Shown here piece by piece: positions 1 through 64,000 of a DNA stretch of 64,000 nucleotides (positions are counted from its first letter, which is position 1; every line of letters begins with the position of its first letter). The translations under genes were made by a program, and so were the position numbers. Origin of the DNA: Gelidibacter salicanalis (GTDB lineage Bacteria > Bacteroidota > Bacteroidia > Flavobacteriales > Flavobacteriaceae); assembly GCF_016469035.1 (NCBI RefSeq), contig NZ_JAEHJZ010000005.1:46543-110542 (forward strand), read 5' to 3'. The notes under the pieces are model-generated. The model was not told the DNA's origin. It worked only from the letters and a program-made list of their open reading frames with translations, and ran no database searches.

Positions 1-281
1 TCAATACCTGTAACGGATTCCGTTACGCCATGGGTGCTGCTATTTTGGACGAACAGCAACCCGATAAAGTTAAATATAGAACACAACCCTATTTACTAGG
101 TCCAGCCGAACTTTATGAAACCACGGGCGATGTACCTAATGTGGTGTTCCCTTGCGCCGCCTTGCACGATACCAAAGAAGATAAATTGGCCGTATATTAC
201 GGTGCCGCAGATACCGTGGTGGCTTTGGCATTCGGAAAGTTGAGTGAAGTGATACAGTTTACAAAAGATAACAGTTTATAA
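1..281 (+). CDS. GH130 beta-mannoside phosphorylase, C-terminal fragment
   Basis: This is the 3' end of a gene that starts before the window; the frame is open from base 3 and ends at TAA 279-281. The visible residues carry the conserved GH130 C-terminal region: [13 protein letters not shown], then [13 protein letters not shown], then [14 protein letters not shown]130 enzymes phosphorolyse beta-1,4- or beta-1,2-mannosides. In Bacteroides N-glycan loci a GH130 splits Man-beta-1,4-GlcNAc into Man-1-phosphate and GlcNAc, the last intracellular step. Its place at the head of a GH92/GH18/PNGase F-like cassette fits that role. The subfamily and exact substrate cannot be read from this fragment. Confidence 0.88.
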
Positions 282-292
282 AAACAATTTTG

Positions 293-1363
293 ATGGATTT
301 GAGATTTCGATATGCGTTAGTATGCTTTTGGTGTATGTCTCTGACAGCGTTTGCCCAAACAACTAACAGTAAAATTCCTAAAAGCTATATTGCCTATCAC
401 ACGGCTGATTCTATAAAGGTTGATGGAAAGGATGCTGATGCCTCTTGGAATAAAGTGGAATGGACCGATCTGTTTATTGATATTGAAGGGGTCAAAAAAC
501 CGACTTACAATACCCAGGCAAAAATGTTATGGGATAGTACTTATTTCTACATTTTAGCCAAAATGGAAGAGCCACATGTGTGGGCAGATATTACAGAACA
601 CGACGCGATTATTTTTCATAATAACGATTTTGAAGTGTTTATCGACCCCACTGGCGATACCCATAATTATTATGAAATTGAGATCAACGCCATCAACACC
701 GTTTGGGATTTATTTGTGTCAAAACCCTATCGCGAAGATAATGTGGTGTTAAACGATTGGATGGCTACGGGAATGAAATCCGCCATAACCATTGACGGCA
801 CTTTAAATAATCCGAAGGATACTGATAAAGGATGGATGCTCGAAATTGCCATTCCGTGGTCTGTTTTCAAGAAAGCCTATTTTGAAGAAAATGTACCTAA
901 AGACGACTTTTGGCGCGTGAATTTTTCTAGAGTCAATTGGGATTACCAACTCAATGACGGTGCTTACGGACGCAAGAAAGATGCGGAAGGCAATTACCTC
1001 CCAGAATACAATTGGGTGTGGTCGCCACAAGGTGTCATTAACATGCACGAACCTGAACATTGGGGCTATGTTTATTTTTCTTCAAAGGAAGCTGGAGTAA
1101 AAGATACGTTTGAAATTCCAAATGACGAAAAAATCAAATGGGCATTGTATGAATTGTATCGCGCGCAAAAGACTCATTTTGAAGCTCATGCTGCTTGGAT
1201 AACGTCTATTGAAAAACTATCTTCATCCCCTATCATTGTTGACGGGAAAACGATAACACCAAAACTAGAAAATCATGGTTTTGGATGGACGATTTCAGTT
1301 ATGAGTCCGTTTTCAAATAAATTGTTGATTTTAAAAGAGGATGGTAAATTTATAATAAAATAA
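293..1363 (+). CDS. Exported carbohydrate-binding family 9-like protein
   Basis: A 356-residue protein starting at ATG 293; the TTG at 290 is an upstream alternative I reject. It has a Sec signal (about residues 1-22, ending FAQ). A CBM9/DOMON-like beta-sandwich follows at about 35-250, with the typical opening IKVDGKDADASWNKVEWT and a core of LWDSTYFYILAKMEEPHVWA, NDFEVFIDPTGD and YYEIEINA. A helical, Trp-rich tail follows (KWALYELYRAQKTHF). No glycosidase catalytic motif is visible. It lies 11 bases after the GH130 gene and is probably co-transcribed. Such stand-alone CBM9-like proteins are common in Bacteroidota PULs but their role is poorly defined; a periplasmic or surface sugar-binding role is inference. 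Confidence 0.75.
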   Translation: MDLRFRYALVCFWCMSLTAFAQTTNSKIPKSYIAYHTADSIKVDGKDADASWNKVEWTDLFIDIEGVKKPTYNTQAKMLWDSTYFYILAKMEEPHVWADITEHDAIIFHNNDFEVFIDPTGDTHNYYEIEINAINTVWDLFVSKPYREDNVVLNDWMATGMKSAITIDGTLNNPKDTDKGWMLEIAIPWSVFKKAYFEENVPKDDFWRVNFSRVNWDYQLNDGAYGRKKDAEGNYLPEYNWVWSPQGVINMHEPEHWGYVYFSSKEAGVKDTFEIPNDEKIKWALYELYRAQKTHFEAHAAWITSIEKLSSSPIIVDGKTITPKLENHGFGWTISVMSPFSNKLLILKEDGKFIIK

Positions 1364-1392
1364 AAATAGAATAATAAAAGATTTAGCGGTTA

Positions 1393-1427
1393 GAGACCTC
1401 ACAGGTTTATAAAACCTGTGAGGTCTC
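1393..1427. repeat. Perfect 16-bp palindromic hairpin, copy 1
   Basis: GAGACCTCACAGGTTT (1393-1408) is followed by a 3-base loop and its exact reverse complement (1412-1427). There is no T-tract, so it is not a classical terminator. A diverged copy with the same core lies at 57425-57457. It resembles the dispersed palindromic intergenic repeats seen in many Bacteroidota genomes. It sits between the CBM9-like gene and the first GH29 gene. Confidence 0.7.
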
Positions 1428-1511
1428 GGCCACCCTCAAAGACACAAGAAGTTTATTTCTTAAAATTAATTTTGCCATGCGCAGGACAAACTAAATTTAA
1501 AAATAACCAAC

Positions 1512-3125
1512 ATGGAGTTCAATAAACACATTTTAATTTTATTCCTAATCGGATTTTTGAGCTTCCCTGCTCTTTCACAGGACAAAGAATTGTCATGGGA
1601 AGAACTCAGTGCAACTTATGAATTCCCTGCGTGGTATACAGAAGCCCGATTTGGAATTTGGGTACATTGGGGTGCGCAAACCGAGCCAATGCAAGGCGGA
1701 GGTTGGTATGCGAGACACATGTATATGGAAGACGTGAAACATGAAAAATGGGGGAGAAACGCTTATGCCTATCACAATAAAACCTATGGCCATCCAACTG
1801 AAATTGGATATAAAGATGTGCTCAATGAATGGAAAGCTGATAAGCTAGACACGGATGCGCTTGTTTCATATTTCAAAAGTGTTGGCGCAAAGTATTTTGT
1901 TGCCTTAGCCAATCATCACGATCATTTTGATAATTTTAATTCCACCTATCATCCTTGGAATTCCGTTAATTTGGGACCAAAACGAGATATCATTGGGCAG
2001 TTTGAGAAGTCATCTAAAAAACATAACATGAGGTTTGGGGTGAGTTCTCATGATGACCGCTTTTTGGGTTGGTGGGAACCTGCTTTTGGAGCTGACACTT
2101 CAGGACCTTATAAGGGCATTCCTTATGATGGACATATGACTATTGAAGATGGAAAAGGCAAATGGTGGGAAGGTTTGGATCCTGCCGACTTATACGGTTT
2201 GCCACCAGCAAAACGGACTCCTGAGTATATTGAATCCGTAAAGGAAAACTGGAAGTTACGCCACACCGAACTCGTTACAAAATATGATTTAGATTACCTG
2301 TGGTTTGATGGGTATAATTTTCCTTATGGCGATTATGGAAAGACGGTGAGCACCACTTATTTCAACAAAAAACGTCAGAGCAATGGAAAAATTGATGCGG
2401 TTTTAGCGGGTAAATTTAGCAGTGAACCCACAACCGTTAAAGATATTGAACGTGGTGGGGCTTCTGAAATACTAGCTTTTCCGTGGCAAGGGATAACAAC
2501 CCTCCGTACTTGGTTTTATAAAGAAGATGAAGGCGGGTTGGATTATCGCCATAGCGCAAGAACCGTTATCGAAACCTTGGCCGATTACAATAGTAAAAAT
2601 GGTAATCTCGTGCTGAATGTTGAATTGTTACGTGATGGCACCATCCCTACCACCCAAAAACTAATTTTGGATGACGTTGGTGCGTGGATACACCTCAATA
2701 GTGAAGCTATTTACGCCAGCAAACCTTGGAAAATATATGGAGACAATCTGGATTCTTATCTCAAGGTACTAGAAAATAGTAGCATTGGGGAAGCAGATCT
2801 TGAAGCCTTAAAAAAGCAAAAGAGCGAGGAGCATTTCAATGAAAGAACGCTAGCTAGTCCTGCTTATGGGAGTGATGAAGTGCGGTTTACTACAAACGGA
2901 GATGTGCTGTACATGTTTGTGCTGAATCCAGCGGAGGGGGAAATTGAATTACCAACTTTAGGTTTAAAATCAAAACAAAAGCCAGGCAAAATAAGCGCTA
3001 TTGAGATGATTGGTAGTGACCAAAAAATCGAGTATAAACAAGACAATAATAAGCTTGTACTTACAATGCCAGCAAATCGACCTAATACATTAGCAACGGT
3101 TTTTAGAATTAAAGGAGCTCTATAA
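1512..3125 (+). CDS. GH29 alpha-L-fucosidase (1)
   Basis: A 537-residue exported protein (Sec signal about 1-23, ending ALSQ). The GH29 barrel begins with WYTEARFGIWVHWG and includes ANHHDHFDNF. The nucleophile motif YLWFDGYNF places the catalytic Asp at residue 266. An insert around residues 195-245 and a C-terminal beta-sandwich (about 440-537) follow. GH29 enzymes release alpha-linked fucose with retention. This copy is clearly diverged from the two tandem GH29 copies at 12.5-15.2 kb: it has HHDHFD where the others have KHHDGV or RHHDGF. That suggests another linkage, for example core versus antennary fucose. Linkage cannot be assigned by eye. Confidence 0.88.
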   Translation: MEFNKHILILFLIGFLSFPALSQDKELSWEELSATYEFPAWYTEARFGIWVHWGAQTEPMQGGGWYARHMYMEDVKHEKWGRNAYAYHNKTYGHPTEIGYKDVLNEWKADKLDTDALVSYFKSVGAKYFVALANHHDHFDNFNSTYHPWNSVNLGPKRDIIGQFEKSSKKHNMRFGVSSHDDRFLGWWEPAFGADTSGPYKGIPYDGHMTIEDGKGKWWEGLDPADLYGLPPAKRTPEYIESVKENWKLRHTELVTKYDLDYLWFDGYNFPYGDYGKTVSTTYFNKKRQSNGKIDAVLAGKFSSEPTTVKDIERGGASEILAFPWQGITTLRTWFYKEDEGGLDYRHSARTVIETLADYNSKNGNLVLNVELLRDGTIPTTQKLILDDVGAWIHLNSEAIYASKPWKIYGDNLDSYLKVLENSSIGEADLEALKKQKSEEHFNERTLASPAYGSDEVRFTTNGDVLYMFVLNPAEGEIELPTLGLKSKQKPGKISAIEMIGSDQKIEYKQDNNKLVLTMPANRPNTLATVFRIKGAL

Positions 3126-3192
3126 TTGACGCATGACGTCAAAATAATAATTACAACTAAAACCAATGGCATTTTTTTAAAACAAAAAAGAG

Positions 3193-4350
3193 ATGAGATT
3201 TATAAAATTTATGGTCCTATTACCCCTGTTTTTTGCCTGCAACAATGCACCTGAAAAATCGGAATTACCAGTTGAAGCTCAAGAGGTCTCCAAGGAGGAT
3301 GCAGAACCTGTCGATATGAAAATCATCGGTTATGCGGCAGGATATGAAGATTATGATTTCTCAGAAATTGACGCCACAAAACTGACCCATATCAATTTTG
3401 CCTTTGCCAATATTGTAGAAGGTAAAGCGGCTTTTGAACTCGACACTGATGCCGTTAAAATTGCGACGCTTATCGGACTCAAACAACAAAACCCCGACTT
3501 AAAAGTATTGTATTCTGTAGGAGGATGGGTTTGGTCTGATCAATTTTCAACTATGGCTGCATATGAGGAGTCGCGTAAAATATTTGCAGAAAGTTGTGTG
3601 GCGCTCCTTAAAAAACATGAATTTGATGGGGTCGATTTAGATTGGGAATATCCAGGCCAACGCGCCGAAGACAACGTCTTCCGTCCGTCAGATAAAGATA
3701 ATTTCACGTTGCTTTTAAAAGCGATTCGTGAAGCACTCGATGTGCAAGGTGAAAAAGACGACACTCATTATTTATTGACTATTGCTACTGGCGCTGATCA
3801 GGCGTATATAGATAATACCAATTTAGGAGAGGCGCATGAGTACCTTGATTTTATTAATGTGATGGGCTACGATTTTTATCAAGGCTGGATGTATCAAACC
3901 GGGCACCACGCCAATTTATATCCATCAGATAAGGAAAAATATGGCGGGAATAGTGGTGTTGAAGCTATTGAAAGACATATTGTTGCTGGCGTTCCTGTGC
4001 ACAAACTCGTTTTGGGTATTCCATTTTATGGCAGACAATGGGAGAAAGTAGCACCAACAGAGGTTCCTTTGTACTCGTCGGCTAATGAAGGTGGCTATAT
4101 CATTTCCTACTGGCAAATTCTTGAAAAGCTAAAATCCGGAAAGTATAAAAAAATGTACGACGAATCGGCAAAAGCATCCTATCTATGGAATGAAACAGAC
4201 AACATTTTTGTATCTTGGGATACCCCAAAGGAAATTAAGTTGAAAGCGAATTATATCAAAGAAAAGGGCTTAGGTGGCGCGATGTTTTGGGAGTATAGTC
4301 TTGATAAGGATCAGGAATTGTTGAATGCGCTTTTCGAAAATTTAAACTAA
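3193..4350 (+). CDS. GH18 lipoprotein, chitinase or endo-beta-N-acetylglucosaminidase
   Basis: A 385-residue lipoprotein (lipobox ending at Cys16). The GH18 barrel shows the SxGG motif (SVGGWVW) and the catalytic DxxDxDxE motif D145-G-V-D148-L-D150-W-E152, with E152 as acid/base. MGYDFY matches the conserved MxYD motif (the Tyr assists oxazolinium catalysis) and ends in a WEYSLD strand. GH18 enzymes cut GlcNAc-beta-1,4-GlcNAc, either in chitin or in the chitobiose core of N-glycans. The motif FDGVDLDWEYPG is close to ordinary bacterial chitinases, so chito-oligosaccharide cleavage is possible. The GH92, glycosylasparaginase and PNGase F-like neighbours favour endoglycosidase action. The family is sure, the specificity is not. 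Confidence 0.88.
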   Translation: MRFIKFMVLLPLFFACNNAPEKSELPVEAQEVSKEDAEPVDMKIIGYAAGYEDYDFSEIDATKLTHINFAFANIVEGKAAFELDTDAVKIATLIGLKQQNPDLKVLYSVGGWVWSDQFSTMAAYEESRKIFAESCVALLKKHEFDGVDLDWEYPGQRAEDNVFRPSDKDNFTLLLKAIREALDVQGEKDDTHYLLTIATGADQAYIDNTNLGEAHEYLDFINVMGYDFYQGWMYQTGHHANLYPSDKEKYGGNSGVEAIERHIVAGVPVHKLVLGIPFYGRQWEKVAPTEVPLYSSANEGGYIISYWQILEKLKSGKYKKMYDESAKASYLWNETDNIFVSWDTPKEIKLKANYIKEKGLGGAMFWEYSLDKDQELLNALFENLN

Positions 4351-4374
4351 TAAGTTATATTAAATCGCTTTCGG

Positions 4375-5487
4375 ATGAAAACCAACTTTTTATTTTTTAT
4401 ACTGATCGTTTTAGGGTTGGTCAGCTGTAATCAAATGGAACGGAAGCAGGAAACTGCGGATACAAAACCTTCAGAAGAAGCAAGTTTTAATTTTGGCACT
4501 TGGATCACCTCCAACAAAGACAAATCTAGCGAAGATTACGCTGCCGAATTTAAACGCTATAAGGCAGGTGGAATTGACGAGTTGTTAATCAACACGGCTA
4601 CAGATGTTAAAGAATTGGAGCGATTGGTGGCCATTGCAGCAAAGGAAGATCTTAAAGTTCACGCTTGGATGTGGGCGGTCAACCGACCGGGCGACACCAT
4701 TGCTCAGAAACATCCGGAGTGGTATATGGTGAGCAGAGATGGCAAATCGTGCTATGACACCCAGCCTTACGTAAACTATTACCAATGGCTTTGCCCTACT
4801 AGAGAAGCGTCCCGAAACCATATTTTAAGTTTGGTAGAACGTATGGCTAAAGTGGATGGGATTGAAAGTGTACATCTCGATTATATCCGCTTTCCGGATA
4901 TTTTCCTACCGATAGGATTACTGCCTAAATACAACCTTACCCAAGATACTGAAATGGCAGAATACGACTTCTGTTATTGTGAAGCCTGTATCAGTGCCTT
5001 CGAAAAAATCCATCATAAAAACCCACTGGAAAGTAACAATACCGCTATTGACATGGAATGGAAGAACTTCCGTTTGAATGCCATTAGAAACTTGGTTAAT
5101 GACGCTTACGAGATCGTCCATAAACACAACAAGAAATTAACCGCTGCCGTTTTTCCTTATCCGGAAATGGCGGACCATATGGTGCGCCAACGTTGGGATA
5201 AATGGAATATTGATGCCGTTTATCCGATGATATACCACGGCTTTTACAACGAAGAAATCGATTGGATTGGCTACGCTACCAAACAAGGCGTCACCGATTT
5301 GGAATCTAAGAATGTCCTTCTGAACACTGGCGTTTTTGTGCCGCCGTTTACATCTGCGGAGGAACTCAAAGAAGCCATTCATTACGCTAAAGACAACGGC
5401 GCAAAAGGCGTGACATTTTTTGACGGCCCACAACTAACAGATGCGTATTTACAGACTATTAAAGAAATAAAAGGAAGCTTTAACTAA
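4375..5487 (+). CDS. GHL10-like putative glycoside hydrolase lipoprotein
   Basis: A 370-residue lipoprotein (lipobox LVSC, Cys18) with a TIM-barrel-like sequence of the GHL10/DUF187 type. It has GIDELLINTATD, then LKVHAWMWAVNRPGD, then VHLDYIRFPD, then AVYPMIYHGFYNE, and finally GVTFFDGPQ. The HLDYIRFP strand end is typical of this group. It starts 25 bases after the GH18 stop and ends 10 bases before the sugar transporter, so the three probably work as a unit. Members of this group are largely uncharacterised, so the substrate is unknown. A GlcNAc-containing product of GH18 is a reasonable guess from position only. Confidence 0.7.
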   Translation: MKTNFLFFILIVLGLVSCNQMERKQETADTKPSEEASFNFGTWITSNKDKSSEDYAAEFKRYKAGGIDELLINTATDVKELERLVAIAAKEDLKVHAWMWAVNRPGDTIAQKHPEWYMVSRDGKSCYDTQPYVNYYQWLCPTREASRNHILSLVERMAKVDGIESVHLDYIRFPDIFLPIGLLPKYNLTQDTEMAEYDFCYCEACISAFEKIHHKNPLESNNTAIDMEWKNFRLNAIRNLVNDAYEIVHKHNKKLTAAVFPYPEMADHMVRQRWDKWNIDAVYPMIYHGFYNEEIDWIGYATKQGVTDLESKNVLLNTGVFVPPFTSAEELKEAIHYAKDNGAKGVTFFDGPQLTDAYLQTIKEIKGSFN

Positions 5488-5497
5488 CACATAACCT

Positions 5498-6811
5498 ATG
5501 TCAAACCAGAAATCATACCGCTCCGCATTTATTTTATTGACTATCCTATTTTTCCTTTGGGGATTTATAACTGTGTTGGTCGACTCCCTAATTCCGCGAT
5601 TGCGTGAATTGTTTACCTTAACTTATTTTCAGGCAGGACTGGTTCAATTTGCATTTTTTGGAGCTTATTTTTTACTGTCCATTCCGGCAAGTTATATCCT
5701 TTCCAAAATCGGCTATAAAAAAGGAATCATTCTCGGATTATTGACCATGGCTTTGGGTTGTTTACTGTTTTATCCCGCGGCATCCTATCGCATCTTTGGA
5801 ATCTTTATGTTGGCGTATTTCATTTTGGCAGGAGGGATTACCATTTTACAGGTGGCTGCCAATCCGTTTGTAGCAGTTTTGGGTTCTGAAGAAGGCGCGT
5901 CGAGTAGATTAAACCTTTCCCAAGCCTTCAATTCCTTAGGCACCGCTATCGCGCCAGCAATTGGCGCCTTGTTTATTTTAAGCGATGTGATAAAAACCAA
6001 GGAAGAAATTGCAGTATTAGAAGGTTCGGCGAAGGAAGCGTACCTCTCCGCAGAAGCTGCAGCCGTGCAAACACCATTTTTGGGCTTGGCGCTTTTTATA
6101 GGCTTGATCGCGGTTATTTTCTTGTTCGCAAAGTTGCCTACCATGATTTCGGAAACTTCTACGGGAACTTATAGAGAAGCCTTAAAGAATAAAAAATTGA
6201 TGCAGGGCGTATTGGGTATCTTCTTTTATGTAGGTGCTGAAGTAGCCATTGGGAGCTATTTGGTCAACTACTTTTTAGATATGAACCTGGTTTCCGTAAT
6301 CAAAGAATCTAGTGTGATGCGGTCTATAGCAGAAACCATTCTAAATTCAGGTTTGGCAGATAAAGACGATAAAGCCGTCGTGGGTGTGTTTGTCACATTT
6401 TATTGGTCCGGTGCGATGATTGGAAGGTTTGCAGGCGCTTATCTTACCAGAATTATGCAGCCAGGAAAAGTCTTGGCGATTTTCGCAACCATTTCCATCA
6501 GCTTGATTGTACTATCTATTAGTACCGTCGGTTTGGTGAGCATGTGGAGTATTTTGGCGGTTGGTTTGTTCAATTCTATCATGTTCCCAACCATTTTCAC
6601 CTTAGCGATTGACGGCATTGGGCATTTAAAACCTAAAGCTTCAGGCTTGTTGTGTACAGCCATTGTGGGTGGTGCCATAATTCCGCCAACGTTCGGGTTT
6701 TTAACCGATCAGATAGCGTTTAAAAATGCCATGATTTTTATAGTGTTGTGCTATGCGTACATTGTGTGGTTTGGGTATAAAAATGGGAAATCGAAGGTGG
6801 CTATAGTGTAA
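5498..6811 (+). CDS. FucP/NagP-type MFS sugar:H+ symporter
   Basis: A 437-residue inner-membrane transporter with about 12 hydrophobic segments. The N-terminus FLWGFITVLVDSLIPRLRELF and the segment LQVAANPFVAVLG are hallmarks of the FHS family (fucose, glucose/galactose and N-acetylglucosamine symporters). GASSRLNLSQAFNSLGTAIAP matches the conserved loop and helix of the same family. It is the only sugar importer of the inner membrane in the window, so it probably carries a final monosaccharide or small product, such as fucose or GlcNAc, released by the surrounding periplasmic enzymes. The exact sugar cannot be assigned from sequence alone. Confidence 0.9.
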   Translation: MSNQKSYRSAFILLTILFFLWGFITVLVDSLIPRLRELFTLTYFQAGLVQFAFFGAYFLLSIPASYILSKIGYKKGIILGLLTMALGCLLFYPAASYRIFGIFMLAYFILAGGITILQVAANPFVAVLGSEEGASSRLNLSQAFNSLGTAIAPAIGALFILSDVIKTKEEIAVLEGSAKEAYLSAEAAAVQTPFLGLALFIGLIAVIFLFAKLPTMISETSTGTYREALKNKKLMQGVLGIFFYVGAEVAIGSYLVNYFLDMNLVSVIKESSVMRSIAETILNSGLADKDDKAVVGVFVTFYWSGAMIGRFAGAYLTRIMQPGKVLAIFATISISLIVLSISTVGLVSMWSILAVGLFNSIMFPTIFTLAIDGIGHLKPKASGLLCTAIVGGAIIPPTFGFLTDQIAFKNAMIFIVLCYAYIVWFGYKNGKSKVAIV

Positions 6812-6828
6812 GGTACATGGGCTGTAGT

Positions 6829-6887
6829 GTAGAGAAAAGAGAACAGAGAGAAGAGAAAAGAGAAAAGAGAATAGAGAATAGAGAGAA
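6829..6887 (+). repeat. Purine-rich AGAGAA-type repeat tract before GH92
   Basis: A degenerate array of AGAGAA, AGAGAAAA and AGAGAAT units runs directly into the ATG of the GH92 gene at 6888. Related tracts occur at 51404-51440, 51621-51662 and, cleanest, 52521-52632. Because it forms the 5' leader of the GH92 reading frame, it would lie in the ribosome-loading region. Any role in expression is inference. Confidence 0.7.
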
Positions 6888-9134
6888 ATGAGAAAAATTG
6901 TGGTAATTGGTCTGATGAGTATGGGGTTTTTGTGGCATTGCAAAGCACCTAAGACTGTAGTACCTCAAAAGAAATTAACCCAATATGTGAATCCGTTTAT
7001 TGGTACGGATGGACCGGGGAATACATATCCTGGCGCCACCGTTCCGTTCGGGATGGTACAGTTGAGTCCCGATATCGGCATCCCAGGTTGGGACCGTATT
7101 GCGGGTTACTTTTATCAAGATTCCATAATTTCTGGATTTTCGCACATGCATTTGTCCGGTACCGGCGCTGGTGATCTTTACGATATTTTGGTAATGCCAA
7201 CCAACAGTCGCTTTTCTGAGCGTATGGAAGCCAACAGCTTTAAACCTTTTTCAAGTTTTTCTCACGACAAAGAAGCCGCCTCTCCAGGCTATTATACCGT
7301 AGACTTGTTAGATTATGGTATTAAAGCGGAATTGACCGCCACCGAACGCACAGGAATTCATAAATATACCTTCCCTAAAGACGACAGTACGCAAATTCAT
7401 ATCGATTTAGGTTACGCTTTAAATTGGGACAGTCCTACCGAAACACATATCAATGTGGTAAATGAAACCACTATTGAGGGCTACAGAAAATCTACAGGTT
7501 GGGCAAAAGACCAGAGGGTTTATTTTGTTATTAAAATTTCAAAGCCATTCAAAAGCTATCAGGTCTTTAAAAATGACTCGCTGACAAGTTCTCCAGTCAC
7601 TCACAAAAACACCAAAATTATTCTGGATTATACAACCTCAGAGGGCGAGGAAATCGTCTTAAAAACAGGGGTGTCTTCCGCAAGTATTGAAGGCGCTTAT
7701 AAATCTTTGGAAATTGAAGCGGCACATTTTGATTTTGAAGCACTAAAACATCAAGCAGAAAATAAATGGGAAACCCAACTCAATAAGATCAACATCACCG
7801 TAGCTGATGACACGAAAAAACGAATTTTTTACACCATGTTGTACCAGTCCATGTTGGCGCCAACCTTATTGAGTGATCTTAATGGCAACTACAAAGGCGC
7901 CAATGATACCATCATGAAGGCTGACGGATTTGACCGTTACGATACGTTCTCATTATGGGATACCTATCGCGCAGCACATCCACTTTACACCATCGTACAT
8001 CCTACACACGTGTCAGATATGGTCAATTCCATGCTGGCTCATTACAAGGAAACAGGATTGTTGCCCGTTTGGTCCATGCAGGGCAATGAAACCAATATGA
8101 TGATTGGCTACCACGCTGTTCCGGTGATTGTGGATGCTTATTTTAAAGGCATTAAAAATTTTGATGCTGATTTGGCATACGAAGCCTGCATCGCCAGTGC
8201 CACAGATGCGTCGAGAGAAATTGATAAATACATGGCCTTAGGCTATGTTCCTATTGGTGAAGGCGGCGATGATTGGTCGGTATCCAAAACCTTGGAATAT
8301 GCTTATGACGATTGGTGCATTGCGCAATTCGCTAAAGCGTTAGGAAAAACGGAAGATTATAATACCTTTCTAAAACGTTCCGATAACTGGCGTAATGTTT
8401 ACGATACCCAAAGCACCTTTATGCGTCCAAAATTGGAAGATGGTACTTTTATAGCCGATTTTGACCCTAAAGCGTATTCCGCACATTTTTGCGAAAGCAA
8501 TGCTTGGCAGTACTTCTGGTCCGTGCAACACAATATTGAAGGTCTAGCCGAACGGGTTGGTGGCAATGAACTATTCGAAAGAAAACTCGATTCCATGTTT
8601 TCGTTAAATCCGCTTCCTGACGATAAATTACCCATTTTCAGTACCGGAATGATTGGCCAATATGCACATGGTAATGAACCGAGTCATCATGTCGCCTATC
8701 TTTATAATTATGTTGGTAAACCATGGAAAACCCAAAAGTTGGTCCGCGAAATTCTAGAAACCCAATATCAAAATGAGCCTAGCGGCCATTGTGGTAATGA
8801 AGATTGCGGCCAAATGTCGTCGTGGTACGTCTTTAGTGCTTTAGGTTTTTATCCGGTCAATCCAGCACAAGGAGTCTATGCTTTTGGATCGCCAAGTGTT
8901 GATTCGGCAACGCTCAACTTAGAAAATGGAAAGACTTTTAAAATCACTGTGCTTAATAACAGTCCAAAGCATATCTACATCCAGTCCGTTACTTTAAATG
9001 GCGAGACTTTAGAAACTAATTTTATCACGCATAAACAAATAATTGAAGGTGGCGCGCTCCAGTTTAATATGGGTAGTGAGCCTAATAAAAACACGAGCAA
9101 TACCATGGCGCCTTCATCACAACTATATAAATAA
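6888..9134 (+). CDS. GH92 exo-alpha-mannosidase (1)
   Basis: A 748-residue protein with a lipoprotein-like signal (Cys18, but a weak box LWHC). It opens with the GH92 signature YVNPFIGTDGPGNTYPGATVPFGM and HMHLSGTG. The predicted general acid lies in CESNAWQYFW (Glu536). The Ca/general-base loop is GNEDCGQMSSWYVFSALGFYPV. GH92 enzymes are Ca-dependent inverting alpha-mannosidases that trim alpha-1,2/1,3/1,4/1,6-mannose from N-glycans. This is the most canonical of the three GH92 copies here. Its start follows a purine repeat tract directly. The linkage cleaved is not deducible from these motifs. Confidence 0.93.
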   Translation: MRKIVVIGLMSMGFLWHCKAPKTVVPQKKLTQYVNPFIGTDGPGNTYPGATVPFGMVQLSPDIGIPGWDRIAGYFYQDSIISGFSHMHLSGTGAGDLYDILVMPTNSRFSERMEANSFKPFSSFSHDKEAASPGYYTVDLLDYGIKAELTATERTGIHKYTFPKDDSTQIHIDLGYALNWDSPTETHINVVNETTIEGYRKSTGWAKDQRVYFVIKISKPFKSYQVFKNDSLTSSPVTHKNTKIILDYTTSEGEEIVLKTGVSSASIEGAYKSLEIEAAHFDFEALKHQAENKWETQLNKINITVADDTKKRIFYTMLYQSMLAPTLLSDLNGNYKGANDTIMKADGFDRYDTFSLWDTYRAAHPLYTIVHPTHVSDMVNSMLAHYKETGLLPVWSMQGNETNMMIGYHAVPVIVDAYFKGIKNFDADLAYEACIASATDASREIDKYMALGYVPIGEGGDDWSVSKTLEYAYDDWCIAQFAKALGKTEDYNTFLKRSDNWRNVYDTQSTFMRPKLEDGTFIADFDPKAYSAHFCESNAWQYFWSVQHNIEGLAERVGGNELFERKLDSMFSLNPLPDDKLPIFSTGMIGQYAHGNEPSHHVAYLYNYVGKPWKTQKLVREILETQYQNEPSGHCGNEDCGQMSSWYVFSALGFYPVNPAQGVYAFGSPSVDSATLNLENGKTFKITVLNNSPKHIYIQSVTLNGETLETNFITHKQIIEGGALQFNMGSEPNKNTSNTMAPSSQLYK

Positions 9135-9141
9135 ATACTGT

Positions 9142-10161
9142 ATGTCAGACAGAAGAGATTTTATAAAAAAAGCAGCCTTAGGCACTATAGGAATTAGTTC
9201 CGTATTGAGCTGTACCAGTGTAACTAGTGCCACTGCCGCAGTACCAGTAGTGAGTTCAGGAAAGAAGGGATCGAAACCTTTTGTGATTTCAACCTGGAAC
9301 CACGGGTTGCCAGCCAACGACGAGACTTGGAAGCAACTTAAAAATGGCAAATCGGCCATAGATGCGATTGAAGCAGGAATGAGAATCCCTGAAGCAGATC
9401 CTAAAGTAAGAAGTGTGGGGTATGGCGGTTTTCCGGATCGCGAAGGCAAAGTAACTCTAGACGCTTGTATTATGGATCATAATAGCGATTGTGGGGCGGT
9501 GTCCTTTTTACAAGGCATTAAGCATCCAATTTCTGTGGCTAAAAACGTCATGCAAAATACACCGCATGTGATGCTTTCGGGTGAAGGCGCCCTTCAATTT
9601 GCCTTGTCTGAAGGTTTTAAAGAAGAAAACCTTTTAACGGCAGAAGCAGAAGCGGATTGGAAAAAATGGATGGAAGAATCGAAGTATAAACCGGTCATCA
9701 ATATGGAAAATCACGATACCATTTCCATGTTGGTTATTGATAAGGACGGCAATATTTCAGGTGGCTGTACTACAAGTGGAGCGGCTTGGAAAATGCACGG
9801 ACGTGTTGGCGATTCGCCAATTATTGGTGCAGGTTTATTTTTGGATAATGAAGTGGGCGGCGCAGCCTCAACAGGATTGGGTGAAGCGGTCATACGAACT
9901 GCCGGCAGTGCCATGGTGGTCGAATTGATGCGCCAAGGCAAATCGCCTTTAGAGGCCTGTAAAGAAATTGTAGAACGCATTTATAACAAACATAAAAACC
10001 ATAGAGATATGGAATATTTGCAGGTTGGTTTTATCGCTATTAATAAAAATGGAGAACACGCCGGCTATAGTTTGCGTTCCGGATTTAATTATGCGATAAC
10101 CGATGAAGCAGAAGGCAGCAGAATGGAAGATGCCACTTTCAAAATGTCTTGGGAAGAATAG
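9142..10161 (+). CDS. Tat-exported N4-(beta-N-acetylglucosaminyl)-L-asparaginase (glycosylasparaginase)
   Basis: A 339-residue Ntn-hydrolase that cleaves the GlcNAc-Asn bond left after protein and glycan trimming. The start at ATG 9142 is chosen because it gives a twin-arginine signal, SDRRDFIKKAAL (Arg4-Arg5); a longer frame from 9043 would overlap the GH92 gene by 92 bases. The autoprocessing site is NHDTIS with the nucleophilic Thr193. TSGAAWKMHGRVGDSPIIGAG and GAASTGLGEAV match the family substrate loops. It lies 7 bases after GH92 (1) and 32 bases before GH20. Tat export would carry the protein out already folded, consistent with intramolecular self-cleavage. Family assignment is firm; periplasmic location is inferred. 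Confidence 0.92.
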   Translation: MSDRRDFIKKAALGTIGISSVLSCTSVTSATAAVPVVSSGKKGSKPFVISTWNHGLPANDETWKQLKNGKSAIDAIEAGMRIPEADPKVRSVGYGGFPDREGKVTLDACIMDHNSDCGAVSFLQGIKHPISVAKNVMQNTPHVMLSGEGALQFALSEGFKEENLLTAEAEADWKKWMEESKYKPVINMENHDTISMLVIDKDGNISGGCTTSGAAWKMHGRVGDSPIIGAGLFLDNEVGGAASTGLGEAVIRTAGSAMVVELMRQGKSPLEACKEIVERIYNKHKNHRDMEYLQVGFIAINKNGEHAGYSLRSGFNYAITDEAEGSRMEDATFKMSWEE

Positions 10162-10193
10162 AAAATTAATTGATCATATAAAATTTTAGAAAA

Positions 10194-12524
10194 ATGAGTG
10201 TATTTAGAAAGCTAGTTGTTTTAGCATTAATTGCGATAACGTGGTCTTGTGAAGAAAACAAGGTGAACAAAACGTTTACAGAAAAGGAGATCGCTGTTAT
10301 TCCGAAACCTGCGCAACTAACCTTGGCGGAAGGGTCTTTTCAATTTAGTGATGACACAAAAATTGTCATTTCAGACGCCTCTCAAAACGATGTGATTTCT
10401 GGATTTTTAAGTAAATTCAAAAATGCAGCGGGATGGGATTTAGAGGTGTCAGAAAAAGCGCCAAAAGCGGATTTTGTGCAATTGGTTGTGGATAGCAATT
10501 TAGAAGTGGAAGCCTATAAATTAGACGTCAATTCTGATCGTGTCATCGTCTCTGCGAAAGGAAATGCTGGATTTCTCTATGGATTGGAAACACTGAGACA
10601 ATTACTTCCTGTAAGTATTGAAAGCCCTGATAAAATTGGTGATATAGCCTGGATTATTCCAAACTTGACAATTTCTGATCAACCACGTTATAAATACAGA
10701 GGTTTGATGTTGGATGTGTCCCGTCATTTTTTTGAAATCGATTATTTAAAGGAAACCATTGATCGTTTGGCAATGCTTAAAATGAATGTCTTGCATTTGC
10801 ATTTGGTGGATGATCAAGGCTGGAGGATCGAAATAAAAAAATACCCAAAATTGACAGAAGTTGGGGCATGGAGAGTCGATCAAGAAGATAAGCATTGGGA
10901 CGGGAGAGAAGAAACTTCTCCAGACGAAAAAGGCACCTACGGCGGATTCTACACCCAAGAAGAATTAAAAGATTTAGTAGCCTATGCGGCGACTAAAAAT
11001 GTGGAAATTATTCCTGAAATAGAAATGCCTGCGCACGTCACTTCAGCAATTGCGGCCTACCCAGAATTATCTTGTCATGAACGTCCAGTTGGTGTGCCTT
11101 CAGGAGGTGTTTGGCCAATTACAGATATTTATTGTGCAGGAAAAGAACATACTTTTGAATTTTTAGAGAATGTATTGTTAGAAGTTATGGAGATTTTTCC
11201 ATCTAAATACATTCATGTTGGTGGCGATGAAGCGACCAAAACCAATTGGGCAACCTGTCCAAATTGTAAGCAACGCATGCAAACAGAAGGTTTAAAAAAT
11301 GTTGAAGAATTGCAGAGTTATTTCATCACGCGCATGGAGCGTTTTATCAACGCCAAAGGGAAACGTCTGATTGGATGGGATGAAATTTTAGAAGGCGGAA
11401 TCGCACCTGAAGCAACGGTTATGAGTTGGAGAGGTGTTGCCGGCGGTGTTGAAGCAGCAAAACAAGGTCATGATGTGATCATGACGCCAGGTTCACATGC
11501 CTATTTTGACCATTACCAAGGCCCGCAAAATGAAGAGCCTTTAGCGTGGGGCGGCTATACGCCATTAAGTAAAGTGTACACGTTTGATCCATTGGTAGAA
11601 GGCATGACGGACGAGGAAGCAAAACACGTTTTGGGCGGGCAGGCCAATTTATGGTCTGAACAAATAAAAACTACGGACCATTCCGAGTATATGATTTTCC
11701 CGAGATTGGCAGCGTTATCTGAAACCTTGTGGTCTCCAAAAGAGTCTCGTAATTGGGAAGATTTCTCTTCGCGTATCGAAACCATGTTTAAGCGTTATGA
11801 TTTGATGGACATCAATTATGCAAAGAGTTCCTACTTAGTTATGGAAGATGTAAAAATTGATATGGAAACAAAAGAGGTTTCTGTAGAATTGAAAAATGAG
11901 TTTACAGATGCTGATATTCGTTATGCATTAAATGATGCGAAACTAACAGACAACGCAACAAAATATTCAGAGCCCTTAGTAATTGATAAAACTACTGAAA
12001 TTCATGCCTCACTATTTAAAGATAATAAACCAGTTGGCGTGCCTTTTAATACAACGATTGAATTTCATAAAGCAGTTGGAAAGGACGTTACTTTTAAGGA
12101 ACCATACAATAAACAATACCAAGGTGAAGGCCAATTTGGTATGGTAAACACCTTACGAGGCACTAAAAATTTCCACGATGGCCATTGGCAAGCATGGTTA
12201 GGTAAAGATATGGAAGCCGTAGTTGATTTGGGTGTAGAGACTTCCATTTCTAAAGTGGCTTTAGGTACTATGGAAAATCAAGGTCCTGGCATCTATTTCC
12301 CAACCGCAGTAACTGTTTATGTTTCTAAGGATGGTAAGAGTTATAAGGAAGTTGGTTCTGAGAAAAGAGCTTTTGCTAAAAATCCTTCTTTTGATCTGAA
12401 AGATTTTACAATTTCATTTGATGAACAATCCGTTAGATATGTAAAAGTTATAGCCACAAGTTTAAAAACGCTTCCAAAAGGTGGGCATGTGTGGCTATTT
12501 GTAGATGAAATAATAATTAATTAA
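10194..12524 (+). CDS. GH20 beta-N-acetylhexosaminidase lipoprotein with C-terminal F5/8-like module
   Basis: A 776-residue lipoprotein (WSC, Cys19). It has a GH20b N-terminal domain (about 30-160) and a catalytic barrel (about 165-520) with HLHLVDDQGWRIEIKKYPKL and the catalytic pair HVGGDE (Asp345-Glu346). A WATCPNC insertion and WDEILEGG follow. The C-terminus (about 620-776) looks like a discoidin/F5-8C carbohydrate-binding fold, VVDLGVETSISKVALG to VRYVKVIAT. GH20 removes terminal beta-GlcNAc or GalNAc by substrate-assisted catalysis. Its placement suggests trimming of N-glycan antennae. The second GH20 at 52.8 kb lacks this binding module. Confidence 0.93.
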   Translation: MSVFRKLVVLALIAITWSCEENKVNKTFTEKEIAVIPKPAQLTLAEGSFQFSDDTKIVISDASQNDVISGFLSKFKNAAGWDLEVSEKAPKADFVQLVVDSNLEVEAYKLDVNSDRVIVSAKGNAGFLYGLETLRQLLPVSIESPDKIGDIAWIIPNLTISDQPRYKYRGLMLDVSRHFFEIDYLKETIDRLAMLKMNVLHLHLVDDQGWRIEIKKYPKLTEVGAWRVDQEDKHWDGREETSPDEKGTYGGFYTQEELKDLVAYAATKNVEIIPEIEMPAHVTSAIAAYPELSCHERPVGVPSGGVWPITDIYCAGKEHTFEFLENVLLEVMEIFPSKYIHVGGDEATKTNWATCPNCKQRMQTEGLKNVEELQSYFITRMERFINAKGKRLIGWDEILEGGIAPEATVMSWRGVAGGVEAAKQGHDVIMTPGSHAYFDHYQGPQNEEPLAWGGYTPLSKVYTFDPLVEGMTDEEAKHVLGGQANLWSEQIKTTDHSEYMIFPRLAALSETLWSPKESRNWEDFSSRIETMFKRYDLMDINYAKSSYLVMEDVKIDMETKEVSVELKNEFTDADIRYALNDAKLTDNATKYSEPLVIDKTTEIHASLFKDNKPVGVPFNTTIEFHKAVGKDVTFKEPYNKQYQGEGQFGMVNTLRGTKNFHDGHWQAWLGKDMEAVVDLGVETSISKVALGTMENQGPGIYFPTAVTVYVSKDGKSYKEVGSEKRAFAKNPSFDLKDFTISFDEQSVRYVKVIATSLKTLPKGGHVWLFVDEIIIN

Positions 12525-12527
12525 AGT

Positions 12528-13835
12528 ATGAAAAGGATCCGAATTTTGTTATTGACACTGCTTCTTTTTATCACTGCAGAAAATATTGCCCAAACTAATT
12601 ATGAGCCAACCCAAAGCAATTTGGAAGCTCGGCAGTGGTTTGAGGATGCGAAATTCGGACTCTTTATTCATTGGGGTGTTTATAGTATTTTGGGTGATGG
12701 GGAATGGGTGATGAATAATCAAAATATCTCCATTGATGCCTACAAAAAGCTGCCTTCATTTTTCAATCCCATTGAATTCAATGCTGAAGAATGGGTGAAG
12801 ATTGCTAAAAATGCTGGGATGACATATATAACCATCACTACCAGGCATCATGATGGATTTTCAATGTTCGATTCTAAAGCTAGTGATTATAACATTGTTG
12901 AAAAAACACCCTACGGAAAGGATGTTATCAAAGATTTGGCAAAGGCTTGTGAAAAGGAAGGTATCAAACTGTTTTTTTATTATTCATTATTGGATTGGCA
13001 TAACGATGATTATTTTCCAAGAGGTAAAACAGGTAATGACATTGAGGGAAGAAAGGAAGGCGATTGGGATGCTTATATCAATTTCATGAAGGCTCAATTA
13101 ACAGAATTGTTGACTAACTATGGTGACGTTGCTGGTATTTGGTTTGATGGCGATTGGGATAAAAAGGATGAAAATTGGCATTATGACGAGATTTATAAAT
13201 TGATACATGAGTTGCAGCCCCAGTGTTTAATTGGGAATAATCATCACGACGCGCTCAAACAAGGTGAAGATTTTCAAATGTTTGAACGCGACTTGCCTGG
13301 AGAGAATAAAACAGGTTTTGGGACATCAGAATCGAATGTTGGCAGATTACCAAAAGAAGTTTGTGCGACAATTAATGGCTCTTGGGGTTTTGACTTACAA
13401 GACAAAAAACACAAATCAAAGAAAGAGCTTATTCACTATTTAGTGAGAGCATCGGGGTTTGGAAGTAACTTGTTACTAAATGTCGGACCAATGCCGAATG
13501 GCAAGATACAAGACGAACATATCCAGTCCTTAGCAGAAATAGGTGATTGGTTAAAAATAAACGGTGAAACCATCTATGGCACCAAAGCTGGAATTATAGC
13601 ACCTAGCAAAGATTGGGTTTCAACCCAAAAAGGAAATGTGCTCTACGTTCATTTATTAGAAAATAGAACTACGGCTTTTGTTATTCCGGAGTTTAATGCA
13701 TCAATAAAATCGGCTAAGTTATTCGCTACTAAAAAAAAGGTCAAGACCAAACAAACAAAAGATGGGTTACTTATAGAAATCCCTGAAAGTGATCAGAATG
13801 ACATCGACACCATAGTAGAAATTACTTTGAAATAA
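12528..13835 (+). CDS. GH29 alpha-L-fucosidase (2)
   Basis: A 435-residue exported protein (signal about 1-22, ending IAQ). It has the compact GH29 architecture: WFEDAKFGLFIHWGVYS, then TTRHHDGFSMFDSK, then FYYSLLDWHNDDYFPRG. The nucleophile motif IWFDGDWD has the catalytic Asp207, and LLLNVGPMPNG closes the barrel. It starts 3 bases after the GH20 stop, so the two are translationally close. RHHDGF and the short C-terminal beta domain resemble broad-specificity (subfamily A-type) fucosidases, but this is inference by eye. It pairs with the next GH29 gene 54 bases downstream. Confidence 0.92.
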   Translation: MKRIRILLLTLLLFITAENIAQTNYEPTQSNLEARQWFEDAKFGLFIHWGVYSILGDGEWVMNNQNISIDAYKKLPSFFNPIEFNAEEWVKIAKNAGMTYITITTRHHDGFSMFDSKASDYNIVEKTPYGKDVIKDLAKACEKEGIKLFFYYSLLDWHNDDYFPRGKTGNDIEGRKEGDWDAYINFMKAQLTELLTNYGDVAGIWFDGDWDKKDENWHYDEIYKLIHELQPQCLIGNNHHDALKQGEDFQMFERDLPGENKTGFGTSESNVGRLPKEVCATINGSWGFDLQDKKHKSKKELIHYLVRASGFGSNLLLNVGPMPNGKIQDEHIQSLAEIGDWLKINGETIYGTKAGIIAPSKDWVSTQKGNVLYVHLLENRTTAFVIPEFNASIKSAKLFATKKKVKTKQTKDGLLIEIPESDQNDIDTIVEITLK

Positions 13836-13889
13836 TGAGTGTTTTTATTAAAAAAAAAGATTTACCAACTATAATCAAATCAGTTAACA

Positions 13890-15239
13890 ATGAGATATTA
13901 TAAAGTTATAGCAGTCCTGTTTTTCTTAGTCGCTAATCACGTGGTAGCACAAGAAAAACTGTCAAAAGAAGAACGATTAGAGTGGTTTCAAGATGCCAAA
14001 TTTGGGGTCTTTATCCACTGGGGCTATTATGGCGTAAAAGGCATTGGCGAATCGTGGTCCATGTATCACAAACGCATTTCTTATGACGATTATATGTCCC
14101 AAGGAAAAGAATTTACCGCCAAAAATTACGATCCGGAAGCTTGGGCAAAACTCTTTAAGAAAATTGGAGCACGTTATGCGGTATTGACTACCAAACATCA
14201 TGATGGTGTCGCGTTATGGGATACCAAATTCAGCCATTTAAACGTTGTAGAAAAAACGCCAGCGAAGCGCGATTTAGTAGGGCCTTATGTAGACGCACTG
14301 CGGGCAGAAGGTTTAAAAGTTGGCTTGTACTACTCGCTAATTGATTGGTCGCATCCGGATTATGATGTTGTTTTTCCGCGTCCTGATACTCGTAAAAACT
14401 ATCCTCAAAAAAATCAAAATCAATTGTCGCCATGGCAACGTTTTTTGAGATTTAATGATGGGCAGTTAAAAGAATTGAGTACCAGATACAATCCGGATTT
14501 ATATTGGTTTGATGGCGATTGGGAAAAATCTAGCGAGCAATGGCGCGCAGAATCCTTGAAAGATTCCTTATTGGCTTGGAACCCAAAAGTGATTGTGAAT
14601 TCCCGTTTGAAAACCCACGGCGATTATAGCACCCCAGAACAAGGTGTGCCAGTAGTAAGGCCAGAAGGTGCATGGGAGTTTTGTATGACCATGAACGATA
14701 ATTGGGGCTATTTCCCATCCGACACGAATTACAAACCGGTATCTCAAATCATCAGAACTTTTGTTGAGGTGATTGCTACCGGAGGAAATTTATTATTGAA
14801 TATCGGGCCTAAACCTGACGGGACTATTGCAGAAGAGCAGTTAGAACGTTTGGAAGCTTTAGGGGAATGGGTTAATAAACATGAATCGGCTGTTTTTAGT
14901 GCTAAAGCAGGTTTGCCTTACGGACATTTTTACGGCCCTACCTTGTTGAGCAAAGACGACACAAAAATCTATTTGGCATTATTTGACAATCCTAAAAACT
15001 ACATCTCTTTAAAAGGAATTCAGAATAAAGTGAAATCCATCAAAGTTGTGGGGAGTGGACAAGAATTGAGTTTCGAAAGAAATGGTGGTGCAGAATGGAA
15101 TAATATTCCTGGAATCTTAAGAATTGAAATCCCTCAAGAGAAGAATTTAGATGCGAATGTAACCCTGATTGAAGTGGAGTTGGAAGATGCGTTGGTGTTG
15201 TATAGAGGGCATGGGAATGCGGTGGAGTTGAATAAATAG
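13890..15239 (+). CDS. GH29 alpha-L-fucosidase (3)
   Basis: A 449-residue exported protein (signal about 1-21, ending VAQ). Motifs are WFQDAKFGVFIHWGYYG, TTKHHDGVALWDTK, YYSLIDWSHPDYD and the nucleophile YWFDGDWE (Asp208), closing with LLLNIGPKPDG. It is a relative of GH29 (2) but diverged through most of the chain, so it is not a recent duplicate. Three different GH29 enzymes in one cassette imply a substrate with fucose in several linkages. No C-terminal carbohydrate-binding module is visible. Confidence 0.92.
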   Translation: MRYYKVIAVLFFLVANHVVAQEKLSKEERLEWFQDAKFGVFIHWGYYGVKGIGESWSMYHKRISYDDYMSQGKEFTAKNYDPEAWAKLFKKIGARYAVLTTKHHDGVALWDTKFSHLNVVEKTPAKRDLVGPYVDALRAEGLKVGLYYSLIDWSHPDYDVVFPRPDTRKNYPQKNQNQLSPWQRFLRFNDGQLKELSTRYNPDLYWFDGDWEKSSEQWRAESLKDSLLAWNPKVIVNSRLKTHGDYSTPEQGVPVVRPEGAWEFCMTMNDNWGYFPSDTNYKPVSQIIRTFVEVIATGGNLLLNIGPKPDGTIAEEQLERLEALGEWVNKHESAVFSAKAGLPYGHFYGPTLLSKDDTKIYLALFDNPKNYISLKGIQNKVKSIKVVGSGQELSFERNGGAEWNNIPGILRIEIPQEKNLDANVTLIEVELEDALVLYRGHGNAVELNK

Positions 15240-15371
15240 AATTAAGACCGCTGCGCTGTTAGAATTAAGAACAAAGATGGAAGACTTAGGACTTAAGACT
15301 TAAGACGTAGGACGGATTAAACCTAACACAAAACATTTTGTGATTCGTCTTACGTCCTGCAGTCCTAAGTC
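15238..15371. repeat. Composite palindromic intergenic element
   Basis: The stretch starts with AGAATTAAGACCGCTGCGCT (15238-15257), a sequence shared with 59685-59704, followed by a second AGAATTAAGA. It then forms nested arms. GACTTAGGAC (15283-15292) pairs with GTCCTAAGTC (15362-15371). GACGTAGGACG (15304-15314) pairs with CGTCTTACGTC (15346-15356) with one mismatch. A central CACAAAA-CAT-TTTTGTG hairpin sits inside. There is no coding potential and no T-run. It looks like a dispersed structured repeat between the GH29 and GH92 genes. Confidence 0.65.
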
Positions 15372-15416
15372 AATAAAAGGGCTTCAAACAAATAAGCATA
15401 TTAAATAAATAATAAA

Positions 15417-17750
15417 ATGCCAATACTTATTTTAAAACGGTCGTGGGTTGTTTTACTTGCCATTGTATGTGCAGGAACAACTGGCATAGGTCAGAATAAT
15501 AGCTACATCGACAGTCACGATTTGGTGGATTTTGTCAATCCTTTAATGGGCACGGATTCATCTTTCGATTTGTCCAACGGGAATACCTATCCCGCCATTG
15601 CCACGCCTTGGGGGATGAATTTTTGGACCCCAATGACTTCAAAAATGGGCGATGGCTGGACTTATAAATACCGTGAAAACAAAATTAGAGGCATCAAACA
15701 AACCCACCAACCGAGTCCGTGGGTGAATGATTATGCAGCGTTTTCCTTTATGGCCGTAACCGGCGATTTAAAATTTCAAGAAGATGAGCGCGAATCTTGG
15801 TTTTCGCATAAAGCAGAAACGGTAACGCCGTATCATTATTCGGTGTATTTGGCCGATTATGATGTGGTGGCTGAGGTAACACCAACAGAACGAGCGGCGC
15901 AATTTAGATTTACCTTTCCAGAATCGGACAGTTCCTATATCATCCTCGATGCGTTTAACAAAGGATCCATGGTGAAAATCATTCCTGAAGAACGCAAAAT
16001 TATTGGCTACGCTAGAAACAATAGCGGTGGGGTGCCCGAGAATTTTCACAACTATTTTGTGGCTGAATTTGATAAAGATTTTGAGCTCAACCACACTTGG
16101 AAAGATGGTTGGCAATTGGTTGAAAACACTACTGATAGCGAAGGTGACCATGTGGGCGCCATTATCGGATTTAAAACAAAAAAAGGAGAAGTGGTAAACG
16201 TTAAAGTGGCGTCGTCATTTATAAGTCCTGAGCAAGCAGCACTAAATCTTTCAAGAGAAATTGGCGCAGACACTTTTGACCAAACAAAAGAAAAAGCAAA
16301 ACAAGCTTGGGAAACTGAGTTGGGCAGAATTAAAATTGAAGATGATAACATCGATAATCTCAGAACATTCTATTCCTCTTTATACCGTGTGTTGCTATTC
16401 CCAAGAAAATTTTATGAGTTTGATGCCAATAATGAGATGATGCATTATAGCCCGTATAATGGGAAAGTCTTACCGGGCTATATGTTCACGGACAATGGGT
16501 TTTGGGACACTTTCAGAGCGGTGTTTCCGTTTTTTAATATGATGTATCCTGAGCTTAATGGCAAAATTATGCAAGGCTTGGCTAATACGTATAAAGAATC
16601 GGGTTGGTTGCCAGAATGGGCAAGTCCGGGACATCGGGATGTGATGATTGGCTCCAATTCAGCGCCTATTATTGCTGATGCCTTTTTAAAAGGTGCCAAA
16701 GATATGGATGCCGATATTTTAATGGAAGCCATACTTAAAAATGCCACCGTTGCAGACGGACGTCCTGTAAATTCCGTGGGCAGAGCCGGATTGGAATATT
16801 ACAACACATTGGGTTACGTGCCGTATGATGTGGATATCAACGAAAATGCAGCCAGAACTTTAGAATACGCTTACGCCGATTTTACCATCGCTCAAATGGC
16901 GGAGAAAATGGGAAAACCAAAGCTTGCCAAAAAGTATTTTAAGCAATCCATGAATTACAAAAACCTTTTCGATCCATCCACCAATTGGATGCGTGGGAAA
17001 AACAAGGATGGCAGTTTTCAAAGTCCGTTTAATCCTTTAAAATGGGGCGATGCGTTTACCGAAGGCAATAGTTTGCACTACACGTGGTCCGTTTTTCATG
17101 ATATTCAAGGCTTGATTGATTTGATGGGCGGCAAGGAACCATTTGTGGGCAAGTTGGATGAAGTTTTTGACATGCCACCAAAATTTGACGCGTCCTACTA
17201 CGGATTTACGATTCACGAAATTCGAGAAATGCAAATCGTCAACATGGGCAACTATGCGCACGGCAATCAACCCATTCAGCACATGATCTATTTGTATAAT
17301 TATGCCAATCAACCCTACAAAGCTCAAGAGAAGGTTAGGAACGTGATGACGAAATTGTATTCAGCAACACCTGACGGCTATTGTGGTGATGAAGACAACG
17401 GTCAAACGTCGGCTTGGTATGTGTTCAGCGCATTAGGCTTTTATCCGGTAACCCCGGGCGTGGACGAATATGTAATTGGAAGTCCGCTGTTCAAAAAAGC
17501 AACCCTCCATTTAGAAAACGGGAACACCTTTATAATCAAATCCAACAACAATTCAGAATCGAATGTCTACATTCAAAATGCGGAATTGAATGGAAACACC
17601 TATAACAACACCTATCTGAAATTTGATGTCCTCCAAAACGGCGGTGTCTTAGGATTTAATATGGGCAACACTCCAAATACAAGTTGGGGCATTGCAAATG
17701 AAAATGTTCCGTACTCCTTAAGTACGTCAAAAAATAAACCTAAAAAATGA
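15417..17750 (+). CDS. GH92 alpha-mannosidase (2)
   Basis: A 777-residue exported protein with a Sec signal (about 1-25, ending IGQ). GH92 features are FVNPLMGTDSS, GNTYPAIATPWGMNFWTP, a predicted general acid in TEGNSLHYTW (Glu549), and the Ca/base loop GDEDNGQTSAWYVFSALGFYPVTPG. It lacks the HLSGTG motif of GH92 (1), having THQPSPWVNDYA at that place, so it belongs to a different branch with a different subsite. Its last codons overlap the next GH92 gene by ATGA (17747-17750), indicating coupled translation and a paired function. Confidence 0.92.
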   Translation: MPILILKRSWVVLLAIVCAGTTGIGQNNSYIDSHDLVDFVNPLMGTDSSFDLSNGNTYPAIATPWGMNFWTPMTSKMGDGWTYKYRENKIRGIKQTHQPSPWVNDYAAFSFMAVTGDLKFQEDERESWFSHKAETVTPYHYSVYLADYDVVAEVTPTERAAQFRFTFPESDSSYIILDAFNKGSMVKIIPEERKIIGYARNNSGGVPENFHNYFVAEFDKDFELNHTWKDGWQLVENTTDSEGDHVGAIIGFKTKKGEVVNVKVASSFISPEQAALNLSREIGADTFDQTKEKAKQAWETELGRIKIEDDNIDNLRTFYSSLYRVLLFPRKFYEFDANNEMMHYSPYNGKVLPGYMFTDNGFWDTFRAVFPFFNMMYPELNGKIMQGLANTYKESGWLPEWASPGHRDVMIGSNSAPIIADAFLKGAKDMDADILMEAILKNATVADGRPVNSVGRAGLEYYNTLGYVPYDVDINENAARTLEYAYADFTIAQMAEKMGKPKLAKKYFKQSMNYKNLFDPSTNWMRGKNKDGSFQSPFNPLKWGDAFTEGNSLHYTWSVFHDIQGLIDLMGGKEPFVGKLDEVFDMPPKFDASYYGFTIHEIREMQIVNMGNYAHGNQPIQHMIYLYNYANQPYKAQEKVRNVMTKLYSATPDGYCGDEDNGQTSAWYVFSALGFYPVTPGVDEYVIGSPLFKKATLHLENGNTFIIKSNNNSESNVYIQNAELNGNTYNNTYLKFDVLQNGGVLGFNMGNTPNTSWGIANENVPYSLSTSKNKPKK

Positions 17751-19969
17751 AACAATTTGGCTTATTAATTCTCTTATTTTTTTGTGGTACTTCCAGCCTT
17801 ATGGCACAAGAACCAGCCGATTATGTGAATCCGTTTATTGGTACCTCCAATTACGGCGCCACGTTTCCTGGCCCAATTGCCCCGCGAGGCATGGCGAGTA
17901 TCAGTCCGTTTAACGTAGCGGGACCACAAAACACCTTGGAAAAGGACAGTCAGTGGTTGTCCAATCCGTATGTGAATGAAAACACATTTTTAACCGGTTT
18001 TAGCCACGTCAATTTAAGTGGTGTGGGCTGTCCAGATTTAGGAGTGTTATTGTTAATGCCAACTACGGGCGAATTAGAAACCAATCACCTGAACTACGGT
18101 TCTACCTACAAAAATGAAGTCGCAAAAGCCGGCTATTACAGTACGGAAATCGATAAATATAAGGTGAAAGCTGAGTTCACGGCGTCTACTCGAGTAGGGG
18201 TGAGTAAATTTCATTTTCCAAAAGGACAAGCCAATGTGTTGTTGAATCTTGGTTTAGGGTTGACCAATGAGGAAGGTGCTATGGTGCAAGTCGTCTCATC
18301 AACTGAAATTGAAGGCATGCGTTCCGTTGGATCATTCTGTTACAACAGTCCAGAAGCCGCATATCCGGTTTATTTTGTCGCTCAATTTTCAAAACCAGCT
18401 GATAATTTTGGCGTTTGGAAAAAACCTGCGACATATGAAGGTGTGGAAGCACAATGGATGGGTTATAATGGCAAAACGCGTCTGATGGAGAAATCGACCA
18501 AAATGGTAGTTGGTGATAGTATTGGCAGTTATTTTACTTATAATTTTGATAAGGCCGAAACGGTTGAAGTTAAAATCGGGGTAAGCTACGTGAGTATTGC
18601 CAATGCACGCGAGAATTTAGAAAAGGAAACCAATAACAAAACGTTTGAAGACGTTTATAAAGACACCTACAACGCGTGGAATGAAACACTCTCCAAAATC
18701 AAAGTGGAAGGAGGTTCTGAAGACGATAAAACTGTTTTTTATACCGCTTTGTATCATACGCAAATCCATCCGAATACTTTAAATGACGTCAACGGCGACT
18801 ATCCTGAAATAAAAACAGGAAACATCGGAAATACCGATGGGACGCGCTATACCGTCTTTTCCTTATGGGATACCTATCGGAATGTGCACCAATTGTTATC
18901 GCTCGTTTATCCGCAGCAGCAGAATAATATGATCCATAGTATGTTGGATATGTATGAAGAGAACGGTTGGTTGCCTAAATGGGAATTGAATTCCACCGAA
19001 ACCTTTACCATGGTAGGCGACCCAGCGAGTATTGTTATTGCGGATACGTATTTGAAAGGCATTCGCGATTTTGATGTTGACAAGGCCTATGAAGCGATGT
19101 TAAAAAGTGCCGATCATTTGGAGAATAATCCCCTGCGTCCAGGTTTGAAAGATTATATTGAAAAAGGGTTTGTGACAACGGATCATGGTGGTTCGGTTTC
19201 GACCACTCAAGAATATAATGCGGCGGATAATGCCATCGCTCAACTGGCAAACGCCCTCGGTATAAAAGACGATTACAAACGGTTTAAGAAGCGCTCATTA
19301 TCGTATAAAAAACTGTTCGACAAAAAATTAAAAATGTTACGTCCTAGACTACAAAATGGGGAATGGTACGAGCCCTTTGATCCTTATGCAGGTGCTAATT
19401 TCTCTGAAAACATCGGATTTATTGAAGGTAATGCATGGCAATATTCGTTTATGATGCCGCATGATATTGACGGGCTTATAAAGTTGATGAATGGCGGTAA
19501 GGGCTTTACAGATCAGTTGCAAAAAATATTCGATACGGAGCAATTTGATATGGCTAATGAACCGGGAATTGCCTATCCGTACCTTTTCAATTATGTAAAA
19601 GGCGAAGAGTGGCGCAGTCAGCAAATGGTAGAAGATTTGGTTAGAAAACATTTCAAGAACACGCCTGATGGCATTCCGGGAAATGATGATACCGGCACCA
19701 TGTCTGCTTGGGTAGTCTATTCTATGATGGGCTTTTACCCAATCGCTCCTGGAGAACCTGTTTATACCATTACCAAGCCGCTGTTCGATAAAATCACCAT
19801 TCAATTAGATTCCAAATATTACAAGAATAGTGAGTTGGTTATAGAAAAAGAAACCAATGGCAACGGTCGCATCGATCACATTCTAATCAACGGAAAAAAA
19901 CATAAGGGGTATTTTATTAATCATGACGACTTGGTGAATGGAAATACTATGAAGGTCATTCTAAAATAA
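17747..19969 (+). CDS. GH92 alpha-mannosidase (3)
   Basis: A 740-residue exported protein (signal ending LMAQ). It shows YVNPFIGTSNYGATFPGPIAPRGM, HVNLSGVGCPDLG, the predicted general acid in IEGNAWQYSF (Glu560) and the loop GNDDTGTMSAWVVYSMMGFYPIAPG. Its ATG lies inside the stop overlap with GH92 (2). The three GH92 genes are diverged over their whole length, which argues for complementary linkages (for example alpha-1,2, 1,3 and 1,6 on high-mannose or core glycans) rather than gene dosage. Which enzyme cuts which linkage cannot be read here. Confidence 0.92.
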   Translation: MKQFGLLILLFFCGTSSLMAQEPADYVNPFIGTSNYGATFPGPIAPRGMASISPFNVAGPQNTLEKDSQWLSNPYVNENTFLTGFSHVNLSGVGCPDLGVLLLMPTTGELETNHLNYGSTYKNEVAKAGYYSTEIDKYKVKAEFTASTRVGVSKFHFPKGQANVLLNLGLGLTNEEGAMVQVVSSTEIEGMRSVGSFCYNSPEAAYPVYFVAQFSKPADNFGVWKKPATYEGVEAQWMGYNGKTRLMEKSTKMVVGDSIGSYFTYNFDKAETVEVKIGVSYVSIANARENLEKETNNKTFEDVYKDTYNAWNETLSKIKVEGGSEDDKTVFYTALYHTQIHPNTLNDVNGDYPEIKTGNIGNTDGTRYTVFSLWDTYRNVHQLLSLVYPQQQNNMIHSMLDMYEENGWLPKWELNSTETFTMVGDPASIVIADTYLKGIRDFDVDKAYEAMLKSADHLENNPLRPGLKDYIEKGFVTTDHGGSVSTTQEYNAADNAIAQLANALGIKDDYKRFKKRSLSYKKLFDKKLKMLRPRLQNGEWYEPFDPYAGANFSENIGFIEGNAWQYSFMMPHDIDGLIKLMNGGKGFTDQLQKIFDTEQFDMANEPGIAYPYLFNYVKGEEWRSQQMVEDLVRKHFKNTPDGIPGNDDTGTMSAWVVYSMMGFYPIAPGEPVYTITKPLFDKITIQLDSKYYKNSELVIEKETNGNGRIDHILINGKKHKGYFINHDDLVNGNTMKVILK

Positions 19970-20023
19970 GTAACTCGCTTAAAAACATCTATTCTTATCA
20001 ATTACAGAAAACACACTTTTAAC

Positions 20024-21202
20024 ATGAAATCAAACGTATTAATTTTTACATTTTTAGTATTTGCAATTTTTTCATCAAGCGCTCAAAAGCCCTCTATTTA
20101 CAAGGTTTTTGAGAAGCAACCTCTCAATTTCGGCGGCGAAAAAGGCAGCGATGCTGAGACGGCGCGTTTAATGGACGGCCGTTTGGTCTATAAAAAAGTT
20201 ACGGTACCTACATTTGCTCAAGGCACGGATGTGAACATAAAATTGACGGTACGCTCGAATGGTGATCGCTGGGATAAATCGGGATCTGTCTTCGTGGTTT
20301 CTGATTCTGAAAAACTTTCCATTCTGGATATTGCAGGAAAGGACGAAAAATTCCCAACAGATTCTTATGTAGATGGGAAATACGCGGGATTGGTAAAAGG
20401 AAAAACCTACGAACCAGTAGTGGAACTCATGCGATTTATGACTCCGTTTGGCGTGGGACATTATAGTGATAATAAAGTAAAGTATCGAAGACCAGTTTAT
20501 ATTCCTTCTTGGGAAAAAGAAGTGGTGTGGGAGCATGATATCACGGCCTTAGAAAGCGTGGTGACGGGGACGTTTTATGTAGGTGTTTGGATTGATTCCT
20601 GGACCGCAGAAGGTTATGATTTTGACCTGGAATTGAAGTATTCTGACAGAACACAACAAAAAGTTTCAGTGCTTCCTTTAGTGAATACCATTCCGTACGT
20701 TGGCGGACAGAAAATACCAGATAATTTTGCCCATAAAGATTTGGAGCAAACCATTCAACTAAAGAAGAATGCTAAAAATGTGAAGTTGCATTACATCACT
20801 ACCGGACACGGTGGACATAGTGGAGGTGATGAATTTATCAAAATCAAAAACAGTGTCTATTTTAATAATACATTGGTTTTGGATACCATTCCGTGGCGGG
20901 ATGATTGTGCGTCCTTCCGACGATTCAATCCAACATCAGGTGTTTGGATCAAGAAAGATTCCGCATCATATATAAGTCCAAAAACTAATAAATACGAGGT
21001 CAAAGAAATTGAAGAACGTATTGCCTCTTCTGATTTATCACGATCTAATTGGTGTCCAGGGTCTTCCGTTGAACCAATGGTAGTCAGTTTAGGCGACTTA
21101 AAAGCGGGCGCGCACACGATCAAAATAAAAATTCCTGCCACTCCTGTGGATGGTGACAAGCTGAACCACTGGTTAGTGTCGGCGTATTTGACTTACGAAT
21201 AA
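20024..21202 (+). CDS. PNGase F-family peptide:N-glycosidase
   Basis: A 392-residue exported amidase (signal about 1-20, ending SSAQ), expected to cut between Asn and the first GlcNAc and free whole N-glycans. By eye it follows the two eight-stranded-sandwich domains of Elizabethkingia PNGase F. RWDKSG aligns with the EWDRY region, putting Asp84 at the catalytic Asp60 position. WIDSW aligns with TETW, so Asp191 replaces Glu118. GGDEF aligns with the AEWC region, giving Glu270 at Glu206. NWCPG matches the conserved GWCPG. An N-terminal stretch and a loop around 115-150 are extra. It is the last gene before the 21230 terminator. The family is well supported; activity with the Glu-to-Asp change is untested. 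Confidence 0.87.
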   Translation: MKSNVLIFTFLVFAIFSSSAQKPSIYKVFEKQPLNFGGEKGSDAETARLMDGRLVYKKVTVPTFAQGTDVNIKLTVRSNGDRWDKSGSVFVVSDSEKLSILDIAGKDEKFPTDSYVDGKYAGLVKGKTYEPVVELMRFMTPFGVGHYSDNKVKYRRPVYIPSWEKEVVWEHDITALESVVTGTFYVGVWIDSWTAEGYDFDLELKYSDRTQQKVSVLPLVNTIPYVGGQKIPDNFAHKDLEQTIQLKKNAKNVKLHYITTGHGGHSGGDEFIKIKNSVYFNNTLVLDTIPWRDDCASFRRFNPTSGVWIKKDSASYISPKTNKYEVKEIEERIASSDLSRSNWCPGSSVEPMVVSLGDLKAGAHTIKIKIPATPVDGDKLNHWLVSAYLTYE

Positions 21203-21229
21203 TAGTATAATTTTTATTAGGAATGCTGT

Positions 21230-21277
21230 AATCAGCTGATCATTAAACATGTTAATGACCAGCTGATTTTTTTTTTT
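21230..21277 (+). terminator. Rho-independent terminator after PNGase F-like gene
   Basis: A 17-base arm (21230-21246, AATCAGCTGATCATTAA) pairs with 21252-21268 with one mismatch around a 5-base loop. It is followed by a run of about ten T. It closes the cassette that starts with GH130 and insulates the SusC/D pair downstream. Confidence 0.9.
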
Positions 21278-21441
21278 AGATTTATAAAACTCAGTTCACC
21301 GCGCAGAAATAGTTGTGTATCGATCTAGAGGTGTTATTCGTCTAATTACCTTAAAATTTAACATAAGTTTATATATTATTGTGTTATGTAATACATAGCA
21401 CTGCTGTGTGAATAGAATATTAACCTTAAAAATAAATATTA

Positions 21442-24400
21442 ATGATTCAAAAAGGAAGTATGTTACTGCTTGTGTTTTTTTTGTTCGGTTTTACTGTCGT
21501 ACAAGCGCAAGTTACAGTAAAAGGGACAGTTACTGATGCTACTAATGGCGACCCCATACCGGGAGTTAACATTATAGAAAAAGGCACAAGTAAAGGAGTA
21601 GTTACAGATTTCGATGGTAATTATTCAATTGAGGTCAGTACTAATGGTACACTTCAATTTAGTTATGTAGGGTATGCCACCCAGTCTATTGCTGTTAATG
21701 GCAAACAGACTATTAACGCGGTTATGATGGAGCAGAGTGAGGGCTTAAATCAAGTCATTGTAGTAGGGTACGGGACCCAGAAAAAAGGCAATCTTACTGG
21801 TGCCATAAGTACCATCGACGCTGAGGTGTTGGAGAATAGGCCTGTGAGCAATGTGATGCAGGCCATCCAAGGCTCTGCACCAGGCCTGTCATTAACCGTA
21901 GGAAATGCCGGGGGGTCACCGGGATCGAGTATGAATATCAGTATCCGAGGGGTTGGTAATCTTCAGGGAAATGGCGCACCTCTGGTGATTGTCGATGATA
22001 TCCCATTGAATGATCCATCAGGGTTAAACAATATTAATCCAGAAGATATTGAGACTATTTCAGTTTTAAAAGATGCGGCCTCTTCAGCAATCTATGGGTC
22101 ACGTGCTGCCTTTGGTGTGATATTGGTCAAGACAAAAAGTGGTAAAGGAATTGTAGGACATGAAATCACTTATTCCAATAACTATATTTATTCATCTCCA
22201 ACTAAAATACCGGATATGATGAATTCTTTACAATTTGCGGATTATTTCAATCTTGCTGCCACCAACGGTGGTGGTGCAGCTATATTTAGCACAGATGTTT
22301 TAGCACGTATAAAGGCTTATTTAGCTGATCCCATAAATACTCCAGTGACCGTTGCAAACGAGGCGGGTACCAGATGGCAACAATATACAGGTTCCAACGC
22401 CAATACCAATTGGTTTGACGTGATGTATAAAGATATGGTACTGCGTCAGCAACATAATCTTAGTTTTGCAGGTAACGAAGGAAACCTCAATTATAACGTA
22501 TCAGGTTCCTTTTTTGATTCTCCCGGGATTATTAATTTTGGAGATGACAGTTATGAGCGTTACACGCTTAACAGTAAAATTGGAAGTAAAATGAATGACT
22601 GGTTTACTGTAAACGCAAATATCAGAATGTCCCGTGAGGATTTAGATAGACCCAGTTATGATCCTGGACTATATTTACATAATATAGCAAGACGTTGGCC
22701 AACTAACGGGGTGGTTATGCCCAACGGCAGTTATAGTGATGGATCCGAGATTCCTTTTCTTTTAGATGGTGGAAGACGTCTAAAAAGAGATTTCAATACC
22801 AATGCCAGTGTTGATTTAATATTTGAACCCATTGAAGATTTAAAGATCAAAACGAGTCTGCTTTACCAACGTGAAACAACGAACATCTCCTCTCATACTG
22901 CGAAAGTTGGGGTGATAGAGCCTGATGGTCAAGAACGTTTGATCCAACAAAATAACAGTTTTGTAAGATATGCATATGAAAGGAATTATATCTCTCCAAA
23001 CGTGGTGGTTTCTTATGAAAAATCTTTCAATGAGAAACATAATTTTTCTGGATTGGTTGGTTTTCAACAGGAAAGAACTGATTACAGTTCTGTACAGGCT
23101 TCTAAAAATGATCTGATAACAGATAACGTGCCTTCCGTTTCAACAGGTGTGGGAGAGGATAATGTTGGTGATTCTCAAGGTGGCTTTGCAATTCAGGGCT
23201 ATTTTGGAAGATTGAATTATAATTTTATGGAAAAATATTTGTTTGAAGTAAATGGACGATATGATGCCTCTTCAAGATTTTCTCGTGATACGCGCTGGCA
23301 TTTTTTTCCTTCTATTTCTGCGGGATATAATATTGCGAAGGAAGAATTTTGGCCTATCGAACAGGTAAATATGTTCAAATTGCGTTATTCGACAGGATCT
23401 ATTGGTAATCAGAATGTAAAGGACCAATTTGATAATATATTGAACTATTCCTATATAGCGACTATGCCAATACGGACTAATTTGTGGTGGTTGGGCAATG
23501 ATGGTCGGCCTAATTATACTTTAACCCCAAATCTTATCTCCCCCAATTTAACTTGGGAAACTGTTAAGACTGATAACTTTGGTATAGATATAGCAGCATT
23601 CAATAATAGGTTACAGACAACTTTTGAATATTTTGTAAGGACAACTGATGACATGTTTGGTAATTCAGAGCCATTGCCAGGTTTATTAGGTGCTACGTTG
23701 CCACCGTCTAACAATGCCTCATTAGAAACTAAAGGTTTTGATTTTAATGTTAGTTGGAAAGATAATATTGGTGATATTGGTTATAATGTGGGCATAGTTC
23801 TATCTGATGCTGTAACTAAGGTCACTAAATTCCGCAATCCAAATAATTTATTGAACAACTATCGTGAAGGAGAATATGTGGGTGAAATTTGGGGCTATGA
23901 AACTGTCGGTTTATATCAAAATCAAGCAGAGATTGACAATGGTGCTGATCAGTCCACTTTGTATGGAGGCGTGTGGTTTCCAGGGGATGTGCAGTATAAA
24001 GATTTAAATGGAGATGGAAAAATTGATAGAGGTCAAGTTACTTCTGACAATCCTGGAGATTTAACTGTAATCGGTAATTCAACGCCTCGCTATTTATATT
24101 CATTAAATGCAGGTTTTGATTATAAAGGAATGGATTTTTCAATGTTCTGGCAGGGTATTGGAAAGAGAGAGGTCTGGACAGGTGACGCCTATACATTTGG
24201 AGCTGTAGGCAATCAGTGGCAATCAGCTGGGTTTGTGGAGCATTTGGATTATTGGTCAGAAAGTAATCCTAACGCATTCTTACCAAGACCAACTTTTAGA
24301 AGTGCTTGGAGAAATCAACAAGTTCAAACGCGATTTTTACAAAATGGCGCTTACTTAAGATTAAAGAATGTCACTCTTGGATATAGCTTTGACGATTATA

Positions 24401-24576
24401 TTATTAAGAAATTAGGTCTTAAAAAACTAAGGCTATTTATGGCAGGGGAGAATCTATTGACCTTTACTAAAATGTCAACCATCTATGACCCTGAAGCCAC
24501 TGGTGGTAGTTGGGGGAATGGAAAGATTTATCCACTCCAAAAATCGATTTCTCTAGGTTTAAATGTTCAATTTTAA
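21442..24576 (+). CDS. SusC-like TonB-dependent outer-membrane transporter (1)
   Basis: A 1044-residue outer-membrane protein. It has a signal peptide (about 1-23) and a carboxypeptidase-D regulatory-like N-terminal domain (about 25-100, TVKGTVTDATNGDPIPGVNI). The TonB-box region VIVVGYGTQKKGNLTG follows, then a plug with ISIRGVG, VLKDAASSAIYGSRAAFGVILVKTKSGKG and a 22-strand-type barrel ending in Phe. SusC proteins import oligosaccharides with a SusD lid. It starts after a terminator with its own 5' region, and the SusD gene follows 13 bases later. The cargo is probably a product of the neighbouring enzymes. Confidence 0.95.
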   Translation: MIQKGSMLLLVFFLFGFTVVQAQVTVKGTVTDATNGDPIPGVNIIEKGTSKGVVTDFDGNYSIEVSTNGTLQFSYVGYATQSIAVNGKQTINAVMMEQSEGLNQVIVVGYGTQKKGNLTGAISTIDAEVLENRPVSNVMQAIQGSAPGLSLTVGNAGGSPGSSMNISIRGVGNLQGNGAPLVIVDDIPLNDPSGLNNINPEDIETISVLKDAASSAIYGSRAAFGVILVKTKSGKGIVGHEITYSNNYIYSSPTKIPDMMNSLQFADYFNLAATNGGGAAIFSTDVLARIKAYLADPINTPVTVANEAGTRWQQYTGSNANTNWFDVMYKDMVLRQQHNLSFAGNEGNLNYNVSGSFFDSPGIINFGDDSYERYTLNSKIGSKMNDWFTVNANIRMSREDLDRPSYDPGLYLHNIARRWPTNGVVMPNGSYSDGSEIPFLLDGGRRLKRDFNTNASVDLIFEPIEDLKIKTSLLYQRETTNISSHTAKVGVIEPDGQERLIQQNNSFVRYAYERNYISPNVVVSYEKSFNEKHNFSGLVGFQQERTDYSSVQASKNDLITDNVPSVSTGVGEDNVGDSQGGFAIQGYFGRLNYNFMEKYLFEVNGRYDASSRFSRDTRWHFFPSISAGYNIAKEEFWPIEQVNMFKLRYSTGSIGNQNVKDQFDNILNYSYIATMPIRTNLWWLGNDGRPNYTLTPNLISPNLTWETVKTDNFGIDIAAFNNRLQTTFEYFVRTTDDMFGNSEPLPGLLGATLPPSNNASLETKGFDFNVSWKDNIGDIGYNVGIVLSDAVTKVTKFRNPNNLLNNYREGEYVGEIWGYETVGLYQNQAEIDNGADQSTLYGGVWFPGDVQYKDLNGDGKIDRGQVTSDNPGDLTVIGNSTPRYLYSLNAGFDYKGMDFSMFWQGIGKREVWTGDAYTFGAVGNQWQSAGFVEHLDYWSESNPNAFLPRPTFRSAWRNQQVQTRFLQNGAYLRLKNVTLGYSFDDYIIKKLGLKKLRLFMAGENLLTFTKMSTIYDPEATGGSWGNGKIYPLQKSISLGLNVQF

Positions 24577-24589
24577 TAACATCATAATT

Positions 24590-26326
24590 ATGAAAAATAT
24601 AAATTTCATTGCACTAATTTTTATAATGCTTTTCAGTTTAGGCTGTTCAGATGATCTATTGGATAAATTGCCAGAAGATCAAATTGCTCCAGAATCCTAT
24701 TGGAAAACATCTAATGACCTTAAACTTTATCTCAATCAATTCTACACATCATTCCCTGTACATAGTGGTTATAATGGTGGTATCTTTGAGTTTGACAACA
24801 ACAGCGACAACTTGGCCGATATTTTTGTCAACGATCGGTTTGTTGGAAACACCAGCAATGTACCAAGTACGGATGGCTCTTGGAATTATAGATCCATAAG
24901 AAGCGTCAATTTTTATCTTGAAAACAGTGGTACGGCACAAGGAGATGAAGGTTCACTCAACCACTATAATGGAGAAGCTTATTTTTTCAGGGCCATGTTT
25001 TATTACAATCTTTTAAGAAGATACGGTGGCGTGCCATATATTAATAAAGTCCTAAATACGGATTCTCCAGAATTGTATTCAGCAAGAATGGCTAGAAATG
25101 AATTAGCCACAAAAATTGTGGAAGATTTGGACAGAGCCATTGCTAATCTAAAACCTAGAAGTTCTGCAGAAGCCTTTAGGGTGCACCAAGGTATGGCTTT
25201 GTCATTAAAGTCAACAGTGTGTCTATACGAAGGTACTTGGGAGAAATATCACAATGATGATGTCTTTGCGGCGCCTACCAATGAAAGTGCAAAGTTTCTA
25301 CAATGGGCAGTTGACGCCTCTTCCACATTGATTGAACAAGGGGAATATACATTGTATAATAATGGAACGGCTACTAGCTATTATAATTTATTTAATCAGG
25401 TAGATTATTCCGGAATTTCAGAAGTTATGTTTTGGAAAAAATATAATGTTGCTGATGGCGTAAGTCACTACGTTGGACATTATCTTCCACACACAGGTTC
25501 TGGGACAGGGTTAACAAAATCATTGGTCGATTCCTATTTGTCCATCGACGGAAATCCCATTGCTGTAAGCCCGTTGTACAGCACCAGTCAGGAGCTAAGT
25601 CTTACAACCATTGCAAAGGATAGAGATCCTCGTCTTGCACAAACCATTGATATTCCTGGCGACTTACTTACAGAAAATACGGGAGTGCCAAATGAAATAT
25701 TTGAATTCCCAACCTTTAGAGGTAATAATGAGATTACAAATACAACAGGGTATCAGATTTACAAAGGTGGACCAACAGATAACGTCCAAAGATACGACAG
25801 CTTTACAGGTGCCATTATTTATAGATATGCAGAGGTGCTTCTTAATTTTGCGGAAGCAAAGGCTGAACTGGGTAATTTGACACAAGATGACTTAGATGCC
25901 TCAATTAACTTATTGAGGGCACGTGTTGGGATGCCTGCAATGAGTATCTCTCCAGTTTCAGATCCTAATAAGGACTTTCCGGGCCTGAGTGATCTTATAA
26001 ATGAAGTGAGAAGAGAGCGTCGTGTGGAAATGGCGTTGGAAGGAAAGCGTTTTGACGATTTAATGCGTTGGGCTGCGGCAGATGAGCTTATTGTTGGAAA
26101 AAGATGGCTAGGTTTTAAAATTATAGGAAGTGATCTGGAAGATGAATTTTCTGATTTGATTGGAAGTTCGATTCTAGTAAACTCTGATGGGTACATCGAT
26201 CCCTATATGAACACAATCCCAGAAGGTTTCGGTTTTAAACTTGGAAGGGATTATCTCTCGCCAATACCTACCGAACAAATCATTTTGAGCCAAGGCAATC
26301 TGACTCAAAATCCAGGATGGGAATAG
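24590..26326 (+). CDS. SusD-like surface glycan-binding lipoprotein (1)
   Basis: A 578-residue lipoprotein starting at ATG 24590; an earlier ATG at 24563 would overlap SusC and disrupt the signal. The lipobox is SLGC (Cys19), followed by SDD, which fits surface export. SusD features are LPEDQIAPESYWKTSNDLKL, YNGEAYFFRAMFYYNLLRRYGGVP, an LRARVGMP segment, RRERRVEMALEGKRFDDLMRW, and the C-terminal SPIPTEQI with NLTQNPGW. It caps SusC 1 and selects glycans. Distant from SusD 2, it probably binds a different ligand. Confidence 0.95.
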   Translation: MKNINFIALIFIMLFSLGCSDDLLDKLPEDQIAPESYWKTSNDLKLYLNQFYTSFPVHSGYNGGIFEFDNNSDNLADIFVNDRFVGNTSNVPSTDGSWNYRSIRSVNFYLENSGTAQGDEGSLNHYNGEAYFFRAMFYYNLLRRYGGVPYINKVLNTDSPELYSARMARNELATKIVEDLDRAIANLKPRSSAEAFRVHQGMALSLKSTVCLYEGTWEKYHNDDVFAAPTNESAKFLQWAVDASSTLIEQGEYTLYNNGTATSYYNLFNQVDYSGISEVMFWKKYNVADGVSHYVGHYLPHTGSGTGLTKSLVDSYLSIDGNPIAVSPLYSTSQELSLTTIAKDRDPRLAQTIDIPGDLLTENTGVPNEIFEFPTFRGNNEITNTTGYQIYKGGPTDNVQRYDSFTGAIIYRYAEVLLNFAEAKAELGNLTQDDLDASINLLRARVGMPAMSISPVSDPNKDFPGLSDLINEVRRERRVEMALEGKRFDDLMRWAAADELIVGKRWLGFKIIGSDLEDEFSDLIGSSILVNSDGYIDPYMNTIPEGFGFKLGRDYLSPIPTEQIILSQGNLTQNPGWE

Positions 26327-26381
26327 GTAGAGCAAACTAATATTTTAAAATTACATATTGCAGTAGAGTAGTCCTATTGTA

Positions 26382-26416
26382 AATCCCACCCAAGCTAATT
26401 GGGTGGGATTTTTTAT
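26382..26416 (+). terminator. Rho-independent terminator after SusD 1
   Basis: A perfect 12-bp stem, AATCCCACCCAA (26382-26393) with TTGGGTGGGATT (26399-26410), has a 5-base loop and a T-run. It separates SusC/D 1 from the GH2 genes. Confidence 0.93.
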
Positions 26417-26688
26417 TCTATTATGAGTCTAACTTCTCATAGTGCTAATATTAATGCAGTATTGACTGTTGCTGAGGTTTTACTCAATCGGTTGCGTAGA
26501 ATTTTATGAATTCTCATCCCATAAATCAGTATATTTTGCTTATTTTAGGCAATTAATTTGGCCCGCATTTTAGGACGTTGCCAATAGATTTTTTTCTTCT
26601 TGCAATTGTTGAATTTGCTGGGAGATTAATCTCATAAATAGGAAGTACTAATTCATATATTTTATACCCTACAACTAAACATTTCATC
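26417..26688 (+). promoter_or_regulatory. Noncoding leader/promoter region of the GH2 pair
   Basis: This is 272 bases without a plausible gene, between a strong terminator and the GH2 start, so a promoter for the two GH2 genes must lie here. Only loose matches to the Bacteroidota TTTG/TAnnTTTG pattern can be seen and their spacing is wrong, so no promoter is called. No clear operator or riboswitch was recognised. Confidence 0.4.
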
Positions 26689-29600
26689 ATGATTTTAAAA
26701 AAGAAGGCTTTAGTGGCATTTCAATTTGTTTTTGTGTGCCTTGCTGTTTTAAATGCTAATGCACAAGACAAGGATCCGATTAAAGATTACAAACATTTTA
26801 TTGAAAATGAGGCGGTCATTAGCGATAATAAATTGGAAGCCCACGCATCATTTACCTCGTTTACCACTGAAAAGGATGCCTTAAACAACACTCCTCATTT
26901 TTATCAGTTACTAGATGGTCTTTGGAAATTCAATTGGGTAAAAGATCCGAAGGACAGACCGACAACCTTCATGAACTTAAATGAAGAAATGTCTGGTTGG
27001 GATGATATTAAAGTGCCGTCCAACTGGGAAGTGGAAGGGTATGGCGTTCCTATTTACGTAAATCACCAATATGAGTTTTCTGATTATAAGGCCATGATTG
27101 CTGATGATATGGAGCTTGTAGATCGTATCTATCCTGCAAATCCAGGGAAAGTTCCGCACTCCTATAATCCAGTAGGGTCTTATGCCCGCGAGTTCACTAT
27201 TCCAAATGATTGGGATGGTAAGGAGATTTTCTTACAAATTGGTGCAATGAAATCAGGCGGTTTTGTATGGCTTAATGGTACTTATATTGGGTATTCCCAA
27301 GGCAGTAAATTACCTGCAGAATTTAATATTACGGAAGCTGCTAAACCAGGCAAAAATAAAATTGCTTTTCAAATCTTCAGATGGACTGACGGTTCCTACC
27401 TAGAGGCTCAAGATTTCTGGAGAATCAGCGGGATTGAGCGTAGCGTATATGTGTACGCACAACCTAAATTGCGTATTGAAGATTATGAGGTAGTGTCAGT
27501 TTTAGATGCTGCCTATAAAGATGGTGTTTTTGGACTTGATGTCAATCTTGACAACGCCAATTCTAAATCGGACAAAGGAAGTATTTCTTATAAGATTTTA
27601 GATGCCGACTCGAAAACAGTGGCCTCAGAATTAAAATCATTTACCATCGATGGTTCTAAACAAAATGAAGTGAGTTTTTCTGCAACTTTACCAAGTGTTA
27701 AACAATGGAGTGCAGAACATCCTAATCTCTATACCCTTCTTATTGAAACTAAAGATAACAAAGGAAAAATATTAGAAGTGACGACGTCTAAAATTGGGTT
27801 TAGATCAGTTGAAATTAAGCAAGGTCTGCTATTGGTCAATGGACAACGTATTACTTTAAAGGGCGTAAATACTCAAGAAGCTAATCCTGAAACGGGACAC
27901 GTTGTACCAGAGGAATTGATCATGAAAGATATCAAGCTTTGGAAAGAAAATAACATCAACGCCGTACGTTTAAGTCACTACCCACAACAACGTCGTTTTT
28001 ATGAGTTGTGTGATGAGTATGGTTTATATGTCGTTGATGAAGCAAATATTGAATCTCACGGTATGTACTACGGCGAACATTCCTTAGCGAAAAAACCAAG
28101 TTGGGAAAACGCACATGTTGATAGAATGGTGCGTCTCGTAAAGCGCGATAAAAACCATCCATCAGTAATTATCTGGTCTATGGGGAACGAAGCCGGAAAC
28201 GGTGTGAATTTCTTCAAAGGTTATGATGAAATGAAGGCAAACGACAAAACAAAACGCCCAGTACAGTACGAGCGTCCGTATAAAGATTACGACGGTAGTT
28301 TATGGGATATGGATACCAATACCGATATTATAGTGCCACAATATCCAACGCCAGCAACTTTTGAAGCGGTTGGAAGAACCAAAACGGACAGACCTTATAT
28401 TCCTAGCGAATATGCCCACGCGATGGGAAATAGTACCGGAAATTTTCAAGATTATTGGGATATTATTGAGCGTTATGACAACCTTCAAGGTGGATTCATC
28501 TGGGATTGGGTTGACCAATCAATCTGGAAAACCAACGAAAAAGGCGAGCGTTTTTATGCCTATGGCGGTGATTATGGCGAAAATATGCCAACCGACAATA
28601 CCTTCCTAAATAACGGAATTGTATTCCCGGACCGTACCCCACAGCCAGGTTTGTTTGAAGTTAAAAAAGCACACGAATTCATCAATTTCAGAGATCAAGG
28701 CATCAACCGTCATGATGAACTCCGTATTCTAGTGGAGAATTTATATGATTTTACAGATTTAAATCACTTCACTTTTAGTGCTGAAATTAAAGCTGATGGA
28801 AAGGTGTTAAAAACGATTCCTATTGAAGAAATCTCCGTAGAAACACACACTGGAAAACTGATCAGGGTATCCCTAAAAGATGTCGATTACAAAGCAAACA
28901 CCGAGTATTTCTTAGAGATTTCAGCGAAAACTAAAGCGCCTTGGGGCATTCTTCCTAAAGCACATGAAGTTGCTCATGAGCAATTTGCATTATCGCGTAA
29001 ATACACCAAGCAAAACACGGTATTGGATAATAAAGCGGCTTTAAGTATCAAAGAATCAAAAGAGAATTTTGAGGTTTCTAATGCAGATGTAAAAGTCATT
29101 TTTGATAAAACAATAGGACAAATCACCTCTTATGTCTATGAAGGAGCGGAATTGTTGAAAGATGGTAACGGACCGAAACCGAACTTCTGGCGTGCACCAA
29201 CGGACAATGATTTTGGTAGCCAAATGCAAGCCAAAAACATCGAATGGAAAAAAGCATCGTTGTTTGCGAAAGTGGCCAAATTAACTTCTACTAAAAATGA
29301 TGATGGCAGTGTCACCATCAATGTGACTTATAACTTACCAGGTGTAGACACGACGTTCGATTCAGAATACCATATTCTTGGTAACGGCGTGATTAAAATC
29401 AACAATACCTTACACGAAACAGCATATGAGGCCGACTTACCACGATTGGGGATGCGTATGCAATTGCCAAAGGCCTATGAAAACATGACCTATTTTGGTC
29501 GTGGGCCATGGGAAAACTATCAAGACAGAAAAGCCTCTGCGTTTCTTGATGTATACGAATCGAAAGTGCGAGATCAGTATGTGCCTTACGTAAGACCACA

Positions 29601-30042
29601 GGAAAATGGCTATAAAACAGACGTGCGTTGGTCAGCTTTTGCTGATGCAAATAACAACGGACTTTTAGTGGTTGCAAAAAATCAATTCCAAGGTTTAGGG
29701 ATGAGCGCCTTGCACATGCCAAACGAAGATTTTGACACGACGGATGGTATTGCTTATAGTGGCAACGACAAGTTGGAGGAAGAATTTAGAACCGATGGTA
29801 TTCCGCAAATTAATGCGTCCAAACACATCAATGATATTAAAGAGCAAGATTTGGTACAACTTAATATCGATTTAGCCCAACGTGGTGTTGCCGGAGATAA
29901 TAGCTGGGGAGGAAGACCACAGGAGGAATATTTAATCAAAGGGCAAGAAAAACAATCCTACAGTTTCTTTTTGATTCCTTTTAAAAACGGTACCAAAAAA
30001 GATTTTGTTGAATGGAGCAAGTTGTATTCCAACCAAAACTAA
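26689..30042 (+). CDS. GH2 LacZ-type beta-galactosidase (1)
   Basis: A 1117-residue exported enzyme (signal ending ANAQ). It has the full LacZ five-domain plan: a sugar-binding sandwich ([17 protein letters not shown], then NPVGSYAREF), an Ig-like domain, and a TIM barrel with [30 protein letters not shown]. The acid/base is in SMGNEAGN (Glu501) and the nucleophile in [10 protein letters not shown] (Glu574). The C-terminal Bgal-small domain contains FWRAPTDNDFG. It should release terminal beta-galactose with retention. It has a roughly 20-residue insert in the first sandwich (about 128-150) absent from the neighbouring GH2 (2). The two tandem genes lie 27 bases apart. Confidence 0.92.
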   Translation: MILKKKALVAFQFVFVCLAVLNANAQDKDPIKDYKHFIENEAVISDNKLEAHASFTSFTTEKDALNNTPHFYQLLDGLWKFNWVKDPKDRPTTFMNLNEEMSGWDDIKVPSNWEVEGYGVPIYVNHQYEFSDYKAMIADDMELVDRIYPANPGKVPHSYNPVGSYAREFTIPNDWDGKEIFLQIGAMKSGGFVWLNGTYIGYSQGSKLPAEFNITEAAKPGKNKIAFQIFRWTDGSYLEAQDFWRISGIERSVYVYAQPKLRIEDYEVVSVLDAAYKDGVFGLDVNLDNANSKSDKGSISYKILDADSKTVASELKSFTIDGSKQNEVSFSATLPSVKQWSAEHPNLYTLLIETKDNKGKILEVTTSKIGFRSVEIKQGLLLVNGQRITLKGVNTQEANPETGHVVPEELIMKDIKLWKENNINAVRLSHYPQQRRFYELCDEYGLYVVDEANIESHGMYYGEHSLAKKPSWENAHVDRMVRLVKRDKNHPSVIIWSMGNEAGNGVNFFKGYDEMKANDKTKRPVQYERPYKDYDGSLWDMDTNTDIIVPQYPTPATFEAVGRTKTDRPYIPSEYAHAMGNSTGNFQDYWDIIERYDNLQGGFIWDWVDQSIWKTNEKGERFYAYGGDYGENMPTDNTFLNNGIVFPDRTPQPGLFEVKKAHEFINFRDQGINRHDELRILVENLYDFTDLNHFTFSAEIKADGKVLKTIPIEEISVETHTGKLIRVSLKDVDYKANTEYFLEISAKTKAPWGILPKAHEVAHEQFALSRKYTKQNTVLDNKAALSIKESKENFEVSNADVKVIFDKTIGQITSYVYEGAELLKDGNGPKPNFWRAPTDNDFGSQMQAKNIEWKKASLFAKVAKLTSTKNDDGSVTINVTYNLPGVDTTFDSEYHILGNGVIKINNTLHETAYEADLPRLGMRMQLPKAYENMTYFGRGPWENYQDRKASAFLDVYESKVRDQYVPYVRPQENGYKTDVRWSAFADANNNGLLVVAKNQFQGLGMSALHMPNEDFDTTDGIAYSGNDKLEEEFRTDGIPQINASKHINDIKEQDLVQLNIDLAQRGVAGDNSWGGRPQEEYLIKGQEKQSYSFFLIPFKNGTKKDFVEWSKLYSNQN

Positions 30043-30066
30043 TTGAAAAGACATTAAATTAAATAA

Positions 30067-33186
<3,120 letters not shown>

Positions 33187-33211
33187 AATCACAATTTTAA
33201 TGTATACATAA

Positions 33212-33260
33212 AAACAATATCGATCTTTTTCAACGTGTGAAGGATCGATATTGTTTTTTT
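33212..33260 (+). terminator. Rho-independent terminator after GH2 (2)
   Basis: A 14-bp perfect arm, AAACAATATCGATC (33212-33225), pairs with 33243-33256 around a 17-base loop and is followed by T residues. It ends the GH2 pair. Confidence 0.9.
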
Positions 33261-33273
33261 AATAAGAATTTAT

Positions 33274-34527
33274 ATGATGAGATTTTGCCTTTTTTTATCG
33301 CTTATTGTTTTAGCTTCTTGTAAACATCAAGAACGCGGATTACAATCGGTCAGCCTAAATACTACCATAACCCAAGACATTTCTAAGCCTAAAACACCTA
33401 TTATGGGATGGTCCAGCTGGAACAATTTCCATGTGGATATCAACGAAGACGTTATTAAAGCGCAAGCTGATTTTATGGTGTCTTCAGGAATGGCTGATGC
33501 TGGTTATGCTTACGTCAATATAGATGATGGATTTTTTGGAGGTCGTGATCAGCAAGGCAATTTATTGGTCCACCCGGAACGCTTTCCAAACGGGATGAAA
33601 GTTATTTCAGAGTACATCCATTCTAAAGGCTTAAAAGCAGGGATATATTCTGATGCGGGGATCAATACTTGTGCATCGCATTGGGATAAGGATACCATTG
33701 GCGTTGGTTCCGGACTCATGGGCCACGATAGAAAAGATTTGAAGTTGATGTTAAACGATTGGAACTACGATTTTATAAAAGTCGATTGGTGTGGTGGCGA
33801 TTGGTTAGGATTGGATGAAGAAACCCGATACACCCAAATTGCCAACATCATTAAAGAGATCAAACCAAATACGGTCTATAACATCTGTCGCTGGGAATTT
33901 CCAGGAGAATGGGCACTTCAAATTGCGGACTCGTGGCGTATTTCAGGAGATATATCCAATGAATTTAGTTCCATCTTACATATTATCGATTTAAATGCGG
34001 ACCTCTGGAAATATGCATCGCCAGGCCATGTCAATGATATGGATATGCTACAAGTGGGACGTGGCATGAGTTATGAAGAAGATAAAACACATTTTACGAT
34101 GTGGTCTATGATGGCTTCGCCGCTTTTAGCAGGTAATGACTTGCGATATATGACCCAAGAGACCATTGACATTCTTACCAATAAAGAAATAATTGCGCTT
34201 AATCAAGATCCATTGGTGTACCAAGCGCGTCGATTGATTGATAACGGCGACTTAGAAGTGTGGGCAAAACCATTAGTATCTACAATGAGCGGTAAAGTAG
34301 CGGTCACCTTATTAAATAGGTCTGATAAAACGGAAACCATGTCTTTTGACTTAAATACGGTCGGTTTAGACCATAATCAAGGGTATAGCTACCGCGATTT
34401 ATGGGCGAAAAAAGATTATGAAAAGACTAAAAAGGAAGCATTGAGCTTTGAAGTGCCACCGCATGGCGTTGTGGTATTAACGCTTTCAGGAACATCAAAA
34501 CCGTTCAATATTTTTCAAAATAAATAG
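33274..34527 (+). CDS. GH27 alpha-galactosidase lipoprotein
   Basis: A 417-residue lipoprotein (LASC, Cys16). GH27 features are PIMGWSSWNNF, YVNIDDGFFGGRD and GLKAGIYSDAG. The nucleophile is in FIKVDWCGG (Asp171), the acid/base in WRISGDI (Asp226), and MASPLLAGNDLR follows. GH27 enzymes release terminal alpha-galactose, alpha-GalNAc or beta-L-arabinopyranose. The FIKVDWCGG motif is typical of the family, and alpha-galactose or alpha-GalNAc caps would fit animal glycoprotein antennae. It starts right after a terminator, so its promoter must be very short or overlap it. GH2 (3) follows 14 bases downstream. Confidence 0.9.
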   Translation: MMRFCLFLSLIVLASCKHQERGLQSVSLNTTITQDISKPKTPIMGWSSWNNFHVDINEDVIKAQADFMVSSGMADAGYAYVNIDDGFFGGRDQQGNLLVHPERFPNGMKVISEYIHSKGLKAGIYSDAGINTCASHWDKDTIGVGSGLMGHDRKDLKLMLNDWNYDFIKVDWCGGDWLGLDEETRYTQIANIIKEIKPNTVYNICRWEFPGEWALQIADSWRISGDISNEFSSILHIIDLNADLWKYASPGHVNDMDMLQVGRGMSYEEDKTHFTMWSMMASPLLAGNDLRYMTQETIDILTNKEIIALNQDPLVYQARRLIDNGDLEVWAKPLVSTMSGKVAVTLLNRSDKTETMSFDLNTVGLDHNQGYSYRDLWAKKDYEKTKKEALSFEVPPHGVVVLTLSGTSKPFNIFQNK

Positions 34528-34541
34528 ACAGTTCAAGCCTT

Positions 34542-37019
34542 ATGATACTTTCCAAAAGACACATTTATAACAACAGCACAGTTAGTAAACTATCTGTGAT
34601 CTGTGTTCTATTTGGATTCCTATTCTCAGGTTCAACTTACAGTCAAGAAACGGAGAGAACGGTGTTGACTTTAGAAAAGAATTGGCGGTTTCATAGGGGT
34701 GATGTGGAGAACGCATTTTCCCAATCGTTTGACGATTCCAAATGGGAAACCGTTACCGTGCCTCACGATTGGGCAATAAAGGGCCCATTCGATAAAGAAA
34801 TTGACAAGCAAACGGTGGCTATCGTTCAAAATGGAGAACAAGTGGCTACTGAAAAGACTGGCCGCACGGGAGCATTGCCTTATATTGGCGTCGGTTGGTA
34901 TCGTAATAATTTTTCTATACCTAATTCTTCCGCAGACAAGAAAGTCCTTCTTCTTTTTGAAGGGGCTATGAGTGAGCCTGAAATTTTCCTCAATGGTAAA
35001 AAAGTGGGCAGTTGGAATTATGGCTACAGCTATTTTTATTTTGACGTCACCGATCATATCCGTGGCAACGGAAAAAATACTTTAGCGGTTAAATTAACCA
35101 ATCGCGAATTGTCTTCACGTTGGTATCCCGGCGCTGGGCTCTACCGCAATGTTAGGGTAATTGTAAAAAATAAGGAAAGCATTGACCAATGGGGCACGTT
35201 TATTACTACGCCGGTAATCACGTCAGAATTGGCTAAGGTCAACGTCAAAACTAAAGCCTCTGGAAAAGATCTTAAAATGGTCACTAAAATCCAAGATGCT
35301 GAAGGTAAAACTGTGGCTTCAGATACGGCACATACTATATATGGCGATGAATTTGAGCAAAATATCGCTGTTGAAAATCCGAAGTTATGGAGTCCAGAAA
35401 CACCTTATTTATACACTTCTGTGTCTCAATTATATGCTTATGGAATTTTAAAAGATGAAATCTCTACCCGATTTGGAATCCGCAGTATCAAATATGAGGC
35501 TGAAAAAGGGTTTAGTTTAAATGATTCCATCATCAAATTTAAAGGCGTTTGCTTACATCATGATTTAGGACCGATAGGCACGGCTGTTAATAAATCGGCA
35601 CTGCGCAGGCAACTCACAATTTTAAAGGATATGGGGGTCAATGCCATCCGCAGTGCCCACAATATGCCCTCTTTGGAGCAACTCGAATTGTGTGATGAAA
35701 TGGGCTTCATGTTTTTAGCCGAAAGTTTTGATGAATGGGCAAAACCTAAAGTAGAAAACGGCTATCACCTCTTTTTTGAAACCGATGCCGAGAAAGATAT
35801 CGTAAACTTAGTACAAGCAACCAGAAACCATCCTAGCATTGTCATGTGGAGCTCAGGTAATGAAGTGCCGGACCAGTGGGGAAGTGATGGTGCTAAACGG
35901 GCCAAATGGCTTCAGGATATTTTCCATCGCGAAGACCCTACTCGACCAGTCACGGTAGGTATGGATCAGGTTGAAGCGACCATGGCTTCAGGTTTTGGTG
36001 CGGTATTGGATATTCCGGGCTTAAATTATCGGGTGCATTTGTATGAAGATGCCTATAAAGCTTTCCCACAAGGCCTTATTTTGGGTTCAGAAACCGCGTC
36101 TACAGTCAGCTCAAGAGGAATTTATAAATTTCCTGTTGTGGAAGCGAAAATGAAACAATATCCAGATTTTCAAAGTTCATCTTATGATTTGGAAGCCTGC
36201 AGCTGGTCCAATATTCCTGATTTAGATTTTGTCTTGCAGGATGATAAACCGTGGGTAATTGGTGAATTTGTATGGACCGGTTTTGATTATTTAGGAGAGC
36301 CAACGCCTTATGATACCGCATGGCCATCACGGAGTTCCTATTTTGGAATCAACGATCTGGCGGGTTTGCCAAAAGACCGATATTATTTATACCGCAGCCG
36401 TTGGAATACGAAAGACGAAACCTTGCACATGCTACCACACTGGAATTGGGAAGGACGTGAAGGCGAAATTACGCCCGTATTCGTTTACACCAATTATGAT
36501 AGTGCTGAACTGTTTATGAACGGCAAAAGTATGGGCATTCAAAAGAAGAATATGAGTTCGCCAACCCACAGATACCGTCTGATGTGGATGGATGTCAAGT
36601 ATGAACCGGGTACCATAAAAATAGTGGCCTTTGATGCAGATGGGAACCCCGTGGCAGAAAAGGAAACGCATACCGCAGGTAAACCTTACAAATTGGTATT
36701 GGAAGCGGACAGGACACAATTGGACGCTGACGGCAAAGATTTAGCTTTTATAACGGTATCAGTCGTGGACAAAAACGGAATTCCGTGCCCCATAGCAACC
36801 AACCAATTAAAATTTAAGGTGAAAGGCGCTGGTACTTATCGCGCAGCGGCTAATGGCGATGCGACGTCATTAGAAATGTTTCATCTGCCAACTATGAAAT
36901 TATTTAGTGGTAAATTGGTGGTGTTGGTGCAATCGGATGAAAATGCTGGGGAGATAGAACTGACGGTTTCTGGGAAAGGTTTAAAAACTGGGAAAATAAA
37001 CATTTCAACTAAAAACTGA
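34542..37019 (+). CDS. GH2 beta-galactosidase (3), DUF4982 type
   Basis: An 825-residue exported enzyme (signal about 1-35, ending TYSQ). It is the shorter GH2 type: sandwich domain (NWRFHRGDVENAF, VPHDWAIKGPFD), Ig domain, and a barrel with acid/base WSSGNEVPDQ (Glu441) and nucleophile WVIGEFVWTGFDYLGEP (Glu575). Then come a DUF4982-like domain and a GH2 C-terminal Ig domain (KLVLEADRTQLDADGKDLAFI). Members act mainly as beta-galactosidases, though other exo-activities exist. It is one of four different GH2 enzymes in the window. The small membrane protein gene follows 4 bases after its stop. Confidence 0.88.
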   Translation: MILSKRHIYNNSTVSKLSVICVLFGFLFSGSTYSQETERTVLTLEKNWRFHRGDVENAFSQSFDDSKWETVTVPHDWAIKGPFDKEIDKQTVAIVQNGEQVATEKTGRTGALPYIGVGWYRNNFSIPNSSADKKVLLLFEGAMSEPEIFLNGKKVGSWNYGYSYFYFDVTDHIRGNGKNTLAVKLTNRELSSRWYPGAGLYRNVRVIVKNKESIDQWGTFITTPVITSELAKVNVKTKASGKDLKMVTKIQDAEGKTVASDTAHTIYGDEFEQNIAVENPKLWSPETPYLYTSVSQLYAYGILKDEISTRFGIRSIKYEAEKGFSLNDSIIKFKGVCLHHDLGPIGTAVNKSALRRQLTILKDMGVNAIRSAHNMPSLEQLELCDEMGFMFLAESFDEWAKPKVENGYHLFFETDAEKDIVNLVQATRNHPSIVMWSSGNEVPDQWGSDGAKRAKWLQDIFHREDPTRPVTVGMDQVEATMASGFGAVLDIPGLNYRVHLYEDAYKAFPQGLILGSETASTVSSRGIYKFPVVEAKMKQYPDFQSSSYDLEACSWSNIPDLDFVLQDDKPWVIGEFVWTGFDYLGEPTPYDTAWPSRSSYFGINDLAGLPKDRYYLYRSRWNTKDETLHMLPHWNWEGREGEITPVFVYTNYDSAELFMNGKSMGIQKKNMSSPTHRYRLMWMDVKYEPGTIKIVAFDADGNPVAEKETHTAGKPYKLVLEADRTQLDADGKDLAFITVSVVDKNGIPCPIATNQLKFKVKGAGTYRAAANGDATSLEMFHLPTMKLFSGKLVVLVQSDENAGEIELTVSGKGLKTGKINISTKN

Positions 37020-37023
37020 AGTC

Positions 37024-37296
37024 ATGAAGTTATTAACGGATAGAAATTTGACACTCATCAATTTTGGCATCGTTTTCTATTTCTTGATAATATATGGTTT
37101 GTATGTGTTTAAAATTGATTTTGTGATCATTGGCGTATTCCAAGAAATGCTGTCAATCCCTTTTTTAATAGCGCAAGTGGTATTTGTAGTGATTGGAATA
37201 AATTATGTGATAAAGCATAAAAAGAAACCACTAACCATCATCAGTTTGTTCGCGTTAATTGTTTGCTCAATATTGACGATTGGTAGTTTTTTTTAA
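37024..37296 (+). CDS. Small three-helix membrane protein, unknown function
   Basis: A 90-residue protein with three hydrophobic segments (about 11-30, 38-60 and 69-88) and short basic loops (KHKKKP). I do not recognise a named family. It starts 4 bases after GH2 (3) and lies 88 bases before a sulfatase gene, so it is very probably translated in the same operon. The sequence has no catalytic residues that stand out and no signal peptide beyond its first helix. It could be an inner-membrane helper or simply a conserved flavobacterial hypothetical. Confidence 0.65.
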   Translation: MKLLTDRNLTLINFGIVFYFLIIYGLYVFKIDFVIIGVFQEMLSIPFLIAQVVFVVIGINYVIKHKKKPLTIISLFALIVCSILTIGSFF

Positions 37297-37384
37297 GGAA
37301 TATAAAAGAAAAGTATGATTTCAAAAGACACACAATGATGCAGAGTGCCTAAGAAGTCATTATCAAAAAAATAATAAACCCATT

Positions 37385-38950
37385 ATGAAATTACTTAAAA
37401 CTGTTATCACTCTTAGTAGTGTCATCTTAATGATAGGCTGTCAAACCAAAAAAACGACAAAACAATCGGAAACGCAAACCCATCAAAAACCAAATATCAT
37501 CTACATTTTGGCGGACGATTTGGGTTATGGCGATTTAGGAGTTTACGGTCAGACTAAGATCGAAACGCCAAACATCGATGCGTTGGCAAAAGAAGGCATG
37601 ATGTTTACCCAACATTATACCGCTGCTCCCGTTTGCGCTCCTGCACGTGCCTCGTTGTTGACAGGGTTACACGGTGGTCATGCCAGCATTAGAGGTAATG
37701 ATGAATGGGAAGAACGTGGTGATGTTTGGAATTATCGCGCCATGCTAAAAGATTCTACTCTGGAAGGTCAGCGGCCAATGCCTGAAAACACGACCACCAT
37801 TGCCCAATTTTTAAAAGAAGCCAACTATAAAACGGCCATAGTAGGAAAATGGGGATTGGGAGCACCACAAACCGAATCCATTCCAACAGAAATGGGCTTC
37901 GATTATTTTTTTGGATATAACTGTCAGCGTCAAGCGCACACCTATACACCAGTACATTTGTATGAAAACAAAAACCGATATCATTTAAGAAATGATACGA
38001 TTGCACCACACTTCGGATTATTGAAAGAAGATGACCCTTTAGCAGCTGTATCCTATGAAAAATATACGCAACCAGACTATAGCCCTGATTTGATTTTTAA
38101 TAAAATGATGGATTTTATAGAGGAGAACAAAAAAGAGCCATTTTTTATGTATTGGGCAAGTCCGATTCCTCATGTACCGTTACAAGCCCCTCAAAATTGG
38201 GTGGATCATTATGTTAAAAAGTTTGGTGATGAAGCTCCGTATTATTTTAAAAAAGAAGTGGGGAGTTATTTTCCAACACGTCATCCGCATGCCAGCTATG
38301 CGGCGATGATTTCATATTTAGATGAAAATGTAGGGAAGTTAGTAGCATATCTAAAAAAAGAAGGCTTGTATGACAACACCTTAATCGTATTTACTTCTGA
38401 TAATGGCCCTGCAAGTGATGGTGGTGCTGATCCGGAATGGTTTAATAGTGGTGGTGCTTTGCAAGGACAAGCTGGTAGAGGCAAAGGCTATACTTATGAA
38501 GGCGGTATCAGAGTGCCACTGATTGCTACGTGGCCTGCTAAAATTAAAGCCGGAACAACAAGCCATCATATTTCTGCATTCTATGACATATTGCCAACAT
38601 TCAACGAGATAGCCAACGTTCAAACCGACTACAATACAGACGGCATTAGCTTTTATAATGCGCTCACAAATTCTGGAAATCAACAAGAGCATGAGTACTT
38701 ATTTTGGGAATTTGCTGGTTATAATGGGCAGGTTGCCGTAAGAATAGGCAAGTGGAAAATGATTTGGAAAAACATTAAAAAAGGGAATAAAGATGTCGAG
38801 CTTTATAATTTAGATCAGGATATCCGTGAGGAGCATAACATTATGGACCAACATCCTGAAATGCTTAAAAAATTTCATGATATCGTTAAGAAGGAACATG
38901 AAACCCCAGTAAACAAATCTTTTTTGATTGAAGGTCTGGAGGAATTGTAA
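37385..38950 (+). CDS. S1 sulfatase lipoprotein (1), galactose/GalNAc-6-sulfatase-like
   Basis: A 521-residue lipoprotein (MIGC, Cys19). The formylglycine motif is C84-A-P-A-R88 in VCAPARASLLTGLHGGHASIRGN. Metal ligands are in ILADDLGYGDLG and FTSDNGPASDGG. GLHGGHASIRGN is reminiscent of the arylsulfatase A/GALNS-like branch that includes galactose- and GalNAc-6-sulfatases; this specificity is inference. The Cys must be converted to formylglycine by a sulfatase-maturing enzyme not found in the window. It is the last gene before the minus-strand regulator, which ends 17 bases away; no terminator is visible between them. Confidence 0.88.
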   Translation: MKLLKTVITLSSVILMIGCQTKKTTKQSETQTHQKPNIIYILADDLGYGDLGVYGQTKIETPNIDALAKEGMMFTQHYTAAPVCAPARASLLTGLHGGHASIRGNDEWEERGDVWNYRAMLKDSTLEGQRPMPENTTTIAQFLKEANYKTAIVGKWGLGAPQTESIPTEMGFDYFFGYNCQRQAHTYTPVHLYENKNRYHLRNDTIAPHFGLLKEDDPLAAVSYEKYTQPDYSPDLIFNKMMDFIEENKKEPFFMYWASPIPHVPLQAPQNWVDHYVKKFGDEAPYYFKKEVGSYFPTRHPHASYAAMISYLDENVGKLVAYLKKEGLYDNTLIVFTSDNGPASDGGADPEWFNSGGALQGQAGRGKGYTYEGGIRVPLIATWPAKIKAGTTSHHISAFYDILPTFNEIANVQTDYNTDGISFYNALTNSGNQQEHEYLFWEFAGYNGQVAVRIGKWKMIWKNIKKGNKDVELYNLDQDIREEHNIMDQHPEMLKKFHDIVKKEHETPVNKSFLIEGLEEL

Positions 38951-38967
38951 AATTGTAATTTGAAAAG

Positions 38968-41900
38968 CTATACGTCTTCAATGACATTAATATCAGAAAG
39001 AAAGTCTTTTAGAGGCTGCCCTTCCTTTACGCCCAGTTTTTTTCTTAATCTGTGTCTTGCTACTTTAACGGAGCTTAAGGAAATCCCATATAATATAGCA
39101 ATATGTTCCGAAGAAAAATTAAGTTTTATTAACGCACACAGTTGGATGTCACGTTCACTGAGCTTTGGGCAAAATGTCTTTAAATCATCAAAAAACGTAG
39201 GGTGCACTTGGTTAAATATAGCATAAAAGCTTTCCCAGTCCTTATCCAAAATGAAACTATCGTCGATAAGATTGATAAGATTTCTGAGATTTTGTTTGTC
39301 TATTTTTGCCAGCTTTATTTCCTGTTTTAGCTTTTCCCTAATATCATTTAACAAGTTGTTTTTATGGATTGTCCGCAACGTGTGGTTGGTGAGCTCGTTA
39401 ATTTTGAATTTTAATTCATCTTTTAGCTTCTTTTGATTTAATTTTTGATTCTTTTTTTCAGCATCAAGGACAGCTATTTTCCCTTGATAAACTTCATCCT
39501 GTTGTTTTTTTACTTCATTTGTTTTAAGTTTTAGCTTATACTGTAGCTTTTCTTTTTGACTTTTTATCGAAGCAATGCGCCATTTATATATTACAATAAG
39601 TAGCGTTAGTAGGGTCAGGAAAATAATAGCCTTGGTCGATTTTTTTTGCCAAAGTGAAGGTGTGACCTTAATTTTTAATGATGCTATATATGGGCTCCAT
39701 GCCCCTAAATCATTAGCTACTTTTATTTTTAAAGTATAGTCGCCGGGATTGAGCGACGAAAATGTTAAACTTTTGGTGTTTTCAATAGGTTGCCATGTGT
39801 CATTTAAGCCATCGAGCTTATACGCATATGTTAATTCGTCAGGTGCATAAAGGTATGATGATGAAAAATTGATAGCAAAGAGGACGGTGTTGTGACTGAG
39901 CTCAATAGGGGTGTTTATAACGGCCTTATTTAAGCTTAAATGATAATTAATAGAGTCTGAGCTTTCCTGGTTGTTTACAATGGAAGCAGAGGTGAAAAAG
40001 ACTTTTGGTAAAGGAGAGTTGGGTTGAAGTTCTTTTGGATGGAAATAGGTCAAACCTTGGCTGCCTGCCATTAATATGGAACCCTTGCTATCTAGTTGTG
40101 CGGAGCCACCGTTAAAGGCTTGTACACCTTCGGTGGATGTCAAATTGATGACGCTCCCATCAGTATTTATTTTTGATAATCCTGTGTTGGTGCTAAGCCA
40201 TATATTATGGTTTTTATCTTTTAATATACCTCTAATGATGGCGCCATCAATATTGTTTTTGGTTTTTAACTTCTGAAAAGTATTTCTTGTCCTAGAGTAT
40301 ATATTTACACGATCACCATAGGTCCCAATCAATAATGATAGATTTTCTGTTTCAGCTATGGATAAAATATGATTGCTGCTTAAGCTAACAGAGTCTTGAG
40401 GGTTGGAGTAATAACTTTGTTTATTGTATCCTGATGAGGTTATTTGGTATTGGTGTAAGCCATTTTCAGTGCCCACCCACATATCATCTTTCACATCCTT
40501 GTAAATAGCAGTTACGTTGTTGCCAGAAGAATTTTTTAAAGAAACTTGAATCTTGTCTATTAAGTTTAAGTTAACATCATAAATTTTTATACCATCACTT
40601 GAGCCTATCCATATATCTCCATTTTTTGCTTCTTCTATCGCATAGATTCTTTGAGAGTCATTATGCGGAAGATTGACTATAAAGCGTTTGTTTTTTATAT
40701 CATAAATATTCAGTCCGCCACGTAAGGTGCCTATCCAAATTCTTTTTTGTTTATCTTCCATTAGCGACAATACAATGCTACCGCTAAAATCTGTCGGATC
40801 TTTTGGATTGTCAATAAAGCTAGTTAACTGTTGGGTATTGGGATTGTATTTTCTAAGACCGTCACGTCCAGCAGACAGCCAAATATTCTTGTCGCTATCT
40901 TCCAATATGGTTGAGCTTTGTCCGTCTTTGTAGTTAAAGCCCAATGCTTCGGCAGAAATACGTTTAATATCCAGATGGTTTTTAAAAATGGAAATACCAC
41001 CATGAACGGTTGAAACTAGTATCGTTTTGTCTAAACCTTGGCTAATGGAGAGTATCGAATTATCGGAAATGGAGTAATCGTTATCAAAACCCTGTTTGAA
41101 AAAATGAAAGGTATTTGTTTTGTGTTGGAACAAGTTCAAACCACCACCGTCTGTGCCTATCCATAAATTGTTTTTCTGGTCCAGAAAAAGGCTTAACACA
41201 ATATTACTATTGACGGTTTGGTTGTTGCGGTGATGATTTAGAAAATGTACTAAGCTGCCATTGTCAGGGTCTATATGAAATAATCCTTGGCCATTGGTGG
41301 CTACCCAAAGTTTGTTTGTATTATCAGCGAGGATATCATTTATTGCTACCTTTGTTAAGGCCCTAAATAATTCGACCGTTTTGCTCGATTTGGGACGGTA
41401 TTTAAAAATATCACCTCGAGTATTACCTAACCATATCACGTGCTTGGTGTCTTCTACTAATGTGGAGTAGCTAGAAGAACTGTCATTGGTTATGATGTTT
41501 TGTGTTTTAACATCAATGTCGAAATTATCATTTATTTTGAAGCCCCCTAATGTAGAGCCATTTATAAACCAAAAAGTGTCATCTTCACGTGATTGGATCA
41601 GTTTCCATATATTTCCTTTTAGTAAATCATTGAAGTTTTTGTCGTCTGACGTTAATCCAATAAACCTGTTTTTATCAGCATTATAAACAAATATGCCTTT
41701 TGTCGTGGCTGCTAATATTGTCCCGGTTTTAGCTTGTATAAGTTTAGTGACTACACCGCCATTTTCTATCTCATAACTCTCGGTTTTTTCACCATTGTAT
41801 TTATTAATTGCCAACTTATTTCCAGCCCATATTAATCCATTTGAATCTTGAATCACATCATTGATTCTATTGTCAGATAAACCTTGTTTTGATGTGATGT

Positions 41901-41991
41901 TTTGGAAACGTAAAACATACTCTTGTGCGTATACAAAACTAAAGTTTAAGCAAGATATCAGAAAGATTATAAAAAGCCTAATATTTTTCAT
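38968..41991 (-). CDS. Transmembrane propeller/Y_Y_Y sensor fused to LuxR-type HTH
   Basis: A 1007-residue regulator starting at ATG 41991 (41989-41991 on the + strand reads CAT); an in-frame Met at 42012 adds 7 residues and is less likely because the signal begins MKNIRLFIIF. A periplasmic two-component-regulator-type beta-propeller (about 20-690) has repeated LWIGTDGGGLN or IWIGSSDGIK blades. A Y_Y_Y domain (about 700-780), one TM helix (about 787-806), a long Lys/Glu/Gln coiled coil (about 807-890) and a C-terminal LuxR/GerE-like HTH (about 940-1000: LSERDIQLCALI, SSVKVARHRLRKKLGV) follow. There is no histidine kinase and no receiver domain. It is divergent from the GH16-SusC/D 2 operon and probably controls it in response to a glycan. 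Confidence 0.9.
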   Translation of the reverse strand: MKNIRLFIIFLISCLNFSFVYAQEYVLRFQNITSKQGLSDNRINDVIQDSNGLIWAGNKLAINKYNGEKTESYEIENGGVVTKLIQAKTGTILAATTKGIFVYNADKNRFIGLTSDDKNFNDLLKGNIWKLIQSREDDTFWFINGSTLGGFKINDNFDIDVKTQNIITNDSSSSYSTLVEDTKHVIWLGNTRGDIFKYRPKSSKTVELFRALTKVAINDILADNTNKLWVATNGQGLFHIDPDNGSLVHFLNHHRNNQTVNSNIVLSLFLDQKNNLWIGTDGGGLNLFQHKTNTFHFFKQGFDNDYSISDNSILSISQGLDKTILVSTVHGGISIFKNHLDIKRISAEALGFNYKDGQSSTILEDSDKNIWLSAGRDGLRKYNPNTQQLTSFIDNPKDPTDFSGSIVLSLMEDKQKRIWIGTLRGGLNIYDIKNKRFIVNLPHNDSQRIYAIEEAKNGDIWIGSSDGIKIYDVNLNLIDKIQVSLKNSSGNNVTAIYKDVKDDMWVGTENGLHQYQITSSGYNKQSYYSNPQDSVSLSSNHILSIAETENLSLLIGTYGDRVNIYSRTRNTFQKLKTKNNIDGAIIRGILKDKNHNIWLSTNTGLSKINTDGSVINLTSTEGVQAFNGGSAQLDSKGSILMAGSQGLTYFHPKELQPNSPLPKVFFTSASIVNNQESSDSINYHLSLNKAVINTPIELSHNTVLFAINFSSSYLYAPDELTYAYKLDGLNDTWQPIENTKSLTFSSLNPGDYTLKIKVANDLGAWSPYIASLKIKVTPSLWQKKSTKAIIFLTLLTLLIVIYKWRIASIKSQKEKLQYKLKLKTNEVKKQQDEVYQGKIAVLDAEKKNQKLNQKKLKDELKFKINELTNHTLRTIHKNNLLNDIREKLKQEIKLAKIDKQNLRNLINLIDDSFILDKDWESFYAIFNQVHPTFFDDLKTFCPKLSERDIQLCALIKLNFSSEHIAILYGISLSSVKVARHRLRKKLGVKEGQPLKDFLSDINVIEDV

Positions 41992-42309
41992 GTGTAACCT
42001 ATATTCCTCCAAATAATTTGAAATATTAGTTGGGATTTGTTTATTTGTAGGGGGTTAGAACTTATTTCATCAAATGACGTAACTTAAATGTATCACCAAT
42101 GTAACCTATTTGTAATCCAAAAATATCACTCACTGTTAAACATAGTTCTAAATTCAACAAAGTTTAACAGTGTAAAAGTATGCATATTCTCGAAAACATC
42201 AAGTGCAAATCCATAGAACGTTACTATCTGATTACAGATGTTAAGATGGCACGAAGGCAGAAGATTTAAGCGTAACTAAAGTAACATAATAACTAAATAA
42301 CTTAAATAA
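41992..42309. promoter_or_regulatory. Divergent regulatory region with a candidate operator
   Basis: This gap separates the regulator from the GH16-SusC/D 2 operon and must hold promoters for both. An exact 11-bp inverted repeat, CACTGTTAAAC (42131-42141) and GTTTAACAGTG (42162-42172), is separated by 20 bases. That puts the half-sites about three helical turns apart, a good candidate site for the LuxR-type regulator. TGTAACCTAT also occurs twice directly (41993-42002, 42100-42109). No clear minus-7/minus-33 pair was recognised. Confidence 0.6.
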
Positions 42310-44427
42310 ATGAAACAGCAACAATTCTTTAAGCTCATTTTTATTCTAGTAGCCGTATTTTCAGTATTACTGGCGTGCGATAATGATGATGATTCCAATG
42401 AGAAAAATAGAAGTCCCTATTTTGATATCTCAACTATTTACTTTTCTGAAACTGACATTCTTGGGATACAACAAGATTCAATGAAGGTTGAAATAAAAAC
42501 CAATTCTTATTGGGAGGTAACTAAAGGAGAGAATTCTGAATGGTTATCCATAACTCCAAACAAAGGTACGGGAGACAATGTGGTACGTGTTCTTTCAAAA
42601 CCGAATGCAGTAATCTCAGAAAGATCGTCCTGGGTCTATTTTACGGCGTATCAATTAAAGGATAGTATTAAAGTAACACAAAAAGGAAAGGATTTGGCTT
42701 TGTCACAATCAGAGTTTGATAATGTTGCAGCTGAAGAAAACAAGTTGCTCTTTAATGTGGAATCCAATAAAGATTGGAAAGCAGTAGTGGATGATTCATC
42801 AACTTGGCTAAGCTTAAATAACCTAGAAGGTGAGAAAGGTATGACAGCCATGGAATTGACTGTGTCTATTAATGAGGACATTGAGGTGCGTAAAGATTCT
42901 ATTTTATTTATAACAAAAGATAATAATCCTGATTCAAGAGTATGGTTAAAAGTTACTCAAATCGGCTCTGTTATTCCTGACCCTTCTATTGTTATAGAGT
43001 CAGACGCAGCAAATGTAAGTGCTGAGACAGGTAAGTTTGATTTGAAATTCTTATCTAATATCGATTGGGAAATCAGTTCCGAAACCCCCGAAGTTACATT
43101 TTCAAGTTCTGAGGGAACCTCATCGGAGGTGAGTCAAACTGTAACTATAACTTATCCAGAAAACACCAACTCAGAAGCTAAAAGTATTGACCTTGTTCTT
43201 AAAGGTAAGGCTCCGAACGATGGGTTACAAAAAACATTTCAAATTACCCAAAGTGGCGTTGTGGCAGCAGGAATAATGGTGAAAGAGTCAACTATTGAAA
43301 TTGATGGTAAAAATCAAGTGTTTACAATTGAGGTAACCTCTTCCAATGTAGGTTGGAAAGCAGTGTCAAAAGATTCAAGATTCGTGATCACAGAGAATGC
43401 ATCAGGTGCAGCAACAAGTACGCCTGTCCTTATTTCAGTAAATACTTCTGATAACAAGACTTTAAATAGCCTTTCAGGAACTATTGAAATTCAAAAGGAA
43501 GATGATGCCAATGTAAAAACGGAAGTCTTCATTAAACAAGGTTTGCATCCTATGAATGATGAGACTTTAGTGTACAGCGATCCTGCTAAAACAGCGGCTC
43601 AATTGACTTTAGATAGAGGCGTAGCCCATCCTTCCCAAGAAAATTGGAAATTCTGGAATGCTCATGAATTCACGAGTAACTCAACTGGTTTTTGGAATTT
43701 TGACACCAAATTATCCATGACTCACGCTAAATTTAATGATGATATGAGAGTTATAGACAATGGGACCCTAAAACTTAAAACCCGAAAATTAGCGGCGCCA
43801 ACCACTAATAAGTATGGTGATCCTGCAGAATATGAAACGGCGGCATTATACAGTAAACGACATGATCAAGGAGGGGTGAAATGGGTTAAGTTTACCACCA
43901 ATATGAGGGTTGAAGTGCGTTACAAAAATTCAGGTAAACAAGGCTTTAATGAAGCTGTATGGTTTATGGGGCAAAGTAATTATGATGCACAAAAAATTCC
44001 ATGGCCAACATGTGGTGAAATAGATTTAACAGAAGCACCATTTAAAAACGAAGCACATTTTGCTTTGCATACAGAAAATTTCTCTGCCAGTACTAATAAT
44101 GCAGAAGCAGCTAGTGTTAAAATTGCAGATGAAACAAAATGGAATATCTATTGGGTAGAGATTTTAGAAGATAGGATTATAGGTGGTATTAATGGCCATC
44201 AATACTTCGAACATGTTAGAGGTGAAGGAGGTAACAATGATTGGCCTTGGGACAATCCTGCTGGAATGATGTTGATTATTACACCGGGTATTGGTGGATG
44301 GACTGGCGTCATGCCAAACATGAGTGCAGGAGAAGAAGCTGTTATGGAATTGGATTGGATTCGTGTTTATACCAACTCTAATTTCAATGAAAGTTCTCAG
44401 TTGGGCCATGATGGGAAATTCTATTAA
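42310..44427 (+). CDS. Surface lipoprotein with four BACON-like repeats and GH16 domain
   Basis: A 705-residue lipoprotein (LLAC, Cys23, then DNDDD, an acidic surface-export signal). Four tandem BACON-like Ig domains occupy about 37-124, 128-216, 224-316 and 322-408. A GH16 domain (about 415-695) follows with the catalytic ExDxxE motif E570-I-D572-L-T-E575. It ends in MELDWIRVYTN. GH16 retains beta-1,3 or beta-1,4 endo-cleavage of glucans, galactans and, in a gut mucin-active group, poly-LacNAc. As first gene of the SusC/D 2 operon it probably acts as surface endo-enzyme, held away from the membrane by BACON repeats. Sub-specificity is not assigned. Confidence 0.88.
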   Translation: MKQQQFFKLIFILVAVFSVLLACDNDDDSNEKNRSPYFDISTIYFSETDILGIQQDSMKVEIKTNSYWEVTKGENSEWLSITPNKGTGDNVVRVLSKPNAVISERSSWVYFTAYQLKDSIKVTQKGKDLALSQSEFDNVAAEENKLLFNVESNKDWKAVVDDSSTWLSLNNLEGEKGMTAMELTVSINEDIEVRKDSILFITKDNNPDSRVWLKVTQIGSVIPDPSIVIESDAANVSAETGKFDLKFLSNIDWEISSETPEVTFSSSEGTSSEVSQTVTITYPENTNSEAKSIDLVLKGKAPNDGLQKTFQITQSGVVAAGIMVKESTIEIDGKNQVFTIEVTSSNVGWKAVSKDSRFVITENASGAATSTPVLISVNTSDNKTLNSLSGTIEIQKEDDANVKTEVFIKQGLHPMNDETLVYSDPAKTAAQLTLDRGVAHPSQENWKFWNAHEFTSNSTGFWNFDTKLSMTHAKFNDDMRVIDNGTLKLKTRKLAAPTTNKYGDPAEYETAALYSKRHDQGGVKWVKFTTNMRVEVRYKNSGKQGFNEAVWFMGQSNYDAQKIPWPTCGEIDLTEAPFKNEAHFALHTENFSASTNNAEAASVKIADETKWNIYWVEILEDRIIGGINGHQYFEHVRGEGGNNDWPWDNPAGMMLIITPGIGGWTGVMPNMSAGEEAVMELDWIRVYTNSNFNESSQLGHDGKFY

Positions 44428-44437
44428 TAAAAACTTT

Positions 44438-44471
44438 ATAAGAGAAGGAGAATCAGTTTTCCTTCTCTTAT
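44438..44471 (+). promoter_or_regulatory. Hairpin between GH16 and SusC 2
   Basis: A perfect 12-bp stem, ATAAGAGAAGGA (44438-44449) with TCCTTCTCTTAT (44460-44471), has a 10-base loop. The following bases are TTAAATAAAA, so it is a weak terminator at best. It ends 18 bases before the SusC start and may attenuate transcription or stabilise mRNA. Confidence 0.6.
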
Positions 44472-44489
44472 TTAAATAAAAATATAACA

Positions 44490-47400
44490 ATGAATAGTAT
44501 AAAATTATTATCATTAACCATATTCATTTGCCTTTGTTTTGGTATTCAGAGCTATGGTCAGAATCAAATAACCACTGTAAAAGGTGTTGTTACAGATGAA
44601 CTGGGAATGCCATTGCCAGGGGCTACGGTTCTTTTAAAGGGGACATCCAAAGGAGCCGCTTGTGATTTTGACGGTTTTTATGAAATCAGTTTTCCTTCAT
44701 CTTCTACCAATGTTTTAGAATATAGATATGTTTCTTATGAAATGACTTCCATTGCAATTAAAGGAACGGGAACGATCGTACAGGATGTCTCTCTAAAACC
44801 TTCTGAAAACCAATTGGATGAAGTTATTGTAGTTGGATTTGGAACAAAAAAGAAAGAGAACCTGACGGGAGCTGTGAGCCAAGTTGGCTCAGAAGTTCTT
44901 GAATCTCGTCCTATATTACGTGCTGATCAGGCCTTGCAGGGTGTTGTAGCGGGGTTGAACATTGGTACTGACTCTGGAGGTGAATTGGATGGCAACCTAA
45001 ACATCAATATTCGTGGCGTAGGTACCATTGGCGAAGGATCGTCTGGTAGTCCATTGGTTCTCATCGATGGTATTGAAGGAAGCCTAAGTTCCGTAAACCC
45101 GAATGATATTGAAACTGTTTCGGTTTTAAAAGATGCTGCTGCTGCTTCTATTTATGGATCAAGAGCCCCCTTTGGTGTTATTTTGGTGACTACAAAAAGT
45201 GGTAAAAAAGGAAAAACAACCATTAATTATTCAAATAATTTCCGTTATGCGATACCAGTTAACATTCCTGATCGAATGAATTCCTTGGAATACGCTTACT
45301 TGTTGAATGATTTAAGCACCAATAGCGGCGGAAATGCGATATATAGTGAAGCTGCCGTTCAAAGAATAAAGGACTACCGCAGCTATAAATTGGCTTATGG
45401 TACTGAGCCCAATGCCACGGGAACAAACTGGTTATTGAACAGATCGGCCTATGGTGATACAGATTGGTACGGTATCCATTTAAAAAATATGAGTTTAGGT
45501 CAAGAGCACAATTTAAGTGTCAGCGGCGGTGGTGATAAGATTACGTATTATACCTCTGCAAATTACTTAGGTCAAGAAGGAATTTTTTCATTTTCAGATG
45601 AAACTTTTGATCGATTATCGTTTAATACAAAGATTGATGCGCAATTAAGCGACAAATTTGAATTGAGCATCAATACACGTTTCATGCGTAAAAATCACGA
45701 CAGGCCTACGGCACAAGATGAACGTTTTTATCATAATTTATCCAGATCGGCACCTACGTCGCCACTTTATACACCATATGGTGATTATATGGAAAACTCA
45801 ATGGTGCAACAATTGCAAGAAGGCGGTCGACTTTTGGAGCAAACCGATTATTTATATAATAAATTGAAATTGACCTATGAGCCTATTAAGGATTGGAAAA
45901 TTTATGGCGAATTTAATTCAAGAATTGAAAATCATAACAATACAAAGCACATTGCGAGAATTTCAGTACTGCAGCCTAATATGAAAAGTGAATATATCCC
46001 AGTATTCTCTGGATATGTTCCAAAAATTGAAATAAAGGATTGGGGAATACAAGCAATAACCGCCCCAGGACAGAATTATTTTGAGGTACAATCTGGGCAG
46101 GTCAACTATACAGGAATGAATTTTTATTCCGATTACACTAAATCTTACGGAGACCATAACTTTAAAATCCTTGTAGGGGTTCAAAATGAATTATATAAAT
46201 CTCATTTTTCTCGATTGGGAACCGATAATATTGATTCTGATGACCGCCCATTTATCTCACAAAACGGCGAGAAATTTGTGTATGAATCTAAAGGAGAGTG
46301 GAGTAATATAGGAGTGTTTAGTCGATTAAGCTATGATTATAAAGAGCGCTATTTATTAGAACTTAATTTCCGTGCCGATGGCGCATCTCGTTTCCCATCG
46401 GACCAGCGTTGGGGCTACTTTCCGTCAGTATCTGCCGGGTGGAACATTGCCAAAGAGGGGTTTTGGAAACGTATTTCCACTGATATAAACAGTTTAAAAG
46501 TCAGAGGTTCTTGGGGTGTTTTAGGGAACCAAAATACAAATAGCTTCTATCCATACTTTCAAAACATGAGTATTGGAAATGGTAACTGGGCGGTAGATGG
46601 TTCAGTGCCATCACAATTGCCTATGCCCGCACCTTTTAGTACGTCTATTACTTGGGAGAAAATTAGGAGTTTGAATTATGGTTTTGACATCTCGGTGTTT
46701 AAAAATCGTTTATCTGCTACAGCTGATATTTTTGAACGCAAAACGCTTGACATGATAGGCCCAGCACCGCTAAAACCGGGAAGTTTTGGGGCTACGGTAC
46801 CAAGAACAAACAATGCCGAGTTGGTGTCAAAAGGTTGGGAGCTTGAATTAAGTTGGAGAGATCATATTAATAAGGATTTCTCCTATAATGCGGGTTTTGT
46901 ATTAAGTGATGTAAAATCTACAGTAACCAAATATAGCAATCCTGAAAAAATACTGTTTGTAAATGGAAGGGACCAATTTTATGAAGGCAAAGTTCTTGGT
47001 GAAATTTGGGGCTACCAATCGGGAGGTATTGCGCAGTCTGATTTGGAGATGTCTGAATGGTTACAAAATAATCGTCCTAATTTCGGAACCAATTGGGAAG
47101 GTGGTGATATCAAATATCGAGATTTAAATGGCGATAAATTGATTGATGCAGGCGCTCAAAAATTGGGAGACAGTGGCGATATGACGGTTATAGGAAACAG
47201 TACACCGCGGTATTCGTTTGGTGTAAACCTTGGGTTTCGTTATAAACTAATAGATGTGAGTGCCTTTGTGCAAGGTATTGCAAAAAGAGATGCATTACTA
47301 TCAGGTAGTGGGGTTTACCCAGGTATCAGTCAATGGCAAATGGCCCCTTATGCGGCACATCTGGATTATTTCCGTGCCTATGGCGCTGAACTTGGACCTA

Positions 47401-47705
47401 ACCTCGATTCCTATTACCCTCGTCCTTATATAGGTGATAAGAACTATAAGCCTCAAACACACTTTTTACAGGATGCATCCTATTTTAGGTTAAAAAACCT
47501 TCAGATTGGGTTTAACCTGCCTGAGAGTGTTTTAGCTAACTTTGGTATTACAAACGCAAGAATCTATGTATCGGGTGAGAATCTATATACCTATACCAAA
47601 TTAAGAATGTTTGACCCTGAGGGCATTCAGGATTTAATAAATGGAAGTGGAAAAACATATCCTATGTCGGCTACGTATTCAACAGGTCTTAGCGTCACAT
47701 TTTAA
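44490..47705 (+). CDS. SusC-like TonB-dependent transporter (2)
   Basis: A 1071-residue outer-membrane protein with signal peptide (about 1-24), a CarboxypepD_reg-like domain (TVKGVVTDELGMPLPGATV), the TonB-box region VIVVGFGTKKKENLTG, a plug with INIRGVGTIG and VLKDAAAASIYGSRAPFGVILVTTKSGKKG, and a barrel ending in Phe. It imports glycans released by the adjacent GH16 enzymes. It is only moderately similar to SusC 1, so the two pairs probably take different oligosaccharides. The SusD gene follows after a 194-base gap with a duplicated leader. Confidence 0.95.
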   Translation: MNSIKLLSLTIFICLCFGIQSYGQNQITTVKGVVTDELGMPLPGATVLLKGTSKGAACDFDGFYEISFPSSSTNVLEYRYVSYEMTSIAIKGTGTIVQDVSLKPSENQLDEVIVVGFGTKKKENLTGAVSQVGSEVLESRPILRADQALQGVVAGLNIGTDSGGELDGNLNINIRGVGTIGEGSSGSPLVLIDGIEGSLSSVNPNDIETVSVLKDAAAASIYGSRAPFGVILVTTKSGKKGKTTINYSNNFRYAIPVNIPDRMNSLEYAYLLNDLSTNSGGNAIYSEAAVQRIKDYRSYKLAYGTEPNATGTNWLLNRSAYGDTDWYGIHLKNMSLGQEHNLSVSGGGDKITYYTSANYLGQEGIFSFSDETFDRLSFNTKIDAQLSDKFELSINTRFMRKNHDRPTAQDERFYHNLSRSAPTSPLYTPYGDYMENSMVQQLQEGGRLLEQTDYLYNKLKLTYEPIKDWKIYGEFNSRIENHNNTKHIARISVLQPNMKSEYIPVFSGYVPKIEIKDWGIQAITAPGQNYFEVQSGQVNYTGMNFYSDYTKSYGDHNFKILVGVQNELYKSHFSRLGTDNIDSDDRPFISQNGEKFVYESKGEWSNIGVFSRLSYDYKERYLLELNFRADGASRFPSDQRWGYFPSVSAGWNIAKEGFWKRISTDINSLKVRGSWGVLGNQNTNSFYPYFQNMSIGNGNWAVDGSVPSQLPMPAPFSTSITWEKIRSLNYGFDISVFKNRLSATADIFERKTLDMIGPAPLKPGSFGATVPRTNNAELVSKGWELELSWRDHINKDFSYNAGFVLSDVKSTVTKYSNPEKILFVNGRDQFYEGKVLGEIWGYQSGGIAQSDLEMSEWLQNNRPNFGTNWEGGDIKYRDLNGDKLIDAGAQKLGDSGDMTVIGNSTPRYSFGVNLGFRYKLIDVSAFVQGIAKRDALLSGSGVYPGISQWQMAPYAAHLDYFRAYGAELGPNLDSYYPRPYIGDKNYKPQTHFLQDASYFRLKNLQIGFNLPESVLANFGITNARIYVSGENLYTYTKLRMFDPEGIQDLINGSGKTYPMSATYSTGLSVTF

Positions 47706-47726
47706 TCGGTATTAAATTTTGAAAGT

Positions 47727-47900
47727 TGAAACATCCATAACTAATTTGATAATCAATAAAGATGATTATCTAGATGTTAAATCTGACTATTGAAAACTAT
47801 AAATATCAACACATGAAACATTCATAGCCAAGGCTTGATCGTTAAAAAATGATTATCTGAATGTAACATGTGACACTTGAAAAAAATAAAAATGAACACA
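47727..47900 (+). repeat. 87-bp tandem duplication in the SusD 2 leader
   Basis: Unit 1 (47727-47813) and unit 2 (47814-47900) are diverged copies offset by exactly 87 bases. Shared stretches include TGAAACATnCATA at the unit start and GATTATCT at 47764 and 47851. Both copies end in CACATGAAA. Unit 2 ends on the real SusD ATG at 47900. Unit 1 ends on a decoy ATG at 47813 that encodes only Met-Lys-His-Ser and then stops (TAG 47825-47827). Confidence 0.75.
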
Positions 47901-49810
47901 TGAAAACAAAATATTATTATATACTTCTTGCTATATTTAGTATGGCAATTGTAAGTTGTCAAGATTATTTGGAGCGTGAACCCCAGGATTTTCTTTCGGA
48001 AGAATCCTATTTTAATAAACCGTCAGATTTGGAGCTTTTCGTAAATAAGTTTTATGATAGTTTTGATGTCACTTCAGATGTTGGGGCAAGATCATTATAT
48101 GCGAAAGATCGAAATAGTGATGATCTTATTGGCCCATGGGAAGAAGAAAATCTACTTAAAGGCTTCAAATTGGTGCCTTCCACAGCAGGAGGGGGCGTAG
48201 GTGATTGGCGTTTCAGAGATATTAGAGAATGTAATTATTTTATTGAAACGGTCGAGAGTAGAATAGAAACTGGTCTTCTAGACGAACAGAATCTTGATGT
48301 AAAGCATTATAGAGGAGAAAACTATTTTTTTAGAGCATGGTTCTATTTCAATAAACTACAGTCTTTTGGAGATTTTCCTATCATTACCACCGTGCTTTCT
48401 GATGATACGGAAACACTTATAGAGGCGAGCAAAAGACAGCCTCGCAATGAAGTCGCACGTTTTATATTGGAAGATTTGGACAAAGCTATTTCCATGCTTC
48501 AAGACAACCGATCAAAAAACAGGATCAATAAATCTACGGCCCAATTATTGGCATCACGAGTGGCTTTATTTGAGGGTACTTGGCTAAAATATCACCAAGG
48601 AACTGCAAGAGTGCCAGGTGGTCCAAACTGGCCGGGTGCTTATTTGCATCCCAGTTTCTCTTTTGAAGCAGGAAGCATCCAAGCTGAAAGTAATTTTTTC
48701 TTAGAAAAATCAATGAATTACGCACAACTAGTAGCCAGCAATTACAGTTTGTCACCAGATTACCGAGGCATGTTTATATCTCATAATTTGGCAGCTAATC
48801 CCGAAGTTCTTTTGTATAAAAGTTACGCCATTGGATCGGTTTTAGGTCACGGTGCGACCCACTATTTACAAAGAACAGGAGCTGGCATAGGACTCACAAG
48901 GTCTTTGGTAGAATCTTATTTAATGAAAAATGGTTTGCCTATTTACGCTGCTGGATCAAATTATCAAGGTGATGGATTACTGTCAGATGTTGTTATGGAT
49001 AGGGATGAAAGATTGCAGTACTCTGTGCTGTCAGAAGGTGATATCCGAATAGCAAATCCTGATGGTTCCAAAGAGTTTTTTACTTATCCTGATTTGATTG
49101 GTGGCAACGGATGGCAAGGTGTTACTTCAGGATATCAACTTGAAAAATGGATGAGTACAGACCCAAAGGAAGCTGTCTCTTCAACAGCTGGCACTACTGA
49201 AAGTCCTATTTTTAGAGCAGCAGAAGCATATTTAAACTATATGGAAGCGTCTTATGAACGCAATGGAAGTTTGGACGGACAAGCTTTGGGTTATTGGAAA
49301 GAATTAAGAAATAGAGCACAGGTGGATGATGATGTGCAAAAAACAATCAGTAATACAGATTTGTCTAAAGAGCGTGATTTGGCGGTGTATTCCGCTGGGA
49401 CACTGGTCGATCCTGCTTTATACAATATCCGTCGAGAAAGACGCAATGAGTTTGTTGCTGAGGGGATGAGACTTATGGATATGTACCGATGGAGGTCATT
49501 TGATACCATGGACGGTTATATTGTTGAAGGTTTTAACCTTTGGGATGATTATTATAAGAATTATGATGACGAATTGAATGAGGGCGATAATGTGTCTCTG
49601 TCCCCGTCAAATGGTGGTTCTAAATATGTACAACCTTTTAGAAAATCTACTTCCAACAGGGCCTATAATGGGTATACATTACCTAAAGCACACTACTTAA
49701 GTGCTGTGCCGTTGGATGAGTTTACATTAACAAACTCTGCCGGCGAAAATGGAGCGTTGTACCAAAATCCAGGGTGGTCTAAAACATCAGCAATTCCTGC
49801 TACAGAATAA
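47900..49810 (+). CDS. SusD-like surface glycan-binding lipoprotein (2)
   Basis: A 636-residue lipoprotein from ATG 47900; a GTG at 47870 is in frame but would spoil the signal. The lipobox is IVSC (Cys20), followed by QDYLEREPQDFLSEESYF. SusD features are YRGENYFFRAWFYFNKLQSFGDFP, RRERRNEFVAEGMRLMDMYRW and the C-terminal LSAVPLDEFTL with YQNPGW. It pairs with SusC 2. It is longer than SusD 1 and differs in the ligand-binding loops. The downstream sulfatase starts 8 bases later. Confidence 0.95.
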   Translation: MKTKYYYILLAIFSMAIVSCQDYLEREPQDFLSEESYFNKPSDLELFVNKFYDSFDVTSDVGARSLYAKDRNSDDLIGPWEEENLLKGFKLVPSTAGGGVGDWRFRDIRECNYFIETVESRIETGLLDEQNLDVKHYRGENYFFRAWFYFNKLQSFGDFPIITTVLSDDTETLIEASKRQPRNEVARFILEDLDKAISMLQDNRSKNRINKSTAQLLASRVALFEGTWLKYHQGTARVPGGPNWPGAYLHPSFSFEAGSIQAESNFFLEKSMNYAQLVASNYSLSPDYRGMFISHNLAANPEVLLYKSYAIGSVLGHGATHYLQRTGAGIGLTRSLVESYLMKNGLPIYAAGSNYQGDGLLSDVVMDRDERLQYSVLSEGDIRIANPDGSKEFFTYPDLIGGNGWQGVTSGYQLEKWMSTDPKEAVSSTAGTTESPIFRAAEAYLNYMEASYERNGSLDGQALGYWKELRNRAQVDDDVQKTISNTDLSKERDLAVYSAGTLVDPALYNIRRERRNEFVAEGMRLMDMYRWRSFDTMDGYIVEGFNLWDDYYKNYDDELNEGDNVSLSPSNGGSKYVQPFRKSTSNRAYNGYTLPKAHYLSAVPLDEFTLTNSAGENGALYQNPGWSKTSAIPATE

Positions 49811-49818
49811 TTTTTAAT

Positions 49819-51399
49819 ATGTACATTATGAAATCTATAGTAATTGTCTTTTTAGTTGTGGTATGTGTGTCCTGTGCGAATAAAAAACTGGACATTGCAA
49901 AACCCAACATCATTTTTATCATGTCTGATGATCACGCTTACCAGGCCATCAGTGCTTATGATACAACCTTAATCCAAACGCCAAATATTGATCGGCTGGC
50001 CAATGAAGGGATGCTTTTTACTAATGCCAGTGTAACTAATTCCATCTGTGCACCATCAAGAGCGGTAATTCTTACAGGTAAGCACAGCCATATCAATGGA
50101 AAAATTGATAATCTGAGTCATTTTGATACGACAAATGTGACATTTCCACAAATCTTGCAAAAAGCAGGGTATCAAACCGCCATGTTTGGTAAACTTCATT
50201 TTGGTAACAACCCAAAAGGCTTTGATGAATTCAAAATATTACCAGGACAGGGCGAGTATTACAATCCGCGGTTTATCACCCAAAAAGGTGATACCATTAT
50301 TGACGGTTATGTGACAGATATTACCACTGATTTGACTTTAGACTGGATGAAGAATCGCAGAGATCCAAACAAACCATTTATGTTGATGTATTTGCACAAA
50401 GCGCCACACCGTGCGTGGTTGCCAAGTGAAAAGTATTATAAAGAATTTACTAAAAAAACATTCCCACTACCAGAAACCTTGTTTGATGATTATAAAACCA
50501 GAGGTACGGCCGCAAAAACTGCTGAGATGGGCATTTTAAAGCACATGTCTTTAGTAAATGACACCAAATTAACGCCAGCAACTATGGCAAAACTAAATCT
50601 CACTGATTGGAATAATCTCGGTGAAAGCTTAGGCGGTATGACCGCAGAACAACGCGCCAAATGGGATGCTGTGTACGGACCCATCAATGAAAAGTTTATT
50701 GAAGAGTATCCTACGATGAATGATTCTACATTGACCATCTGGAAATACCAGCGTTACTTACAAGATTATTTAGGCACCATTGCCTCTGTAGATGATAACG
50801 TAGGGCGTGTTCTAGATTATTTAGATGATGAGAAGTTGGCGGATAATACCATCGTGATATACACTTCAGATCAGGGTTTTTATTTGGGGGAGCACGGCTG
50901 GTTTGACAAGCGTTTTATGTATGACGAATCATTTAAAACACCGTTATTGATAAAATGGCCAAATAAAATTAAAGCAGGAATTACCGAAGATGAAATGGTT
51001 CAAAACTTAGATTTTGCCCAAACATTTCTGGAAGTTGCTGGAGTTACAGCCCCAAAAGACATGCAGGGTGAGAGTTTAGTGCCGCTTTTGACCGGGAATA
51101 AAGAAAAATGGAAAAGAGATGCGGTGTATTACCATTATTACGAATATCCAGCTGAGCACGCCGTAAAAAGACATTACGGCATTGCCACAAAAGAATTTAA
51201 ATTAATCCATTTTTATCATGATGTCAATGAATGGGAGCTTTACGACCGTAAAAAAGATCCTAAAGAAATTAACAACGTTATAAATAATCCAGCTTACGCT
51301 CAGGTGGTGAAGGATATGAAGCAAAAACTTCAAGAAACACGTAAAAAGTATAAGGATTCTGAGGAGCTGGATAGGAAGTATATTGAGAGTTATAATTAA
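49819..51399 (+). CDS. S1 sulfatase lipoprotein (2), N-acetylglucosamine-6-sulfatase-like
   Basis: A 526-residue lipoprotein (VSC, Cys19 from ATG 49819; a start at 49828 giving MKSIVIV is equally plausible). The formylglycine motif is C77-A-P-S-R81 in SICAPSRAVILTGKHSHINGK. Metal-binding strands are IMSDDHAY and YTSDQGFYLGEHGWFDKRFMYDES. This GKHSHxNG and GEHGWFDKRFMYDESFKTP pattern is typical of the S1_11-type group that contains GlcNAc-6-sulfatases. That would fit removal of 6-sulfate from GlcNAc after SusC/D 2 import. The maturation enzyme is not in the window. Confidence 0.88.
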   Translation: MYIMKSIVIVFLVVVCVSCANKKLDIAKPNIIFIMSDDHAYQAISAYDTTLIQTPNIDRLANEGMLFTNASVTNSICAPSRAVILTGKHSHINGKIDNLSHFDTTNVTFPQILQKAGYQTAMFGKLHFGNNPKGFDEFKILPGQGEYYNPRFITQKGDTIIDGYVTDITTDLTLDWMKNRRDPNKPFMLMYLHKAPHRAWLPSEKYYKEFTKKTFPLPETLFDDYKTRGTAAKTAEMGILKHMSLVNDTKLTPATMAKLNLTDWNNLGESLGGMTAEQRAKWDAVYGPINEKFIEEYPTMNDSTLTIWKYQRYLQDYLGTIASVDDNVGRVLDYLDDEKLADNTIVIYTSDQGFYLGEHGWFDKRFMYDESFKTPLLIKWPNKIKAGITEDEMVQNLDFAQTFLEVAGVTAPKDMQGESLVPLLTGNKEKWKRDAVYYHYYEYPAEHAVKRHYGIATKEFKLIHFYHDVNEWELYDRKKDPKEINNVINNPAYAQVVKDMKQKLQETRKKYKDSEELDRKYIESYN

Positions 51400-51403
51400 G
51401 ATG

Positions 51404-51440
51404 AGAGAATAGAGAATAGAGAATAGAGAGAAGAGAGGAT
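51404..51440 (+). repeat. AGAGAAT heptamer tract after sulfatase 2
   Basis: Three clean AGAGAAT copies (51404-51424) are followed by degenerate AGAG units. They lie just after the sulfatase stop. The same unit recurs at 51621-51662 and 52521-52632. Confidence 0.7.
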
Positions 51441-51506
51441 AACAAATAGCGAAGTGTGAAGCACAGTGATATTGACGATTTTGTTGATGACATGATTTCA
51501 ATCTTT

Positions 51507-51584
51507 AACTACCATCTTAAATTCTCCTCCTTGTAAAGGAGGAGTGGATTCTGCTTCAGAAAAGAAGCAGAAGACGAGGTGGTT
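51507..51584. repeat. Structured intergenic element with a predicted three-way junction
   Basis: A closing stem, AACTACC (51507-51513) with GGTGGTT (51578-51584), encloses two hairpins. Arm 1 is CTCCTCCTT-GTA-AAGGAGGAG (51524-51544) and arm 2 is TTCTGCTTC...GAAGCAGAA (51549-51572). No reading frame or T-run accompanies it. It may be a dispersed flavobacterial repeat or an RNA element. Confidence 0.55.
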
Positions 51585-51666
51585 TAGGTATGATTATAAG
51601 TAAGTTGAAAGGTGAAGACAGAATAGAGAAAAAAGAGAAGAGAATAGAGAATAAATTTTAGAGAGG

Positions 51667-52494
51667 ATGAATACGAATTTTATGTTGAGTCGGTTGGGGA
51701 TACTGTTACTTTTGTGCGGGGCGTTACAGTCGTGTTCGGTTAGTAAACCTATAAAAGAGAACAGTACTGAAGCGTATCAATTGGTGTTTGAAGATCAATT
51801 TAACGGGAGTGCTTACAGTACTAGATCTTGGAGCAGTTTTCCGGAAGGCGTAGGTACAGCACCATGGAATCGGTATGTAAAAGATGATGCAGATTTGGCT
51901 GAAGTAAAAGACGGAAATTTATATATGAAAGCTCGCTGGAACACAGATGCTGATCTTCCTGAAACTGGCGCCATTCAAACCAAAGATAAATACAGTTTTA
52001 AATACGGTAAGATAGAGGTCAGAGCAAAATTCAATAGCTCAGGTCAAGGTGGATGGCCAGCAATATGGTTAATGCCACAAAATGACATCTATCCGGGGTG
52101 GCCCAATGGTGGCGAAATCGACATCATGGAACGTCTCAATACCGATAGCTTTGTGCATCAAGTAGTCCATCAAACTAATGGCGAAGCCAAACATAACTCG
52201 ACCGGTATAACTCAGGCTATTTCACCAGCAGAATATAATACTTATGGCATCATTAAAAAGCCAAACCGAATAGAGTTTTATGTGAATGATAAATTAACCA
52301 TGGTTCATGAACCTACAGGCGATTTTGAAAAACGTTGGCCATTTGAAACCGATTATTACATCATTTTAAACCATGCTACAGCCGATAAAGGACAAGCAGG
52401 CGTTAACTATTGGCCGGGTCTTGTAAAATCAATCGTAGATTTTCCTTATGAAATGGCAATTGATTATGTGAAGGTCTGGGAGTTTGTGGACTAA
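51667..52494 (+). CDS. GH16 lipoprotein, single-domain
   Basis: A 275-residue lipoprotein (LQSC, Cys23). It is a minimal GH16: YQLVFEDQFNGS, YGKIEVRAKFN, WPAIWLMP, the catalytic motif GE150-I-D152-I-M-E155, YIILNHATAD and AIDYVKVWEFVD. ExDxxE is the beta-bulge motif common to most GH16 endo-hydrolases acting on beta-glucans or galactans. It lacks the BACON stalk of the first GH16, so the two may act at different stages or on different sizes. The purine tract 51621-51662 precedes it and the large heptamer array follows it. Substrate not assigned. Confidence 0.88.
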   Translation: MNTNFMLSRLGILLLLCGALQSCSVSKPIKENSTEAYQLVFEDQFNGSAYSTRSWSSFPEGVGTAPWNRYVKDDADLAEVKDGNLYMKARWNTDADLPETGAIQTKDKYSFKYGKIEVRAKFNSSGQGGWPAIWLMPQNDIYPGWPNGGEIDIMERLNTDSFVHQVVHQTNGEAKHNSTGITQAISPAEYNTYGIIKKPNRIEFYVNDKLTMVHEPTGDFEKRWPFETDYYIILNHATADKGQAGVNYWPGLVKSIVDFPYEMAIDYVKVWEFVD

Positions 52495-52520
52495 GGGCAT
52501 TTGTTTATTATTTTGATCTA

Positions 52521-52632
52521 AGAGAACAGAGAACAGAGAACAGAGAATAGAGAACAGAGAACAGAGAACAGAGAACAGAGAATAGAGAATAGAGAATAGA
52601 GAATAGAGAATAGAGAATAGAGAATAGAGAAT
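52521..52632 (+). repeat. 16-copy AGAGAAY heptamer tandem array
   Basis: There are sixteen contiguous 7-base units without a gap: three AGAGAAC, one AGAGAAT, four AGAGAAC and eight AGAGAAT. It lies between GH16 and GH20 and is a simple tandem repeat expected to change copy number by slippage. Units match the shorter tracts at 6829-6887 and 51404-51440. Confidence 0.9.
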
Positions 52633-52771
52633 AGAGGACTTTAGTCTTTCTCAATAGGTATGTAGTTTAACTCTGAATAATTAGCATTTGTAAGATCTTA
52701 ATAAGTAAGAGTTAGTGTCAAGATAATTGATTAAAAAATTAAATAGTATTAATCCGAATTTCTATATATCC

Positions 52772-54424
52772 ATGAAAAAAACCTGCATTCTTCTAATCGT
52801 TTTCATTTGTAGCATAGCCGCTTATGCCCAAGTGATTCCAGCTCCAGAAAGTTTGAAATTCAATAAGGGGCACTTTGTTTTAGATACTTCAACAGGAATT
52901 ACATTGGATGGTTTAGAGCCTTCTGAAAGCACCAAATTGACCAATTATCTCATTGATAAAGTAGAAACTGAAACAGGTGTTCGTATCTCATCTAAAAAAG
53001 GGAATAGCAAAAACATTCTGTTTGAAGTGCTACGCTATCCTAGCAAAAATTTAGGTGAAGAAGGTTATATCTTGAATATTACAACAAATGAAATTCATAT
53101 TGCAGCCAATTCAAATGCAGGATTATTCTATGGCGTGCAATCGCTTTTACAATATATAATCGCCAACAATATCCAAACCCCAATTCAGCTGCCTAATTTG
53201 AGTATTAGCGACAAACCTAATGTGGCATGGCGCGGAATGGTGATGGACGTTAGTAGACATTTTTTTAATGTTACAGCGATTAAGGAAGTGTTGGATTTAA
53301 TGGCATTTTATAAATTAAATGTATTCCACTGGCATTTGGCCGACAATGAAGGCTGGCGCTTGGAAATAAAAAAGTATCCAAAACTTACCGAGGTTGGTGC
53401 GTGGCGCACTGAAATTCCAGGAAGTGTCATGTACAAACAGGATTCTACCTATGCTAAGAAATTAGACGGGAAACCGTATCAGTACGGCGGTTTTTATACC
53501 CAAGAACAAGTCAAAGACATTGTGGACTATGCTAAAGACAGAAACATTACTGTGGTTCCCGAAATTGATGTGCCAGGACATTCTGGTGCCGCTTTAACCG
53601 CATATCCTGAATTCTCTTGTGAAAAACACCAGCAAGAATCGCCAAATTCCACCTTATGGAATGGCGTTGTTAATCCGTTAAACGTCAATCTGAATTATTG
53701 CGCAGGGCAGGAATCTACATTTGAATTTTTAGAAGATGTATTCACAGAAGTCATGGCCTTGTTCCCTTCAAAATATATTCATGTTGGTGGGGATGAGGTT
53801 GATAAATCCTATTGGGAAAAATGTGATGCTTGTCAAAAAAGAAAGGCTGATGAAGGCTTAAAGGACGAAAATGAATTGCAAAGCTATTTCTTAAAACGGA
53901 TTGCAAAATTCTTAGAAGATAACGATCGTAAACTTATTGGATGGGATGAAATTCTTGAAGGTGGCGCACCGGTAAATGCGACAGTCATGTCGTGGCGGGG
54001 AGAGAAAGGTGGTATTGAAGCGGCTAAATTAAAGCAAGATGTTATTATGACGCCAAATGATCCGTTATATTTCAATAGACATCAAGTTGATTCAGATGAT
54101 GAACCTTACGCTCCTGCCTACAGCATCAATACTTTGGAGCGGGTTTATAATTATAATTTGATCCCTGAAGAACTTTCTAAAGAAGAAGCAAGGTATATTT
54201 TGGGTGGTCAGTTTGCCGTTTGGACCGAGTTTATTTCTTCCGTAGAGCATTTGGAATATACCTTATTACCGAGAATGCCTGCCTTTGCTGAAAACATGTG
54301 GTCTACTTCTAAAAATAAAGACTACAACAAATTTATTGAACGTTTAAATCTGATGCATTATGATTACTGGAAAGCGAATGGAATTCGTTTTCACCCAAAA
54401 GCGTATTTAAAATCGGTGTATTAG
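52772..54424 (+). CDS. GH20 beta-N-acetylhexosaminidase (2)
   Basis: A 550-residue exported enzyme from ATG 52772, which gives a clean signal ending AYAQ; the in-frame TTG at 52727 adds 15 unlikely residues. The GH20b domain (about 22-145) precedes the barrel, which has HWHLADNEGWRLEIKKYPKL, HVGGDE (Asp341-Glu342), the KCDAC insert and WDEILEGG. It is compact, with no binding module, unlike the first GH20. It should remove terminal beta-GlcNAc or GalNAc exposed by the beta-galactosidases and sulfatase of this operon. Confidence 0.93.
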   Translation: MKKTCILLIVFICSIAAYAQVIPAPESLKFNKGHFVLDTSTGITLDGLEPSESTKLTNYLIDKVETETGVRISSKKGNSKNILFEVLRYPSKNLGEEGYILNITTNEIHIAANSNAGLFYGVQSLLQYIIANNIQTPIQLPNLSISDKPNVAWRGMVMDVSRHFFNVTAIKEVLDLMAFYKLNVFHWHLADNEGWRLEIKKYPKLTEVGAWRTEIPGSVMYKQDSTYAKKLDGKPYQYGGFYTQEQVKDIVDYAKDRNITVVPEIDVPGHSGAALTAYPEFSCEKHQQESPNSTLWNGVVNPLNVNLNYCAGQESTFEFLEDVFTEVMALFPSKYIHVGGDEVDKSYWEKCDACQKRKADEGLKDENELQSYFLKRIAKFLEDNDRKLIGWDEILEGGAPVNATVMSWRGEKGGIEAAKLKQDVIMTPNDPLYFNRHQVDSDDEPYAPAYSINTLERVYNYNLIPEELSKEEARYILGGQFAVWTEFISSVEHLEYTLLPRMPAFAENMWSTSKNKDYNKFIERLNLMHYDYWKANGIRFHPKAYLKSVY

Positions 54425-54425
54425 T

Positions 54426-54507
54426 GAGACCCGTATTTCAATCTCGGCCATCGGCAGAGCATTGAAATGCGATGGTCGAACTAACCCCGCATTTTTGGCG
54501 GGGTCTC
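54426..54507. repeat. Nested palindromic element after GH20 (2)
   Basis: GAGACCC (54426-54432) pairs with GGGTCTC (54501-54507). Inside are ATTTCAAT/ATTGAAAT and a CCCCGC...GCGGGG hairpin. There is no coding sequence. It resembles the other dispersed palindromes in the window. Confidence 0.55.
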
Positions 54508-54590
54508 AAGTTCAATATTTCGGCCTGGTACTTATCGAATGTCACGAGAATTTTTACTGATCAAATTAAATAGATACAATTACATTAATT

Positions 54591-54660
54591 GACACGAATT
54601 GCACGGATTTTCACAAATTGAATTACGCACCTATTCGTGATAATTAGTGTCTCTTTTTTT
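54591..54660 (+). terminator. Possible terminator before GH2 (4)
   Basis: GACACGAATT (54591-54600) pairs with AATTAGTGTC (54642-54651) with one mismatch, and is followed at once by TCTTTTTTTT. The loop is long (41 bases), so efficiency is uncertain. It would separate GH20 (2) from GH2 (4). Confidence 0.45.
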
Positions 54661-54704
54661 TATTCCGTTTAAGGATAATTTATTCTTATATCAAAACTAA
54701 AACT

Positions 54705-57377
54705 ATGTTTAAAAGAACTTTTATCGCCTGCTGTTTCTGCATTTTAGGGACAGCATTAATAACAGCCCAGCATAATCCTGAGTTTTCAAAAGCAGGTTTC
54801 TACCCAGTAGAAAACACAGGACGCCAAGTCTTTTCAATGAATGTGGCATGGCGTTTCCATAAAGGCGCTTTGGCTAATGCCGAAGCCTCCGCACTTGATG
54901 ACAGCAAATGGGCTGTGGTCAATTTGCCTAACGGGATAGAATATTTGCCAGAAGAGGCGAGTGGTGGCGCCAATTATCAAGGTGAAGTATGGTATCGTAA
55001 ACATTTTACGCCCGATATTAAATTTAAAGGTAAGAAGCTCTTCTTGCATTTTGAGGCAATCATGGGGAAATCAAAAGTGTATGTCAACGGCATATTGTTG
55101 AAAGAACATTTTGGTGGTTATTTGCCAGTCATGGTTGACATCTCCAAGTATTTAGATTGGGGTAAAGATAATGTGATCGCCGTTTGGGCAGATAACAGTA
55201 ATGATCCGGCCTACCCTCCAGGGAAGGATCAAGAAGTGTTGGACTTTTCTTATTTTGGGGGAATTTATAGGGATTGTTGGTTGATTTCACATAACGAGGT
55301 GTTTATAACAGATCCTAATTATGAAGATGAAATAGCCAGTGGTGGCTTTTTGGTAACGTTCGATAAGGTGTCTACAAAGGTATCAATAATCAATACTAAG
55401 CTTCATTTACGAAATGAAACTACTCAGGATTTTTCTGGAAAAATAAGATATGAATGGTTTGATAAGCAAGGAAAGCGTGTTTTGAAATCGGAGGTTCCAT
55501 TTCAATTAAAAGCCAAAGCAGCAAATTCATTTTCAAATAAATCAACGCTAAAAAATTCAGAACTTTGGTCACCGGAAAGTCCTTATTTATATCAACTGCA
55601 CATTTCAGTGCTAAATAAAAAAGGAAATGTGGTCGATGGGTATCGCAAACGCATTGGCATCAGAAGTGTGGAATTTAAAGGGAAGGACGGATTTTGGCTC
55701 AACGGAAAGCCTTACGGACAACCGCTAATGGGTGCCAATAGGCATCAGGATTTTGCGGTGGTAGGGAATGCGCTTTCTAATACTATCCATTGGCGAGATG
55801 CTAAAAAATTGAGAGATGTGGGTTTGAAGTTAATCCGGAATGCGCATTACCCTCAAGATCCTGCGTTTATGGATGCTTGTGATGAGTTGGGACTTTTTGT
55901 GATCGTTAACACTCCAGGATGGCAGTTTTGGAACGATGCGCCAAGTTTTGAGCAATTGGTTTATAGTGATATCCGTAATATGGTGCGCAGAGATCGTAAC
56001 CGACCAAGTATTTGGCTCTGGGAACCTATTTTAAACGAAACCTGGTATCCGGATACTTTTGCCTTAAATACCAAGCATATTGTTGAAGAGGAAACGGCTG
56101 GTGGTAATTCCTACACTTCTAGCGATTTACAGGCAAAAGGAAGCGAGCATTTTCCGGTGATCTTTACCTATCCGATGGACGAAAAGGAAATGGATCCCAA
56201 TAAAAATTATTACACCAGAGAGTGGGGCGATAATGTGGATGATTGGAATTCGCATAATTCACCAAGTCGAGTGTATCGCGGTTGGGGAGAGCAACCGATG
56301 CTGGTTCAGGCCTTGCATTATTCGAATCCGCCCTATTCGTATATCAGCTATAACTCCTTGCATAAAACGTCGCCACAACACATGGGCGGTGCTTTATGGC
56401 ATTCATTTGATCATCAACGTGGTTACCATCCCGATCCTTTTTACGGCGGAATTATGGATGCCTACCGTCAGCCAAAATATTCTTATGAGATGTTTAAGGC
56501 GCAACGCAGTCCTGAACCCTCAGATATAATTGCCGAAACAGGCCCTATGGTGTATATCGCTAATGAAATGACGCCATTCAGTAGCTCTGATGTGATGGTG
56601 TTTTCAAATTGTGACGAAGTGAAATTGACCGTGTTTAAAGAAGGAAAAGAGTTCATTCATAAAAAAGGCAAGGCTGTTGAAGGCATGCCATCACCACCAA
56701 TAGTTTTTAAAGACGCATACCATTTCTTGGATATTAAAGCGCTTCACCGTCAGAAAAAACAACGTGATGCCTATGTATTGGCAGAAGGGTTTATCGATGG
56801 AAAATTGGTAGCGACAGATACGGTTCGGCCCGCATTGCGACCAGAGAAAATTATATTGTGGGTGGACAATGAGGGCGTCGATTTAAAAGCAGATGGCTCA
56901 GATTTCGTAACTGTTGTTGCTGCGGTTGCCGATAAACAAGGCAATATAAAACGCTTGAATAATAGCGTTATTACTTTTGAAATCTCAGGGGAAGGTAGTT
57001 TGATCGGTGATGAACCCTTTATTGCAAACCCGCGACAGGTAAGTTGGGGGACAACACCTGTGCTGGTTCAAAGTAGCACGACGTCAGGATCTATCACTAT
57101 TAAAGCGTCTATGCTGTTTGAAGGTACGTTACGGCCTATTGCTGGAGAAATTACGATTAATAGCGTTGCCACTAATGATGTGCTTCTTTTTGATCAAAGT
57201 GAATTGGAGGCCAAACGCAATAATCAATTCTCATCCTCTGAAAATAATTCTTCTCCTGTAAATCAAGAATTGAAGGAGGAACTTAAAAAGGTTAAAATGG
57301 AATTGAACGATTTGAAACTTAAACACGTCGAAAAACAGCAGGCGGATTTTGGTGAGAAATCTAAGAAGGATGATTAA
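54705..57377 (+). CDS. GH2 family enzyme (4) with C-terminal coiled-coil tail
   Basis: An 890-residue exported protein (signal about 1-22, ending ITAQ). GH2 domains are a sandwich (NVAWRFHKGALANAEASALDD), an Ig domain, and a barrel with acid/base WEPILNETW (Glu445) and probable nucleophile TREWGDNVDDW (Glu506). A C-terminal Ig/Big-like domain follows (ILWVDNEGVDLKADGSDFVTVV). The last 45 residues are a Lys/Glu/Leu-rich predicted coiled coil (ELKEELKKVKMELNDLKLKH), unusual for GH2. Overall it is far from LacZ, so the substrate may be a modified beta-galactoside. The family call is solid, the activity is inferred. Confidence 0.82.
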   Translation: MFKRTFIACCFCILGTALITAQHNPEFSKAGFYPVENTGRQVFSMNVAWRFHKGALANAEASALDDSKWAVVNLPNGIEYLPEEASGGANYQGEVWYRKHFTPDIKFKGKKLFLHFEAIMGKSKVYVNGILLKEHFGGYLPVMVDISKYLDWGKDNVIAVWADNSNDPAYPPGKDQEVLDFSYFGGIYRDCWLISHNEVFITDPNYEDEIASGGFLVTFDKVSTKVSIINTKLHLRNETTQDFSGKIRYEWFDKQGKRVLKSEVPFQLKAKAANSFSNKSTLKNSELWSPESPYLYQLHISVLNKKGNVVDGYRKRIGIRSVEFKGKDGFWLNGKPYGQPLMGANRHQDFAVVGNALSNTIHWRDAKKLRDVGLKLIRNAHYPQDPAFMDACDELGLFVIVNTPGWQFWNDAPSFEQLVYSDIRNMVRRDRNRPSIWLWEPILNETWYPDTFALNTKHIVEEETAGGNSYTSSDLQAKGSEHFPVIFTYPMDEKEMDPNKNYYTREWGDNVDDWNSHNSPSRVYRGWGEQPMLVQALHYSNPPYSYISYNSLHKTSPQHMGGALWHSFDHQRGYHPDPFYGGIMDAYRQPKYSYEMFKAQRSPEPSDIIAETGPMVYIANEMTPFSSSDVMVFSNCDEVKLTVFKEGKEFIHKKGKAVEGMPSPPIVFKDAYHFLDIKALHRQKKQRDAYVLAEGFIDGKLVATDTVRPALRPEKIILWVDNEGVDLKADGSDFVTVVAAVADKQGNIKRLNNSVITFEISGEGSLIGDEPFIANPRQVSWGTTPVLVQSSTTSGSITIKASMLFEGTLRPIAGEITINSVATNDVLLFDQSELEAKRNNQFSSSENNSSPVNQELKEELKKVKMELNDLKLKHVEKQQADFGEKSKKDD

Positions 57378-57424
57378 GTGATCGTCACAGTTTTAGTCTT
57401 AGGCTCAATTAATCACTTACATTC

Positions 57425-57457
57425 AGACCTGTTAGGTTTTTAAAGCCTGACAGGTCT
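57425..57457. repeat. Palindromic hairpin, copy 2
   Basis: AGACCTGTTAGGTTTT (57425-57440) pairs with 57442-57457 with two wobble pairs. The core ACAGGTCT matches the perfect hairpin at 1393-1427. A short T run follows, so it may also end transcription of GH2 (4). Confidence 0.6.
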
Positions 57458-57749
57458 TTTGAGAAACAGCCCACTTCTAGAGTGCGCTATTCCATTCGTT
57501 TAATATTATTTTTCTTTGTTGTTTTTCTGGTAATTTCATGATTCGTTGTACTATTTGAGGCTCAGTTATTTTCTAATCTTCACCCTCTCATAGCTATTTT
57601 GTACTCATACTATGAGTATATTTGATAGTTGAATTTACTTTAGTGGTATAAATAATGAAACCATTTAAAGTCGTTTCAGAGACCTATTTTTAAGAAGAAG
57701 AAACCTGTTCGACAAGCCTAAAGTTTGAAATCTGAAAAAAAGGAAGCCA
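57458..57749. other. Noncoding stretch before the rhuM pseudogene
   Basis: 292 bases, AT-rich, with no plausible gene, repeat or clear promoter motif. A promoter for the rhuM-like gene would have to lie here. Confidence 0.5.
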
Positions 57750-58787
57750 ATGAGTAAGAAAGACGACATAAAAAAAGCCTATGAATTACAAACTTTAAAA
57801 AACTTTGTAATTTTTAAAACTGAAACTGGTAAGGTAAATATTGACGTTTATTTTCAAGATGAAACACTTTGGCTCACGCAAAAACGTATTGCAGAATTGT
57901 TTGAGAAAGATAGAACTGTAATAAGTAAGCATCTTAAAAACATCTTTGAAAGTGAGGAGTTAATCGAGAATTCAGTATGTGCAAATTTTGCACATACTGC
58001 CGAAGATGGAAAAATTTATAATACCAATTATTATAGTTTAAGAGCAATTACCGCCGTTGGATATCGCGTAAATTCACACAGAGCTATTGAGTTCAGAAAA
58101 TGGGCGACCGAAATTTTACACGAATACATCATCAAAGGTTTCGCTATGGATGATACCCGTTTAAAGCAAATTAAACATTTTGGTGTCGATTATTTTGATG
58201 AACTATTAGAACGAATCAGAGAGATTCGTTTGAGTGAAAGAAGATTATATCAAAAAATCACGGACATCTACGCTTTATCAGCCGATTATGATAGTAAAGC
58301 GGATGTGACGAAACATTTTTTTGCTAGTGTTCAAAACAAATAGCACTGGGCAATAACAGGAAAAACTGCTGCTGAAATTATTTATACTGAGGCTGATGCT
58401 ACTAAAATTTTTATGGAATTGAAAACTTGGAAACTAGCACCAGATGGTAAACTATTGAAAAGTGATGTTGTTGTTGCTAAAAATTATTTGAACACAGAAC
58501 ATATTAAATCCCTAGAAAGAATAGTGACCTCGTATTTAGATTTAGCAGAAAGTAGAGCAACCAATAGGAATGTTATGAATATGAAAGATTGGGATAAGTT
58601 TTTAATCCAGTTTTTAGAGTTAGCCGATTACCCTATTTTAAAAGATAAAGGCAAAATATCAATGTTGGAAGCCAAATTAAAGGCCGAAACAGAGTACGAT
58701 AAGTTTAGGATCGTGCAAGACGAAAATTATATTTCGGACTTTGATAATGAGATAAATAAAATAATTGACAAAAATAAAGAATATTGA
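57750..58787 (+). pseudogene. rhuM: RhuM-family protein gene interrupted by one in-frame stop
   Basis: The frame encodes a RhuM (virulence protein RhuM/Fic-associated) family protein: WLTQKRIAELFEKDRTVISKHL, YYSLRAITAVGYRVNSHRA, FRKWATEILHEYIIKGFAMDD. It is cut after FFASVQNK by TAG at 58341-58343. The same frame then continues without any shift: HWAITGKTAAEIIYTEADATK, LAPDGKLLKSDVVVAKNYLN and FRIVQDENYISDFDNEI, ending at 58787. Family members usually have Leu at the stop, so TTG to TAG is a single-base change. The upstream part could still give a truncated 197-residue protein. It lies on the locus flank and is unrelated to glycan use. Confidence 0.85.
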
Positions 58788-59013
58788 GATACGATTTTAA
58801 AGGAAGTTAAGGAAGCCAAAACAGCAAAAAGCAAATCCTGATTGGTCTTTTTTGTTTTCAAAACCTATTTCTGAGTGTTATGATTAAAATAATTAGATGG
58901 GTGATATTAATTTTTAAATTTTAACAACAGCGATTATTGCTGCTTTTTGATAGCTTTACTTTAAGAAAGAATGAAGATGATAAAAAAACGGAACAAACTT
59001 CGAAACCTTCTAA

Positions 59014-59042
59014 ACAAAAAAAGCCGACTCTTAAGAATCGGC
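59014..59042 (-). terminator. Terminator of the CHRD gene (minus strand)
   Basis: Read on the minus strand, GCCGATTCTT and AAGAGTCGGC form a stem followed by a run of T (59014-59022 on + reads A-rich). It lies 25 bases after the CHRD stop. Confidence 0.75.
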
Positions 59043-59067
59043 ATTATAAATGAAATTATTAACTGTA

Positions 59068-59508
59068 TTATTTCTTTACTAAATTCCCACGAATCTCGCC
59101 ACCTGGAAAGGCTTCAGTGTGAATATTAACATAGAAAAGTCCATTATTTAAAAGGACTACTTGTTCTTCTGTTAAAACTGGACTGGTTAATGAAATTGGT
59201 GATTTTGCCGATGTAAATGGAAATATTACGGCTCCATTTTCACCAGCCGGAGCCATATGAATGTGTCCAGCAGTTGGGTTAGCAATATCATGCGTCACAT
59301 TTAATACAAAGATTTTAGTGTCTTTATTAAAAGTAAGTGTAGCCTTGCCTGTTGCCGCTGAACTGTTTGCAGGAACTTCCTTAGGACCCGTTAAAGTGGT
59401 TTCAAACATTACATTCGGATCTGGCTTGGCATCATCATCATCATTACTACAAGACGCCATGGTAAAGATAACTGCTAGAAGCGCAAAGAATTTGATTGAT
59501 TGTTTCAT
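59068..59508 (-). CDS. CHRD-domain lipoprotein
   Basis: A 146-residue lipoprotein (MASC, Cys20, then SNDDDD, an acidic surface-export signal). One CHRD domain (about 33-146) is visible: TTLTGPKEVPANSSAATGKATLTF, PTAGHIHMAPAGENGAVIFPF, then LNNGLFYVNIHTEAFPGGEIRGNL. CHRD domains occur in chordin and many bacterial exported proteins, with no known enzymatic role. It is monocistronic with its own terminator and is not obviously part of the glycan system. Confidence 0.88.
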   Translation of the reverse strand: MKQSIKFFALLAVIFTMASCSNDDDDAKPDPNVMFETTLTGPKEVPANSSAATGKATLTFNKDTKIFVLNVTHDIANPTAGHIHMAPAGENGAVIFPFTSAKSPISLTSPVLTEEQVVLLNNGLFYVNIHTEAFPGGEIRGNLVKK

Positions 59509-59936
59509 AATTGACTTAATATTTAGGTTTTTATTTTAAAGAATAGTTTTTCTTTAGAGTTTAAACATTCATAATGCTTAAAAATTGTATTGGATTTTTA
59601 TTTTAACGTTATTTTATGGTTTTAGCAGTGATTAGGTTGGTTGTGGGTGGTTTTAAGTTTAACAACTACATTGTTGTCCGATAAAGAATCAAGACCGCTG
59701 CGCTTCTAGAATCAAGAACAAACCGGTTTGCCGGCAGGCAGGGACTTGCTTGCAAATAACCGACGAACAACGATAATTTAAATTGAAATTACCCAATCTC
59801 GGTAGAGATAGTTTCTAAAAGCAAGATGTCATTTTGAAAAGCTCGTAATGTCTCTTGCTTTAAATGGGTTTGTTAATTTACTTTGTATTCTTATCGGACA
59901 CTTATGTCTTTTAATTTACCATAAAGAAATAAATCC
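59509..59936. other. Gap between CHRD and GH31 genes with shared repeat
   Basis: 428 bases with no supportable gene. It contains the CHRD promoter side, then AGAATCAAGACCGCTGCGCT at 59685-59704, which matches 15238-15257 except for one C/T change; a second AGAATCAAGAACAAA follows in both copies. An AACCGGTTTGCCGGCAGGC-type palindrome follows at about 59720. The 59821-59826 GCAAGA and 59853-59858 TCTTGC form a weak stem beyond the GH31 stop. Confidence 0.5.
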
Positions 59937-62900
59937 TTAAAACTTCACGGCAGTTAGGTTCTTATCAACCAATAAGCCTTCCAAAGCTTTTAGATCAAAA
60001 GCTCCTTTCTTAATGGCTTTAAATTTAATAATGAATAAGTTTAGAGAACCTTTAAGCGTTTCTTGATTTCCTAAGTTGACAAAAGTTGGGTACAACACTT
60101 TCTCTCTGTTGGAGTGCAATCGGTCATTAGTTAAGTTCTCCATTTTGAAAGTATTCAAGGTTTCTATTCCGACGAATTTATAACTTGACTCATTGTAAGG
60201 AATTGCAAAACTCAAGGCATTAACGTCTTTTAGATCTTTCCCCGTAACCAACACTTCAATGATTTCATCTTTAGCATAGGTTTTCTGTTTGGTCGAGATC
60301 GAAATGTTACCAGCAACCTTTGTGGATTCTGAATTTTTAACTCCACCATCAATACGTGTTGCCACTGTAGAGATGTCATAAGCATCAATCAAATTGTTTT
60401 TATTGACATCACCATTACTGACATAACCTTCAAAATCAGCATCACCTAATCGGAGTCCGGTGTAGTTTGTGTAAGAGGTAAGGTCGTTTCGATCTACCAA
60501 ACGGTCGTTATTGATGTCTCCAGGAATATAGCTTGGTGTGCCTTCCACTTTATAGATATAGAGTTCGCTTCCAGAACCAAAGTTTCCAACCGCCTTAGTG
60601 ATCGCCAATTTCACATAGCGCACTGTAGGATTTGTGTCAAAAATCACCGTTTTGATGCTGTCATTTTTCGCCCAAGTAAAGGTTTCTACGTCGGTCCACT
60701 CTTGTTTATCGTTACTGTATGAGAGCGTTCCTTCCAAAATGTTGCCATTACCACCACCAGTTCTTGGCATATATTCCAACTTATCGAGTTGGTTGATGGT
60801 ATTTAAATCAATGATCATATCAAACGTTTCGGCTTTCAAATCCCAGCTGGTATGCCAGCCTGTACTTTCATTAAAGTCAAAAAGATTAGCCACTTGTGCG
60901 CCACCTTGGTCTGGTACTGACACTTTTGCGGTAATGCCTTTGATAGCGAATTCGTAAGGGTTATTTTTTGTGGTCGCCATAAAATCTGTCCAGTCGGAAT
61001 GTCCAGATTTATTTACTGCTCTTACTTTAAAATTATATGAGGTTTCTGGTTGTAAATCATCGAATAACAAAGCTGTTTCTTTGATTGTAGAATACAACAT
61101 GTTGTTAAACTGCACCTCATAAAAATCAGCATTTATAACCTTATTCCAAGTTGGCGTTAAGGTGTAGGCATCAACATTGTCTCCTGTGGCCTGTGCGTTT
61201 TCTGGGGCTGTTAAAGCACCTGAGGTGATGCTATTGTTATCTCTAGGTGAAAACTGAAATCCTTTAATTTCTAAACTAACACCGTTTTTTGTAATGTCTG
61301 TTGGAGCTACTCTTACTAAAACTTGTGGGTTTTTAATGATCTGTAGCTTCTCAAGTCCACTTCCTTTGGTTGAGAATTTGTTGAGGTTTGGTGCCTGGTT
61401 ATAGAAATAAACGTTCACTCCTGCTTGAAAATCTTCCAAGGAATTCGCTTCAGAAAGCTTCACTTTTTTCTTACCTATTTTAGCAACAACTGCTTTAGGC
61501 TGTTCAGTAACATTCACTACAAATTCCGTGGCTTTTTCGGTAATAAAATCATTAAACTGTCCTGTGGTTGGATGCACAGTAATCAATGCTTTGTTTTTAG
61601 AATCTACTTCAGAAGTTATGGACGTATAAGCGCCTGCGCCTAATTTGTAAGCTTCAGATACACCATCATCGTCATATGCTGTAAACGATGATTTCCCTGC
61701 AGGATACACTTCATAAATCCGTAGATTTTTGTCGATTTCCGACACATTGTTATTTGGATTAACCATCGGGATGATGGCACCGCTTTTTACAAATACGGGC
61801 AGTTTCCAAATAGGACTGTCAAAATGGTTGATGATTCGGTTTCCTTTATAAGTTTCGCCACTAAAGTAATCGATCCAAGTACCTTCTGGTAAATAGATAC
61901 CGTTACGGATGTCATTTCCGAAGTCATCGGCTGCTGTTGTTTGATAAATAGGAGCTACCAAGAAATTTGGTCCGTACATAAATTGGTATTGTGTTGCTTT
62001 GCCTTCGGTATATGGATTTTTAGATACCATAAACATCGGTCTGATCATCGGTTTGCCATCTACAGCTTCTTTGGCAATACTATAGGCATAAGGCAAAAGC
62101 TCAGATTTCAACTTTAAATAATTTCTGTTGATTGAAGCCGCAGGTTCCCCTAAGGCATGTGGATATTTCGGGTTTGCACCCCAACCATCCATATTCAATT
62201 GCATCGGTGTAAAAGTTTTCCATTGGAAATCACGCATGTTAATGATTGGTTTATTACCACCAAAAATACCGTCCATATCGGAGGAAATATTCGGTTGCCC
62301 AGATAATCCCGACCCAATATACGTTGGAATATGGAAACGAATGTATTCCCAAACGCCTCCAGTTTGATCTCCTGACCAAATAGTCGCATAACGTTGTGTG
62401 CCTGCCCAACCATCTAAAGAGATGATAAAAGGACGTGCCTGGTCGCCATATTCTGACATAATGGTTGCAGCATCAGCAACGCCGTTTAATCCAAAAGAAT
62501 AGCCTGGACCTACCCAAGCGACGTCAGTTTTTAAGGCTCTTACACCAGCCTGCCGTACTTCTTTTACGATATCACGTTGCAATAAAGCACTAATACTATC
62601 AATAGGATGCAAATCTGATTGGGTCCATAACCCTATTTCTACGCCATTTTTGCGAGCGTAATCTCCGAAAGTTTTTAGGTTTTGAATGTTTCCGTCTAAA
62701 GTTTCTGTTTGGCCGTATCCTGCACCATAACCGTCGTTTGGAAGAATCCATCCCAGTGGCATGTCATGCGCTTTATAACGATCTACAACTGCACGTCCTG
62801 AGAATTGGTAATTTCCAAGTTCTCCGTTTAAGGTCTCTCTGGCGCCGTCATTATCCTTTTGGCTTTCCTTATACAATTTTCCATCTTCAAATAGGGTTCC

Positions 62901-63806
62901 TTTCTCATCTTCAACCCAATAATCGCGGTTGTAAGCATTTAAGTGGCCTTCATAAAATCCAAACTTCGGAATTAAAACAGGATTTCCTGTTAATTGGTAA
63001 AAGTCATTCAATAAGGCGATAGAAGTATCGTTAATCATAAAGAAGGCATCCAAATAATCTGTGCTATGGGATAGTTTAACAGTTCCTGGTGCTTTATTTC
63101 CAAAATCATAGCTTCCCTTTTTGAAGCTATACCACATCACCGCATAGCCTTTTGTAGACCAATAGAATGGGTTGGGAGAGGCAACACCACCGTCCGTCCA
63201 GCTGTTTTGGTTTTCAATGGAAATGGTAGTTCCTTTATGAGAGAAACGTCCGTTTTGAACGCCACCGCCATAAAAATATTCGTCAGCGCTTTCTTTTAAA
63301 GTAAGCGTCACTTCTTTTTCATCAAAAACAGGCAGGGCAGTTTCTTCTACAACAACCGTTTTTGTTTGGGTGTTAACGATTCTAAATAATGACGTTTGTT
63401 TATTGAAAACGATGGTGATTTTTCCGGTTGAAATAGATAGTTCATTTTGTTGATCGATCACATTTAAATCTGAAACCTCTTTTCTGGGATTATCGACCAA
63501 TATTTGAGCTTCAGGTTTTGCCTTTGGAGCACGCATACCTTCGCCAGAATTATCCTGAAAAAGTCTGAAGATATTGTCTCCAAAAAAATCAAGAAGCATC
63601 TTTTGGTTGTTAGAAAATAGCACTTCAACAGTGGTGGCATTGATTTTTTTGGCACCGATCACATTTTGTTGAGGCGAGGCTTCTATTTTCTCAATGGCAG
63701 TATTTGAAGCGCCTTGGGCGTGAAGATTGTTAAACGTCGCCATCGTGGTTAGTATAAACAAAAAATTTGCAATGGGTTTTACCGCCGGGAATTTAAATTT
63801 TATCAT
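59937..63806 (-). CDS. Multidomain GH31 enzyme with fn3, F5/8C, dockerin-like and cohesin-like modules
   Basis: A 1289-residue exported protein (signal about 1-31, ending LHAQ). It has an N-terminal sandwich (about 35-260) and a GH31 barrel (about 260-650) with the predicted nucleophile in LKTDVAWVGPGYSFGLNG (Asp428) and acid/base in SDMDGIFGG (Asp510). A C-terminal sandwich/DUF5110-like region, fn3 (about 867-950) and F5/8C (about 952-1089) follow. Two dockerin-like repeats, GDINNDRLVDRNDL and GDVNKNNLIDAYDI (about 1091-1152), precede a cohesin-like domain (about 1160-1285). The DVAWVG and YIRFHIPTYIGSGLSGQPN pattern recalls the GH31_18-type alpha-GalNAcases, but ordinary alpha-glucosidase or xylosidase activity cannot be excluded. 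It sits outside the main operons with its own upstream region. Confidence 0.85.
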   Translation of the reverse strand: MIKFKFPAVKPIANFLFILTTMATFNNLHAQGASNTAIEKIEASPQQNVIGAKKINATTVEVLFSNNQKMLLDFFGDNIFRLFQDNSGEGMRAPKAKPEAQILVDNPRKEVSDLNVIDQQNELSISTGKITIVFNKQTSLFRIVNTQTKTVVVEETALPVFDEKEVTLTLKESADEYFYGGGVQNGRFSHKGTTISIENQNSWTDGGVASPNPFYWSTKGYAVMWYSFKKGSYDFGNKAPGTVKLSHSTDYLDAFFMINDTSIALLNDFYQLTGNPVLIPKFGFYEGHLNAYNRDYWVEDEKGTLFEDGKLYKESQKDNDGARETLNGELGNYQFSGRAVVDRYKAHDMPLGWILPNDGYGAGYGQTETLDGNIQNLKTFGDYARKNGVEIGLWTQSDLHPIDSISALLQRDIVKEVRQAGVRALKTDVAWVGPGYSFGLNGVADAATIMSEYGDQARPFIISLDGWAGTQRYATIWSGDQTGGVWEYIRFHIPTYIGSGLSGQPNISSDMDGIFGGNKPIINMRDFQWKTFTPMQLNMDGWGANPKYPHALGEPAASINRNYLKLKSELLPYAYSIAKEAVDGKPMIRPMFMVSKNPYTEGKATQYQFMYGPNFLVAPIYQTTAADDFGNDIRNGIYLPEGTWIDYFSGETYKGNRIINHFDSPIWKLPVFVKSGAIIPMVNPNNNVSEIDKNLRIYEVYPAGKSSFTAYDDDGVSEAYKLGAGAYTSITSEVDSKNKALITVHPTTGQFNDFITEKATEFVVNVTEQPKAVVAKIGKKKVKLSEANSLEDFQAGVNVYFYNQAPNLNKFSTKGSGLEKLQIIKNPQVLVRVAPTDITKNGVSLEIKGFQFSPRDNNSITSGALTAPENAQATGDNVDAYTLTPTWNKVINADFYEVQFNNMLYSTIKETALLFDDLQPETSYNFKVRAVNKSGHSDWTDFMATTKNNPYEFAIKGITAKVSVPDQGGAQVANLFDFNESTGWHTSWDLKAETFDMIIDLNTINQLDKLEYMPRTGGGNGNILEGTLSYSNDKQEWTDVETFTWAKNDSIKTVIFDTNPTVRYVKLAITKAVGNFGSGSELYIYKVEGTPSYIPGDINNDRLVDRNDLTSYTNYTGLRLGDADFEGYVSNGDVNKNNLIDAYDISTVATRIDGGVKNSESTKVAGNISISTKQKTYAKDEIIEVLVTGKDLKDVNALSFAIPYNESSYKFVGIETLNTFKMENLTNDRLHSNREKVLYPTFVNLGNQETLKGSLNLFIIKFKAIKKGAFDLKALEGLLVDKNLTAVKF

Positions 63807-63828
63807 ATATTTTTATTTAATCGCATAG

Positions 63829-63851
63829 GTGTTTACAAATTTGGTAAACAC
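63829..63851 (-). promoter_or_regulatory. Candidate operator upstream of GH31
   Basis: A perfect inverted repeat, GTGTTTAC-N7-GTAAACAC, lies 22 bases upstream of the GH31 ATG (63806, minus strand). Its size and symmetry fit a dimeric regulator site, for example LacI-type. Regulator not present in the window. Confidence 0.5.
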
Positions 63852-63896
63852 ATCGCATCTGTTTGTTTATTATCTAGTTAAAGGTAAAAACCCTGC

Positions 63897-63978
63897 TCCC
63901 GATAGCTATCGGGATTCATTGCATCTTCGGCTTTTTAAACCACTGAATTATTGAAGAGATCCCGCTTTGCGGCGGGAT
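63897..63978. repeat. Two palindromes at the window end
   Basis: TCCCGATAGCTATCGGGA (63897-63914) is a perfect 18-base palindrome. ATCCCGC...GCGGGAT (63959-63978) is a short hairpin. Both are of the kind scattered between flavobacterial genes. No gene is visible in 63852-64000. Confidence 0.6.
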
Positions 63979-64000
63979 TAGTTCAACCAGCAAAACCCAA

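Follow-up and report, generated by a model that had tools for sequence, protein, structure and literature searches.

Several described systems come close to the locus analysed here. In Bacteroides, PNGase genes are found beside genes for GH92, SusC/D, GH29, GH3 and GH130 proteins, and the extended loci hold group 2 PNGases (PMC9522356, in the sections at hand); the word asparaginase is absent from the main text on these loci. The high-mannose polysaccharide utilization loci (PULs) of B. thetaiotaomicron (BT3987, BT1285) are mannose-rich N-glycan PULs with GH92 enzymes and GH18 ENGases, according to the available part of PMC11180146, in whose main text the terms PNGase, GH130 and asparaginase do not occur. 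Marine Bacteroidetes carry sulfatase-free, GH92-rich PULs with GH130, GH20, GH18 and sometimes CBM9, assigned to α-mannose-rich substrates (PMC6794258, in the excerpts at hand). In Lactobacillus casei a fucosidase, an MFS permease and a glycosylasparaginase occur together in a pathway for fucosyl-GlcNAc-Asn, and Elizabethkingia meningoseptica has PNGase F and a glycosylasparaginase in one organism (PMC6960285, as far as the text at hand goes). A literature search for a cassette with glycosylasparaginase and PNGase in polysaccharide utilization gave no description of one among the matches listed.

Here we describe a cassette in the window, by which we mean the whole 64,000-nucleotide stretch of Gelidibacter salicanalis DNA that was analysed. 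Its genes quite probably make up the catabolic section of a locus by which flavobacteria use N-glycans.

Layout of the cassette

The cassette genes of the window all lie on the + strand. The left edge of the window cuts the GH130 gene (mannosyl-GlcNAc phosphorylase type), leaving a C-terminal tail of 92 residues (1..281) that scores, like a fragment, far under the whole-protein cut-offs of the GH130 phosphorylase models. The complete gene, on the same contig, starts about 684 bp before the window and encodes 321 aa; its best PDB match is UhgbMP (E 1.1e-147), which we take to be active on mannosyl-GlcNAc. On that contig it is preceded by a fourth GH92 and an SSS symporter, which puts the start of the cassette about 4.8 kb ahead of the window.

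Downstream of GH130 follow a CBM9-like protein (290..1363, by profile match), a divergent GH29 α-L-fucosidase (1512..3125), a chitinase-type GH18 (3193..4350), a DUF4015/GHL10-type glycoside-hydrolase-like protein (4375..5487; like the GH18, with a lipoprotein-like start as read by eye) and an MFS sugar permease (5498..6811), which passes the cut-off of the gluP model and stays below those of fucP and NagP. Next come a GH92 α-mannosidase (6888..9134), a glycosylasparaginase (AGA, 9142..10161), a GH20 β-hexosaminidase with a C-terminal F5/8 domain (10194..12524), two GH29 α-L-fucosidases (12528..13835 and 13890..15239), two GH92 α-mannosidases (15417..17750 and 17747..19969) and a PNGase F-like amidase of 392 aa (20024..21202), with the glycoside hydrolases identified by Pfam. 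Adjoining cassette genes are spaced by -4 to 177 bp. The hallmark of a PUL is present in adjacent genes for a SusC-like TonB-dependent transporter (21442..24576) and a SusD-like protein (24563..26326), both Pfam matches, and a second susC/susD pair lies upstream (L002:7211-12253). Further on, two LacZ-type GH2, a GH27, a third GH2 and a sulfatase (26689..38950, + strand) form a possible antenna-trimming extension that would belong to the same regulon; relatives of the LacZ-type GH2 pair also occur near the cassette in four other genomes (G751, G138, G576 and G531).

The original prediction had named GH130, GH18, three GH92, GH20, three GH29, AGA and a PNGase F-like amidase on one strand, and Pfam finds all of these on the + strand at strong scores. 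As a near-complete cassette, however, it fell short of the upstream start, with the fourth GH92 and the SSS symporter, and its gene list lacked the CBM9-like, DUF4015/GHL and MFS permease genes.

Two probable amidases for the Asn-GlcNAc bond

The PNGase F-like protein matches the N domain (PF09112, 189.9 bits, E 4e-56) and the C domain (PF09113, 183 bits, E 3e-54) of PNGase F above the cut-offs. Its best PDB matches are 3ks7 and 4qhb (E about 1e-115), presumably the B. fragilis and B. vulgatus PNGases, of the group 1 type. It also lacks the extra N-terminal bowl domain of the larger type, and with both traits it agrees with group 1 of Bacteroides; in relatives, larger copies occur as open frames of 562-567 aa (36% identity). 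In alignments to 3ks7, 4qhb and 7zgn the Asp of the (W/Y)D(K/R)xGS motif, which we assume to be catalytic, is kept; the motif lies at residue 84. AGA matches Asparaginase_2 (E 1.6e-64, for the frame from 9043, where the ORF tool picks a TTG; we took 9142 as the start) and has a Tat-like start as read by eye. In the PDB it is matched best by glycosylasparaginases (E 4e-120), against 8e-33 for the best isoaspartyl peptidase/L-asparaginase, and the HDT site holds the Thr nucleophile at residue 194 of the frame used, one less from the ATG. Both amidases look real in these comparisons. That the target would be N-glycans, and that two enzymes would serve the Asn-GlcNAc bond, had both been predicted; the closeness of the two proteins to solved PNGases (3ks7/4qhb) and solved glycosylasparaginases, respectively, supports both claims. 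PNGases require more than two peptide residues and glycosylasparaginases only one, a single Asn (PMC6960285, in the part at hand), and the pair would therefore provide two entries to one bond.

We counted linkage to GH130 in 65 GTDB genomes with a GH130 ortholog, one per species, which makes the counts species-level ones rather than a measure of strain variation. AGA and PNGase are both linked in 16/65 genomes and 12/44 genera, in a tally that counts weak PNGase rows as present, and their association is not significant (Fisher p 0.30 with genomes and 0.21 with genera as units). On the 16/65 count, the idea that having both routes together is unusual was rejected, the more so as E. meningoseptica has both enzymes (PMC6960285, same part). 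Of the genomes with a strong PNGase match, none of the 43 in family f5 has its AGA-query match closer than 30 kb (on a shared contig the smallest distance is 338 kb, and in 2/43 the match is just 34-37% identical); among the 16 others, ten have one within that distance. Where AGA is linked (39 genomes), its best copy shares 65-100% identity with that of the window; where it is not (26 genomes), the best copy reaches 60% at most or is absent. The cassette thus has an AGA type of its own; the exception is G276, with a second copy of 80% on another contig.

PNGase was looked for with the protein query (E 1e-10) in 25/65 genomes and with PF09112 in 40. The GH130-linkage counts leave out the short PNGase matches of G673 and G498 (E 2e-13 and 1e-12; 36-38% identity), along with six weak matches to PF09112 (E 5e-6 to 2e-4; G529, G698 and G731 within 35 kb of GH130), and those for DUF4015 leave out ten matches with 35-40% identity plus the second copy in G276.

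Conservation of the cassette

Linked to GH130 among the 65 genomes are DUF4015 in 51, AGA in 39, PNGase in 23 and GH18 in 21. Ten genomes have none of these four linked and eight have DUF4015 without either amidase, so that GH130 by itself is not enough to mark the locus. The order of the genes is conserved between genera. In a second set, 80 loci anchored on DUF4015 (80 of 351 relatives, ±10 kb, a span that misses most PNGase genes, with 1/80 seen), the CBM9-like gene was present in 80/80, AGA was not seen in 25/80 and GH18 was seen in 22/80. Judged by gene content, the cassette is a kit that recurs among flavobacteria with one conserved enzyme-like gene, DUF4015, of putative activity, and its constant part is the CBM9-like protein plus the DUF4015/GHL10-type hydrolase-like protein, both of putative role.

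Candidates for cutting the glycan core

The cassette GH18 had been predicted to be the core-cutting endoglycosidase. This was not borne out: among the best 60 of its 141 PDB matches we found chitinase, chitinase-like, unspecified GH18 and N-acetylglucosaminidase entries and no ENGase, and many sister cassettes do without a GH18. Close kinship to EndoF was rejected on the same chitinase-type relatives. Chitin was likewise rejected as the target. Chitin utilization loci have several chitinases together, and the one match to PF00704, the chitinase family searched, in the genome of the window is the cassette GH18 itself, which speaks against a chitin system.

The GH18 could still be the true core cutter, with DUF4015 as an accessory, a reading that we consider possible but doubtful. 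Its DxxDxDxE catalytic motif is intact (DGVDLDWE), it is the sole PF00704 match in its genome (as in 8/19 genomes with a close ortholog), and 19 of the 21 linked GH18 are close orthologs that occupy the same slot, the other two (G276 and G631; 42-50% identity) lying 20-23 kb away. Linkage is also commoner alongside a linked PNGase (12/23 vs 9/42, p 0.015). But no GH18 is linked in 44/65 genomes (E 1e-70), and in 16 genomes with DUF4015 and AGA linked no PF00704 match was found anywhere at E 0.01 (G542 and G746 are less than 80% complete). The GH18 is chitinase-like by sequence and optional to the cassette.

The DUF4015 protein scores 41.4 bits with PF13200 (gathering cut-off 27), which at E 0.1 or better matches 19/19 aligned members. 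GHL10 (PF02638) gave no match in the window protein at E 0.1, although it matches 13/19 aligned members at that threshold and passes its cut-off in 4/4 single scans of relatives. The DUF4015 protein has no significant PDB relative, and by hhalign we saw nothing convincing with GH18, GH29, GH27 or GH20 (best probability 13.7 over 38 columns). Beyond one clone of an α-fucosidase study, classed there as GH29 and matching GHL6 (PMC4723247, in the portion at hand), our literature search found, among the papers listed, no published activity for DUF4015 or GHL6.

We propose, as an unproven assignment and the weakest step of the pathway model, that the DUF4015/GHL10-type protein acts on the glycan core. 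In five genomes DUF4015 and AGA occur together and the searches for GH18 and PNGase F gave no match, weak PNGase rows being counted as present. A plain swap of DUF4015 for GH18 is unsupported overall, because GH18 tends to co-occur with DUF4015 (linked in 19/21 genomes with GH18 vs 32/44, p 0.12); in the 14 genomes without a linked DUF4015, a PF00704 protein lies within 11 kb of GH130 in four (G138, G688, G109 and G620). On a bolder reading, to which we give a rather low probability, DUF4015 would be a new core enzyme, an endo-β-N-acetylglucosaminidase or chitobiase outside GH18 and GH85, in a six-gene minimal N-glycan pathway with the CBM9-like protein, GH92, SSS symporter, GH130 and AGA, PNGase and GH18 being optional. 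Such a pathway would resemble lysosomal breakdown rather than the Bacteroides endoglycosidase route.

DUF4015 might instead be a retaining α-glycosidase, acting for example on the last α-1,6-mannose or the core fucose, with the chitobiose handled by GH130 and a GH20; we regard this too as a minority possibility. It matches GHL6 below the model cut-off, as do two cassette GH29. Aligned with Cwp19, the protein has Tyr170 at the position of the suggested catalytic residue, Asp196, and an Asp (Asp169) only opposite Asp195, but this alignment is not significant (E 0.41). DigH is, like Cwp19, a GHL10 protein. Cwp19 weakly resembles GH27 and GH36 (PMC5765458), and activity on starch is reported for a further GHL10 protein (PMC9967864), yet Cwp19 and DigH cleave amino-sugar backbones (PMC6016235, PMC12288456; all four in the parts at hand). 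Against an α-glycosidase also stand the lack of any hhalign match to one of the cassette GH29 or to the GH27, and a GH125 α-mannosidase that adjoins DUF4015 in G500, where the α-mannose linkage may therefore already be served.

Proposed pathway

From gene identities, order and conservation we infer the substrate, the order of steps, their compartments and the regulation of an N-glycan pathway. SusC/SusD would import glycopeptides, and the GH20, GH29 and GH92 set would trim antennae, fucose and α-mannose in the periplasm. The Asn-GlcNAc bond would be opened by complementary amidases, PNGase on peptides and AGA after the peptide has shrunk to one Asn, and the GlcNAc-GlcNAc core would be cut by the chitinase-like GH18, the conserved DUF4015/GHL10-type protein or both. 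Man-β-1,4-GlcNAc would enter the cytoplasm, perhaps via the SSS symporter, and be split there by the GH130 phosphorylase.

We know of no place for Asn-GlcNAc amidases, a GH20 or a mannosyl-GlcNAc-type GH130 in α-mannan use. Algal α-mannan as the target, in line with the reading of marine loci with GH92, GH130, GH20, GH18 and sometimes CBM9 (PMC6794258, in the excerpts at hand) and with the sulfatase gene downstream, is very unlikely, given how poorly those enzymes (two such amidases among them) fit it and that the cassette carries its own AGA type.

If the N-glycan pathway holds, a type of PUL that recurs in flavobacteria and resembles loci read as serving α-mannan use would in fact scavenge glycoproteins, and inferences from metagenomes about the turnover of marine carbon and nitrogen would have to change. 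The pathway would further account for the processing of the two-GlcNAc core that remains after PNGase or AGA has acted; a 2023 review names the two-GlcNAc product and, in the part at hand, no enzyme for the GlcNAc-GlcNAc bond, nor any word with "chitobio" or "asparaginase" (PMC10154615). A true core-cutting role of DUF4015 would turn some marine α-mannose PULs into glycoprotein loci and bring a new family of enzymes that cut N-glycan cores, of use in glycan analysis.

Comparison with known systems

The predicted contrast with the high-mannose loci of Bacteroides is a fair one, though narrow in scope, because PNGase loci flanked by GH92, GH130 and GH29 have been described from that genus (PMC9522356, sections at hand). 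Unlike the group 2 PNGases of the extended loci, the window PNGase has no extra N-terminal domain, and in place of the GH18 ENGases of B. thetaiotaomicron the window has a chitinase-like GH18 and two amidases. What E. meningoseptica combines in one organism stands here in one gene cluster. The L. casei pathway uses the Fuc-GlcNAc-Asn stub, and neither a mannosidase nor a PNGase is described for that strain in the text at hand (PMC6960285). The marine GH92-rich PULs, likened to our cassette by gene families rather than sequences, are presented in a main text without the terms asparaginase, PNGase, N-glycan, N-linked or DUF4015 (PMC6794258). These PULs were assigned to α-mannose-rich substrates; the AGA and PNGase of our cassette point to glycoproteins.

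Organization of the cassette and its surroundings

Within the window, the cassette takes up the leftmost ~21 kb and runs along one strand in the order GH130 tail, CBM9-like, GH29, GH18, a DUF4015/GHL10-type hydrolase-like protein (DUF4015, 4375-5487), MFS permease, GH92, glycosylasparaginase (AGA), GH20, GH29, GH29, GH92, GH92 and a PNGase F-like amidase (PNGase), followed by susC and susD, with intergenic gaps of -4 to 177 bp. The families originally noted are confirmed, and we judge the N-glycan reading of the cassette sound. The window edge cuts the cassette, which on this contig begins farther upstream with a fourth GH92, followed by an SSS symporter and the rest of GH130. Ahead of these genes come a divergent LytTR/histidine-kinase pair and a further SusC/SusD pair. 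The upstream stretch L002 also encodes (1409-6215) two more proteins: one of 695 aa, combining GDSL-lipase and sialic-acid-esterase domains, and one of 903 aa that matches the GH20 catalytic domain over the domain's first part only. Immediately behind susD, genes for two LacZ-type GH2, a GH27, another GH2 and a sulfatase (26689-38950) would be suited to taking beta- and alpha-galactose as well as sulfate off complex antennae.

A second gene set (38968-57377) looks like a separate PUL; its regulator, on the minus strand, has propeller/Y_Y_Y and weak LuxR matches, and its other genes encode a BACON protein, SusC/SusD, an SGSH-type sulfatase, GH16, GH20 and GH2. Beyond it, a RhuM-family gene (57750-58787) matches positions 1-125 of 252 of the Pfam model (the first half only), is followed by a short ORF and is possibly truncated or split, and a 1289 aa GH31 protein (59937-63806) carries fn3 and F5/8 together with a dockerin-like match that scores under the cut-off. 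The end of the window is also the end of the contig. The assembly measures 5.16 Mb in 682 contigs, against 3.5-3.8 Mb for three genomes of the same genus, an excess that may reflect foreign stretches or a mixed assembly.

The two amidases recur in the family

PNGase carries both PNGase F family domains, and its nearest solved relatives are 3ks7 and 4qhb, both PNGases, rather than members of the larger type, which has an additional N-terminal domain. AGA matches solved glycosylasparaginases with E 4e-120, versus 8e-33 for isoaspartyl peptidases, and has the HDT site. Since PNGases require more than two residues, whereas a glycosylasparaginase acts on a single amino acid (PMC6960285), the pair is best read as cutting the same bond in long and in fully digested glycopeptides, respectively.

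We surveyed 397 genomes of the family (read as Flavobacteriaceae, to which NCBI assigns Gelidibacter), 65 of which, from 44 genera, have a GH130 ortholog. A gene counted as linked when it lay no more than 30 kb from this ortholog (35 kb in the case of PNGase); for GH18 the match threshold was E 1e-70. DUF4015 was linked in 51 genomes, AGA in 39, PNGase in 23 and GH18 in 21, while ten had none of the four. AGA and PNGase were both linked in 16/65 genomes and 12/44 genera, eight genomes having GH18 as well; the two routes in one cassette, originally put forward as a novelty, thus recur in the family. The best AGA copy is 65-100% identical to that of the window in the 39 genomes with linked AGA, and at most 60% in the other 26, two of which have none at all; one genome, G276, has a second, unlinked copy (80%).

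Across the 65 genomes, the association of AGA with PNGase was not significant (p 0.30 by genome, 0.21 by genus), and that of GH18 with PNGase was (p 0.015). AGA was linked in 38/51 genomes with DUF4015 versus 1/14 without (p 7e-6), and in 25/34 versus 1/10 when the first genome per genus was taken, the sole correction for kinship (p 5e-4).

GH18

GH18 has the catalytic motif. The best 60 of its 141 PDB matches are named as chitinases, chitinase-like proteins, unspecified GH18 or N-acetylglucosaminidases, with no entry named ENGase among them. Because it is the sole protein of its genome matching PF00704, the GH18 profile, a role on chitin is unlikely; it could act as a core chitobiase or endoglycosidase. 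In G276 (loci L143/L144) the CBM9-DUF4015 slot lacks GH18; this genome and G631 (L131/L132, L292/L293) carry a different GH18, 42-50% identical, beside or near PNGase.

A constant DUF4015/CBM9 pair

Among the best 80 of 351 DUF4015-anchored loci from named genomes, some of them short stretches, we found CBM9 in 80, SSS in 77, GH130 in 76, GH92a in 72, GH20 in 67, AGA in 55 and GH18 in 22. Five genomes from five genera, each 99% complete (G478, G500, G530, G281 and G683), have linked DUF4015 and AGA, and genome-wide matched neither PF00704 (E 0.01) nor PF09112, the PNGase F domain profile (E 0.001). The run in G478 consists only of GH92-SSS-GH130-CBM9-DUF4015-AGA, and its subsequent genes match nothing of the window's cassette; G500 has a GH125 between DUF4015 and AGA. 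Judging from gene content, the step left over in G478 would be the GlcNAc-GlcNAc cut, and the proteins left over DUF4015 and CBM9-like. Enzymes encoded elsewhere, for example GH20, could also make this cut after GH130, and such genomes could hold core cutters beyond the two profiles searched, such as GH85 or an EndoF-type GH18 escaping PF00704. DUF4015 is not linked in 14/65 genomes, four of which have a PF00704 protein within 11 kb of GH130; over the 65, GH18 was not significantly associated with AGA (p 0.10) or with DUF4015, the overall trend for the latter being toward co-occurrence (p 0.12). We consider the conserved DUF4015/CBM9 pair a better lead than the double amidase route.

PF13200, the DUF4015 profile, was matched by 19/19 aligned members and GHL10 by 13/19 (E 0.1); the window's protein matches PF13200, and GHL6 below cut-off, with no GHL10 match at E 0.1. 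We take DigH to be a GHL10 protein. Cwp19 (GHL10) is a lytic transglycosylase on peptidoglycan (PMC6016235) whose Asp196 is thought to be catalytic (PMC5765458), DigH is a denuded-glycan hydrolase (PMC12288456) and one GHL10 protein was reported on starch (PMC9967864). A non-significant alignment with Cwp19 (E 0.41) places Asp196 at Tyr170 of DUF4015, with Asp169 one place earlier, which would count against a simple transfer of GHL10 activity. His167, Asp169, Arg172 and Asp175 are invariant in the wider DUF4015 alignment and Glu264 nearly so; Asp175 and Arg172 were likewise invariant in the first. These residues would fit a candidate active site and do not name its reaction.

Comparison with published loci

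No description of AGA-bearing PULs was found among the papers listed in the literature searches, most subscription papers being outside their reach. PNGase loci of Bacteroides that also contain GH92, GH130 and GH29 have already been published (PMC9522356). Marine loci with GH92, GH130, GH20, GH18 and sometimes CBM9 were assigned alpha-mannose-rich substrates in PMC6794258, the main text of which lacks the terms N-glycan, PNGase and asparaginase. A 2024 study (PMC10877868) tied GH92 and GH20 of particle-attached bacteria to glycans of the host, N-glycans among them, so the use of N-glycans by marine bacteria is not a new idea.
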